64,000 bases of DNA from Echinarachnius parma (Eukaryota > Echinodermata > Echinoidea > Clypeasteroida > Echinarachniidae): NCBI GenBank assembly GCA_037951105.1, contig JBAMJV010007110.1, forward strand, positions 50,370-114,369, in the 5' to 3' direction. This document shows, piece after piece, positions 1 to 64,000 of this stretch (the first letter of the stretch is position 1; each line of letters opens with the position of its first letter). The notes beneath the pieces are model-generated. The model worked only from the letters and a program-made list of their open reading frames with translations, made no database searches and had not been told where the DNA came from. The position numbers were made by a program, and so were the translations under genes.

Positions 1-896
1 GAATTGCAAACCCACCAGGGAGAACAGCGTAATTTTTGCTTGAAATGTACCGTGTCACATATTGGACGGGGGTCGGGAGAACCCTATGTACATAAGTGTT
101 CAGAAATCCGGCGCCCGTTAGTAAACAAAAGGATTTGGGGCGAAAATCGCTGAATTGGTGCAGGTTTCAGTGCCCTGCGAATGTTGGCCGACCAACAGAG
201 CTCGCAGAGGAGTCGGGGGAGCTCCACTTTGGATATGTGACGGCCCCTTTATGAAGTTCATACTCAAATCAAATCATTCTCATCTGGTATGTTCAATTAT
301 TTAGACAGGGGCATTAGGTTCTGACCAGGAACTTTATTTATGTGTTAGTCATGCAATATTGAAGAGCAAATGCAAAAATGACTGTCTCTCAAAATGATTG
401 AAGTGCTTCTCCCAGCCTGAACATAGATGGCGCTAGACCACATTTTTGCAAGAGGACTTGTTTTCAGTAGTGTATTGTAACCACGATGATGTCTGCAGTT
501 GGTGTTGAGTTTCCATTCACAAATAAACCATCCATAAACATTGATGTTTTATTATTACTTTGCAGTATCCAAATCGGCAACATTCCTTATAATTTTCTTA
601 CATGTATTTGTAGAATTAGAACCAGTAGAATTGTAAAACTAACTGCCAAAATGGCATATTTTCCTCTAGAGCAAAATGTTGCATTGGTTATATAAGTACT
701 AGATAGATACAAATTGTACAGTATAGAAAATACTATGTCATGTAATGAAATATATATTATATATTGAATAAACATATTACCTTATATGCAAATATATCTG
801 GAAGATACTTGAATGTTTCTGCTTTATTATTAGTTTGTGTGTGTGCACTTTAGTGCATCAATGTACGTGTTGATGCCTGTAACATGCTAATGTGTG
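1..896. other. Left edge, no firm gene
   Basis: No convincing gene is seen. The first 240 bases are richer in CpG than the rest. A CAG at 161-163 precedes a short open stretch that ends at TGA near 239, which could be the tail of a plus-strand gene lying outside the window, but the pyrimidine tract before it is poor. Beyond 300 the DNA is AT-rich, with AATAAA-like hexamers near 521 and 766. Confidence 0.4.
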
Positions 897-898
897 TA

Positions 899-1079
899 CA
901 GTGGAACCTCTTTATAACAAGCTCTGTTATAATGAGGTACATGATATAGCAAGGTAAATTCACAGTACTGGTCCAGGTTCTATGTATTTTATTATTTGTA
1001 AGTCCTTATACAACAAGATATCTGATATAACGAGGTAAATTCAATAGACCCAAAGTGCTGTTATAATGAGGTTTCACTG
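899..1079. mobile_element. Pogo-like MITE with TA target sites
   Basis: The inverted ends CAGTGGAACCTC and GAGGTTTCACTG are each flanked by TA (897-898 and 1080-1081), as in pogo/Tigger-type elements. The inside holds repeats of the form TATAACGAGG in both orientations. It is too short to encode a transposase. A lone left end of the same kind occurs at about 1190 and another near 30899. Confidence 0.7.
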
Positions 1080-1258
1080 TATGAATTATCTACTCTAAAC
1101 ATTATTCTGTGAACAGTATTAAAAGCAACTACACATTTCTTTGATTTTGTTTCATATACCACCCTATACAAATAGATTGTTGCTTATACAGTGGAACCTC
1201 ATTTTAAAAGAACCTTGGGTTCATGAAATTATTGTGTATTATCGGGTATCTCGCTATA

Positions 1259-1778
1259 CAGTCAAACCCGACTTGGTGGCCACCTGTCTATAGCAGACAA
1301 CCTGCATATAGCACCCACCAAAAGTTTTCTCATGAAGAGGAAATCAATGTTGGGGAACCTAATAGTGGCCACTTTCCTTGTTTCCCTTGGGGGGGGGGGG
1401 GGGGGGGGGGGTTGATATGGTTTTGTTAATTTAAATTGGAGCTCGTTATAAAGAGCTTCCAATGTAAATAATAATGATACTAATGCATTTCTTATAATGA
1501 TATACATGTCCTCCAGTTGCAAACAGTTAACACAGATGTATTTGTACATACATAACAAAAATATTATTATAATATTAGTCTCCTTTTATACCAAAAATTT
1601 CCATAAATTTGTCCCGACCAACCCATTTTACAAAGCTACTGGAGTGAAAAAGAAATACATCAAACATGATTCCCTGCAGAGAAAAACAGTTTGATGGTAC
1701 CCGTCTATAGAGGTCACCTGTCTACATGCCATGGCCACTTTTCTTGTTTCCTTTGGTCGCTGTACACGGGTTTGACTG
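1259..1778. mobile_element. Pogo-like MITE, second family
   Basis: The ends CAGTCAAACCCG and CGGGTTTGACTG are flanked by TA. Sub-terminal sequence resembling CACCTGTCTATAG occurs at both ends in opposite orientation. It contains a G tract of about 20 bases (1390-1410). A truncated relative with the same sub-terminal motif is at 45961-46046. Confidence 0.65.
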
Positions 1779-1793
1779 TATATAATAACGCAC

Positions 1794-1794
1794 A

Positions 1795-1865
<71 letters not shown>

Positions 1866-1880
1866 ACACAAACACAAACA
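1794..1880. repeat. (CA)n microsatellite
   Basis: Nearly uninterrupted CA dinucleotide repeat. The long ORFs made only of His-Thr or Val-Cys across it are artefacts of the repeat. Confidence 0.95.
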
Positions 1881-2602
1881 CAGACATACCTCCCAATCCA
1901 ACATTTCTTAATTTTTAAGTTTCGTAATGTATTCAATTTGGTGGTAACTGTATATATACCTCGCACAACATTTTGATACAATGCAAATTCCATGATGAAA
2001 TACTCATAGCAAATGTTATATCAATGTAAAGGGGAGAATTCACGCTTTCCAATGATACCAAATTTATCAATGGTAATAACCTAATAGATAAGTTATTAAT
2101 GCGCAAACCCCGATTGCGGAACTTTTTGTGCGGAGTATAGTTGTAGCATTCTCCGAGATCGGATAAACATATGTTCGAATATAATTTATAATTAAACAAA
2201 ACCTGTATTAACAGCAGAGTTAAGTTTACAACAAAATCTCAGACAATTTAACATTTATTTATTATTACATTACATTTCCTTTATTTCCTCATAAGATACT
2301 AGTAGACAACCTGTAAAATAAGGGTAAAGGATTTTACAATTATCGTTAATGAACACACAATTCCACCTATTTCAGTTATCAAAAAATCACCCAAATATCA
2401 ATGTTATAAGTACACAAAACATTATATCTATAGTTATGTAAATAAAGATCTACACCACGCGAATAAAGTCTAACTTATTCAATTAGTTCAAATCTAATGA
2501 CTAAATAGAAAAGTGGACACCAAAATAAGGGAGAATTTCACAAAATATGTGAGCAATATTAGTACGAATGCGACTAAAATCAATATCGGCAGTGACGTGT
2601 AA
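1881..2602. other. AT-rich intergenic, nothing recognised
   Basis: No splice-flanked coding segment or repeat family was recognised in this stretch. Confidence 0.5.
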
Positions 2603-2820
2603 CACATAGAGCCGACTTGACCCGATATCCGACCGCTTTTCAATCAAGCTAGAGCCGGGCCCAATCCGTCGGAGCCGATCTAACATGTTGAATCGGCACC
2701 GACTGGCTTCCGACTGACCGCCAACTGGCAAAATCAGACGGTCGTGAGCCAACGCACACTGAACCGTTCCAAGTGAAAATCAGTCGGATCGGATCGAGTA
2801 GGCTCTGTGTGCGTTGGGCT
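2603..2820. mobile_element. MITE family A (AGAGCCGACT ends), copy 1
   Basis: Inverted ends of the type CAGAGCCGACTTGACC and its complement enclose a G+C-richer core with a central AACATGTT palindrome. It is one of four copies in the window (also 3254, 15816 and 41488) and is moderately diverged from the others. Confidence 0.75.
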
Positions 2821-3064
2821 TGAGGCTATATGCAGATATCAACATTTTGTGATCATCATTACATCTACACATAATCAATTATTGTCTGAAATGTATATCA
2901 CGAACCCATTCTGAATTTGTTTTTCTGTATTATATAAATAAATTGAAAGTAGCACCCCGGAAAACCCCAAATACCAAACGCGAACACATTAAATTCATCA
3001 ATAAAATTATTTTGTATGGAAACGTGTACTTTCTGGAATGATGTATCCCGTTTCCATGGTTATT

Positions 3065-3077
3065 GTTACCAGGCAAC
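3065..3077. promoter_or_regulatory. RFX X-box motif GTTACCAGGCAAC
   Basis: GTTACC-A-GGCAAC matches the RFX consensus GTNRCC-N0-3-RGYAAC at every defined position. X-boxes mark promoters of ciliary genes in animals. No gene start is recognised next to it; the nearest gene is the CIMIP5 homologue, whose 3' end is 2.6 kb away. It may be a chance match or may belong to an unseen neighbour. Confidence 0.35.
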
Positions 3078-3253
3078 TAGTCGCTTCCTTAATTATGAAT
3101 ACAATGTACTACATACGCCTGCATGAGAATACATATGAGTTGTGTTCGGTGAAATATGCACACAAGTCAGAAATAATATAAATTGAGTTTTCCTTGATAA
3201 AATCATTATGACTTCGTAGAAGAGACGGTCAGTGTAGCCAGACGCAGTCTTAA

Positions 3254-3474
3254 GCCCGGCGCAGACAGAGCCGACTCGATCCGATCCAACTGGTTTTCAG
3301 TCAGGCTAGAGTCAGTTACGCTGAGCCGGAGCCGATTCAACATGTTGAATCGGCCTCGAATGACTTTCGATTGGTTCTTAACTGGCAAAACCGGAGTCCT
3401 GAGGCAACGCATACTGAGTTGATCAGGCTGAAAACCAGTCGGATCGGGTCGCGTCGGCTCTGTCTGCGCCGGGC
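3254..3474. mobile_element. MITE family A, copy 2
   Basis: Begins GCCCGGCGCAGACAGAGCCG and ends with the near-exact complement. The inner part has the same AACATGTT centre and GTCGGATCGGGTCG arm as the other copies. Confidence 0.8.
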
Positions 3475-3508
3475 TTTGGTCTGTCGATTTAGTATACTTG
3501 CATATATC

Positions 3509-3767
3509 TTAGAGGGATAGTATATAGCTCTGGTCAAATTGAATTTTAGTAACATAAATTTGCGCCATATCATAACAAACTAACAGTTAAAACTCCACCA
3601 TGCCTGAAAGGCAAAACAAAACTAACAAACGACTAAGTAAGAAGCCTGTTATCATTCAAAAAGCAGCCGTTAAACATAAAAGGGCGCTCTCTAAAACATA
3701 TTCATTACCTCACACAAAAAGTATTTCTCTAAGCGCCCTCTAAATCAAAACTGAACTATCCCTTTAA
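3509..3767. mobile_element. TTAA-flanked MITE family B, copy 1
   Basis: The right end reads CTGAACTATCCCTTTAA, and the left end is a diverged complement beginning TTAGAGGGATAG. The internal phrase AGGGCGCTCTCTAAA is shared with the copy at 37543. TTAA target sites are typical of piggyBac-type transposition. Other copies are at 19079, 33002 and 37543. Confidence 0.65.
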
Positions 3768-4718
3768 ACATTGTACACATATCATTATACATAAATATAC
3801 CAGACGTTCGACACTAACACCACGTTCTAAGCTTTGTCTATAAAATAACAACCATTTTGTACGATCGAGGGAAAACCCCCAAACGTGCCCCCCATGTTTG
3901 CGAAGTAAGGTTACGGTGTTAATGTGACAATCATACACAGGATTAACAAGAAATCAAAACAATGCGTTTCTTATCACCCAATGATATAATTATCTCGAGT
4001 TTGCCAGATTAAATTGAGCTTATGATATGATATCATGGACGCCGCGGGTAAACAGTGACAAGGGTCTGATTATCGCTTGCCCTGACTTTGGAACATAATT
4101 AAATCTGTATAATGTGCATGTCAAGTCTGGTTATATCCAATAGTTAAAGGGAAAGTAAATATCGTGTAAAACGAAATTTGAGAGGCTAATTAGCGTGTGC
4201 GTTATCAAAAACTGCTTGAATAAAGCTGCTCGGTTAAAGCCAAGGTAATAGTGCTACGAGCGATATATAAAAACGGACAATTATTAATATTATTTTTATT
4301 ATACTGAATGGAGTTTGAGAAAACAACGTTTTGTGTTGCAAACGAAGTGTTGCAGTGGCGCACGAAACGTCGTGATCTTTTAGATTCCTTGTTGACCATA
4401 CATTGCGAAACAAACGAATATCACTAGCGATATTATTTTCGATACTATATCCGCAATGAGTAATATATTTAGCAACATTAATTATCTTTGGCACAAAATA
4501 CGTACACACATTAAATGAAGATAAATACAGTAACTATAATATGCATGGTTAATATAATGTATATGAAATACAAACAAGTAATTTAGGAGCCAACATCGGA
4601 ACATTTCCACGTTGATATTAAGTCTCGTTTTACTCCATGCTTGATGACATCCATTGTAGCTGCAAGTTGAGTATCGCCTTTTCGGCCATGCAGTCATTCT
4701 TATACCTCTACTCCTCAT
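3768..4718. other. AT-rich intergenic, nothing recognised
   Basis: No gene, RNA gene or repeat family was recognised. The ORFs here are short and lack splice context or family resemblance. Confidence 0.45.
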
Positions 4719-5031
4719 AGGGGGTTGTTTCACAAATTGTAACTTTAACTGTATTACGGAAAGCCGTTAGTCATGTTAGTTGCTGTATGTAAATTTGATT
4801 ATCTAGCTGTAATACACAGCATGGGATTTTGTTACAAATCATTAATATCTTCTATTGACAAGGAGGTTTTTAAACTGTTGATGTAAGATTTCTTCCAAGT
4901 CTAGAATATTTGCATTTTGCTTTTGAAAAAATATGTTTCATTCTAAGAATACAAAATATAATGACCTACCATGATGTCAGGTTTCACTTCAAATTCAATG
5001 TCAACTTATAATCTTTGTGAAGCACCCCCTT
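4719..5031. mobile_element. MITE family C (GTTTCACAAA ends), copy 1
   Basis: The inverted ends GGGGGTTGTTTCACAAA and TTTGTGAAGCACCCCC enclose about 280 bases. Better-preserved copies lie at 33840 and 37132. Confidence 0.65.
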
Positions 5032-5176
5032 GTCAAACAAATTTCCAAAGGATATCCATGTTATACGGCACAAATTAATTTATAATCATGGTAATGTGAT
5101 TACACTGATATACATTTATCATAACATGAATTTATATTATCATTCTGTCGATCAGCCGATCTGAACCCTAGACAGA

Positions 5177-5358
5177 GTTAACTGTAGTCTAGGTTCTATA
5201 CTCTGTATACACCTTTCCCCCCATATATCGCGTAACCCGGTGAATCTGTACGCCCGGTGGATCTGTACGGAGATCCACCGGGCGTACAGATTCACCGGGT
5301 TACGCGATATACATGGGGGAAAGGTGTATACAGAGTATAGAACCTAGACTAAGTTAAC
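5177..5358. repeat. Near-perfect 182-bp palindrome
   Basis: Runs from GTTAAC to GTTAAC. Two arms of about 85 bases are almost exact reverse complements around a short centre (TGTACGG). The arms contain CGCGTAACCCGG and ATCCACCGGGCGTACAG. The high arm identity implies a recent origin or active homogenisation; a transcript through it would fold into one long hairpin. Confidence 0.9.
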
Positions 5359-5694
5359 TGATGATCTGAAGATAAATCAGTTTTCCCTTCTATTTCTAAG
5401 AGATCTAAACTTTCCGTTTCAACTGAATCAATTTAGCTGGTGGTCCTATTAAACAGGTCTGACTCTATTCGCAAATGGTAATCACTACTCATAAGTACTC
5501 AATACTCATAAGGTCATGTCTTGAACACATGATGAATTATTGTCTTGGATTTGAGTTGCTCTCCCTCAGCAAACCCAGTTGAATATTTTATCCTTATCCT
5601 CGTCATCATTCTTAGCGTTAGCCTCATGCATAATAGGCATCCAGAATGTTCAATTCAGTGATAAATAAAGTCAATGTCTTTTCGTTGATCCCGC

Positions 5695-7813
5695 TCAATC
5701 GCATATAAGCTCCTTGTGGTGCCTCTTCCTATTGGTCGTGCTCAGCCTGTGCTGTAGGTCCACCATAGCTTTCGCTGCTCCCGTTTTCTGCCGGTGACCA
5801 AACCTCTGGTTGGACGTGTTCGGGACGGATTCTGAGTACACGGAGAGGTTCTTGGGTGGCTCCTTCGGTTGTTTTGGGTTACCCTGTAGAAAGAAAAAAC
5901 GATAAATGAAGAGGCAACATCGTCAACTAATTTAAATATAAAGAATTATGCAGTTGCTTGTTCGGGACAAACTCTGAGAACATGGAAGGATTCTTCGGTG
6001 GCTCTGGGGTTGTTTAAGGTTACCCTGTAGAAAGCAAAACAATACATGAAGAGGCAACTTCGTTAATTAATTTAAATATAAAGCCTTATGTAGTTGCTAG
6101 TGTGGGACAGACTCTGCGTACACGGAGAGATTTTTCGGCGGTTCCTTCGGTTGTTTTGGGTTACCCTATAGAAAGAAAAATGGAGAGGCAAATCGATTAT
6201 GAATTTAGATAGATTCTACCTTTAAAGATGAATAATTAAATGCAGTTGCGTGTTCGGGACTGTCTCGGAAAGGTACTCGGAAAGGTTTTGGGGCGGCTCG
6301 TAATTTGTTGGGGCCGATATGGGATTTGGCATACGCTGCATATCATTTAACATTTGCTAATTAAGAATATAAAGTTACAAATATGGATGTTTGAATAAGG
6401 CCTCATGAAACGTTTGATTGAATGATAGTGTTTGACTTTTTTGTATGTACAGGTATTATTTTGCTTGAACACCGAATAAGTTTCCACATAATTATGATAT
6501 TAAAGTCGGTCGTTCGTGAAAACAACTGATCTTGAACATTCTTATGATACAGTATAATGTATTGTTTAGCGTATTTATTATAACAAAATACAATTCTTAC
6601 CTTTTGATCGAAGTCCCTCAGGAAACCCCACCCTTCATCCCTGCATAAATAAAAACAAATACAAACAAACATGGTGATTATTCTATACGCGACGGAGACA
6701 AACAATATATCACAGTTTTATCAATATTAAACAGGTATACAGTACCCAAAAGAGTGTAAAAACAAACAAAACAAAATCAGTTCAAATTATACTTGCTATA
6801 TCACTTGTCATAATCTTATTCAATGTGTACACTTTTATAATTTTCCTGTTGCTGATTAATTTAATTTCTCGCTTCGCTCTGATGAAAACCATTTCCTGCA
6901 TTCTAAAAACAAGATACCCCCACCACAAAATTCATAGACAGTCATGGTCGTATACGAGGTTATTGGCTTGTAACAGTTCTTGTCTTTCCAAGCATACAGT
7001 CATGGTACCATCATAAGTCGCCTCGAAAAAAGTGGATCGATAACTTCAGAAGCCGAGTACGATGCTTGTAAACTCTCATGGCATTCCGCAAGCCACTTAA
7101 TTGACGACTAGTTAGTGGAGTGACCCTTAATATTATAAGCTCCATTATGATATGACAATGGCGCCAACGGGATAATGTGAATCCAAAATGGCGGCCTTTA
7201 ATTAGTGGAGGGTCCTTGAGAAGGCTCTTATATTATGAGTGAGACACACATTAGAAAAGCCTCCAGTGTACCTATTATCGGCTAATGGTGTGTATACTAA
7301 GTTAACGGCATATTCATATCATTATATAATATACTGCATTATGTACATACACCTCATACAAATGCGAAGGAAGTTAGAAACATTAAAAGGACTTATTTAT
7401 AATATTTATAATTTATAATATGCTTTGCCCGGGAATACAGTTTTAACATAATATAGGTCAGTACTAGATTCGGTTACTTCTTTAGAGAATGTTTTCAAAG
7501 AGGGGGCTTATACATTTTGTATAGAATAGGCGAATATGTGATAATTTTTTTTTTAGAGAAATGTAAAACAAAAATGATATAGTTTCTTACAATAAGATTA
7601 CAACACTGATGTTCATAATTACGATGATTATCGAATTATTGTAGAGACGGTATAGTGGTGGTGATGGTAATGATGATTATGATTATGTTGTTTTTGATGG
7701 TGACGATGATAATTGAAATATATGTAATGATATAATGATGATGTTGATGGTGATAATGATGATGTTGCTGCTGATGATGATGTTGATGCTGATAATGATG
7801 ATGTTAATGATGT

Positions 7814-7865
<52 letters not shown>

Positions 7866-8074
7866 GATGATGATGTTTATGATGTTGTTGCTGATGATGA
7901 TGTTAGGATGATGATGATAATGAGTATGTTGTTTTTGATGGCGATGATGATTGTAAATTATGATGAAATGATGGTGTTGATGCATGATGATAAAGATGAT
8001 GATTATGATGATGATGACCATGATGACGACCTATACGATGATGGTGGTTTGATATAATTATTATCATTAATCAC

Positions 8075-8122
<48 letters not shown>

Positions 8123-8479
8123 ATGGTATAGTATAAAAGATTACAAGTATACAAAATATAATAATATGAATTACCATCTGAGTTGTCCTTTCTTCTCCCG
8201 CCACACGCTCTCCCTCCATGTCTGGTCCTCCACCACCACATTGCACTCCCTGAAGTCAGCCCTCGTGTGTCTCCCGCCTCCCGGTCCTCCCCCTCCTCCT
8301 GTGGCTCCTCCTGCTCCCCTTGCGGCTCCGGCTGCTCCCGCCCCGGCAGCCCGCTGTTGCTGCGACTGTTGTGCTGGGACGCACTTGTTGTGGTAGGCAC
8401 TGGAGATGCGAGTTGCAGAGGGAAGACGGTTAATACCGGCCGAGGTGGCACGGTCGGTGTAGGAGACATGAGAACTCAT
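5695..8479 (-). CDS. CIMIP5: CIMIP5/C2orf50 homologue (ciliary microtubule inner protein)
   Basis: Three exons: 8175-8479, 6601-6640 and 5695-5883, joined in phases 2 and 0 with GT-AG sites, giving 177 residues (human about 162). The product should be a small protein bound inside axonemal microtubules of cilia or sperm tails; that role comes from the family. Residues 1-18 keep the family's MxSH start and SAG motif. Residues 40-72 are Ala/Gly-rich. DQTWRESVWREKKGQLRWDE (about 83-104) is a charged helix; WGFLRDFDQKGN (106-117) and SVPNTSNQRFG (135-145) are the most conserved stretches. The split codon Trp102 joins exons 1 and 2 exactly. The start ATG has A at -3. Introns hold (GAT)n repeats and decayed copies of exon 3. 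I recalled the human protein from memory and did not align it. Confidence 0.86.
5895..6320. repeat. Tandem copies of exon 3 plus flanking intron
   Basis: Units of about 140-150 bases repeat the segment GGTTACCCTGTAGAAAG, AAGAGGCAAC, TTAATTTAAATATAAAG and GCAGTTGCTTGTTCGGGAC. Each unit carries part of the CIMIP5 terminal exon and its acceptor. Divergence rises with distance from the functional exon. Confidence 0.75.
6097..6165 (-). pseudogene. Duplicate of CIMIP5 terminal exon with early stop
   Basis: In intron 2 of the CIMIP5 homologue, a TTTCTATAG acceptor is followed by a close copy of the start of exon 3: it reads GNPKQPKEPPKNLSVYAESV, then Pro-His and TAG. It is in the correct phase (0) after exon 2, so it could serve as an alternative last exon giving a 137-residue protein that lacks the conserved TSNQ motif. 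It may equally be a dead copy. A second, frame-broken copy starts at 6024 and a third, without an acceptor, is at 6246-6310. The copy and its flank recur at about 140-150 bases. Confidence 0.6.
7640..8123. repeat. (GAT)n/(ATC)n microsatellites in CIMIP5 intron 1
   Basis: Imperfect GAT repeat from 7640 to about 8015, then an inverted, almost perfect ATC repeat at 8062-8121. ORFs of poly-Ile and poly-His here are artefacts. Confidence 0.9.
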
Positions 8480-9289
8480 AGTTAGTAATTGTATATAAAT
8501 ATATACAGATGTATATATAATTTTGGCAGTGTATGAGACTGAGTTAAGAAATGTTTAAATACATTTGACGTGAAGAAGATAAAGTTATTAATCGCGAAGT
8601 CACATCACAAGTTCAAGCGCTTGAAGTAAATTTATGTTATATTCCTCCGTCAGATTCCGCGAATATTTTATAGAAGAGTTGTGTTTGTAAGAATTCAAGT
8701 TTGTAAGTTTGTAAATATTTCAGTCACTGTCTGCAAGATGAAATATATATATTCCGCAAAGTAAAGGAAACTGAAACATAATCACGGCTGCAGAGAGAGC
8801 ATTTATGCTTCTATATTGCGTTTCTTCATAACGAAAACAAGTTGCATTCACAGCGTTCAAGAGCCTTGAAAATGTCCATCGATTTACCGCGCCTCACTTG
8901 TCCAATAATATCGTTGTTCCGTCTGAAAAACAATATAATCACAGACAAATATATATATATCCACTATAGTCCAACAAGCTTCTGAATCATACATAAATCC
9001 TCTTCATTTATAAGCGAGAGATTATAGTATGTGTCCCGTTACATGCAGAAACGCAACGTTTGTGTTTTATATCAGAAGAAAGTATAAGTGGTATATAACC
9101 GATAACTATATTGCGTATATATATCCGTCGCCAATATGATACACATTGTGGTATGCGATAAGGGGGCCAACCAAAAACGCAGTGCGATAAATATTTGTTA
9201 CCATAATCCACCGCGAGCACATTCATTCAATACATATCGCGGAGAGGTATAGAAATGTATTGAGTCTCCTATATATCGAAACAGAATAA
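8480..9289. other. Upstream of CIMIP5 homologue, AT-rich
   Basis: This is the likely 5' flank or leader of the minus-strand CIMIP5 gene. On the minus strand, TTTTTCAG at 8923-8930 followed by a 25-base segment and a GTGAGG donor (exon 8898-8922) could be a 5' untranslated exon. TATA-like sequence lies 10-50 bases before the ATG. Nothing else was recognised. Confidence 0.3.
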
Positions 9290-9480
9290 AATCCCCCGGC
9301 TCGGTTCTCTCGACTATAAATCCGAGACCTTTGCCTCCCGCAAGAGGATATTCTATTCTTTCTTTTCTTTAGCGTTTAGGTGTTTTTGTTCGGGCTCGGC
9401 GCTGCGTGTAGCGCGGCCGCCGGGCTTGTTGCCTGGAGACGATCAACAAATGAAGCTCCGTCGCTGCATACTTGCGTGTC
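9290..9480. promoter_or_regulatory. Local GC-rich, CpG-rich island with imperfect X-box
   Basis: A CpG-dense block (around 9390-9420, with GCGCGGCCGCCGG) stands out from AT-rich surroundings. GTTGCCTGGAGAC at 9428-9440 resembles an RFX X-box in its first half and matches four of six positions in the second. Its place about 0.9 kb upstream of the ciliary CIMIP5 homologue makes it a candidate promoter for that gene. This is inference. Confidence 0.35.
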
Positions 9481-10935
9481 ACGATCGTAGATCATGGAGA
9501 GCGGAAGAAAATAGTATACAAGTATTGGGAGAAGTCAGAACTCTCTAGTGTCTGATTATTATCTATCAGCGTGATAGCAGTAGCTAGCTTGTATGCTCTG
9601 AACTGGATTATGTTGAAGAAGATGCGAAGAGATTATTAGTATGGGGTTTGGGGAAGCTATGATATATAGCATGTATAGATTACGCACAATTTATGTACAT
9701 CATCTAAAAAATGGTATACATATTATGGCTTCTTATTTTACTTCTGTTTTTCAAATGTTTTCATATCGGAAATTATCATATTACTGCAATATGTTTTTTC
9801 TTATCATGAAGTGTTATGTTATTTGTCGTCCAATATAAATCGTCCAATTTTTTAGGAGAAGTTGAAAATTAAACAGTCATGATTTTATTGAGAGTCACGA
9901 GCCAACTGTTAAAGATACATGCAAGTGTATTATGCAAAGTGATATCTATAACTTAGACATATCAAACATATGCATTACTAAACTGTTGCATAGTGTTTCG
10001 AAGGTGCATGCTATTTCTAGAATATGAGGGAGACCCGAATAGCTCGAAAAGCTCGAAAATGATTATCATAAACATAATATTGTCGTTAGGAAACCTTCTA
10101 AATAATGTATTTGTTTATTTCTATTTCACTGTTCAAGTATTACATAATAATTAGCCTCTTTCAGAATGCGGAAATCGAGTTTAAATTTGTCTTGCTCGTT
10201 TTCATTGGTAACATGACGACTAGAGTGGGGAGGGGGGGGGGGGTGGTTAACAGGTTCTAATGCATTATGTACGCTTACTATTTTTTGGTAAATAGCATTC
10301 TTATTCATTACAAGTTCAGTTCCTTATTTACTAAATGCGAGGTTCAATTTTCACCTGTCGCGGTATAAGGGAGGGGGCGGGGGGGGGGGGGGGGGGCGCT
10401 TGCCAGGGGTGCAGAAATTTGCCCCATACATGTTATATAGAATCATGTTGTTTTAATAGCTACAATTCATCTAATCTGAAGCGATCTATCCGATTTAAAT
10501 GAATTAAAATGCAATTAAGATAGTTCACACCTATCTAAAAAAATATACTGATTTGAATAAAATAAATTAAGCGGTTTCAATAAAAACATGATATTATGGT
10601 AAACTTATCTTTATATATTTCGCAATAACGATCTTTAAACTCCGATATTTGCTGATGGCTTTGGAGCTATATTAATTTAGAGTCGGAACAAATCAATAAT
10701 TCATAGAGAAGACAGGTGGATATTCAATAGAAGCGGCATAGACAGGTGGTTTGGCTGGTGTGACTTCCGACATTCTAAACATTCAATCTTTAGTCTTTCA
10801 ATCAATTTGTTTAGTATTTCAATACAATTACGATCCAGATTGAAACTAAATACATTCTCCGAAAATGTGTCCAAATACATGCATATTTAAATTATACATA
10901 CGCAGATACGTAGATACAATTATATTTATAAGAAC
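9481..10935. other. Intergenic, nothing recognised except G tracts
   Basis: G homopolymers at about 10227-10242 and 10377-10396 are the only notable features. ORFs are short and lack splice context. Confidence 0.45.
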
Positions 10936-11415
10936 ATAATACAGATAGATAGATAGATAGCTAGATAGCTAGCTAGCTAGATAGATAGATAGATAGATAC
11001 AGTGGCGTACCCAGGATTTTTTTCAAAGGGGGGGGGGGGGGGGGTGTCCGCAGACAATTTTCGAAGCCGAGACCAGGACCGGTCAACAAATTTCGAGGCC
11101 GAGACCAAGACCATTGGATGAGAATCCTGTAAGCGCGGGGGGGGGGGGGGGGGGGGTGATCGGAGAAAATTTTCGACGCCGGGACCGAGTACATTCACAA
11201 TTTTCGAGGCCGAGACCAGGACCAGTCATACATTTTTTAGGCCGAGACCAAGACTAAGGGGGGGGGGGGGGGGGGGGTTCAAACCCCTCAAAACAGTCAT
11301 TTTTTGGTCAAAGGGGGGGGGGGGGTTGAACCCCCCCAAAACCCCCTCCCTTCTGGGTACGCCTATGGATAGATAGATATACAAGATATATAGATAGATA
11401 GATAGATATATAGAT
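10936..11415. mobile_element. Poly-G MITE inserted in a GATA microsatellite
   Basis: A (GATA)n tract at 10944-10999 resumes at 11366-11415. Between them lies an element with ends CAGTGGCGTACCCAG and CTGGGTACGCCTATGG. The element contains four G tracts of 13-21 bases and repeated phrases of the form TTTTCGAGGCCGAGACCAGGACC. The interrupted microsatellite marks the insertion point. Confidence 0.7.
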
Positions 11416-13529
11416 GAATGGATGGATTGGTGGAAATGTTTGCATTATTTAGAGATCGATACACAGATTCGTAGAAATCTAGATAGATAAATATATTATT
11501 ATAATATTTATTAATAGGAGATATATAATAGGAGAAACGGAGATATGAAAAGGAGTTATATTAATGTAATAACATGTATGTGATTGTGAACAGATATTTT
11601 GTTCGTTTTGTGTGTGTGTGTGTGTGTGTGTTTGTTTGTTGTTTCTTGCTTTCTTTAGATGTGTTTTTGTAAAGAAAATTATGTAAAAACCAAACCTTTC
11701 CGCCTTCTTTGCCTAACAAAGATTATAATCACAGCATTAACAGAATTTAAACAGAAATCGCCTGATATCAGACTCCTTCGAAAATGAGCCTATAAAGGGA
11801 AGTTAATTGTCATACAAATTAACAAGTAAGAAACAAACTTTAAATATGTTTATACAAAATTGTACCGATAGTATTAGCCTTCTATAAACTATCATGAGGA
11901 AGTATCGATTTTGTTTACTTTCAATTATTTACATATCCATCCAATTTGAAAAAAATAGGACAAAGGAAGCCTAAAACACATAACATAACATTGCGATTTG
12001 CGATTGCAAAAGCCATCGCTTCAGAAGTATAACAATTTAGCTTGATGTTATATCATTATAAATGTTATGTAACATAAAGCAGGAAGTCATGTTTGTATAG
12101 GATGTTATTGAGCAAGTTTCGAATATTCCTCAATCCCCATGCACGAGTATGATTCCATACTGTACATTATACCGTATTTTATATATTGTTGTTTGAAAGA
12201 AACGTTTTAAAAAGGTTAATTGTTCTTTTTTAGATCGTATTAAGTCTTTTTAAATTTTATTTTGCTATAACAAACATTCTCCAAAGACCCAGCCAGAGAT
12301 GCGCTAATTATTCATGATATTCTGCTTATTTGTAAAACAAATTTTCCCCCTTAAAAATCTGCACAATGATACATTGATGTTTGATAATTTTGTATACGAA
12401 CGGAATACCAAACCAAAACAAACATAATTTTGCTGAATTTTAAAAGGAATACGAACTATCTTTACAGCATAACACATTTTCAAGTATAAATACGTTTTTA
12501 ACTATATTATGTTTTATATGTTTTTAACAGTCCTGTTTACATCTTTACATGTATACTATATTTTTATAAAACAAAATATATATTACTGCATTTCAAGAGG
12601 GGGTTGTGATGTTTTAAAAGCAATATAATGTAGCATTCAAGTTATCAGTTCCGTATATATTCTATCATTTTACTATTACAAATATTTCTTTGGTTGAAAT
12701 TTACCTACTAAGTTTTCTTTATGTTTCCTTGGTATATGTTAAGTTGGGTTTTGCATTATAGAGTATACTATATTACTATAAATATTCCCCTTATAGAAGA
12801 TGTCACAAGCTAAATCAATTAGTCAATAACGGGCCAATAGCAAACTAAATTAATATAATAGTTATATCAATTAATAAAGCAAATACTTAGAAATCATTAA
12901 TACATTATGATCAATGACCCTCCTAAAAAGACAACATTCCACTCCTTATGAGTTTCATCTGAAAATAACAGGTAACTCACCCTACTCCCCTGTTTCTCAT
13001 GATGCTTGACGTCAGCAAATTAATTAATTAAAATGAAATAAAATTATTACAATATATTCTCCGTCCATCTACTCATAAATCTCCCAAATACATCAAATAT
13101 CATGTGTGCAACTTTACAATGTCCAAAATCATCTCATCATAATAGAAAAATTCAAGCGCGCGTCAAAAATATTGCCATCATAATTCCGATAAAATAAAAA
13201 GTGGTGCTTAAACACATGACAACGTTTGACAGAAGCACAGGTGTTGCAAGGATGACAAGGCAGTATACAGGAGTAAACTAATAAATTGAAATTCCTTCCA
13301 CAAAATGAATTATTAATGATTCATTGTGATGAAAATGTGCGATCGAGAAATGGATCGTTACGGGGAACGCACCAATTATATTTGTTTGTATCTTGATAAG
13401 TAGAACGCTGCACCGTATAAGTAAACCTATACCGTTTATTTGTGTCCACACATAATCAGATATTTGAATCCATCCGCCAAAATTCGCGCTCACACCTAGC
13501 ATTAAACCCATGTAAACTTTGCTACACAG
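11416..13529. other. AT-rich intergenic, nothing recognised
   Basis: Contains a short (GT)n at about 11608-11630. No gene, RNA gene or inverted-repeat element was recognised. Confidence 0.45.
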
Positions 13530-13634
13530 TGCTCAAATGTGGCAGATTTTGCAGAGACTTCGGATCATACAGATGCTGTGTGGACACGAGCTGTGGGTCA
13601 TTTACTTCTTTTTCGAAGGCTCTTAACTGGACTG
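13530..13634 (+). CDS. Candidate orphan exon, unidentified
   Basis: The acceptor CTTTGCTACACAG and donor CTG|GTAAGT enclose 105 bases open in phase 0 (35 residues, beginning CSNVADFAETSD and ending LFRRLLTGL). Another frame is also open and rich in Cys. No partner exon or family was recognised, so this may be chance. Confidence 0.22.
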
Positions 13635-15355
13635 GTAAGTGGCCAGCTAGATGTCCAGAGAGAGGGGTAGATACGGATGACCAGGGTGTAGCCATGGTCA
13701 AACTAGATTGGGGGAGGGGGATTTTTTATATGTTTTTAAACGAAGCGGATAACTTTATCATAGGGAGTGCAAAATATTAAAAACTGAGTAAACCGCCAAT
13801 AATAACACCAACAACCGTAACGGCAACACCACTCAATAGGGCAACCCAGGTTAAAAAATAAATAAATGAAAAGAGTGACATTTCTTTATTTATCTATGTT
13901 CCCTCACAAACGGGGTGTTGGTGAGGGTTAAGAGATCCAGTGCGATGGGGGTATAGGGATTTGCCCCTTTGCCCTCTGTTTCTACGCCTCTATAGAGGTG
14001 ATATGTGAACACGTACAGAGGAATGATAGGCCGAGTGTGAGCTGTTTAACTTGAGAGGGAGGTAAACAAGAGATCTCCATTGTTCGACAAGCCCTCTCCA
14101 GGATTCTTGATGTCAATTCTGGTAGCTTAGGGCCCGACTGAAAGTCCATGGTAAACACTCGGTATTTGACAGATATAGAAAAGGTATAAAACAATGACAT
14201 GTGCCTACCAGCGATGATCAGTTTGGTAGCTATTAATGGGAGTAAAGTAAAGGAGGGTGCTGGGGGCGCTGCCCCCGAGAGTATCCGTGTATATTCTTGC
14301 ACCCTCACTGCCTCACTCCTTTCGGCATTTTGGTAACTGAAAAAGCACGTACTGTATAGTAAAACATCCTAAGGGGATGGGTGTGGGGGGGGGGGGGGGG
14401 GGGTAACAGTGCCCATTCGGCCTTTGCCCCATTCCCCGCTATAGTATGCGGACCCTGGCTACGCCGCCTTATATTTGACAGATCAAGAAAAGGTTAGAGG
14501 CATATAATAGGCCTGCAAGTTGTGATGCAAACAACGCTATTTGGCTATACCAAATAATGAGAGGAACGGGATATTAGAAGAAGGGTGGATAACGACTAAT
14601 AATTAGGGGAAGGCTATATTCATTGTCAAAATGTCACTTATTGGATATGATTTTCTTTAAAATGCAATATAAGTTGTCCAATTGAATTTGTTACAATTTT
14701 TTATATATAATGCATAGATGATGTCACAAAAAAGACTATCAAAAATGACAAATAGACAATCTCTATCTTTGCCCTTTTCGGACTTTATGTGGATCTTTTT
14801 CGATGCCGTTCTAAATCAAATATTAATCTAGTCTGTTTATATAACGCGATGAAATAAAGCTTTACTCAAAACACGCCGGGAGGTACGTTAATTCCTGAGT
14901 AAATTTGAAGATCATTTTGCACCTTTTAGCAAGTGACATTTATACCCCTAACTTGTGTTTACAAAATACAGTAAGGTTATGCTAAGATAAGATAATTAAA
15001 ACGCCCTAAATTTGCTGATGTTTCCAAATGTGTCATGCATGTGTGCATATGAGGTCGCTATCTACATATAAAGCCTGTAGTGGACCGAATTCACAACAAT
15101 ATGTTGAATTTAATCCCAAGATATTTGTATTGAATGTACTGATTACATTAATCAGTGCTTGGTCATCGCTAATGATGACGGAGGTTATCATTTTGGTCAT
15201 ACATGCAGACAAAAACCAAACAACATTCAATATGAGCACATACACAAAATTAATCCATGTGTATTTTTTAATATATCGATGAGATAAAACCATTTCCTTT
15301 CAACGCAGTTGAACTTTTTGGAGTATATTGCATTTACATATTATAGAGATGGTGG
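13635..15355. other. Intergenic with C/G-rich runs, no gene seen
   Basis: Contains G/C-rich blocks at about 13700-13725, 13900-13995, 14265-14285 and a G tract at 14385-14403, which look like decayed poly-G elements. No coding exon was recognised. Confidence 0.4.
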
Positions 15356-15560
15356 TGGTGGTCTACGACGACGACGACGACGACGACGGCGATGATAATG
15401 ATGGTGATGATGATGATGATGATAATGACAACGATGATGATGTTGTTGAAAACGCATACCTCGAAAATAATGTTTGTGTCTGTGAGGATGATGATGATGC
15501 ATGATTATATACAATGACTACAATTGCAGGATAACTAAAGATGGTGATGGTGATAATAGT
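15356..15560. repeat. (GAC)n/(GAT)n microsatellite
   Basis: GAC repeat at 15363-15390 grading into imperfect GAT repeat. The poly-Ser ORF on the minus strand is an artefact. Confidence 0.85.
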
Positions 15561-15815
15561 TAATACTGAAAAGGAAGGAAGAGTAAAAGAGGGAAGCATG
15601 GAGTTAGAGTGTGAATATGTTCTTACACATTTGGCAAAATCCACGTAAAATAAATTGATATCCTAATCAATTAGATTTAATCATTGTCATTATTATTTAT
15701 TTATGTACTCTAAATTACTTAGTATGTTCTATATTACTTTCTGCCATAAAAAAACGCTCAAATAAAAATATTTGGATAGAAGAAGGGCGCGAAGTCACTC
15801 TTTGAGTCCTTTTAT

Positions 15816-16025
15816 GCCCGGCGCAGACAGAGCCGACTCGACTGGTTGTCATTCCGATCGGCTCAGTTTTCAGTGCCTCGCGACACACATTTTGCCAGTC
15901 GAGAGACAGTCGGATGCCAGTTGGGGCCGATTCAACGCGATAAATCTGCTCCGACCGACCGGGTCCAACTCTAGCCTGATTGAAACCAGTCGGATCGGGT
16001 CGAGTCGGCTCTGTCTGCGCCGGGC
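15816..16025. mobile_element. MITE family A, copy 3
   Basis: Begins GCCCGGCGCAGACAGAGCCG and ends CTCTGTCTGCGCCGGGC, the exact complement over 17 bases. These are the best-kept ends among the four copies. Confidence 0.82.
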
Positions 16026-16282
16026 TTTACTTGTGAGATGATAATCTTGAAAGTTAGGGCATCGTATAGATACACAATTATAAAGCTCTACCCTTTTTAA
16101 AATCATATTTAAAAAAAAATATATTTTTAAAATAAATATTCCCCAAATAAGAAACAAGTTTTTAATCTGAAAATGTGGCATCACATAATAAGAGGCTCAA
16201 CCCAACACGATGCATAAGCATAACTAAATTTATCCCCAAATCATCTTAACGCCCTTCTCACTCGCACCCGACAATTTCTTAC

Positions 16283-16382
16283 CTCTCTCCCAAGACGTGG
16301 TTTGTACCTGACGGCACATGGGAGTAGGAATGAGCGTTAGACTTCTTGGAAAACATCACTTCCTTTAGTTCACGGAGATATT
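16283..16382 (-). CDS. Candidate exon of an unidentified gene
   Basis: Minus-strand acceptor TTTTTGACAAG, then 100 bases open in one frame and a strong GTAAGA donor. The reading (phase 1 in, phase 2 out) is YLRELKEVMFSKK followed by SNAHSYSHVPSGTNHVLGE. An in-frame ATG lies at 16356. Its first 20 bases recur in decayed form at about 16474, 16575 and 16711, as if this exon had been tandemly duplicated. I do not recognise the protein, and its phase does not join directly to the exon at 17364. Confidence 0.33.
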
Positions 16383-16439
16383 CTTGTCAAAAATGATGGA
16401 CTATCTTGTCCCAATGAATGTCCGATGACAATTCATTAC

Positions 16440-16755
16440 GAGGCGAGTATAATTATAAAGCTAGGCTGCACTTCTGTTTCGAGCTTTCAACGTTCTTTTG
16501 GTCAAAGCGATGAGGATTATGTTCAAAGTGATGTCCGGTGGGTATTCCGTAGGAGACGGACAGGTTAGACTATACAGGTCCTTCACGAGTTCTCCAATGT
16601 TTCTTTGGTCAAAGTTATGGAGAGGTGTCCTTGACAAGATTATGAAATATCATGTCCGCATTATTGTCCGGTGGTAATTCAACACGAGACGAGCATATTA
16701 CGCTAAGCTACACCTTTTCCAGAGTTCTTCAATGTTTCTTCGGTCTAAGCGATAA
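16440..16755. repeat. Decayed tandem repeat of about 110-130 bp
   Basis: Three or four diverged units each contain a phrase like CAATGTTTCTTTGGTCAAAG, TGTCCGGTGG and CGAGACGAG. On the minus strand each starts with a splice-acceptor-like AAAG followed by a short helix-like reading, for example NIEELWKR (16714-16737) and NIGELVKD. Confidence 0.55.
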
Positions 16756-17363
16756 CAATGTTTCAATTCATATCCTGGGACATGTCACATACTTGATTTA
16801 AAATATCGTTATTGTACCCGCTCTCTCTTTGATACTTCTAATTTTTACCATTGTTGTATTATGATAATAAAACCGGTCTTTGTGTTATATACGAAAACGA
16901 AAAGAAGGCTACATTTGGTCGAAATTGTGCACGAAAATCCATTATTTCAGTCCATAAGTAGGCATATTAAGTAAGTTTCCCTTACGGGTCTTTTTTCGAT
17001 AATGCAACAACTAACCGCTGTGACATTAATGATAAATGAATGCAAGTATACGTTGACGACAAAAGCAATAACGCTGTAACAAATATGACAAATATTATTT
17101 ATAGTTTTGAGTTCTGTCGATTAATCGAACCCATCTCCAAGGGCACGCTAATTGGATGGTAGATACTAAATATAGATGAGTTTGTTATTTTCTTGGTATC
17201 TCCTCGGATGACGGTAAACGTTAATTAGGGATGTCCGTCCGCTTCCCATGCACAGCACAATGGTTTCCTCAGCAACCATTAACATTTATTATTTGGAAAT
17301 AATCAAGTTGGTGAGCAATTGAGCTGGATGAAATCCAACATCTTGAAGTTATTTTCTCCTTAC

Positions 17364-17448
17364 CGATAATATATGTCTCCATCCTCCAAAGTTACAGCTT
17401 GTTTTTTTTCGTATAAAAAGTCACCATCAACATAATACATGCAGATAA
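17364..17448 (-). CDS. Candidate exon of an unidentified gene
   Basis: The minus-strand acceptor ATTCTTGTATTTGTAG and donor GTAAGG enclose 85 bases (phase 1 in, phase 2 out) reading ICMYYVDGDFLYEKK then QAVTLEDGDIYY. The twice-repeated DGD-hydrophobic-Y pattern suggests paired beta strands. Phase fits the small downstream segment at 16714-16737, which would continue R-NIEELWKR. No family was recognised and no upstream exon was found. Confidence 0.38.
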
Positions 17449-18800
17449 CTACAAATACAAGAATGTTACATATCGTACATTAATAACAAAGTTACACGTG
17501 ATGAAAATACGGCTGAAGGCACCAATGTCATCGGCTTTTTCTGACATAGCTCTATGTTATTCCTAGAATTCTGATTATCCCCACTAGAAAACAAGTTTTT
17601 GAGACATGCCACGATCCTCTTTTAACAGAACTATAATTCATTCATCTAGGCCCTTCCATGATTATTTCCAATTCAAATCGCAATAACTTCACGTTGACGT
17701 CTACCTTCTATTTATACGCTATATCCAATAGTTGTCATATGATGGGAACAAGATAACATTGAAAATGCCTCCCGTTATATGGGTTACTATTCTTGATCAG
17801 CCAATAATAATTGTATCGCTCAGATGATAATATGAAAAGCATGGGATGAATGGTGAATAACAATGATCGATCGAATCCGACGCCAAATTATTGCGTACGT
17901 TTTGGCTCGTTACGTATGTATAACAGGAAGCGCTGTCCTGAGGTATTGTTCATTACATTCGCAATACAAGATGAGTTAATTCATATCGATTTGTGCTCTT
18001 TCTATCCATTCATCATGTTAGATAATAACGTATGTGGCGTAACTAAGGGGAGAGGAGAAGGGGGCATTTGCCCCCTCAATTGCCCCCTTTTGTACCCTTA
18101 CCCACCACTTCCCCCCTATATTAGGCACATTTTACCCCCGTTTCCCCCTCTTACCCCCACTTGAGCCCCCCTTAGACCGCTCTGGTGTAAAAATTCAATT
18201 TTAATGAACGCCAAAAGTACTGAACAACAACAATCCCCCTTTTTGCCCCCTCTTAGCCCCTATCTTTGCCCCCCTTTTCCCCAACTTTGCCCCCTCTTGT
18301 TTCACCCTGGGCACACCATTGAGTAACCCGAAGTGTCAACAACAAATTGGGTTTGAATGGAGCAGAGATGAAACGTGGGAATGATCTATTGTCTTGTTCC
18401 CACCACAAGGACCTTGTTTTGAAGCCATCACATGCAGGATTGAGGAAGAATCGATGTACATATCCTGGGGCGTAGCCTACAACTGAAGGGCATTACCTTT
18501 ATGAATATCGACTCCTGTTGGTATAACTAATAATGGTCCTTCAGTATGCCATAGGGGTCTTTGTCCATAAGGGTCGCTATTCATAATATAAGAAAAGGGC
18601 GAATATTTGAATACCTATGTTATCAACCAAATGTGAGTTCACAAATGGAGTCTATTATACATTCCTATGTACAAATCATTTTTCCAAGTTGCCTGACAGC
18701 CTCTCTCAATAAGACTGTGATTTCGAGGATACTGGACATTTGTGTTCATTTAAAACCTCTTAAACGCTAAACCATTAAACCTAATAATATGTTCTGATTA
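17449..18800. other. Intergenic with C-rich stretch, nothing recognised
   Basis: From 18045 to 18310 there is a C-rich low-complexity stretch (repeats of TTGCCCCC and TTACCCCC) resembling decayed poly-G elements. No exon was recognised. Confidence 0.4.
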
Positions 18801-18960
18801 CTCTGGAACGCGACAAGATGTCGCGCCGCCGCTTCGTGATTTTTTCTTTCGAGTCTTGCGCATCTTTTGAAATCAAAAATCGGAAATTTTCGTTCCAAAG
18901 TGACGTTATCTTAGGATTTAAAAGGATAGTTGAGTTTTGGTCAAACGAGTATATGGAATG
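18801..18960. repeat. Dispersed repeat shared with 62535-62720
   Basis: The phrases GATGTCGCGCCGCCGCTTCG, GAGTCTTGCGCAT, and AAAATCGGAAATTTTCG recur in altered form at 62540-62640. The element type is unknown. Confidence 0.55.
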
Positions 18961-19078
18961 GAGGCTCTTGTAAAATCGTCTAGAATAATAATCTGCTCGG
19001 AGCTGCCTGGAAGTTCTTGGAATTGATGGTGATCGCAAAAAAATGTTCGAGGTACACTTTTGACGTATTTCTTTCTCA

Positions 19079-19219
19079 TTAAAGGGGTACGTCAGTTTTG
19101 GTATAGAGGGCGCTTCAAGAAATATTTTTTGTGAGGTAATGAAAAACTAAGTGTTCAATTTGGAAGAGCCCACAATTTTAATGAAATTAAGTTTGACTAA
19201 AACTGCACTATACCTTTAA
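19079..19219. mobile_element. TTAA-flanked MITE family B, copy 2 (141 bp)
   Basis: Starts TTAAAGGGGTACGTCAGTTTTGG-like and ends ACTGCACTATACCTTTAA. It is the shortest copy and lies 270 bases upstream of the CBR1-type start codon, so it is within or next to the promoter. Confidence 0.72.
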
Positions 19220-19488
19220 AAATTACTTGCAAATAAAATGTAAGTGCTTTTTGTGTAGAGGTCTCACCCTGGTCATTTTTCGACTTTGGACCTCCGTCTA
19301 AAGGGCGCCTTTTATCACGATTATATTATGATGTGTAAATATATTATGGGTCAATATCATAAGGGGCATACATTTTCGATCGTTTCAATATCTTCCTCAG
19401 AGGAAGCTTGATACATAGAGTACCATAGACCGTCAAAGACCGTCTATTCGTTCATCATTGTGTGTCGTGTCCTATAAGCACTTTAACT

Positions 19489-19509
19489 ATGGCTGTTCGT
19501 GTGGCTGTG
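19489..19509 (+). CDS. CBR1: CBR1-type exon 1, 21-base coding microexon
   Basis: ATGGCTGTTCGTGTGGCTGTG followed by GTAAGT encodes MAVRVAV. Joined to the acceptor at 20831 it reads MAVRVAVVTGSNKGLG, the expected Rossmann start. The ATG has A at -3 and G at +4. The longer upstream ORF that begins at 20724 is therefore intronic. Confidence 0.88.
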
Positions 19510-21458
19510 GTAAGTAGATTAAAACATTGGAATAACATCCATTGTTTGTGTGAAGTTCTGTACGATGTTCATGTCTAATTATTCGCTATATAGGACAACA
19601 TAATTATCTCGATCGTAACAAGCATTCGTGCAATAACACGTTAAATGGATATTATACGGTATGGCCAAGTAATGAGCGAAAAAGCACAGTGATAATGGCT
19701 TTATACTAATTGCAATGAATTTGTGCATGGTTATAATCTTCCAGTAACTAATTGAAAATCCGAATCATAAATAACGTTTTAAATAAAATAGAAATTCTAA
19801 AAACCGAAACCTGTTCCATGCTTATATTGCTTATATAAATAATACAATGTATAAATAAACCACTAGAGTTAAAAGTAAGATTACGTGGATTTGGACAATG
19901 TTACTAAGATCCTAAAGATGACATTTTATGAAATTTATTAATTGGCCGATGGAGTCCAGTTCTGTTTTGTTACTCACACTGTAATTATAATTAAACAGTC
20001 AAGCAAACCCATGCATAGAATCCTTGAACGGCAGTTGTACTCTTGGACCCATCTGTTTGTTTTATTTTGTTCTATTCGCAGCCCATTGTACAGAATCATC
20101 GAACGCTCAATGATTCAATGCGCCTTTTAATAATGCAAACATAGTTTAGATGTTAATATTATATAAGGGCCTCCTTAGGAGGTTAACCCTATGTAGCCCA
20201 AGGGGGCGTGCACATTGTGCCCCTACCATAGTTTTGGGTCGCCACTTTCATAATTTTTTTTCGATTTTCACAAAATGTTGTGACTCTTCCAAAATCTTAT
20301 TCTGAACATTTTGGTATGAAATTTGACCCCACGGGTCATTTCCCGTTGCTATGGTAACCATAAGATGAAGAGCATGTTTTGAATCGTTACACTTTTTAGT
20401 AATAAAGTCAATGACTGAAAATAACTTTCAAAGACATTTTTTTGTTTCTTTTTTCTTTAGAGAAACAAAATGCGTATAAACAATACAAATGATAACAAAT
20501 TTATAAACAAGTATTATATTTATTTTAATAGCATTTAAATGGATTGAATACGAAAATGGGGATTAGTTAAAATTTGTATCTAAAAACAATATGAAAGAGA
20601 AAATATCGCTTGAGCCAGGCTCAATGTGGATTTAATGCGCTTTTCAATTATACAAACAAACTTTGAAAGTTAAAGAGGTAGTTCAGTTTAGCATTATTTC
20701 CTCATTTTCAAGGCTCGGGAAGCATGTTAACTTGGAAATTTAAAAACCCCGACCAATACTCAAGCGCTTCTTTAACATGTTTAAGTTTCCTTTATGAAGT
20801 TATATATGTTGATATTTCACATCAACTAAAGGTGACGGGTAGCAATAAAGGACTTGGGCTGGCGATAGTCCGCTCACTCTGCCGCCATCTTGGACAAAAT
20901 TGCGCCGTGTATCTGACAGCGAGAGACGAGGGGCGTGGCCAAGCGGCCGTGGCGCTGCTCCAGAAAGAGGGACTTTCCCCAAGGTTTCACCAACTCGACG
21001 TCACTGATCAGGATTCGATTCAACGGTTACGTGACCATGTGGAGAATGCACACGGTGGGCTCGACATCCTATTCAACAACGCTGCACTAGACTCACCCGT
21101 ACCTGTTCAGGTAAGCCTTAATAATAGTAATAATAGTCTTTTGAGTAATAATAAATATATATTGAATAGTTTATCGCTCAAAGAAATTTTCTCTGTTGAC
21201 TTTGATTACCATATAAATCACTAGATATGGCAGCAGAGGAGTCGACCATTTTTTGCGAGGGGGTGGGGGGGGGGGGGGGGGGGGTGGGCAACATTTAGAA
21301 GCCCAACAAGAGCCGTATATAGACATACAGCATTGGCAGTCCTATAATTTGAAGACTGGGGGAAGGGGGGGGGGGGGGGGGGGGAGGGCAGGGCAGTAAT
21401 AGTTTTCAACCGAATGAGACCCAACCATGTGTTAAGCTGTTTATCAGTGGCGGATCTA

Positions 21459-21495
<37 letters not shown>

Positions 21496-24400
21496 GGGGG
21501 TTTTAACCCCCCCCTTGAGCTGCCATGTAAAAATGTGATGTGCATAGAAAAACGCCATGTGTCCAGACCCACACAGTATCCGCATCGTCATTGGGTCAAA
21601 CCACCCCCCCCCCCCCCCCCTCAGCAAAAAAGCTAGATCTAACCCCCCCCCCCCCCTTAGCAAAAAGCTAGATCCGCCCCTGTAGTCTATCAGGTTATGA
21701 AAAGCAGCATTTGTTTTTGCTATAATCTTGGCAATGGTTTTTAATGTGTTCTAAATACATCAATGAAAAGGAAAAATGATGTTTCCATTTTTTTCTTTTG
21801 GTCCCAGGGTGCATTTTGGCGATTTTAAAGATAATTAGCTAATTTGCATATTTCTGAACTAAGATCAGGGGTCATTTTCCATCTAGGAATAGTACAGTAG
21901 TAATCAAAAAAATCATGACAGGGTAATATGGGGCAAGGAATCCATTTCCAGTGCTCATTTTCATGTGTCGTTTGGGCAACGTCCTAAAATCCAAGATGGC
22001 TTCCCCTAATTTGCATATTTATGAATATTATTGATTTACAGTAGCTACATCCTCTAATAAGTATTAAATTAGATTAAATTAGGCTCTTAATGTATATTAA
22101 AGATACTTCAGCTTGGTTGCCACCATGGCAACCTCTGACAATGCCTATAATTAGCTTAATTTGATTATTGACCTAATTTGCATATTCCCAGAAATCATGT
22201 AAATTTGTGTGTTTTGTGAACCCAGAAAGTAAAATCAACGAGAAATACCACTTTTCCATGGTTTTAGGGGGCAACGAATCCATTTATGATACTTATTTCG
22301 ACGTATCACCTCGGCAACCCACATAAATCCAAGATGGCGGCCTTTGTCATTTTAAAGTAAATAATGCTATTTGCTACTTTAATGGCATTTAATTTATAAA
22401 ATTATGATTTGTTTACTGTAAGCAAACAACTACATTGTGATTCAAGTATTCTGGTTGCTTATTCCAATAATTAAAAGTCAAAACATTATAATATTAATCT
22501 AATATAACCGAAATAATATAATCATGTGTCATAACATGTGTTATTTGGGGAGCAGCCATCTTGGATTTGAGATGGTTGCCATGGTGATACAGGTAAATAA
22601 GTATCAAAAATGGATCTGTTGCCCCCCTAAACCTTGGAAAAGTGGTATTACTTGTCTTTTTTACTTGCCGGGTTCCCAATATACTGGATTTGGGGGAATA
22701 TGCAAATTAGGTAAAATACATAATTATGCAAATAATATGCAATGCTAGAGGTTGCCACGATGGCAACTCATCTTTGATATCTTAAATACATACTTGGAAC
22801 ATAACTGACAAATAATAATCCGGAATTATTGCTTATTAGGGGCTGTAGCCACTGAAAATCAATAATATTCATAAATATGCAAATTGGGGGCAGCCATCTT
22901 GGATTCCAGAATGTTTCCCGTACAGCACTTACAAATGAGCACTGGAAATGGAATCCTTGCCCCAAAATACCCTAGAATACTAGTTTTTATCAATATTGTA
23001 CTATTCCTAGATAGAAAATGACCCCTGACCTTATTTCACCAATATGCAAATTAGCTAATTATCTTTAAAATCGCCAAAATGCACCCTGGGACCAAAAATA
23101 AAAAATGGAAACATCACTTTTTCTCATCAGTAATGTATTTAGACCAAATAAAAAACTGTTTCCAAGATTATAGCAAAAAATTTCACAACATTTATGTGTA
23201 CTACATATACTACTGTTTATGTAAAGATTTCAAGGTACATGTATAACAAAATATATATTTTCTTACATAAAGTGTCAAGGGCCTTAAAGCCAAATAAAAG
23301 AAAAATATGCTTTCATCACCTACCACGTGAATGAATATCATGTTTATCCACTCTTTGACATTAAAAAGCCGTGGCTTTTTAGGTATATTCCATGAACGCT
23401 TTTATCTGTGTATATATACATTGTATTGTTTTAATTTTTCAATAAATGAATAAATGAAAAAAATGAAAATATCCACCGCTTTGCTTGCGCTAATGTAGCA
23501 GGGAAAAAAAGAGGTAAAAAAGCACTGGACATTTATAAAAAGTAAAAAAATCCGGTAACATTGATGAGATAAATCAAGTGTTCCTTTTTAAAATTTCCAT
23601 GTGAGAGTATAATTATACAATGTGACAATTCTCACCCTTTTTGTGCTACATTCATTAATGATTTTTATCTATTTATTTCGATTGGAGATTACCGACGATG
23701 GGAACAACGCCATAGACAACAATCACACCGAGGCCCTTCAGGTAAATTTGTACTAATAGTCATAGTAATACATGTAAGAGATTTGGGGTGTTTCACTGTA
23801 AAAAGCATCGATTTTTAGCATCTTGTTAGGCACTAAAAATCAGTGCTAAAATCGATTTTGGGGTTTAGTGAAACCCCCTATACAGGTAACATTGTAAAGC
23901 AAACCCCACAGCAACACAGTATACTTAAAGGGGAAGTTTCCCCAAGTACTAATGTTGAGGGGTGGGAGGGTGAGCTCCCTGAGGTTGGGATAATGAGTCC
24001 CAGGAAAAATACTCAAATGAATGAGCGATGGACAGTTGACGTGCATGCGGATGTAAACTTTATTCAGCCAAAAAAAACGATACCCCAAGGTCAATCGTCT
24101 CTATCTCGTCAAGATCACAACAGCCTCAGGCTCAGCCTCATCAACTTTGCTGACTGACACACCAGACAGGAATTCTGATCATTATCAAATCTTCCTAAAG
24201 AAGATGACTGCATCTTCACACCGGTACAACAAGAGAATGCAATCCCCAAACTTGTAGCTTCAACACTACTTTCATCTCCAAACTTTCGAAACGTGTTGCT
24301 TCAGCACTACTTTTCCCCCACTGCCGTACATTTGTTGTTGTTGTTGTTGTTTAGAGTTTATTGGCGGTTCATTCAATTTGAATATTTTCGCCAATAACTA

Positions 24401-27400
24401 AATATTATTTTAATTCTTCTCATTAATTTTCTTTATTTTAATATTTTCATTATTTGTATTTCTTCTTTTCTTTCTTTTGGGTTAGTGCATGTGTGCTCCA
24501 CTTATCACTCTACGTATCACTCTACGTTTCACTCTACGTTTCGAAACGTGTTGCTTCAGCACTACTTTTCCCCCACTGCCGTACAGTTGTTGTTGTTGTT
24601 GTTGTTTAGAGTTTATTGGCGGTTCATTCAATTTGAATATTTTCGCCAATAACTAAATATTATTTTAATTCTTCTCATTAATTTTCTTTATTTTAATATT
24701 TTCATTATTTGTATTTCTTCTTTTCTTTCTTTTGGGTTAGTGCATGTGTGCTCCACTTATCACTCTACGTATCACTCTACGTTTCGAAACGTGTTGCTTC
24801 AGCACTACTTTTCCCCCACTGCCGTACAGTTGTTGTTGTTGTTGTTGTTTAGAGTTTATTGGCGGTTCATTCAATTTGAATATTTTCGCCAATAACTAAA
24901 TATTATTTTAATTCTTCTCATTAATTTTCTTTATTTTAATATTTTCATTATTTGTATTTCGTCTTTTCTTTCTGTTGGGTTAGTGCATGTGTGCTCCACT
25001 TATCACTCTACGTATCACTCCGCCTTACCCTAAAAGGTTCATTTTCCTATTCATTACTCCTACCAAACTACCTTCTGTGTTTTGTAACTTATTTTCAACA
25101 AACTACACCCTAATCATTATCATTTCTCCAATTATCCCAATAAATTATCAATTCTAACTGCACTATATTTCACACGGCGTATGAACACCGGCCCTACCTA
25201 ATGGTGCAAGGGATATATCACATCACCGGGAACATCGTCCTCACAGCTGGGCTTACAGTGTGGCTTCTGGACACTGCCTAAACTTTTTCCTTCTATTTTC
25301 TTAAAACAAAGATGTAAATAAAATGTATGCTACTCTCTGTGTATAATGTATACTGGGCAGTAATTAAAATTGTAGTCATATTTAAAATACATATATATGA
25401 AATTCTACCCCCTGTCATTAATGTGGATTGAATGAAAGGAGAACAATTTAAGAAGCCCAATAGTGAAAGTTTGATCAAATTTGGATTTTCAATTCAAAAG
25501 TTATGATTCCGGTAAGTTTTGTTTGCCGCCCTCTCTAGATAGCAATTTGCCAAGGTCTGTGATGCCATAGTAGAACAACCTTCCACTGACTTTGTACACA
25601 TATTTTTAATATTGTTTAATTTTTCTTGGATTTCACTGGACTAGTTGAGGAAGTTTTACCTTAAATGCATGCCCATTTACCTCTTCACTAACATATCTGA
25701 GAATGAGAGTAGATGGTCGATGCTTTTTCATGAAAAGTGACATTTTGTGAAGTTTTGTTGTACAGTTCCAATGGGAGTTGTTCATCTGTGACATCACAGA
25801 TCTGGCAAAGAGCTGACTGAGAGGGCAGCAAACAATATTTTGATCAAAACTTTGAAAAATCATAATTCTTGATTGGATTATCAAAATCTATTCAAACTTT
25901 CGCTAAAAGGTATCTAAAATTGTTCCCTTTTCACCCAACCTGCTTAAGAGCTTGTAGACACTTCCCCTTTAAGGTACTTACCGTATAATTCTCACATCAA
26001 TTGTTGTATTCGTATTGCCTGTGCATTCATGCAAGACGTTTCGTTTTCTCCGAATTTTCGCTACCCTGTGTTTTTTTAAAGAGAACTGAAATAAATAAAT
26101 AATTATTTATGATTGAAGTGTTCGGAATTGACATTAATGGTATGTGTGTGTCTCCTCTTGATGTAAGTTTTCCTAAATCTTAAAGTGATCCAGGTAAAGT
26201 GTCTAACTCCACGAAAAATACTTGGAGCTTCCTCGTTTCTCTTCTGCCGTGTTGTTTAGCTTATGGTAAGAGAAGAATGAAATAGGGTTAGATTTTTTCA
26301 AATGTCCCTTTAGTACGAAGATAATTATCATTGAAAATCATTATTTGAAAAGCGTTGCCAACGCTTTTCAAAACAAGTACAATTGCCATAGCTGAACATG
26401 TCCGGCCAGCGCGCGTGGGAAACATTCCCGACCCTACTGAACTTTGATCCAACGTGCGCAAATTCCATGAATTCTGTGCCGTATATGTAAACATACACGG
26501 GTGCGGATATCGTCAACGGATGATTATTACTGCTACAAATCTACGACAGGCCATCAGTATTCGGTGATAAAATATGAACTCAATATTCGTTTTTTTCACT
26601 AGGTAAACAGTGTTTGTTTTCTTTCAAACTTTCACAAATCTTTCAATTATATTTTACAATGATATTGATATAGGATTGAAGTCTCAAATGTCATTTTGTG
26701 CAATATCTGACACTTTACCTGGATCACTTTAACTTTGAGCCTTTTAACAACGTCCTCTATATAATAAGAACCGCATGCCTGCCAGTAGATTACTGGCGCA
26801 CAGTCAACAAGTTTGTTACCCCTGAAAAAAGGGTGCTGCCGAAAAGAACTAAAACACCCTGGGGACGTTGGGAGAAATGTAAGTGACCCAATCTCGACCA
26901 ATATCATGACTAAAGCATTCCCATAAGGGATACACATTTTAATGGAAGATGTCCAATTGGGTGGCATTTAAAAACTCATAAATCATCAAAAGTTTACAAA
27001 GTTCGACCACCAGTCAAAGAACAACACATAATTATATTTTTGGTACCGTTGTGTGATATTAAATAGATTCCCCTACACTTTTCAAAGGGTTGTGTAATTC
27101 ATAAACAATATATTTAGTTAGCACCTCTTACGGAACCAACGTGGCCTCATGGTTCCGTATGCACCAAACATCTGCGAGTGCGCCTATTCTATTCACGCGT
27201 ACGTTACAATAGAATGATGGACGATGCGTTCGACCAAATCAAAAGGTAGTCTTCGTCTGCAGACCCATGAACACATGCTTTAGTGTAGTGATGCGTTTTC
27301 CAATTATATAATTTTTTCTGAAAACATATTTTGTTGAACTTGTTGGTGGAATGTCCTACTAAAATGTGTACCTACTATTTATAAGTATATTATTTTTGGA

Positions 27401-30400
27401 TGGTGGTAACCTTTAATACTCATCTTAACACCTGTATAACTTTCCTTTTTGCTAGCCCGAATTTTCAGAGAACGAACAAGCGATAATTCCAATGACACCG
27501 AATTTCTTCGGGTGTCTCGAAGTCAGCCGTGCTTTGTTGCCGTTAATCCGTTCAGGAGGAAGGTAGGGGACAATTTTGAGTCACTTTTTGTAACAAAATT
27601 TAAATTGGTATAATATGCAGAATTTAAAACATAAATGGATGATAGGATATGCGTTACACTACTGAGATTAAAATTCGCTTTTCAAAGAGTTTGATTAATA
27701 GTGCCGTGTAAATGATTCTGAATGGTATGTTTGGCTTTTTTCTTGATATGAAGTACAACTGTGAACAATAACACACCAGGGGTGTTTCTCATAGATCTTA
27801 TAAGTTGAACTTTAGTATTATAAGTTGGATTTAAAATTATGGAAAGCAATTAGTTGCTAGCAAAATATATAAATATATTTAAACCTAGAACATTGTGTTT
27901 TAAAGGGAGAGATCCACTTTTGCAAGCCAAAATTCAAAAGTTGCGAGGTTATTGTCTTATATGAAAGGAAATGTCATTTAATAGCATGCCTGAAAAAATT
28001 AGGGCTTGAAATCTCTTTTTCGTGGAGTTATAGACCTAAAACTGAATAAACTGAGGGACGTCGGTTAATTATGTACATACGTATTTTGGCCGGTGAGTAA
28101 GTTCGTACATAGATTTCATGGAGTGCCATATCGGTATGCATGACCCCTACGTGACCCCCGCTAGCTACGTGAGCCGCGCATAAGTACTAATGTGTGGGCG
28201 TTTACCAAGCAAAATACCCAAACTTCGCTTAAACTGACTACATGTAATTATATATTCTTTCTTTTTGAGATCTTTTTCTGTGACATACGTTAACAAATGT
28301 CGGCTTCACAATACCTTTACGAGAATTAGTACTATATAGTTGTAATAGTATGCTAAATCAGTTGAACTCCTTTATTGACCGATATATAGTTTAAATGGAG
28401 GGACGCATTCGTTTTTCATTCGTAGAATCTAAATTAGAGGGCTGTTCGCTCTGATTTTTTTTTTGCGTGTTACATTGATCCCCATCCGTCAACTGAAAGC
28501 TGTTCAGACGTTTTGTAAAAGTGGATCTGTCCCTTTAAAGCATTAATATTGTTAATTATCAAGAAGATTTTTTTAATGATGATGATGATGATGGTGATGA
28601 CCATCATCATCATCATAATGATGAAGATCATGAAGATAATGAAGGTGATGATAATGATGATGAAGATGATGGTGATGATAATGATGATGATGGTGATGTT
28701 GGTGATGCTAATGATGATGATGGTGATGATGATGGTGATGATAATGTTGGTGATAATGATGATGATCATCATCATCATCTTCATAATGATGAAGATCATG
28801 ACGATAAAGATGATGACAAGACGGTGATCATGATGATGATGATGATAATGATGATGGTGGTGATAATGATGATGGTCATGATGAAGATGAAGATGATAAT
28901 AATTGCGATTAGCACCCTTGTATAATAATTTCCGATTTACACCTCTTTTTGCAGAGTTGTCAACGTAGCAAGTACGGGTGCTCAATATGCTTTCAGCCTT
29001 CTGAGTGCGGAGATGAAAGAAAGGTTCCGCCAAGCAGCATCTGAGGAAGACATTATCCGTCTCATGAACGAATTTGTTGAGTAAGTTTTTTTAAAGGGAT
29101 CTAGTAACTGTGTTGACAAGTGCAAACAGTGATGCGTGGGTAATAGAATATTTATTGGTGTGATCTGATATGTCCAGAAATTAATGTGTGAAAATTTCAC
29201 GTTAATTGTATATTATTTGGCGGAAAAATGAGCGAACATGCAAAGTGATATTCACTAACTCATTGCACTTACTTTGTATATGGCTTAAAAGATCCCGTAT
29301 AGATAGTTTAACATCCGACAATTTTAATCGTAAATATCCTTTGCACGAAATGGAAATTTTAAAAACCGAAACTTGTCCCATGCTTTTATTGTTAATATGA
29401 ATACAACAATGTATGAGAGAGCCACTAGAGTTTTGAGGATATAGACAATGTTACTAAATCCCTTTAACCCTAATCCCATTGGGGGGGGGGGGGGGGCATT
29501 TTGGTACACTTCAGAGATAAATTCTTCTAAAAAAAAAACAACTAAAAAACAATAAAAAACAATAAAATACATAAGAATGAAAACAATGTGGGTAAATCTG
29601 GGAATACTAATTTGCATATTTGCATAATGTATGCAAATTAGTGATATATTTTATCACCATTAAAAACATGGATATGATAAATTACATCATTTGAAAGTAT
29701 TCTTACAGAAAACTTGAAGAAATCCTGTAATTTCTCTTGATTTTAGATGAAAATCCCAATTTTCCCCCAAATTCGTCAAAAATGTGCATATTCAAAATTT
29801 TAATTAATTATTAAAAAACAAAATAATGGTCCATTTTTTTTAATTTTTAAAATTCCTATTATACTTGACTTGTTTTACGTATGTGCCAATTTTCAAGTCG
29901 ATCGGTCCATTCGTTGCCGAGATTTGAGGGGGGGGGGGGGGGGGGCAAAATGCCCCCCCCCCCCCCCCCAATGGACTCAAGTGATCAAAATAACCCAATG
30001 GGATTAGGGTTAAAGGATGCAATGTATACGATACCTTTAATGGAAAACTCAATGCTGGCGAGAAGACATTTTCAATAAAAAGAACTAAATAGGAGTAAAA
30101 ACACTGGAATATGTGATTTGTATTTGCAGGGTTAAAAAGGCAGGAATCAAAGAGTCGCCCGAGTGGGGGGCTGTGACAGGCTACATGCTTAGTAAACTTG
30201 GAATAGTTGTCTTATCCAAGATACACGCCCGGGAGATCGCACAGGACTCTGGCAGGTCTGATATCCTCATCAATACGGTAAGTACAAATCAAACATTGTT
30301 TCTTATTAGACATATACGTTCTTTATATTCACGGATTGACATTCATTTATTCATTATTTCTTTCGTACGCGCTCAAAATATACCACTTCGACACATTTGG

Positions 30401-32734
30401 GAGTCCGAATCCAAACCGCATCAAGCCCGATAGCAACTCGATAACAGCTTGACCGAACTGAAACTGACGGCAAATGGCACACCCCGAATTCGTCAATTTG
30501 GGTTCGGTTTGGTGTTGGATTGGGTTCAATCTGGTGTCAGTTTGGATTCGGTGTTGTTGCGCATTTAAAGCCCTTGTCATATTTCACCGGATAGCGTTAA
30601 CGTACGCCCGACGGAGTGCAACTTTTTAAAACCTTTCGTCTCCTTTCGTTCATGTATGCGTTTCTTGTTCGGCGAATGCTTTCCTAGTCAGGCGATGTCC
30701 GTTGTTTTATCCGGTGGAAAGTTTTCTGCATGCAGCAATGGAGACAACTTTCAGCTATGGAGATTTTGTTTTTGGAAAATAATGTTCTATCCGTCGGGCA
30801 TCCGTTTACCCTATCCGGTGATATGTGACAACCCCTGTAGTGAATCGCTTCACTCTACATTTGCAGTCTGAACAGCAGACTAGTCAAACATAACTGGTAC
30901 AGTGGAACCTGATTCATGTTCTCTCTGTTCCTCCCTGGTCAGCCAACATGGTATTTTAGCTAGAACTTCACTCTTCCACTGACTTCCATCGGAGCAACAT
31001 CTCCCCATCTTCGCTCCTCATCATCATCGCCATGTGAGTTACCATTCAACTCACATGGTTGTCAACCACTCCTTGATTTCTTCACATCAAGGGAGAGTCC
31101 GCCGACCGACATCATGGGGCGTTAAACTTCATCCATTCAACTTAATCTTCATCCACCGAGCCATTCGGTCTTCCATCCATCTTTTCTTCGATGTTCATCG
31201 ATCATTTTGTCTTCATCTTTACGGAAATGTTCCAGGCTTTTCTTCTCGATCTCCACGGCACGCGCCGGAGTTCATCGATCGCCATCGCTGCCACATCATG
31301 GGCGCTAGTCCCTCGATGGAACAGGATTCGACATCGTCATCTCTTCACACAGGCTCGCGTTCTACTTCTTCATCATCTCTCCGAACTCTCGCTATTTACA
31401 TTTCATCCGCGGACTGTAACTTAGGCCTATACACATTAACTCTCGCGTTTAATCATAATGGACCCTAATCCCCGTGCAATACATTCTTTTGGACATTTGT
31501 TTATCTTCTAATAATGACGTCATTTCAATTTATGTCAACTGCGTGGACATTCATTTATTCCTGTGTCAACTTGTGTTTCTGTATTTAATTAGTAAACTGG
31601 TATTGGGTGCTGGTGACTGCCGTGTGTGTTTATCAATCATCCGTCGTCGTTGACATCAACCACAACAACAACAATACACACATCACCACAATAACCCGAC
31701 TCCTGTTTTTACCAAACCCCTAATGCCTAACGTACACTGAAATTTGGCGCGGAATATACAGTACATGTATAATACTGACCGACGCAAAACCGAACATGAA
31801 TTCGGCCGTCAGCAAGTTGACATCACTCCGAACGGGTGCTGCTCGTTATTCCGAAGGTTCGTTAATTCCGAAGGTTCACTATTCTGAATTTCCGAACAAA
31901 CAAATTTCGCATACATTGGGGTTCGTTAATCCGAAAATGAAATATAGGTTTCGTTTATCCGAATATCTGATGCATTAATCCGACGGTTCGTTATTCCGAC
32001 GGTTCGTTGTACCGAAGGTTCGTTTTTGCAAAAATGAAATAGGGTTCGATATTCCGATGGTTCGTCGATCCAAAAATGAAATCTTTTTGCGAACATTTCT
32101 GAAAAATTTTTTGGCCGCATCGGTCATTTCCCGTTTCCATGGTAACCATGAAATGAAGAGCATGTTTTTATTGTTTGATTTTTAATTATATTATATTATC
32201 AAAGTAAACAAGTTACCTTTGTTTCCTTTTCTGGTCAAATGTCATACAAATAATCAGAACATTTTTCGACACCAAATAAGTCATTTCTCAGAAAAAATAG
32301 TACATATTTAAAAGAATTTTAGAATTTTCGTGGTTTTATATTGTGAATAGTAGGCCTGGGACGAATACATTTTTTGCTACCTGAATATTCGACCAGAAAG
32401 GTAATCGGATGAACCGTATTAGAAATTGTACAGCTCAAATAGCCTAGTTAAAATGGCGATCCGCAGTGTAACACTCCCACGCTTGATAACCTTAAATAAC
32501 AATGTGTTTGCATCACTTTCTATGCAGTGTTGCCCCGGGTTCGTGCGGACGGACATGACGGCCATGTTCCCAGAGGAGTGTTTCGGCACCAAGAAGGTGT
32601 CCGCCTCGGAAGGCGCAGACACGCCCGTATACTTGGCGCTGCTACCAGCGGGGACGAAAGAGCCGCAGGGACAGTTTCTCCTGCGACGACAGGTGTATGA
32701 TTTCTTGAATACAGACGTGTTAATTCCTTTTTGA
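19489..32734 (+). CDS. CBR1: Carbonyl reductase [NADPH], CBR1-type short-chain dehydrogenase
   Basis: Seven exons: 19489-19509, 20832-21110, 23688-23741, 27471-27562, 28955-29080, 30130-30277 and 32528-32734; all phases match, giving 308 residues (human CBR1 277). It should be a cytosolic NADPH-dependent reductase of ketones, quinones and related carbonyls. The SDR landmarks are TGSNKGLG (9-16, cofactor loop), NNAA (89-92, usually NNAG), Asn129 in PNFFG, Ser155 in VVNVAS, and Tyr209 with Lys213 in YMLSK; CCPGFVRTDM follows at 241. The C-terminal part EGADTPVYLALLP is typical of CBR1. Exon 3 (18 residues, Asn/Asp-rich) falls in the variable loop after NNAA and is not family-like, explaining some of the extra length. 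CBR3 or a paralogue cannot be excluded. Confidence 0.94.
19510..20831. other. CBR1-type intron 1
   Basis: AT-rich. A block at 20330-20390 (GGTCATTTCCCGTTGCTATGG and GAAGAGCATG) recurs at 32120-32165, so it is part of a dispersed repeat. A half-copy of family B (TTAAAGAGGTAGTTCAGTTT) lies at about 20669. Confidence 0.5.
21230..21412. repeat. Poly-G rich block in intron 2
   Basis: Two G tracts of about 20 bases (21247-21283 and 21360-21386) separated by 80 bases. It resembles the poly-G elements elsewhere, but clear ends were not seen. Confidence 0.5.
21445..21682. mobile_element. Poly-G foldback MITE (CAGTGGCGGATC ends), copy 1
   Basis: The ends CAGTGGCGGATCTA and TAGATCCGCCCCTG are inverted. 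Inside are a 33-base G tract, C tracts, and the phrases CCGCATCGTCATTGGGTCAA and TTAGCAAAAAGCTAGATC. A second copy at 59959 shares all of these. Confidence 0.8.
21706..23193. repeat. 1.5-kb foldback element in intron 2
   Basis: Left arm (about 21716-22340) and right arm (about 22535-23192) are reverse complements with some divergence. Matching landmarks are GCTATAATCTTGG/CCAAGATTATAGC, GGTCCCAGGGTGCATTTTGG/complement, AGGGGTCATTTTC/complement and the palindrome GTTGCCACCATGGCAAC. The spacer is AT-rich. It has no coding capacity. Four CCAAGATGGC or GCCATCTTGG motifs resemble YY1 sites. Confidence 0.85.
23785..23879. repeat. Short 95-bp inverted-repeat element
   Basis: GGGGTGTTTCACTG and TAGTGAAACCCCC bound AAAATCGATTTT-like arms around ACTAAAAATCAGT. 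The ends resemble family C. Confidence 0.6.
23925..25972. mobile_element. 2.05-kb TTAA-flanked inverted-end element
   Basis: Begins TTAAAGGGGAAGT and ends ACTTCCCCTTTAA. It carries internal tandem repeats (24285-25020) and a 104-codon ORF at 23843-24157 with no recognised homology. It looks non-autonomous, in intron 3 of the CBR1-type gene. Confidence 0.5.
24285..25020. repeat. Three tandem units of about 245-255 bp
   Basis: CGAAACGTGTTGCTTCAGC begins units at 24287, 24542 and 24785 (periods 255 and 243). Each contains (GTT)n, TTGGCGGTTCATTCAATTTG and CACTTATCACTCTACG. The copies are nearly identical, which implies recent amplification. Confidence 0.92.
26180..26732. mobile_element. TTAA-flanked MITE family D (553 bp)
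   Basis: The ends TTAAAGTGATCCAGGTAAAG and its exact complement, with TTAA at both outer edges, are the piggyBac-type signature. There is no transposase ORF. Lies in intron 3. Confidence 0.82.
27900..28538. mobile_element. TTAA-flanked MITE family E (639 bp)
   Basis: TTAAAGGGAGAGATCCACTTTT pairs with AAAAGTGGATCTGTCCCTTTAA (one mismatch near the middle). It has TTAA at both edges and lies in intron 4. Confidence 0.8.
28560..28905. repeat. (GAT)n microsatellite
   Basis: Imperfect GAT repeat with short ATC inversions. ORFs of Met/Ile or His across it are artefacts. It ends about 50 bases before CBR1-type exon 5. Confidence 0.92.
29461..30016. mobile_element. TTAA-flanked poly-G foldback element, copy 1
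   Basis: The ends TTTAACCCTAATCCCATTGG and CCAATGGGATTAGGGTTAAA match as inverted repeats with TTAA at each edge. A G tract faces a C tract across GCAAAATGC at 29929-29970, forming a potential very GC-rich hairpin. A related, left-truncated copy lies at 62810-63267. Confidence 0.8.
30278..32527. other. CBR1-type intron 6
   Basis: Holds a pyrimidine-rich block at 30880-31740 whose ORFs (for example 31034-31468) have biased composition and no family; it might be a solo LTR, since TGTGACAACCCC occurs at about 30828, but no matching target duplication was found. From 31800 to 32080 short units of the type GGTTCGTTATTCCGA repeat irregularly. At 32120-32165 lies the dispersed repeat also present in intron 1. 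Confidence 0.4.
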
Positions 32735-32742
32735 TTCAACAA

Positions 32743-32940
32743 TTTCAATCAGGCACGATAAATATAGGTTTTAACATGGATGCGTTCCAAGTATTGTGGC
32801 GTTCCGTATTTCAATCAGGCACGATAAATATAGGTTTTAACATGAATGCGTTCCAAGTATTGTGGCGTTCCGTATTTCAATCAGGCACGATAAATATAGG
32901 TTTTAACATGGATGCGTTCCAGGTATTGTGGCGTTCCATC
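32743..32940. repeat. Three tandem 66-bp units just after CBR1 stop
   Basis: TTTCAATCAGGCACGATAAA starts units at 32743, 32809 and 32875. Three units make exactly 198 bases with only a few differences. The unit is a multiple of three and leaves one frame (different from the CBR1 frame) open throughout, encoding repeats like GTINIGFNMDAFQVLWRS. Most likely 3' untranslated sequence. Confidence 0.92.
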
Positions 32941-33001
32941 TCCGCATAATAATGGTACCACAAATTTGTGTCAATTTATCTGTTCACCGATTTAAAATTG
33001 A

Positions 33002-33459
33002 TAGGGATAGTACTGTTCTAGTCAAACATAATTTTAGTAAATAAAAACTTGTCAGTTTTCATTAACAACCAATAGTTATAAGTAATTTATGTTTGAATTG
33101 TACAACACATAGAAACGGCTAAGTTACAGGGCTGTTTTCATTCAAAAAGCAGCCCTCCAGACATCTCGAGTTTAAACCATTTTAAAATAAAAATGCATGA
33201 ATATGATGTTTGGTAAAAATAATTATTCAACAGAGATTATCATCAACAATTTGAAAAACGTTTTCGTCTATTATCAAAAATGTGTAGGATGTATAAATAT
33301 TTTCTTCAAATATTGAATAAATGTTGGTCCCCAACATTTATTCCAATGGATATTTCAGTCGTTTCTGAACCGATTTTGATCAAAGTTGATTCTGTCTCAA
33401 ATGTCTCTTTTTTCTTCTTGAAGTGCCCTCTAAACCAAAACTGAACTACCCCATTTATG
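33002..33459. mobile_element. TTAA MITE family B, copy 3
   Basis: Left GATAGGGATAGTACTGTTCTAG and right CCAAAACTGAACTACCCCAT are the family B ends. TTAA is not preserved at the edges. Confidence 0.6.
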
Positions 33460-33734
33460 ATAAGAATCACTTTGGTGATTGACTACCGATCAATTTGAAA
33501 TATTTTTCCGTTGACTAATTGTCTCAACGCCATACTGGCACTAGCCTTGAATTCAAGTTATCCACTGAAATAAGTAGCTATTAAAGATCATCAAGCGTCG
33601 GGATGCTACACTGCGGGTCGCCATTTTGAACTAGGCTAGTTTGCGCGCACCACATAACACGGATCATATAATTATGAATAAACAAACCAACCACTCGCAA
33701 GATGGCGCTGTGCCTCTGGTTTATGAGTCAGAAC

Positions 33735-34235
33735 CACCTTTAATATTGTAATTTGTGATGGTAGTGGTTTATACATTATTTGTCAGCTGTTTCAGAGAAA
33801 AAATAAGAATCTCAACACCATTTTATACCTAACTGGTTCTGGGGGTGTTCCACAAATATTCGAAGTTAAACTTAATCTAAGTTGGACCTAACTAGTATGG
33901 CAAAACCATTTATAACCTTGGAATACGATATATTCAAAAGCAACAAATCAAAGATTTTAGACTTTTCATCAATGTTGCATCAAGAACATTAAATCTCCTT
34001 GATAACAGAAAATATTAATGATTTGAACCAACATTTTATGCCTTTTAAAATAACTTTTTACAAGTTTTGTACAAAGAAACTAACGGCTTTCCATGTTTTA
34101 GAGTTAAGTTCAACTTAGGATCTTTGTGAAACACCCCTTGTTATTCTGTGGATGGGGAAAATGTGCTTATACTCAAATAAATAGGTTTGATCATACAATA
34201 TTACTACACAATTTTCAATATTTATTATACATGTT
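33735..34235. repeat. Duplicated block, copy 1 (with 37024-37540)
   Basis: The phrases TTATTTGTCAGCTGTTTCAG, AGAATCTCAACAC and TTGATCATACAATATTACTA occur in the same order in both blocks, each enclosing a family C MITE (33840-34139 here). The blocks flank a truncated retroelement. Confidence 0.8.
33840..34139. mobile_element. MITE family C, copy 2
   Basis: GGGGGTGTTCCACAAATATTCG and GATCTTTGTGAAACACCCC are the inverted ends. Confidence 0.7.
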
Positions 34236-34399
34236 GATTGTTGTTAAACATGAGGTGAAGTCGAAATAAAGTTGGTTAAATGAAAGGAGCCTAAATCTCA
34301 CAGTAACAAAAAAATGTGTAAAAGCATATATATAGCATGGAAAAGTCATAGGCAACACAACAAGACAATTAAAATAAAATCCATATTTTCATACTGGTT

Positions 34400-36150
34400 T
34401 CTTTACCTTCTCCTTCCAATAAAGTGCAACTTAATTCAATAGTCAATTCTTCTGGAATTTGTCCTAACTCTCTCAAATTAGCCAAGATAATACCAATTTA
34501 TAAAAAAAAGATGATTGTACTTTGTTATCAAATTATCGTCCAATATCTTTATTAGTATATAATAGAATTTATGGTTTTCTGGATGAAAATAAAATATTAA
34601 ATCCCAATCAATATGGCTTTAGGAAGAACCACTCTGTAGATTTTGCATTAATTCAAACATATGATAAAATTGTTAATTTGATGTCTAAAAAGGAACATAT
34701 AATAGGGTTTTTTATGGATCTTAGTAAAGCGTTTGATACGCTCAATCATCGTATTTTATTATTTAAATTGCAACACTATGGTATTCGCGGTTTGGCTTTA
34801 AATTGGTTAGAAAATTATTTGAGTAATAGACAACAATATGTTGAATATATGTCTTGTAAATCCACTAACCGTCCTATAACTTGTGGGGTACCACAGGGTT
34901 CCATTCTTGGCCCACTTTTATTTTTGATATAATTATGTCAATGATATATTTAATTCATCGGATATTCTTTCATATATTATGTTTGCTGATGATACGAATA
35001 TTTTTTATTCGGATAGTTATTTTGAAAATATTATAACAGTGTTAAATCGAGAACTTAATAATGTATCTAAATGGTTTAAATGTAATAAATTGTCTTTGAA
35101 TATTCAGAAAACGAATTATGATAATTTTAAAAGTAAAAATTCAAGATATTATCAAAACATACATTATGATATTAATATTGATGGAATACCCATTTCTAAA
35201 AAGAGTTATGTTAAATTTATTGGAGTTATGATAGATGAAACATTAAGTTGGAATAGACATATTGATAGTATAATTATTGCTGTGCAAAAGGAGTTCGAAT
35301 TTTGAATAGATTGAAACATATTCTCCCATATAATATACTGTTTAGGCTTTATAATGCACTTATATTATCTCGAATTTCTTATTGTAATGTTGTTTGGGGG
35401 AATTGTTCAAAATAAAAAAATACATTCGATTCTACTTTTGCAAAAAAAGGCCCTGCGAATATGCAGTGGCTCCACATATTTAGCACATACGGATCCAATT
35501 TTTTATCGTTTATGTACATTAAAGGTTCATGATATTTATACGTTACAAACTGCAACATTCATATATAAGGCAAGTATAGGAAAAGTACCCTCCCAGTTTT
35601 TAGATTTTTTTATTTGTAATAGAGACATTCATAACTATTGTACTCGTAATGCAACCAATTATCATTTATACAATCCTACCTTAACAATAACCCATAAGTC
35701 AATAAGACATGCTGGTCCCGACGTGTGGAATCCTCTTCCAAATTATATTAAAAATCGTCCCTCAGTGCTATCGTTTAGAATGGCAATGAAAAAGAAATTA
35801 ATTCAATTGTATAATTTATCCTTTGATTGTACCTTAACAATGTTCTCATTGATACTGGTCGTAATATAATTGATTTTAGACGTTTTTATGATATAATACA
35901 TGTATGAAATTACATATTTGTTAATTTGTTTGCTGCCCAATTAAGCTGCATCTACATACATTCCATCCATCTACGCACATCACTTTCACTTCCATATCCA
36001 TCCGCACCCAACATCTCATTCCATCTTTGTCCCCTAGTTCTTTTTTTTTTTTTTTTTTTTTGTTTGTATAGTTTGTAACGTATTATAGTTTTTTTTCAGG
36101 GACCATCACTACCTCAAGCTCCGCTTACTATGGTGGTCCCGTACTTAATC
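34400..36150 (+). mobile_element. 5'-truncated non-LTR retrotransposon (reverse transcriptase)
   Basis: The reading LSNYRPISLL, MDLSKAFDTLNHRILL, GVPQGSILGPLLFL and FADDTNIFYS are successive reverse-transcriptase motifs of a Jockey/CR1-like element. The frame breaks at about 34932 and 35305 and the domain is incomplete at its start, so it is dead. The C-terminal part runs to 35869. The 3' untranslated tail ends in poly-T and GGGACCATCAC; the same tail appears at the end of the window (63850-64000). Lies between the CBR1-type gene and the 3' end of the ZU5 gene. Confidence 0.85.
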
Positions 36151-37023
36151 ACCTATGTTAATATGATAATTTTTATTCTACTGTTTTGAAAGATGCTTAT
36201 TATATATTATATCCATTAAAATTATAAATTGTATTATTATATTAATCAATCTATATGTTATACATGCTTATTTACAGTATTCAATTAATATATTTCTTTC
36301 TGTATTAGTTGTATAATAATTTTGTATTATGTGATTATGTTGAAAATAAAATGATCCAAATCAAAAGTCAATATTGTTCACTAACCTCAGAAATTTGTAT
36401 AAATTTACAAAATATGATATTTATCACATCATTTTCCCAAATCTTTGGAAAGTACGTGTATACAAAAGATAAATACAAAATACATTTAACAAAAATACGA
36501 TGGAAGATTTAAGTTCTTAACAATTAGGTAGAGCCAATTGAAAAATAAAACAGTTTGTCAAATGGAAGACGTCTACAAACTCACATAATGAAACAAAAAT
36601 GCAATTTGTGTAAAAACGAACAGAACGGACAAGTCATAGATAATACAATGAGACAATACAAACACAATTAATTTTCCATACTGTTTTCCTTACCTTTTAG
36701 CACGTTCAAATGTCAGTCTATTTTTCCATTGCCAACAAAATTTGTACAAAACAAAGGATCATTTTATGAAATCATTGAAATGTACACTACATGTATACAA
36801 CAGATAAATACAAAACACATTAACTGAATTCATTTGGAAATGGAGCTTTAATTGAGATTATGTTTCTTCTCAAATTAGCAGAAAATTGTATTTTACGAAA
36901 TTATTAAATCACTGTAATTGATTTTAAGAACGTATAATATTTACAATAAACCCTCACAAAAAAGCAACAAGTTGTTAGCCTGAATGAAAATTGCCCAAAC
37001 TGAAAATGAATCCACTGAAATAA
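36151..37023. other. AT-rich intergenic
   Basis: Contains diverged duplicates of neighbouring sequence (for example TTATTAAATCACTGTAATT at about 36903 and 38112). No gene seen. Confidence 0.5.
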
Positions 37024-37540
37024 TGCATTATTATAGTATTTAATTTGTGATGGTAAAGGTTTAGATATTATTTGTCAGCTGTTTCAGAGAAAAACGAAGA
37101 ATCTCAACACTATTCTTTACTTGACTGGTTGTGGGGGTATTCCACAAACATTTTAAGTCAAACTTAACTCTAAAGTTGGACCTAACTATTATGGAAAGCA
37201 ATTTGTAGCCTTGGAATACAATATGTTAAAAAGCAACAAAGCAAAGATTTTAGACTTTTCATCAATGTTGCATCAAGAACAGAACATCTCCTTGATAATA
37301 GAAAAGATATTGATTTGAATCAAAATTTCGTGCCTCTTAAAAAGGACTTTTCCAACAATGTTTGAAAGAAACTAAAGGCTTTCCATACTTGTTAAGTCCA
37401 ACTTAGATTCAACTTAGGAACCCTGTGAAACACCCCCTGTTATCCTGTGAATGGGGAAAATATGTTTATACTCAAATCAATTGGTTTGATCATACAATAT
37501 TACTACACAAAACTTGCAATTTTTAATATTTATTATGCAT
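37024..37540. repeat. Duplicated block, copy 2
   Basis: Partner of 33735-34235; encloses the family C MITE at 37132-37439 with ends GGGGGTATTCCACAAAC and CCTGTGAAACACCCCC. Confidence 0.8.
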
Positions 37541-37542
37541 GA

Positions 37543-38073
37543 ATAAAGGGATAGTTGACTGTTGGTAAAGAGAGTACAGTTTTGGTCAAACTGAATTATA
37601 GTTACCAAAACCTGCACAAACTAATAGTTATAACTCCACCAAGATCGACATGAATAACAAATTACAAATGACTAGGTAAAAAGCCTGTTATCATTCAAAC
37701 AGAGCCGTTGAAACACTAGAGGGCGCTCTCTAAACACTCATCGGTTTCAAACATTTTAAATGAAATATTGTGCATGTTGAAATAGTGTTCAGATAGAGAG
37801 ATAAATAACAACTATTTAAAAACCTCTTTTGAAAATTGTTGAAAAGAGGAAGAATTAGCAACATTTTTCAATTGTATCGAATAATTGTGGGGACTTACAA
37901 ATGGTTATGTTTATGGATATTTCAGCCCATTCCGAACTGATTTTGATCAAATAAAGTTTATTCGGTCATTTAAAGTGTATGCTTTTTTGAATTTGACACT
38001 CAGTTTGTTGATTTTTCACATAAAAAATATTGTGTGACGCGCCCTCTATACCAAAACTCAACTATACCTTTAG
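37543..38073. mobile_element. TTAA MITE family B, copy 4
   Basis: Left TAAAGGGATAGTTGACTG and right CTCAACTATACCTTTA. Internal AGGGCGCTCTCTAAACA is shared with copy 1. TTGTTGTTAAA follows it just as it follows block copy 1, so this MITE inserted after the duplication. Confidence 0.65.
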
Positions 38074-38261
38074 TTGTTGTTAAATTAGCAGAAGCATTGT
38101 ATTTCCAAATTATTAAATCACTGTAATTTATTTTAAGTACGTACACTATTTACAATAAACCTTTATTTGTTTACAATGAAGCAATAAAGTGAGTACTGTA
38201 CGAGGCATGGGACTAATGGGGGCAGCTACCCCCCAACAGTTTTAAAAACGGCAATATTTTG

Positions 38262-38502
38262 GCAGGAGGAGGAAGAAGAGGAAGAGGAAGAAGAAGAAGA
38301 AGAAGAAGAAGAAGAAGAAGAAGAAGAAGAAGAAGAAGAAGAAGAAGAAGAAGAAGAAGAAGAAGAAGAAGAAGAAGAAGAAGAAGAAGAAGAAGAAGAA
38401 GAAGAAGAAGAAGAAGAAGAAGAAGAAGAAGAAGAAGAAGAAGAAGAAGAAGAAGAAGAAGAAGAAGAAGAAGGAGAAGAAGAAGAAGAAAAGGAAGAAT
38501 AA
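38262..38502. repeat. (GAA)n microsatellite, about 240 bp
   Basis: Long, nearly pure GAA/TTC tract. All large ORFs here (poly-Arg, poly-Ser, poly-Leu, poly-Phe) are artefacts of the repeat. Confidence 0.97.
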
Positions 38503-38689
38503 GACAAAACAAGATGATAAGGAAACAGTAGAAGGCCACATATTATCACACTGTGAACAAAGGGTATAATTATCAAGGTCATCATGTGCACATAATGTGT
38601 TCACATTGTGATCATGCTCACATTGTGTAAGCACGAATATTTGGCATGGCCACATAGCGTGTACACATTGTGACCTACACTGCCAGACA

Positions 38690-39212
38690 CACACTGTGTC
38701 ACACCGTGTTTATATTATGACATACTGTGGTAGTGGTACTCTGTGCTCATACTGTGTTTACACTGTTTTAACACGGTGACACACTGTGTTTACACCATGT
38801 TAACACCGTGACACACTGTGTTTACACCGTGACACACTGGGTTAACACCGTGACACACTGTGTTTACACTATTACTCACACTGTGGTACTCTGTTTTCAT
38901 ACCGTGTTAACACCACGACACACTGTGTTTACGCTATTACACACTGTGTTTACACCGTGACACACTGTGTTTACACCGTGACACACTGTGTTTATACTAT
39001 TACTCACACTATGGTACTCTGTGTTCATACCGTGTCAACGCCGCGACACACTGTGTTTACACCGTGACACACTGTGTTTACCCCGTGACACACTGTGGTA
39101 CTCTGTGTTCATATCGTGTTAACACCGTGACACATGTGTTTACACCGTGACAAACAGTGTTTACACCGTGACACACTGTGTTTACGATATTGCACACTTT
39201 GGTACGCTGTGT
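38690..39212. repeat. Minisatellite next to the ZU5 gene 3' end
   Basis: Units of about 20 bases, CACACTGTGTTTACACCGTGA, repeat with variants TACTATTACTCACACTG and TGGTACTCTGTGTTCATA. It stops within 10 bases of the ZU5 gene stop codon, so it probably lies in the 3' untranslated region. It is a direct tandem repeat without unique spacers, so not a CRISPR array. Confidence 0.9.
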
Positions 39213-39217
39213 TCATA

Positions 39218-39804
39218 CTATGTTATTTCGCTATCATCAGACGAGTCAGATGCGACATGATCCTCATGAGCACCAACGGCGTCTACCCAATCATCGTCCT
39301 CTCCGTGTAATCCTGTCTTCCTTTTGTTTTCGACATGTCTTTTTATGACGTCGACGCAGTCGTGGCGTTTCATCCGCGCGAGGACGTCAGACAGATGGTC
39401 AAGACTTTTGATCTTGCCCTGCCTCTCGGCGATAGTGATCAAAGAGTCAGTCGGGTTCTGCTGCTGTTTTATCGTCTGGATGCAGTCATCCATGTCGAGC
39501 TTGTCGGCGAGTCCCTTCCAGTTGTCGCAGAATGGGCTCTCGTCGTTGAGTCGCGCGCTCAACTCGAGTCGCAAGTCGTGCTCGACGATGCGGGGCTGGG
39601 AAACACAACTGTCCGCGGAGTCAGACGAAGGCGGAGTTTGGTTCGTTATGGTGATGTTGTGGGCTACGATGACTGTACCCGGCATCTCAGGGAATGCTCT
39701 CTGACCTTGATTCAGAATGAATCGGGGAAAATTATGAACTAGTTGTCCCGGCAAGGGTACCTCTTCGACGCCGATGTCTGTGTTGCTTGCTCCAGCTGTG
39801 GGAA
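39218..39804 (-). CDS. ZU5 gene last exon: death domain and acidic tail
   Basis: Acceptor TTTCTTTAACAG; phase 1 entry; stop TAG at 39218-39220. Residues 615-695 match the six-helix death fold: LRLELSARL, W633 in NWKGLADKLDM, then LLxxIAERxGK-like helix 4-5 and DHLSDVLARMKRHD. The tail EDDDWVDAVGAHED...SDDSE is strongly acidic. ORFs on the plus strand here are shadows. Confidence 0.9.
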
Positions 39805-39997
39805 CTGTTAAAGAAAAGTGCACTTTATGAAATCGGAATGCCACAGTTGGAAGTTTGTAAAGGAATCTAGAAACATTGTCAAAACCCATAGTGGTCCAAC
39901 ATAGCGTGTTGTATTCGTATTACCAATATAAGCTTTCTATCTATCTATCTCCCAAGCTATCTATCGATCTATATATGTATCTATGTATGTATGTATA

Positions 39998-40036
<39 letters not shown>

Positions 40037-42074
40037 ATATCTATATATCTAAATAACTATCTATCTCAGTTTGACAAAGGCCTATGGCCGAAATATCACC
40101 TTAAAAATCTTTCCACGGAGTATCTTATTGAATTTCGTTGTTTTCTAACTATCTATCTATCTATCTATATATCTATCTATCTATCTATGTTTGTGGTGTT
40201 TGGAATTGAAAATTGCCCATGGAGACTTTCAACTGTATACACAGTTAGTCCCGTAGTGTCCATGGTTAGTCTAATTAGAATATCAAATATCACATCGCAT
40301 CTCATTCACTATCATTCTGGTCATTTACTACGGAATTTTCACAGATCATTGAGTGGACATTATCACATCATAGAGATGTACATTTTATAAGCCCTTCACT
40401 AGTTTTTGCAAATAACAACAAAGTTACTAGAAACCTTTACTCTACACTTAGTAAAAATATATTTCATATTCGCTGTTGCAATGACAGGCAAATATTGCAG
40501 GGCTTCCGAATGAGAGGTAAATTGTAGCAGGAACCCACATTGATATTAGATTTATCATCAGTGTTTTGTCTATTTATTCATAAAAATTCGTTGACGGATA
40601 TGTCTGATTTTCCCACAAAATGTTCATAATAACCATGATAACTGTACAAATATTGTGTTAAGAATACAGCTTGAGACTATTATCAGTTATGAAATTATAA
40701 GCGTATGTTTAGGGGCTTTTTACTTGTTGTGTTCGGTTTATTATCAGTGTGTTGTCTGATCATGCATAACAATTCGTTCTTACCCTGGACTAGGTCCGTC
40801 ACGCGGACGTCATCGTTCCCTTGTTCGATAGCCTGCTTGCTTAGAGGCACATCAGCCGATTCTCTAGTAGGTGATTTGATTTCTTCTGCAAAGCATGACG
40901 ACAACACGGACATATAACAAGGATTATCCTAGTTTAGTTGAAGATGAATAACAGTTTTGGAAAGTTACAGAAAACATTTATATCGTCCACAATAACTAAT
41001 AAATATCGTTGATTCAGTATTGAAAAAGAACTTTAAATCCGAACCTGAGCATTGTTAAATGCAGAAATATCGGAAATATTGGAAAAATCAAATGGCCGCA
41101 TACCGAAAACCATAATATGCGGACCACGTGGACTTTTGCACATAGTGTATGCACGATTCCGCGTTGGCGATCAATTTACTGTAAATCAGTTTGATAATTT
41201 TGCAAATAATATATCCATTATATAGTAGCGGTTTCCTGGCCAAATGTTTATGATAGTACAAGTATATTCTTTCACATGGTTGGTAATAAGAGTGTAATGC
41301 GTGTGGGGCGTTTCCCATTACTGGCATTTGCCTTTAAGACCCTCATAATATATATCCACACACCCCCCCCCCCCCCCCCCCCCCCCACTTTGCGCAGATC
41401 ATGAGATAATCAAGAAACAAGGTCAGTGTTATGCAACGCGGGCGAATAACTAACCTAGTTCGAAATTCGCGAACGACGATGTAACAATCCGCACAAAGAG
41501 CTGACTCGACCTGATCCGAATGGTTTTCAGTCAGGTTAGATTCGGTATCGCTCAGTCGTAGCCGATTCAACATTCAACATATTGAATCGGCTTCGAATGA
41601 TCTCCGACTGGCTCTTGACCGACAAAACAGGAGTCCTGTGGCAAGCTATTCTGAGCTGAACCGACTGAAAACCCAGTCGGATCGGGTCAAGTCGGCTCTG
41701 TGTGCGGATGGCTTCATGTAAGATGGAGGGCTTGGAAACAGAGTTTGTGATATTTTACACTTTACGGACACAGTTAGTAAAACAATAATGCACAAACAAG
41801 ATAAATAACAAAATAGAGGATACCATTACCTTCAAAATACATGAGGAAACTGACATTGCCCCTGAGGTATTGCTTCACTCGTAGGGTGATGAACTTTTCT
41901 GCTACACTCGTATCGTTTGCATCAACCCGGAACGTACATACGTTTTGACGCAAGTAGTAGAAGTTTCGTTCTTGTAATTTCTACATTTGGATCACAACAA
42001 AGAAACTATAACAAAAACAACAACAACAAATGCAACAAGAATTATACTACTACTACTACTACTACTACTACTAT

Positions 42075-42139
<65 letters not shown>

Positions 42140-42673
42140 TTATTACTACTACTTCTACTACTAGTAAATACATAAATAATAATGCATTTATATAGTGCTT
42201 TTTCCATATTGAATGTTCAAAAGCGCTGTTCAAGTTCAAGTTATTAAAAGGGGTAAGTTTTCAATTGTTTTTTTTAAAAGATTGAATGAAGCTTGGTTGC
42301 GGAGGGTTAGAGGTAGTTTATTTCAAAGTTCAGGTGCTGAGGAAGCAAATGCTTCATCCCCAAGAGTGGGAAGCATCCTGGCAGTTGGATAGTTCAGTAG
42401 AGTGCCTTGTGAGGAGCGGAGCGAGTACCGGAACGGAGGGCTAATTTTAATAAGTTCAGTCAGGTATAGAGGAGCAACTGAAAATCAATTTTACAGTAAA
42501 AGCTAGTACAAAAGCCATATTAACATCCCTTCAATAGTATTATATAAAAACTATGCTCCTCTAGGCACAATGCTGATATCCAAGAATGATGCTTTTAATA
42601 TGATATTTGGAGCCTGAAAATGGACATGCTGCCTCAAGGGCGCTATCCACATAACTTCAAGTTTTCCTTCTAG

Positions 42674-42751
<78 letters not shown>

Positions 42752-42900
42752 AAGGGGCCGTGGAACCGGGGGGAGGGGGCAGCCCTCCCCCCTTTTTTCG
42801 GCTTAAAACAAAGAAATACATAAGCACAAAATAATAATTATAATAACAACATAAATGTGGTCAACCCCCACTTTGAAAACATTTCCGCGGCCCCTTACTT

Positions 42901-42981
<81 letters not shown>

Positions 42982-43089
42982 AGTTTGTGATTCACCTTTT
43001 TTTTTACCTTTTACGAACATTGTTAGTGAAACAATATTGCACATAAGAAGATAAATAATAACAAAAAAGAAGACTACATTCAAAATAAA

Positions 43090-43148
<59 letters not shown>

Positions 43149-46100
43149 TTACTACTACTACTATTAGTACTAGTACTACAACTACTACTAACCCTAACCC
43201 TAACTACCACTTTTAGTACTGATACCACTTCATCTACTAATACTGCTACTACTACGATTACTAATGTTACTACTTCTACTGCTACAGATAATAATATACT
43301 GCTACTGCTGTTTCTATCACTAGAACGATAGAACCACTTTAACCTCACCTTCGTCGCTATTTCCTGTTTTTCCTCTAGATGAATGACTTTGACATCACCT
43401 GATCCCCACCTGACCATAGTTTGGTGGCTAGGGTAAACCTTCTTCAGTTCTTCCGGTGACCCATCGATGTCCTGCATTAAAACAAAAAGATTATGATTAG
43501 AATTAAGTTATCTGTGGGAAAATCCCGGGGAGAATGCAATAAAGACATTTAGATTACTGCATGTGTTCAATGTTCAATTAATTATGTATATAAACATGTA
43601 TTAAAGTTGTATACATAATTGTTCAATTGTTGATTATTATTACAATTATGATTGAAAGTTGTGACCAGTGAGAGGCGCATTTCGAGTATGTGGTAAGGTG
43701 GAATAAACTGATTCAATTCAATTACATTTACGAAAAATAGCTTAAGCATGTTAATGCTGTAATTATTTCTATATCAATAATGAATATTTTATTTCATTAA
43801 GGCCTATTAAAGAATGATATTGCAATAAATAAAATAAATAACTTGATTATAAACAATGTTTCAATTATGAAAACAACAAAATAACAATGATATAATAGCA
43901 ACGTTAATATGACAAATTAATAAATAAATAACCATGTATTAACGTACAGCATTGAAGCCGTGCAGGGTGTCGAGCAGAAAGAGTAATACAGTGTGCGACT
44001 TTCCGCGGGGAGTAGCCCGGGGAATGAACGCCGTGCACGTGATGTTCTTGCCGATGAAGTACCGCTCGAGTTTCTCGAAGATGATCCACCACACGGAGAA
44101 GTGGCCGACGTAGAGATCGAGGTCGTGTGCTCTTACAACGCAGGTAGGGGGCTGCTGACTCGATGGCAGCTTGATCACGGAAAACGCATCAGATTCTGCA
44201 AATGCCACAATAAAATGCGCTTTGTTACTATGCAATAATCATATGAGAGTCAATATAGGGCCTAAATTTTCGATCATAATAATTATATCCCCGGTGGTGT
44301 CACTACATATTCAAAGGTGCAACTTCCCTATATGATCGTTCTCTAAGTGAAAATGACCCCCTATTCGCGGTGTTTCAAGTACATTTTCAGCAAATTATGC
44401 ACCATATATATAGCTGTAGAGCTTTTTTATATTCATCTCCGTTTTACGCCCTTTTAATCACAAAACAAGTAGGATTTGGCATACAAAACAACCCTTGTTG
44501 TTGCATTGCGAGAAAATATTGCAAGAAAAAATGTTTAGAGTCCTTTTTGTGCACAAATTACTTGTGCCTCTCAACGAAAAGGTACTCTATTTTTTACATT
44601 TCGCGAACATTGGCATGAAATTTGTACCCTTTTTTCTCATATCCACAAACGTCGTCGTCTTAAAATATAAACCCATTTCCGCGAGTATTTTATATTCGCG
44701 AACATAAACGAAAATAACTTCCCCTTTTCGCGAAATTGTGAACGATCATGCGTATACAAAACCAACGTGAAGTGACACCATGCACCGGCAGACCGGGATA
44801 TTATTATCATACGCTTATCTGCGTTTGGATTAAACACAATAAGAATTGGCAGAAAGATCGATTCTCGGATCACAATCTTACATTCACTATCAAATTCACA
44901 TAGTGGATGCCCTAAAAGGCTGGAAAAAGCATGTTTTTTAAACAATTGAGCATCATTTGTACACTAATGGGAAAAAAAAGTAATAGCTACTTAACAACGT
45001 TGGATTTGCTAAATACATTAATTTAGATTTGTTTGATGCCACTTGTTAGCAAGCACCAACGGCCGTATCATTATAATTCAGCAAATGTAATTCTACTTTG
45101 TAGTACTTATAAACTTGTGGCATAAACGGCACACAATAGTTAACACAAAGTGTGAAACTACCCGGTTACATCAACGCCCTATACCCCTTATAAATTATGG
45201 CTTAATGTTAACCTTTCCTCCTCGTGAACAGCTTGACTGGCACCCACAGGGGATTTGTGAGTATGGCGCAGTGCGGTACGGTGATCTTGACTGGGGATTT
45301 GAACTCAGAGCCTGCAGGTGTAAGCCTCAGGCCCACGGCCACGATCACATCACCTTCCTCCAACGGGAGATCGTCCGGTGGATGCACCACGGGCTCAAGA
45401 TGGACGTTGACATCGACGTCGAGTGGGATGACCAGTTTCAGACCATATTTCTTCAGCAAAGAAGCCTCATCTTCAATCTGTGAGTCGCTTTCAGCAGTGA
45501 CTAGATTTCAAATACAAAATGAGACAAGATAATTGTATTTTTTTTTCAAATAACATTTTCAATAATATTTCTGGAATAATTTGAAGGTGACACTACTGAC
45601 ATTATTGAAAAGGGTACACGTGGCTTCTTATAAACATAACTCGTCCCCGTTTCTTTAAACTTGTCAAATAGTTGTAACAATTACATTTATTATAACCACT
45701 GTGCCAACAGCCAATCGAAATGGAGCACTAAAGCCGTTACAATGATTGGACATCTACACATTGAAACGGGGCACTGATTAATACGTGTAGAATATATCAT
45801 ATTTTGCTTAGCCAGAACAAACCCACATTAGAAAATCAATATGTTAGTAATAACTTATTTTTATAAAACTTTAGCATTCTGTATTCGTATTAGTATTACA
45901 AATTTGAGCATAAGAAATGTTTCTGTTTTGTAATTTTTCCTTTTCGTAATAAAGATATTAAAGTCAAACCTGTCTATAGCGACTGCTCAAGGGACCGGCT
46001 AAAAGTGGTCGCTATAGACAGGTGGTCGCATTAGACAGGCCATTTTAAATTTCTGGTCGCACATTGTGCATGTTATGCACGTGTGTAATTAAGAACTAAT

Positions 46101-49100
46101 GGGCACGAATGCCCTTTGTTTATGAGTCCGAAGCACTTCGTGTTGGTAATTACCCAGCTAGCCACCTGACGTCGTGCCATCGTTGGGCCGATGTCATTTT
46201 CGTTGTAAGGGGACGTTGGGCCAACATGCGACATGCGACGTCACCGAGACGTTAAAATGTCCGCCAGCCCAACATCAGCTCGGCGTCTTTTTTTAATGCT
46301 GGCCCAACGTCATTTAGCGATTTCGGACCAACATCAATTATTGACAATGGCCCAATGTCAGTTCTAACGTAGGCCCAACATCGATTCCTGACGTTGAGAG
46401 AACATCAAGTTTTGACGTCGGCCCGACGTTAAAATGTCCGCCAGCCTAACATTGTCCCAACATCATTTTGTGATGTCGGGCAAATGTCAATTTCCGACAA
46501 TGGCCCAACACCGAATCCTGACATAGGACAGATATCAAATTCTGATGTGGGCTCGACGTTAAAATGTCCGCCAGCCCAACATCGTCACTACGTCATTTTG
46601 TGATATTGGCATAACGTCTATTTCCAACAATGGCCCAACATCAACTCATGACATTGGACCAACATAACATTATGATGTCGGCTCGAGGTTAAAATGTCCG
46701 CTAGCCCAACATCGTCACGACATCATTCTGTGATGTTGGTCCAACGTCAATTTCCGCCAATGGCCTACTATCAAATCCTGACGTTGGGCCAACATCAAAT
46801 TCTGACGTTGGCCCGACATTAAAATGTCCGCCAGCCCGACATTAGCCCAACGTTATTTTTTATTGTTGGCCCAACATCAAATCTTGACGTTGGCCCAACA
46901 TCAAATCTTGACGTTCGCCCGACGTTTGAATGTCCGCTAACCCAACATTGGCCCAACGTCATTTTCTGATGCTGGACCAACATCAAAATTTGACAATGGC
47001 CCAATGTCAAATGGCCAACGTAGGACCAACATCAAAACGTAAAAAGAAATTAGAAAACATGCATAGATTCCACGTCCGATCCATGCATTTTGTTTAACCT
47101 TTACACACATTCATTCATAAATAAATCATAATTCTATAAATATCCTATTCCTATACCTATTGCCTACTCCTAAACCTATCATCCTATCGTCCTACAAACA
47201 TAGGTCGCAATCGGTATACTATATATACACCTCTTCTTAGCATGTATGTTTTGTAATAGTTAGTATTTGTAGAGCGTTGAATTTGAAATAATCCACCTTC
47301 AAATCATATTCATAACACTATTTAAGGTGTTATTTATATTCTTATATATCCTTCTAAATTATATACAGCAGCAAGGACATGACAAAAGTATATTTTTTAA
47401 TATAAATAATTCCAAAAATCGAAAATTTTCATTTCACTTACGATCGCTTATAATCGATCATGAATTTCCCGATAGCAATACTTCTTTTTTTTTTACTTTT
47501 GAATTACTAATGTTTGTAATCGATTAAACGAAATTCAATTCAGTATAGATTCTCAAAGCAAGTTAACAAAAATATAAGTACCCAGCTAGCTAACTGACGT
47601 CGGACCGGTGTCGGCAGGTCTTCGGCAAGATCGCGGTCGGCAAACAGACGTCGCGCCAACATTACGCCAACGTCGAATTTAAGTTGGAGGTTTTAGAAAT
47701 GAAATAAGTCGGAAAATGGTTGTAGTTGAATATCGTGCCGATGTCATTAAGTTGACGAAAAAAATACGTCTCAAATAAAACGTCGCGCTAAAATCGCACC
47801 AATGCCGAAACTGGTACCAATTTAAGAGCTTGATAGAGGGTTGTAATATTAATGTTGGGCCGATGTCAATAAACCAACATGAATATGACATCTCAAATAT
47901 GACGTTGGGCCAATGTTGTACCGATGTCGGAATATATATCATTTTAAGAGGTCGGTAAATGGTTGAATGTGGAATTGATGATGGAGGATGTTATTAATTG
48001 GACATCAATATGACATCACAAATATGACGTCAAGCCGATATCGCGCCGATGTCAGAATTGGCAGCAATGACACTAGTCGGCAAATAGTCATGAAATCGAT
48101 GTTCAGCCGATGTCAATATTCTGACATGAATATGTCATCTCCAATATGACGTCGGGATAATTTCGCGCCGATGTTGGAACTGGTAGCAATTAAAGAGGTC
48201 GGTAAATGGTTGTAACATTGATGTCGGACCAATGAGTTTTATTGGATATCCATATGACATCTCAATTATGACGCCAAAGCGATATCCTGCCGATGTCATA
48301 AATGGCACCAATGAAACTAATCATTAAATAGTCATTAAAGGGGCCCTGCAACCCAAATGCATGTTGACATCTGTTCATCTGTATTAGTGTACACATTCAA
48401 TATTTGTAAACGGTTTGTGATTTGTCAATCACTGGTCAGCTACCATGCTATTGTGATTAGCCTAATCACAATAGCATCACACGGTTGAATAGAATACCAA
48501 CTCACACAACTTCAATTACAATAGCTGTTGCTATGTCAGAAGAAAAGCACTGTCTAAGCTATTGCATGGAGGTATGCAGGGCATGATTTTGTGTGGATGT
48601 TCTTTTTGTACTTTCATCTTTTGTTAATCTCATGGTAGCTGACCAGTGATTGACAAATGATGTCACTGCAGGTCAACAATAGAATTTGCTCTGGAGGGTT
48701 TTTTAGGAGGTGGGGCTTAGCAACATGAAGACAAATAAATGATAAAATGTTTAAAAATATACAAAACATATTTGGGTCAAACCGTTTACAAATATTGAAC
48801 GTGTACACTAATACAGATGAACAGAGGTCAACATGCATTTGGGTTGCAGGGCCCCTTTAAATGGATGTTGTGCCGTTGTCAATAATTCGACATGAATATG
48901 ACATCTCAAATATAAAATCGGCCTTCTATCGCCCCGATGTTGGAACTGGTAGTAATTTAAGAGGTCGGTAAAATGCTGTGAAATTGATGTCGGGTCACAG
49001 TTATTAATTAGACATAAATATGACATCCAAAATATGACTTTGGGCCTATACCGCACAGATGTCGGAACTTTACGAAATTTTAAAGGTGGGTAAAAGGTTG

Positions 49101-52100
49101 TGAAATAGATGTCGGGCGGATGTCATTACTCCTACATAAATATGACATCTCTACTATGACGTCAGTCCGATATTGTGATGATGTTGTATCTGGTAGCAAT
49201 TTAAGAGGTCGGTACATGGTTGTGAAATTGATGTCTGGCCAATGTTATTAATTGGACCTCAATATGACATCTATATATGATGACGCCAAAGCGATATCCT
49301 GCCGATGTCAGAACTGACAGCAATTAAACAAGTCGGCAAATGGTCATTAAACTGATGTGGTGCCGATGTCATTAATCCGACATGAATAAGAGATCTCAAA
49401 TATGACGTTGGGTCAATGTTGTACCGATGTCGGAACTGGCGACCATTTGCCGGCTTGTTTCATTGCTGCCAGTTCTGACATCGGCAGGATATCGCTATGG
49501 CGTCATCATTGAGATGTCATATTCATGTCTAATCATTGACTTCGGCACAACATCAATTAAATGACCATTTGCCGAGTTGTTTCATTGCTGCAAGTTCTTA
49601 CATCAGCCTGACATATTTATCACATTCATGTCTAATTAATAACATCGGACCGATATCAATTTTACTACCATTTACCGACCTCCTTAATTGCTATCTTTTC
49701 CGAAATCGGCGCGATATTAGCCCGACGTCATATTGGAGATGGCATATTCATGTCCGACTATGGACATCGGCGCAACATCACTTTTATGATCATTTGCCGA
49801 CTTGTTTCATTGCTGTCAGTTCTGACATCGGCAGGATATCGCATTGACGTCATCATTGAGATGTCATATTCATGTCGGATCATTGACATCGGCTCAACAT
49901 CAACTTAATGACTATTAGCCGACTTGATTCACTGCTGCCCATTCTGACGTCGTAGGATTTCGGTTTGACGTAAAAATTGAGATGTCCTATTCTTGTCTCA
50001 TTACTAACATTGTCCCGACATTAATTTCACAACCATGACTGACCACTGACTGAATAATTGATGTTGGGTCGAAATCGCAAAATGACGTTTGGCCAGCATT
50101 AAAAAAACAAAAACGCCGCGCTGATGTTGGGCTGGCGGACATTTTTACGTCGCGGCGACGTCGGATTGTCAAATTTTGATGTTGGTCCAGCATCAAACGT
50201 CGGGCGAACGTCAAGATTTGATGTTGGGCCAACAATACAAAATAACGTTGGGGTAATGTCGGGCTGTCGGACATTGTAATGTCGGGCCAACGTCAGAATT
50301 TGATGTTGGCCCAACGTCAGGATTTGATATTGGGCCATTGGCGGAAATTGACATTGGGCCAACATCACAGAATGATGTTGTGACAATGTTGGGCTAGTGG
50401 ACATTTTAACCTCGCACCCATATCATAATGTTATGTTGGTCCAATGTCATGAGTTGATGTTGGGCCATTGTCAGAAATTGACGTATCACAAAATGACGTG
50501 GTGACGATGTTGGGCTGGCGGACATTTTAACGTCGAGCCCACATCAGAATTTGATATCTGTCCTATGTCAGGATTTGGTGTTGGGCCATTGTCGGAAATT
50601 GACATTTGCCCGACATCACAAAATGATGTTGGGACAATGTTAGGCTAGTGGACATTTTAACCTCGCGCCCACATCATAATGTTATGTTGGTCCAATGTCA
50701 TGAGTTGATGTTGGGCCATTGTCAGAAATTGACGTATCACAAAATGACGTGGTGACGATGTTGGGCTGGCGGACATTTTAACGTCGAGCCCACATCTGAA
50801 TTTGATATCTGTCCTATGTCAGGATTTGGTGTTGGGCCATTGTCGGAAATTGACATTTGCCCGACATCACAAAATGATGTTGGGACAATGTTAGGCTAGC
50901 GGACATTTTAACCTCGCGCCCACATCATAATGTTATGTTGGTCCAATGTCATGAGTTGATGTTGGGCCATTGTCAGAAATTGACGTATCACAAAATGACG
51001 TGGTTACGATGTTGGGCTGGCGGACATTTTAACCTCGAGCCAACCGCGATAAGCCGACATCCGGCCAACAACTTATGACATCGGCACGACGTCAGGTGGC
51101 TAGCTGGGTATCGATGACATGAACTATGTATAGGCTAACTGTATTTATTATTTACCTTTTTTAATTTCGACCTCCTCTGTACTTTCGAACGTAATTTTTA
51201 CGAGTTTTGGTGTCATCGGAGGAGAGCTTCCCTGATGAGTTGGAGACGGTGGTGGTGGAAGTAGCAGCCCTTGATCAAAAGACGCCGACTGTCTCATTGG
51301 AGAGCGAGCTTTGTCTTCTCGTTGTTTCCCTCTCTCTCGTAATGGTGGGTTAGACCTTGCGTGGCTAGCCACGACCTGGTGACGAACCGGGGTGGATCTA
51401 CTATCTGAAAAAGACTTGACAGGACAAAAAGTAACATTTTAAATGGAATGAATGAAATATCCTATAAAAACAAAGAACGTATGGACGAAGAGCCTCTTTT
51501 TAAACCAAAATTCTCGAAACTCAGAACTACTGTTAGAAGTCACGCCAGTTTTGTTATTTATTTATTTATTTATTTTATTTATTCATGTTTTCTTTAAAAA
51601 AATACAGGGTGGGCAACCTTAGTTTAAAAACTGCTTTACAGGTGCGCCCTGTATACAGATACAAAACGATTACAATCGGCATAATAAGTAAGCTACGTAC
51701 ATTAAACAAACTAAAGTCAACATATATAATAAACAAACATTAAAATACATCTACACAACACAAATAAATAAACAGGCTTATATAACTTTACACAATCAAT
51801 AAAGAAAAGAAAAAGGGATAAAAAAAGAGAAGAATCAGAATATATAATTAATATATAGATTCATAATTACTTATGAAAATGGAAGAAGAATTAAAGAAAA
51901 TGATTTTATTCATACTTTTCGTTTAATTATAGAAAACAGATACCAAAATGAAAAGAATAAACAAAAACAACGCTTATTATCTCCATGATTGGAATCGATT
52001 TATTAGTTACTTGTGAATGATATGTTATATTTGTTCTGTTTGTAATTATATACTGATTTGTGAAATTATTTTGAAATAAAGAAGACCTGATGTAGTTTCA

Positions 52101-55100
52101 ACAAAAAAAAAGAAAAAAAGAAGAGGTAGAAAATCAACTGGGAGCGAGATAACATAACTGAGGGGTTAGAGGCTATTGAAATAAACCACCGTGGAACCAA
52201 TTTGCTTAGGACACGTCATCTAGTAAGGATTAAATTTACACTATAAACAAAACTGGACTAGACATTAAAGGGTACCACCAGATAGAGATTTATTTATTTA
52301 TTTATTTATTTATTTTGGTATACATTTCAAACTGATCAGCAGTGTACATTGAACATCAAAACATACATAGTATAAATAATACAATATATCAATTGTTACA
52401 ATCGAATTTAAATGAATTGGAACATTAATGTTAAGTACAAAATTTACAAAAGTAAATCACTATAAGATAAACAAAGCTACACTACACAAAGAACAAATAT
52501 CAAATCATTGTGCATAATTGCTAATCAACCACATTTACAACAATTAATTATATACAGTAATTCATAACTATATAAGTGATATAAAGTAATTCATAATTGG
52601 AACTGTTCTAAGTTATTAATCACCAAGCAATTAATTCATTATAATATATTTATCATTTATACCTATCAGCTGAATACCTATTGTGAAACCATTATTATAT
52701 GAGTGCAAGACTATTCTAGTCATATTAATATTTCAATTAAAATTAATTAAGCATAATTTAAAAATTAATAATTATGTACGTATTACAAGTTTAATATCAA
52801 TATTTTACCAAATTTCAAGGTACCAAACTGCAAGTTTATGAGTATTTGTCATATTACATAAATAAAGAAACAATCTAAGTCTACAATAATATCATCTAAA
52901 TGATCGTTTAACTATACATGGGATACATAAGACCAGTACTTCATTATTGCGTCCCGGTTTTTAATGGAAATATTACTCAAGAGCAAATATTAAATTTAGA
53001 ACGAATTCAAAAGAGAGTCCTCAGAATAATATTGGGAGGTGACTATATAACATATGCCACTTTTGCTCTTTCATTGTGCAATTTAACTACATTGGAAGCA
53101 AGAAAAAAAACCTTTGTGAACAGTTTATAATATCTTTAGAAAACACCCTGTTTTTAATGATTGGTTACCAATTAAAAGAGAAAATAGTGTTCTTTCTTAC
53201 CTTGTTCATATTTTAAACAATATATAATTCAATTTTTGTATAATCATTTTCTTTTCTTATGTAAAATTGTGTATTTTGCTGTTTGCATATTACTCATTAT
53301 TTTTTTCAACTTTACAACTTTTAACATGTATCATGCACTTTACAAATGTAACAAATGTACAATTCAACCTTTGGCTGGCAACTATTTAATTAAAGTACCT
53401 AAAGAATACAACGTACTTTGACACTTATTCCATAGTTGATGACTTGAAATATAGGTCTGCCGAAAAAAAATCCATGAAAATAAACACAGTAGTGATTTAA
53501 GACTAGTTTTCTAATGCCAAATCTCACTTAGCAGCCAGTTTACGCCCCACCCACATTTAGCCGTCCGGAATCGGCAGCGTGATCGACATGTGATTGACAA
53601 TTCATTGGCTAACGTCATGACGCGTCATCTACAGAATTTAGTTCATTAGTCCGTTCTTTAGATGACGTCACATTTTGGCGATTTAAAAGGAGCGTTCCCA
53701 GGACAATTAGATATTTACTAATTACCCCAAAATTGATTGATTTCATGAGAAATGACTGCCAAATTCCTTTTCTTCGGGAAAAATTACATATAGAGAGCCG
53801 AATTGTGAAAATTAGGCCATCTAGACGCTGTAGTTCCTTTAATAAACTCTTTTAAAATTCAATTCAATTCAACACAAATAACTTAATTAAATTATACCAA
53901 GCAATGCAAATCATTACTAACAAAACACCATCCAACCAAATTCATGGTTTTAATGTTCGTGCCAAATAGGGGATAGTTGATTTACGATATCTTTCTGTGT
54001 TACACTTAATTGTACACAATCCCGACATGTTTCGTAATTGTCTTGTACATGTGAGTCGTATACAGCCTAGCTTTCGATCCTAGCAGGATCTTCGTCAGGG
54101 CACAAATGACAGTAACTACAGAAAAAACACAGAATATATACCAACATAAACACATGTATGGAAGGGGGGCTGGAAAGAGGAAAGGAGGCGGAGACACAAA
54201 ACAATGAAAGCAACTGTGAGTGGGTGAGTGTCAAGACTGCTTGACCAATCAGGTAAAAACAGGCATGGGTGGGTCCTTAAGTGGCTGCAGTCAAAGAAAA
54301 TGTGATGAGAGTGTAAGGCTTAGAGAAGAATAGAGGTAGGGAGGATCAAAGAAATAAATCAAGAAATGGAAAGAGACATGTGAACAAAAGACAGTTGATG
54401 AGGTGTGGGAGTGCACTGGGGCATTGAGAGGGGAGGAACAATAGAGGGGATTATGAGTGTAGGGGATGGGAGGAGAGGATTAGGACAAGGAAAGTGAAGT
54501 GAAGTGTGTTGCAGGATCGGATGAATAGGATAGGCGAGATCAAAGGACAGGGAGTTTAAAAGAGATAGTGAACAAAAGGAAGCCTAAATAGGTAGGTGAT
54601 CAGAGGGAAGGTGGAGAGACAAATGAGGGTGGAACAATATGATCAAAATAGAGGTGGAACTATGCATGATGAGAATGTGGATGTATATGAATAAGCCCAT
54701 GTCTATGGACAGTGTACCTATAGAGAGAAATTAAATGCAAAAAGTAAAACATATTAATAAATTAACATGAATATGTGTATGAATGGTGACAGTGTATATA
54801 ATGTAATCTCAAAGGAAACTAAAATGAATATATGGGGAAAATAAAATGGGAAATAAGAATATGAATAGTATGTGGAACAAAGTAAAGTGTCGATATGGGG
54901 GGTGAAAACAAACAAATGGTGGTGCAGACGATGAAGGGGAGATGCAAATGTTAATCACTGCCTTCTTGGATGTTGAGACCACGGGGATGAATGGTGCAGA
55001 GACGTCTTATCCAATACTTTTCTCTGCTGGAGCAGAGTGTGTCCGGGCGGTTACCTAGAGATTCTATTCCTTGTAGAATCATGTCAGAAATGGAGTGATT

Positions 55101-58100
55101 AGGTAGGTTGAAGTGGTTGCCGACTGGGGCGTCATGTTTGGAGGTGTGGATGGTGGATCTGTGTCCGTAAAAGCGTCTCTTGAGGGTGTTCCTGGTTTCG
55201 CCTACGTACTGCATGCCACAGACTCTGCACGTGATAAGATATACAACATTGGTGGTGGTGCATGTGATGTGGACCTTGGTATGGTGAGAGATGTTGTTGG
55301 AGTGGCTGGTGAAGGTTTCATCCTGATGGATATGTACCTGACACACAATGCATCTGTCGGCGGTGCACTTAAAGGTGCCTTGCTGTATGGGAGAGGGGTT
55401 GTTATTGGGGGTGGGAAGTTCAGCTCGAACAATGTGGTCCTTGAGGTTGCGAGGGCGTCTGTAGGCTAGGATGGGGGCATCAGGGACAGCCTGTTGGAGG
55501 CGATCAGAAGTGTGAAGAATGTGGTGATTGTTAGTCAATATGCGACGGAGGGGAGGTAAGTTGGGATGAAAGGTGGTCACTAGGGGTGTGACAACAGTGG
55601 TGGTCTGGTTGGGAGTCTTCTTCTTCAGAACCTCGGATCTGGGGAGAGAACGAACTTTGTTAATGGATAGATGAACTGCTTTGGCACTGTGGCCCCTGGC
55701 AGTGAGGTGTGTCTTGAGATTTCTGGCATGGAGGGAAAAGTCAGAGTCCTTGGAGCAGATGCGGCGGAGTCGAAGGGCTTGGCTGTAAGCAATACCTGTT
55801 TTGCAGTGGCGGGGGTGACAGCTAGATGAATGGAGGTACTGGTGGGTGTCTGTGGGCTTGGTGTAGAGACTGGTGGTGATCTGGCTGTTCTCCTTCTTGA
55901 TGGTGACTTCAAGGAAGTGGGTTTCATCTAGGGAGAAGTCAGAAGTGAACTTTATGGTTCTGTGGAAGGAATTCATGTGGTCAATGAATGTGTGTAGGCT
56001 CTCTTCATCGCTGGTCCAGATGAAGAAGACATCGTCAATGTAGCGCCACCAAATCCATGGGCGGCAAGGTGCTGAGTCTAACATTTGCATGTGTCTTGTA
56101 CATGTACTAGCTTTGGAAGGAGGGAGTAAGTGCCTATGTTTTAGAGATTGCAACATTTTTGTTTTCTATGTAAAGAGAGTGATGGTAGGTTACAGATAGA
56201 CAACGCTACACTGTATGATGTGTAGTCTATACCCAATATAATTCTGAGTGCTCGTTTTTGAACAAACTCAATTGTGTTGGTTTGAGCATCAGTAATTGAT
56301 GTATGCCAAACTGGACAGGCAAACTCTAAAATGGGTCTAATGTAGCATGTATAGACGGTTACCATATCCGTAATGGTGTTTTCGACCTCCTAATAATACA
56401 GAGAGTATACAATCTTCGGGATGCTTTAGAAACTATTTCTTGAACATGCAAGTTCCACTTCAAATCATTTTGAATTGTGACTCCTAACAACTTAAAGTGA
56501 GAAACAACATTCAATGGAATTTAATTCAATGTTATATCAGTGCGTGGGTTCATCTGCCGGAGGAAATTTATACAGAGTAAGTTACATTTAGTAGGTTTAG
56601 GCAATACATCATTTTGTTGGCACCAATATGAGATATTATCCAGACTATTTTGAAGAGTAGTAGGCTGGTTTCGTTTAATCACTTCTCCAAGCGTCAAATG
56701 GTCAACATATTTCCATCTATGTTCAGATTCATCAGCTGCATCATTAACAAGTACCAAAAATAAAATTGGGCCTAGTTTAGTGCCTTGCGGCACTCCACAT
56801 GTTGTTTGCAACAAGGGTGAGTTGTTGCCACCAATTTTAGTACACTGAGTTCTATTACTGAGAAAACTACAAATGATTGGTATAATGAATCTTCTGACAC
56901 CCAAATCAATCAGTTTCTTAATTACAATATTGTGGTTTACCCGGTCGAACGCTTTAGTAAAATCTATAGTGGTTAAGTATGCATAGTGCCCAGGTTTGTC
57001 AAGACCATGCAGCACAAAATTAAAAAGATCAACCAAGTAATGTGTAGTCTAAGATCCTTTCACATTTCCAACTTGCTTCTTATCAACATGTTCAACAATG
57101 TCATCAACTACCCATTTTGCAATGAACGATTCCAATACTCTCGCAAATATTGGGGTGAGAGAGATGGGTCTCAATTGATCAAAGGAGTTAATGTTTTTTT
57201 TCCCCTTTGGGACGGGGGTGATTGTTGCTGTTTTCCAAATGTAGCTCTCTTACATCAAAGACAAATCACAAATGAACATACAAAACAAGTCTGTGATCCT
57301 GAAAGTACTTCTACATCGCCAGGGAATCATTTTTAATATCACCTGTCAATCATTCTGTCAATGGGCCGTATGCATACAAAGAAGCAATTGCTTGTGCTAG
57401 CCTTTTGCTTGAATCGGTATGCATAAAAACAAGCAATTGCTTGCAAGCAAAAGCATTTGCTTATAAGCATAAGCAATTGCTTACTGCTCGTAAGCAATTG
57501 CTTACCAAACAAGCAATTACTTAAAACCGTATGCAGAAAACGACCCTTTTACTTGTCTTGATAAGCAATTGCTTGCTTTTTTTCAAGCACCTCCAGACCA
57601 GATTGAGCTCTTGCTTACTCAGGGCATTCGCGTTTAAGGATCACATTTTCATACCGTTTCAGGATGATTACAAGCTCCCTATTCCAGAGGTTATGTTGTG
57701 ATATCATATTTAATCAAATTCCTGTTATTTTAGACTTTTTACGGCAATTTTTGTCCATCGATCTGCACAGAACGTATTCTAATTTTCTATCGTTATACAT
57801 AATTTCAAAATTTACATTTTGTAATTTTCTTTTAGGACCAACGACCATAAATTTCGTCTTTCCTGAATGTATATACATATTATTATTTTCCAACCAGTTT
57901 GTAATCAAATCAAAGTCTTTCTGAAGATTATTCTGTACTTGAGACAAATCAAATGTATTATTAAAAACAACTGTATCATCTGTATATAATGACAGCTTCG
58001 TTTGTGAATGAAATTTCAAATTGCACATATCACTAATGAACAAACAAAATATGAGGGGACCTATATTATGAATCCTTGGGGGACCCCGGTCTTAACTGTA

Positions 58101-61100
58101 ATACAATCACTAGTACATTGTTGCATTGAAACATATTGTTTTCTTCCAATTAAGTAATTCACAAACCATTTACACTCGCTATCGCTTATTCCATAATAAA
58201 CCATCTTTTCAAGTATCTTTTTATGAGGAATTACATCGAATGCTTTCTTAAGATCTAACGATATTGCACCAATCTGCTTATTATTCATGTTTTCAAGTAA
58301 ATAATCAACAATATCAGTCACGCAGGTTGCTGTGGAATGTGATGGTCTAAATCCAGACTGTTGGGGTGATAACATTTTATTGTCATTAAGGTACGAGTAA
58401 AGTTGTGTGTGTACTGCTTTTCCTAATATTTTCAAAATGGGTAAAACTGAAATTGGTCGAAAGTTACCAATTTTATATGAGCCTCCTTTGTGAATCGCTG
58501 TGACTCGGGCCATTTTAAAGTCCATCGGTATTTCAGAGGTTTGTAATGATTTGTTAAAAAGAAATGTAAGAGGTCGGCATATAAACTCTGCTGCTAATTT
58601 CAATAGTTTCGGATGAAGACCATCTAATCCCACAGACAATCAATGTTGAGTAATTCTTTTCTTACAAATTCAACAGTTATATCTTGGAATCTAAACTGTG
58701 TATCTTTCCGAAACAAGGTTCCCATACAATTAACGTCATCATTGTTGCATACATTGTTCCCTATTCGTTCACTAACATTACTGAAAGCTTCATTTAACTT
58801 ATTCACGATTACATTGTTATCAGTAATAATTTCTCCATTTACAGTAAGATCAAAGTCTGTTTTGCCTTTCTTTCTGGGTAGAAGGTCTTTTAAAATCTTC
58901 CAGTTTGTATTAATGTCATTTCCATTTGAATAAACTCTTACTTATAAAAATCTCTTTTTAAATATGTATTCAAATTGTTTGCTCGATTTCGGAAGTGTTT
59001 AAATTTATTCCAATCTGAGTCCAATTTATTTTTCTTAAATCTCTTTTTAAATAGTATCTTTCTCTTGCCAGTTGTTTGAGACACTCATCGGTTAAGGTGG
59101 TATCTCACCGAGCTGGAGACTAGTTGGCGACCAGTTGGCGACTCAGTCTCCACTAGTCGTGGAGACGTCTCCGCGACGTCGCCGCGACGTCTCCTGGAGA
59201 CTAGCCGGGTCTGCGGGGAGTCGCGGGAAAATCAAACATGTTCGATTTTTTTGGAGACTCTCCATCAGTCGCGGAGACTAATTTTGTCCGCGACTGGGGA
59301 GACGTCGCGGCGACCTACTGGAGACCAAGGCGACTGAGAGGAGACGTTGCGGAGACGTCTCCGCGACACTACTTAACGTTGCTTGACCCACTTTAGTGAC
59401 CACGTGACTGAGTTCGTTATCATTTGGTACAGTTTGTTTCTGCTCCCATGGATACGTCGCGGAGACGTCTCCGAGACTTCGGCTTGGTGAGATTGCAAAC
59501 CATTTTCGGGTCTCCCGAGTCGCCGCGACTACCGCGACTGATCAGTCGCGGCAGTCGCGGCGACGTCTCCGCCGGTGAGATACGCACTTTATCCATGGTA
59601 CTCCTTTCTGTTTTTTTCTGACAGAGATAATTGGGGCATGTGTGTCACTCAACCGAATAAACAACAATTTAAAACGGTCCCACAGACTTTGAACGCTGTT
59701 CTCATTTGAATAAAACCCAACCCATTCTATTTCACTAAAATCTCTTCGAAATTTCTGTCCATCAAAATAACGGAACGACCGAAACTTGCTTATCTTTGGT
59801 AAATTGGAACGACATTTGCATGACCCTTTAATCACAAAATAAATCAATGAATGGTCACTGACACTAGACTCCACAATTGTTACAGAGTGCGTGACAAAAA
59901 CCAAATCAATCAGCGTCGTACTGTGAGGTGTTATTCTTGTTGGTTCTTTTATAATCTGCAGTGGCGGATCCAGGGGCGCGGGGGGGGGGGGGGGGGGGGT
60001 TAGGGGGTTTAACCCCCCCCCCCCCCCCCACCCCCCCCCCCCCCCTTGGGCTGCGAAGTGAAAATGTATCAGTGAAAAAAAGTGAAAAAAAGTGAGAGAA
60101 AAAAATCACTTACGGGGGTCCAAAATTAAAAAATTAAAAATCGCCGAGAGGGGGGACACCCCCCTCTCGGACTCTCCCCCCACTCGCCGCTACGCGTCTC
60201 GGACTTCGCTCCGCATCGTCATTGGGTCAACCCCCCCCCCCCCCTTAGCAAAAAGCTAGATCCGCCCCCTGATCTGTGTCAGCTGAGTTGCAGTACACAG
60301 TTCATGAACTTTCTTTGACAAATTATTTTCAGTCATCATATTGCAAGTTAAATCGCTAAGTATCATGACATATCAAAACATTATCTATAGATTCTTCAAA
60401 GTGATTAAAAAATGAGGTGTTAGAATCGGGTTTACGATAGCAATTACCAACAAATATGGAGCTACTATTCGTACGTTTTATTTCAAGCCACATCTACTCT
60501 AGGTCATTAATTTCAAGGTCTTTTCTCCTTACGTACGTGTATTTATTTTGTATAAAACAACCAACACCACTTCCGAGACCATTTCTGTCTTTTCTTTCAA
60601 AAGTAAAACCATATTGATATCGTATCATTTGATATATCTTCATTTAACCAAGTTTCAGATATGCCTAAACTAAACATCATATGGGTTTTGTAACAGAAAA
60701 TTGCTTAAGTCTACAGTTTATTTCGCAGACTCCTTATATTCAAGTGAGCTAATTTGATTCTCTTTTCCTTTGAAAAATAGGATACACTTTCTCTATTTTC
60801 CGATATTGATAAATTTATAACATTAGTGTTTGTTTGAATTATACAATGTTCATGATTTGTGTACATAAATATGGAGAATAATTAGTTGAAAACAAATATA
60901 AATGTTTTGTTTTCAATGTTACAGTATATGATTGATTTTAGTCTCATTATAGTTCAATATTGCTAATATATAAATGGAAAATACTAAAGTACAGATGTAT
61001 ATGTTTCAACAATGACATACAAAATCTAAACAATATGAAACGCAGATGCGGAAAAATAAGATCGTTGACATGTTTGTGTATTATTCAGAAGACTGGTACA

Positions 61101-62123
61101 AATAAGACGAAATGAACCGAAATTAAATGCTTTGTTATCCAAAATATGACTTATGAGCAAAATGTTAAGTTATATGTAAAGGAACGGAGATAATAACAAA
61201 TAAAAAGAAAGTTTATAACAATTTGTCTCATCTGTACTTACCGACATCGTTTTAGATCGTTGTCGTCGTTGTTTTTTCCTCGTCGGAGGGGGGTTCAGTT
61301 CTCTCTCGACGTTCCTGAAGATATCGTACCATCTGGCCACCTTTCTTCTGTAAATACAGGTGGATAATTGCAAAATTAGCTAATGAAACTGGCCTTTGCC
61401 AATAATAAAAAACACACCTCTGTATTCCTTGGACAAAACCATAGTTGAAAGAATTGTCAGGAAACAATCCAACCAAGGCAATACTTCACAGATTAGGAAG
61501 AATTTCTTACCAATTAGGGTGATAGAAGATGGGTTCTTTTTTTTTATCAAAGGACGATGGGATCATTCGACACGGCTATACATCACTTTCATGACAAATA
61601 ACTAGTAAAATATGGTAATGACTAACTTAATTTCCTTATCATTAACGACGATTATGATAACTCCCAAAAGGCTATGATCATTAACATACATGACAGATAT
61701 GATGTGAATGACTTACATCTCCGGGTTTAGGTAGATTAGTTCCTTTTTATGAACAAGAATGAGGACGACCTCAGGATAAGGATTCCCTGCTTTCGTCAGT
61801 TCCATCTTGAATACACGTAGCCTCCCAGACAGCGAGAAATACCCCAGTGGTTCTTTGACATAGACATCTCGCTGGCACTTGTGATAGCTTAACCGGAATT
61901 CCCGGTCACCCAGTTTTTCTAGAACATGGTAAAAATTCCTCTCTTTCTGCAAATTTGGGAACAATATAAAAAAGTTATAATGTTACAAAAACCTGTACAT
62001 TGCTGAGATTTTTTATACCCGTACAAATTCGGTTCATTGTCTAGAAGATGTGAGATAATTATCTTAATTATCATAACTATCATGGTGGTATTTTACTAGT
62101 AGAAGTATTATTATTATTATTAT

Positions 62124-62198
<75 letters not shown>

Positions 62199-62270
62199 CA
62201 GTAGCAGTAGTAGTAGTAGTAGTAGTAGTAGAAGTAGTAGTAGTAGTAATAGTAGTAGTAGTAGAAGTAT

Positions 62271-62317
<47 letters not shown>

Positions 62318-62439
62318 TAATTAGTTGTATTTTTAATAGTAGTAGTAATATTATTATTAGTAGTAGTATTTAGTAGTTTTTGTTGTTGTTGAAGTATTAT
62401 TATTGTTACTATTGTGTTACTACTACTACTACTACCATG

Positions 62440-62508
<69 letters not shown>

Positions 62509-63671
62509 GCTACTACTACTTTTGATTGCTCCAAAAAGCGGTAAGATGACGCGCCGCTGCTTGGTGACTTTTTTTGGGGGGTCTTGCGCATATTTTAAAA
62601 CAAAAATTTTGGAAATCGGACCTACCGTTACGAAGTCACGTGACCTTTTGTCTATGCATGTCTGCCCGAAAATCGCTCAATTTCGTGATTTGTGTACAAA
62701 AGATATGGAAATATAAGTTTTCGCAAAAAGAGGTATATCATTGGTTATTTGGTCTTGTTTACATTTCATATGTTTGTTTTGGGGTTCAAAATTCGTTAAA
62801 TTATAGTTAGAAATAAAAAAAAAAAAAAAAAACAATAAACTACATTAGTAAAAAAACAAAGAAATACATAAGAAATTATACAAACAATAGAAAACATAAG
62901 GAAGAACCTGGCTCTTCCAAATTTTGATGTCGTATTATCATTCCAAATGCTCTAAAGACTAAAGAATATATATAGTGAAAACCAATGTTTAATTATGAAG
63001 AATATATGATTTATGGGTACAAATATGAATTTTATGACCTTATTTGCATAAATTACCATAAATATGCAAATTAATGAATTTTACAAAAAATAAAATAACC
63101 ATTGTATCTATACACTTCACTTATCATGCGTGCAAATGTTCACGGTGATCGGCCCGCTTCGCGGCCGAGATCTTAATGGGGGAGGGGGGGGGGGGGGGCA
63201 TAATGCCCCCCCCCCCCCCGCCCCCCGCCGTAGAAAGACCTCAATAGCCCGGCCTTTTTAGGGTTAAAGAGAGGAAATGAGCTATATCGTTAGAGTAGTA
63301 CTATGCGATGTGTTGGTTTTTTGTTTGCATCATTTGAATCCTTGTCACTGAAAACTTCAATTTTTAACCAAATTGGTGTAGGTAGAATCCTAATAGTGTA
63401 TGGAATGTTTTACTGAACTGAAATATGTCTGCAAAAGAAGGCCGACATTTTTCTTTAGAGTTAAAACTGAATGAAATAATACAAATTGGCAGCGTTGCCA
63501 CAATGTGGTTCATTTCCGTGACTTAATTCTACTCGGTTTAAATCAAAGGTAAGATCGGAGCATTACGTTAAAGTCAACAGTCGTCCCGTCAGCCTGCGTG
63601 TCGATATGTTTTCCCAGCATTATGAAGCCCTGACAAAGTATTTCAGCTTTGGCGCCAGCTAGAGAGGCCAT
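39218..63671 (-). CDS. ZU5-UPA-death domain protein with novel N-terminus
   Basis: Ten exons in order: 63567-63671, 61717-61946, 61242-61347, 51156-51414, 45213-45500, 43948-44195, 43349-43471, 41830-41980, 40784-40885, 39218-39804. All have GT-AG sites and matching phases and give 732 residues. Residues 1-112: unassigned alpha/beta region; 113-233: basic then Ser/Pro-rich linker; about 245-370: ZU5 (GLKLVIPLD, VAVGLRLTPAGSEFKSPVKI, TVPHCA), closing with His361-Phe362-Ser363; about 370-520: UPA-like (CTAFIPRATP, ITLRVKQYLRG); 615-695: death domain (NWKGLADKLDMDDCI, LARMKRHDCVDVIK); 706-730: acidic tail. No signal peptide or membrane segment, so a cytosolic PIDD/UNC5CL-like adaptor rather than a netrin receptor. 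Exon 4 could alternatively start at 51404, but only 51414 keeps the frame with exon 3. Confidence 0.86.
39935..40190. repeat. (CTAT)n microsatellites in intron 9
   Basis: CTAT repeats at 39935-40065 and 40148-40190, separated by about 80 unique bases. Confidence 0.9.
41341..41390. repeat. Poly-C tract
   Basis: C tract of about 26 bases at 41362-41387 in intron 8. Confidence 0.9.
41488..41709. mobile_element. MITE family A, copy 4
   Basis: ATCCGCACAAAGAGCTGACTCG pairs with GGCTCTGTGTGCGGAT. It has the same core as the other three copies and lies in intron 8 of the ZU5 gene. Confidence 0.75.
42044..43170. repeat. Cluster of (ACT)n microsatellites in intron 7
   Basis: ACT tracts at 42044-42165, 42674-42751, 42900-42978 and 43085-43170. 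The second and third are two halves of one tract split by an inserted element. A short CCCTAACCCTAA at 43193-43204 is too brief to be a telomere relic. Confidence 0.93.
42752..42896. mobile_element. 145-bp MITE inside an (ACT)n tract
   Basis: AAGGGGCCGTGGAACC and CCGCGGCCCCTT are inverted ends. The ACT repeat continues on both sides, so it marks an insertion. The G-rich phrase GGGGGGAGGGGGCAGCC lies next to the left end. Confidence 0.7.
43472..43947. other. Intron 6, nothing recognised
   Basis: AT-rich, no repeat family recognised. Confidence 0.5.
43948..44195 (-). CDS. ZU5 gene exon 6: HFS motif, start of UPA
   Basis: Acceptor GTGGCATTTGCAG and donor GTACGT. The exon reads from SDAFSVIKLPSS through DLDLYVGHFSVWWIIFEKLE to CTAFIPRATPRGK. 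In PIDD1 and UNC5CL the HF-S bond at this place is cut autocatalytically; here H361, F362 and S363 are present in the same setting. Confidence 0.85.
44196..45212. other. Intron 5, possible weak MITE
   Basis: TATGATCGTTC at 44331 and GAACGATCATG at 44740-44750 are inverted, and AACTTCCC occurs on both flanks, suggesting a decayed 420-bp element. Nothing else seen. Confidence 0.35.
45213..45500 (-). CDS. ZU5 gene exon 5: ZU5 domain core
   Basis: Acceptor GAAATCTAG and donor AAAG|GTTAAC (the only donor nearby giving the required phase 1). The reading LKKYGLKLVIPLDVDV, LPLEEGDVIVAVGLRL and KSPVKITVPHCAILT is the hallmark ZU5 pattern (IPxGA-like strand, then GP/TPxGxxFxxPVxLxxPH). Confidence 0.9.
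45959..46046. mobile_element. Fragment of pogo-like MITE
   Basis: AAAGTCAAACCTGTCTATAGCG is followed by the complementary CGCTATAGACAGGTGG within 60 bases. It matches the sub-terminal parts of the element at 1259-1778. Confidence 0.6.
48335..48860. mobile_element. TTAA MITE family F nested in the foldback
   Basis: TTAAAGGGGCCCTGCAACCC and its complement bound the element with TTAA at both edges. The end repeats extend about 85 bases, followed by a second inverted pair, GTCAATCACTGGTCAGCTACC and complement. It interrupts an arm of the 46151-51110 element, so it is younger. Confidence 0.9.
50210..51050. repeat. 251-bp tandem units in the foldback's right arm
   Basis: GTCAGAAATTGACGTATCAC recurs at 50470, 50721 and 50972, a period of 251. 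Copies differ at very few positions, implying recent duplication. Confidence 0.9.
51415..52870. other. Intron 3, A/T-rich with (TTTA)n tracts
   Basis: TTTA repeats at about 51553-51590 and 52285-52313 look like retroelement tails. No coding part is seen until 52900. Confidence 0.5.
52871..53420 (+). mobile_element. Non-LTR retroelement 3' fragment
   Basis: The reading YIRPVLHYCVPVFN, LERIQKRVLRIILGGDY and FALSLCNLTTLEARKK is the C-terminal segment after the reverse transcriptase in Jockey/CR1-like elements. It resembles the minus-strand fragment at 56141-56365. It breaks at 53130. Confidence 0.75.
53421..54005. other. Intron 3, nothing recognised
   Basis: A weakly palindromic part around 53630-53670 (GATGACGTCAC, GACGCGTCATC) is the only feature noted. 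Confidence 0.4.
54010..56156 (-). mobile_element. 5'-truncated Penelope-like element with GIY-YIG endonuclease
   Basis: A 401-codon ORF (54951-56156) starts inside the reverse transcriptase palm (WWRYIDDVFFIW, residues 36-47). It continues through the thumb (LEVTIKKE, SLYTKPTDTHQYLHSSSCHP) and a Cys-rich linker (CTADRCIVCQVH) to a GIY-YIG nuclease (VVYLITCRVCGMQYVGETRN at 304-323, RRFYGHR). This order is diagnostic of Penelope-like elements. The N-terminal half is missing; the edge abuts a non-LTR fragment at 56150. The C-terminal half has no stop or frame break. The 3' region carries a hammerhead-like core. Confidence 0.92.
54071..54098 (-). ncRNA. Hammerhead-ribozyme-like core in Penelope 3' region
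   Basis: On the minus strand CTGACGA, then a perfect GATCC/GGATC stem with a TGCTA loop, then GAAA. These are the conserved core strands and stem II of the minimal hammerheads known in Penelope-like elements. The expected UH cleavage triplet after a short stem III is not clear (G follows the U), so the copy may be inactive. Confidence 0.45.
56141..57330 (-). mobile_element. Broken non-LTR retrotransposon (reverse transcriptase)
   Basis: From upstream to downstream the minus strand reads WKTATITPVPKGKK, LRPISLTPIF, then a stop, LTTIDFTKAFDRVNHNIVIKK, CGVPQGTKLGPILFLVLVND and KYVDHLTL, followed after a gap by RPILEFACPVWH and VQKRALRIILGIDYTSY. The catalytic YxDD box is YVDH, so one catalytic Asp is lost. 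Together with the internal stop this copy is dead. Confidence 0.85.
57367..57600. repeat. Cluster of AAGCAATTGCTT palindromes
   Basis: AAGCAATTGCTT or close variants occur at least six times in 200 bases, bounded by CGTATGCATAC and CCGTATGCAG. Likely a small inverted-repeat element between two retroelement fragments. Confidence 0.7.
59093..59593. mobile_element. CpG-rich MITE family G inside the retroelement
   Basis: GGTATCTCACCGAGC and GCCGGTGAGATACGC are inverted ends; TTAA marks the left edge and TTTA the right. The body repeats GGAGACGTCTCCGCGACGTC in both orientations, so it folds back on itself and is far richer in CpG than its surroundings. Confidence 0.75.
59959..60271. mobile_element. 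Poly-G foldback MITE (CAGTGGCGGATC ends), copy 2
   Basis: CAGTGGCGGATCCAGG and TAGATCCGCCCCCTG are inverted ends and ATCTG is repeated directly on both sides (954-958 and 272-276 of the respective kilobases), a 5-base target duplication. It shares CATCGTCATTGGGTCAA and TTAGCAAAAAGCTAGATCC with copy 1. Confidence 0.85.
60791..61241. other. Intron 3 start, nothing recognised
   Basis: AT-rich sequence between ZU5 gene exon 3 and the endonuclease start of the retroelement. Confidence 0.5.
61242..63671 (-). CDS. ZU5 gene exons 1-3: unassigned N-terminal domain
   Basis: Exon 1 (35 residues) starts at an ATG with A at -3 and G at +4 and reads MASLAGAKAEILCQGFIMLG. Exon 2 reads KERNFYHVLEKLGDREFRL then GYFSLSGRLRVFKMEL and EVVLILVHKKELIYLNPE; exon 3 continues IRKVARWYDIFRNVERELNP then a Lys/Arg-rich run. 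Alternating strands followed by one long amphipathic helix resemble a PH-like fold, but I do not recognise the family. Confidence 0.75.
62108..62520. repeat. (TAG)n and (ACT)n microsatellites in intron 1
   Basis: Imperfect TAG repeat at 62108-62340 and its inverted form ACT at 62416-62520, so the pair can fold back. Confidence 0.93.
62535..62720. repeat. Dispersed repeat shared with 18801-18960
   Basis: GATGACGCGCCGCTGCTTGG, GTCTTGCGCATATTTTAAAA and AATCGGACCTACCGTTACG-like sequence parallels the earlier copy. Confidence 0.55.
62810..63267. mobile_element. Poly-G foldback element, copy 2 (left end lost)
   Basis: The right end reads AGGGTTAAA. The body matches 29461-30016 (AATAAACTACATTAGTAAAA-like A-rich part, a G tract facing a C tract across CATAATGC). 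Only the right TTAA remains. Confidence 0.65.
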
Positions 63672-63849
63672 CGTCTCATCGATTCAGAACTACAAGAAGA
63701 AAGAATGCATGAAGAAAAAAAAAAGTAATTTAACACAGAAACAGCTTTTATGGTGTGTGAAACAACGTTGCTTTAAAATATCTATTTATTTTGATCTAGT
63801 AATGCCACATGTATAAATGTAACAAATGTATAATATTTTATAAAGAATA
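63672..63849. other. 5' flank of the ZU5 gene
   Basis: Immediate upstream region of the minus-strand start codon; A/T-rich, with no clear TATA box or CpG island. Confidence 0.35.
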
Positions 63850-64000
63850 TGTTTGGTTTGTTATATCCCAACAGGCTGCTACTGCATACACACCATCCAT
63901 CATCCGCACACCATCATCTCATCCATTTTTCATTTTGTTTGTGCACTTTATTTTTTTATATAGTTTGTAACGTTGTATAACTTTTTTCAGGGACCATCAT
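63850..64000 (+). mobile_element. 3' tail of a non-LTR retroelement at window edge
   Basis: TATAGTTTGTAACG and CTTTTTTCAGGGACCATCA, preceded by CCATCCATCATCCGCAC-like sequence, match the 3' untranslated tail of the element ending near 36120. Only the tail is seen and it continues out of the window. Confidence 0.65.

Follow-up and report, generated by a model that had tools for sequence, protein, structure and literature searches.

The closest described systems to the gene studied here are PIDD1, the UNC5 receptors with UNC5CL, and the FIIND proteins NLRP1 and CARD8. PIDD cleaves itself at HF/S, and in the FIIND proteins a death-fold domain likewise follows a ZU5-UPA module that cuts itself (PMC3210808); in NLRP1 and CARD8, self-oligomerization is driven by UPA (PMC7794386). 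Since sponges have already been described with expanded ZU5 proteins (PMC3482391), and TRADD-N proteins with UPA-ZU5 and FIIND fusions (PMC8195603), the kind of gene that we describe is not new; its domain combination is new, but of a known kind.

The gene lies on the minus strand of the window, by which we mean the whole 64,000-nucleotide stretch analysed (C7101:50370-114369, with the contig ending at 114369). With a likely UPA domain, it has the ZU5-UPA-death order of PIDD1, and its UPA exon contains HFS, the PIDD self-cutting motif (PMC3210808). Unlike PIDD1, it has a putative PH-like head, no leucine-rich repeat match in exons 1-4 by Pfam, and one ZU5 stretch in its tail rather than two. 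Among PDB sequences, the tail matches UNC5B best (3g5b, E 0.0028, over the ZU5 and death stretches), although UNC5B lacks HFS at the aligned position and, in contrast to UNC5 receptors, exons 1-4 have no Ig or thrombospondin match in Pfam. The Pfam scans agree with the earlier statement that Ig, thrombospondin and leucine-rich segments are absent. Self-cutting of the FIIND kind is predicted here as well, but those proteins differ in having a CARD instead of a death domain, SF/S as their motif and no PH-like head. We explain the window gene as a chimera specific to its lineage, with a foldback element in the intron across which the two parts are joined, and give this reading just short of an even chance of being right.

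A ten-exon model on the minus strand

Spliced together, the ten exons give an open frame of 732 residues, exactly the length of the earlier model, and none of them has an in-frame stop in the window. The phase at the end of exon 4 (51156-51414) matches that at the start of ZU5. The consistent phases that had been claimed are reproduced along with the frame and length, but at exon 4 they hold only with a weak acceptor, CAAG, which scores 1.4 with a simple splice-site matrix of our own. A stronger acceptor 10 bases downstream, TTTTTCAG, scores 4.9 and shifts the frame, leading to a stop 36 residues on. Further low scores were obtained for the exon 1 donor (-0.8), the acceptor and donor of ZU5, exon 5 (0.2 and -1.0), the donor of exon 6 (-1.1) and the acceptor of exon 8 (-2.1), while the exon 7 donor, at 6.9, is the highest-scoring donor in the model. 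Exon 8 (41830-41980), in the UPA region, is tentative, although its phase fits, and so is exon 9 (40784-40885), which comes from the splicing model and with or without which the frame stays open. Because exon 1 sits only 329 bases from the end of the contig, the 5' end of the gene is not secure. That the ten-exon observation is real and beyond chance is confirmed, at the level of sequence, by the recurrence of exons 1-4 and of the ZU5, UPA and death exons at other loci.

Both halves share ancestry with other genes of the genome

Residues 1-147 had been thought novel and unassignable. Instead, they have relatives elsewhere in this 1.2-Gb genome, with which they form a small family; its other members run into PDZ-like exons. 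Exon 1 (63567-63671; 35 codons from the ATG) encodes the first part of a putative PH-like domain, exon 2 (61717-61946) its core, exon 3 (61242-61347) a C-terminal helix with Trp118 and then a basic linker, and exon 4 a linker rich in Pro, Ser and Arg. All four were found again, in the same order and on the same strand, on contigs C3952 and C3229, where exon 1 is 63% identical in each case; it is 100% identical in C3910, a near-identical counterpart contig. Exon 2 has eight matches in the genome including itself (26-100% identity), exon 3 recurs in paralogs, and exon 4 is present at four places (the window, C3910, C3229 and C3952), with an acceptor, TTTACAG, that is in phase in both paralogs.

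Past exon 4, C3952 and C3229 continue into PDZ-like exons, and on C4955 exon 2 and an exon-3-like stretch occur in order with PDZ-like exons after them, whereas the window gene has none. PDZ-like exons match at six places genome-wide, with none after exon 4 in the window and none on C7101, C3910 or C2968. Conversely, C3952, C3229 and C4955 yielded no ZU5 match, either among the best 150 of 341 ZU5 candidates or in the contig stretches examined; C3229 stops 4.6 kb past the second of its PDZ-like exons, and a ZU5 exon may lie further on. Because no contig had both PDZ and ZU5 among the matches listed, we rejected a single full gene containing PH-like, PDZ, ZU5, UPA and death parts.

We tentatively read residues ~9-131 as a PH-like domain followed by the basic linker. 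A C-terminal helix with an invariant Trp is a hallmark of PH domains, and the helix Trp is invariant in all five aligned family copies. The sole PDB profile match, in the exon 2 core, is the PH domain of DOCK9 (E 0.33-0.45), and the Pfam PH profile matched none of the five family members; on this tentative reading the head would fold as a beta sandwich capped by a helix. Pfam scans gave no support to exons 1-3 as a receptor ectodomain, and matches to DUF6314, TrkA_C, enterotoxin and secretin fell below cut-off and were taken as chance. With dN/dS at 0.58-0.62 for exons 1-3 and 0.88-1.51 for exon 4, exons 1-4 appear to be under weak or no constraint.

The 499-residue tail passes the Pfam cut-offs for ZU5 (2.5e-5; PF00791, 29.0 and 24.9 bits against a cut-off of 21) and Death (2e-8; PF00531, 36.2 and 34.7 bits against 22.6). 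UPA, the third domain originally predicted, has no Pfam match in this tail, but we consider it likely, as the exon between ZU5 and death has a UPA-like position, carries the HFS motif and recurs in other loci. Among the matches listed, ZU5 (exon 5, 45213-45500) has nine full copies including itself (81-100%). The first part of the UPA region (exon 6, 43948-44195) recurs nine times at 69-94% identity and once more at 37%; the next UPA exon (exon 7, 43349-43471) is 98% identical in C3910. The death domain and stop lie in exon 10 (39218-39804; Pfam Death 6.6e-9), which has 13 close copies in the genome including itself. Exon 6 reads GHFSVWW, placing an HF/S motif after ZU5 (44095-44103, minus strand; model residues 361-363), and HFS is also present in the UPA of a copy on C1047 and, in a more distant copy on C12846, within a stretch resembling UPA. 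By analogy with PIDD, this is a candidate site of autoproteolysis.

The nearest relatives of the tail are ankyrin-ZU5-UPA-death genes on C4722, C1047, C5101, C11338 and C1082, which share ZU5 at 81-86% (full copies) or 64% (partial copy); UPA and death matches, on C4722, C1047, C5101 and C11338, stand at 79-89% and 61-76%. At each of the seven other ZU5 loci of this subfamily, the same strand carries a matching ankyrin exon 3.6-12.7 kb upstream, whereas none is listed for the window gene. In the ankyrin exon search, which scored the best 91 of 2165 candidates at E 1e-30, no match was listed on C7101, C3910 or C2968, and no such exon was found in the window, the C3910 stretches or the other loci examined except the query's own. 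The ankyrin exon has open frames of 1,589-1,738 residues at six loci, and of 1,220 and three times 456 residues at C11338; some matches contain a stop. DNA homology between the window and the ankyrin-bearing loci starts no further upstream in the gene than 45874, a position within the intron that precedes ZU5.

Substitution patterns show that most of the ZU5-UPA-death exons are under constraint. ZU5 has a dN/dS of 0.18-0.30 in 10 between-locus pairs, and between the window and C3910 we obtained a pN/pS of 0.44 over ZU5, exon 6, exon 7 and death, a count that leaves out exon 8. It comprises 25.5 nonsynonymous and 17.5 synonymous changes, with a binomial p of 0.005-0.013. ZU5 alone differs between these two by 5 nonsynonymous changes and 1 synonymous change.

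The junction and its competing explanations

Under the chimera reading, the first four exons, with the PH-like domain and the basic, proline-rich linker, would come from the PH-like/PDZ family and the last six from an ankyrin-ZU5-UPA-death gene that lost its ankyrin repeats. Counting for it are the 732-residue frame, the matching phases of exon 4 and ZU5, the occurrence of exons 1-4 and ZU5 in families with other tails and other heads, respectively, the start of homology with the ankyrin-bearing loci only in the intron before ZU5, the pN/pS over most of the tail, the HFS motif in other copies, and the order kept in both C7101 and C3910. On C3910, exons 1-4 are 97-100% identical and the ZU5, UPA and death exons follow 24-31 kb beyond on the same strand, although over a different 23-kb interval. 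The intron between exon 4 and ZU5 holds a foldback element with minisatellite units, the listed arms of which span 46233-50986; the two arms of the longest pair measure 286 nt and are 93% complementary. Above 51109 the window is colinear with C3910 at 98.8-99.9%, below 46152 at about 94%, and these limits define the foldback-filled interval 46152-51109.

Counting against the chimera are the frameshifting stronger exon 4 acceptor, the weak acceptor of exon 8 and its stop in C3910, the weak constraint on exons 1-4, the missing Pfam PH and UPA matches, and the 5 nonsynonymous differences against 1 synonymous in ZU5 alone. C3910 also has an extra exon-5-like stretch after exon 4; as we read it, this stretch ends in a phase that ZU5 cannot continue and would need skipping. 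C2968 has a further unit that weighs on both sides. On one strand it combines exon 2, 17 residues matching exon 3 and a death exon, which favors the chimera, but it has no listed UPA match and no ZU5 match among the best 150 of 341 candidates, which counts against it, as does the C3910 exon 2 corresponding to that of this unit, which is split over two frames. We do not favor tandem duplication of an intact unit, for which C2968 lends weak support only, given that ZU5 and UPA are not among its listed matches.

Alternatively, the locus may hold two unconnected neighbors, one a truncated 5' remnant of a PH-like/PDZ gene from which the PDZ exons are gone, the other a ZU5-UPA-death gene that lacks a head and would use a start of its own; the model would then join them just because the phases happen to agree. 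A phase match is cheap, at 1 in 3, and the out-of-frame strong acceptor and weakly constrained exons 1-4 fit this account, as does C3910, which beyond exon 4 still resembles C3229 almost as far as the first PDZ-like exon (C3910 42405 corresponds to C3229 66,196, and that exon begins at C3229 66,402). However, exons 1-4 are free of stops in the frame used and nearly unchanged in C3910, two contigs share the order, C2968 again has exons 2-3 together with a death exon, and a search for ankyrin exons as a possible start found none in the window or the C3910 stretches examined. We regard two separate pieces as possible but rather doubtful.

Decay, whether of a chimera or of a pseudogene without product, overlaps with the other readings, so that the probabilities together need not sum to one; we consider it unlikely. 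The shifted exon 4 acceptor would fit it, as would exon 8, which has a weak acceptor in the window and, read from the same acceptor in C3910, runs into an in-frame TAG. In C3910 this stop could be avoided by using a later AG, but the window lacks an AG there. The neighboring unit without listed ZU5 or UPA points the same way, as do in-frame stops in 3 of the 13 close death exons (C5101:66481, C5101:110817 and C4722:59960, none of them on the contig of the window), but all ten exons are open in the window and the pN/pS over most of the tail speaks against decay. An assembly or haplotype artefact at 51,109, joining exons 1-4 and ZU5-death from two places at a repeat, would account for the drop in colinearity around the foldback element, but is improbable given that a separate contig, C3910, has the same succession of exons on one strand.

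A possible head swap in a self-cutting repertoire

The description of the gene as a lineage-specific death-fold adaptor is still reasonable, with the amendment that it would be a chimera with the ankyrin-ZU5-UPA-death subfamily. If both halves are joined in a single transcript, as we infer, the PH-like head and basic linker would take the protein to a membrane or a partner, and the ZU5-UPA module, like that of PIDD, would cut itself at HF/S; its C-terminal UPA-death fragment would then stay bound until released. Once freed, this fragment could cluster through UPA and recruit death-domain partners, and that recruitment would start cell-death or NF-kB-type signaling. A more ambitious version, to which we give fairly low credence, is that the gene is a functional lineage-specific death-fold sensor, a self-cutting ZU5-UPA-death protein with a PH-like membrane module in place of its ankyrin repeats, and part of an NLR-like immune repertoire that relies on autoproteolysis and diversifies through head swaps. 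Should one transcript span the locus, a head swap would have been caught with both parent families in the same genome, and the idea that invertebrate ZU5-UPA-death genes form a modular, self-cutting immune repertoire would become directly testable. This genome has at least 150 stretches that code for ZU5, many of which follow ankyrin repeats, and this large expansion may itself be more notable than the chimera.

Gene model and the probable PH-like head

The observation was correct: splicing the ten minus-strand exons, from 63671 to 39218, in a window (C7101:50370-114369) whose end is also the end of its contig, returned an open frame of exactly the 732 residues put forward in the original prediction. 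Some junctions were weak. The exon 4 frame is kept only by a CAAG acceptor at 51414 (score 1.4), and a stronger acceptor, TTTTTCAG at 51404 (score 4.9), leads to a stop 36 residues further on; both paralogs of the head, on contigs C3952 and C3229, have an in-phase TTTACAG acceptor. The exon 8 acceptor is poor in the window (score -2.1), and reading from the same position in C3910, the near-identical counterpart contig, meets an in-frame TAG. The AG within that TAG is a possible acceptor in C3910 and is missing from the window; one of the two copies therefore has a doubtful exon 8. Exon 9 is optional, because the frame stays open without it (698 residues).

The N-terminal region had been described as novel, and this did not hold: exons 1-4 are common to another gene family of the same genome and read as PH-like. 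Across the whole assembly (1.2 Gb, 14,790 contigs), exon 2 had eight matches up to E 1, including the window's own: C3910 (100% identity), C3952 (75%), C3229 (76%), C2968 (66%), C3910:81763-81980, where a single exon gave two pieces in different frames, and C4955 (26%, E 0.06). Exon 4 had four, in the window, C3910, C3229 and C3952. The order of exons 1 to 4 at C3952 and C3229 is that of the window, and past exon 4 both contigs have one more exon-like stretch and two PDZ-like exons. Pfam PDZ_6 matched there at 0.031, below the cut-off, and calling them PDZ-like rests mainly on our reading of a GDQLLQVN stretch. The second PDZ-like exon had six matches genome-wide: C3229, C3952 and four in C4955.

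A head profile built from five sequences and searched up to E 10 against 177,635 distinct PDB sequences matched a single chain, the DOCK9 PH domain (E 0.45 and 0.33 in two alignment versions). All five aligned sequences share the C-terminal helix Trp, and none of the five family members matched the Pfam PH profile. We consider the head to be probably a PH-like domain. Within this family, the four PDZ-like exons of C4955 are spread across a single 220-kb contig, which suggests a tandem array of PH-like/PDZ genes, and head exon 3 is duplicated in C3229 (4127-4237 and 5552-5662 of the fetched stretch; 62% and 65% identity to the window's).

The tail and its ankyrin-linked relatives

In the proposed ZU5-UPA-death tail, Pfam placed ZU5 and Death above the cut-off, and its UPA profile found no match. 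Among solved structures searched by sequence, the 499-residue tail best matched UNC5B (3g5b, E 0.0028); the three other matches had E values between 1 and 2.1.

With 150 of 341 candidates scored, the ZU5 exon had nine full copies, the window's included (81-100%), a partial copy at the end of C1082 (64%) and then a next match at 47%. Upstream of the C4722 copy lies an ankyrin exon with 12 Ank stretches (Ank_2 2.9e-90). A genome search with this exon, scoring the best 91 of 2165 candidates, gave ten close copies at 74% and up (next 40%), in C4722, C11338 (four), C1082, C1047 (two) and C5101 (two); all end 3.6-12.7 kb upstream of ZU5 on its strand, so ankyrin and ZU5 exons go together at seven of the seven loci elsewhere. 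On C7101 and C3910 there was no ankyrin match among the matches listed for those 91 candidates, and C2968 is uninformative, since that contig runs out 2.6 kb upstream of ZU5. Compared with six fetched ankyrin-ZU5 loci, the window's DNA homology starts at 45,874 at the earliest. The death exon had 50 matches, 13 of them close (three with in-frame stops), and the UPA exon 11: the window, nine close and one distant.

On these comparisons, we read the gene as a PH-like head that a second gene family also carries, followed by a tail from an ankyrin-ZU5-UPA-death subfamily. Among the titles and abstract openings listed in searches of open-access PubMed Central, none described PH or PDZ combined with ZU5 and death domains.

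In C11338:23814-31665, four close ankyrin-exon copies (1.3-1.4 kb) lie in a row at ~2.2 kb spacing upstream of one ZU5 exon, and each match contains one TAA. Scoring 150 of 427 first-look candidates gave 150 ZU5-coding stretches above the Pfam cut-off, so the genome has at least this many, although allelic contigs are perhaps counted twice; 149 of these 150 lack stops. Of the 26 contigs with the more distant ankyrin matches listed, 12 also carry a same-strand ZU5 exon 1-8 kb downstream, by our comparison with the ZU5 matches listed. Expanded ZU5 proteins are mentioned for sponges in an excerpt of PMC3482391.

The junction and constraint on either side

From 64,000 down to 51,109, C3910 is 98.8-99.9% identical to the window, except for a 5.4-kb insertion in C3910, and from 46,152 down the two are colinear again at about 94%. 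Exactly between these blocks, window 46152-51109 is a foldback element whose longest pair of arms measures 286 nt at 93% complementarity; its inverted arms contain minisatellite units of about 121-130 and 122 bp. Identity falls from over 98% to 94% at this element, which leaves room for a misjoin or a recombinant haplotype. The equivalent C3910 interval is 23 kb, partly C3229-like, and retains the exon-like stretch after exon 4; head then tail lie on a single strand in both contigs. The most likely individual reading is one functional gene joining head and tail, at just under even odds.

Between loci, dN/dS was 0.18-0.30 for ZU5 (10 pairs, one locus, L040, left out), 0.58-0.62 for exons 1-3 (three pairs) and 0.88-1.51 for exon 4 (three pairs). 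In the tail, nonsynonymous differences between window and C3910 numbered 25.5 and synonymous ones 17.5 (pN/pS 0.44, with a binomial p of 0.005-0.013, varying with rounding), counted over ZU5, exons 6 and 7 and most of the death exon, with exons 8 and 9 left out. ZU5 alone showed the opposite trend (5 nonsynonymous to 1 synonymous), and the death exon's last residues differ between the two. Most of the tail looks maintained, and the head less clearly so.

A candidate cleavage motif and neighboring features

PIDD self-cleaves at HF/S following each ZU5, and CARD8/NLRP1 at SF/S (excerpt of PMC3210808). The gene under study has an HFS in exon 6 (residues 361-363). NLRP1/CARD8 fragments self-oligomerize via the UPA segment (excerpt of PMC7794386). 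By analogy, cleavage could release a UPA-death fragment, which would cluster and then bring in death-domain partners, and the PH-like head and basic linker might determine where the protein is located. In marine invertebrates, the expanded TRADD-N proteins include UPA-ZU5 and FIIND fusions, for which PIDD-like autoproteolysis is suggested (excerpt of PMC8195603).

A regular-expression scan of 19 loci placed HFS in a UPA context, as judged by eye, in six: four stretches of the window locus and its counterparts (two overlapping), C1047 and C12846. The other 13 are uninformative, because the stretch may end short of the UPA exon. Further HFS pattern matches were judged unrelated to UPA.

Intron 3 holds two minus-strand retroelement pieces, a GIY-YIG open frame (54954-56165), which we take to be Penelope-like, and a reverse transcriptase frame (58064-58639); another reverse transcriptase frame lies on the plus strand (34504-34929). 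A short-chain dehydrogenase exon (20682-21221; Pfam adh_short 2.1e-14) and, by our own reading with no Pfam match, a possible carbonyl-reductase-like C-terminal exon (32423-32731), both on the plus strand, lie tail to tail with the minus-strand death-domain gene.
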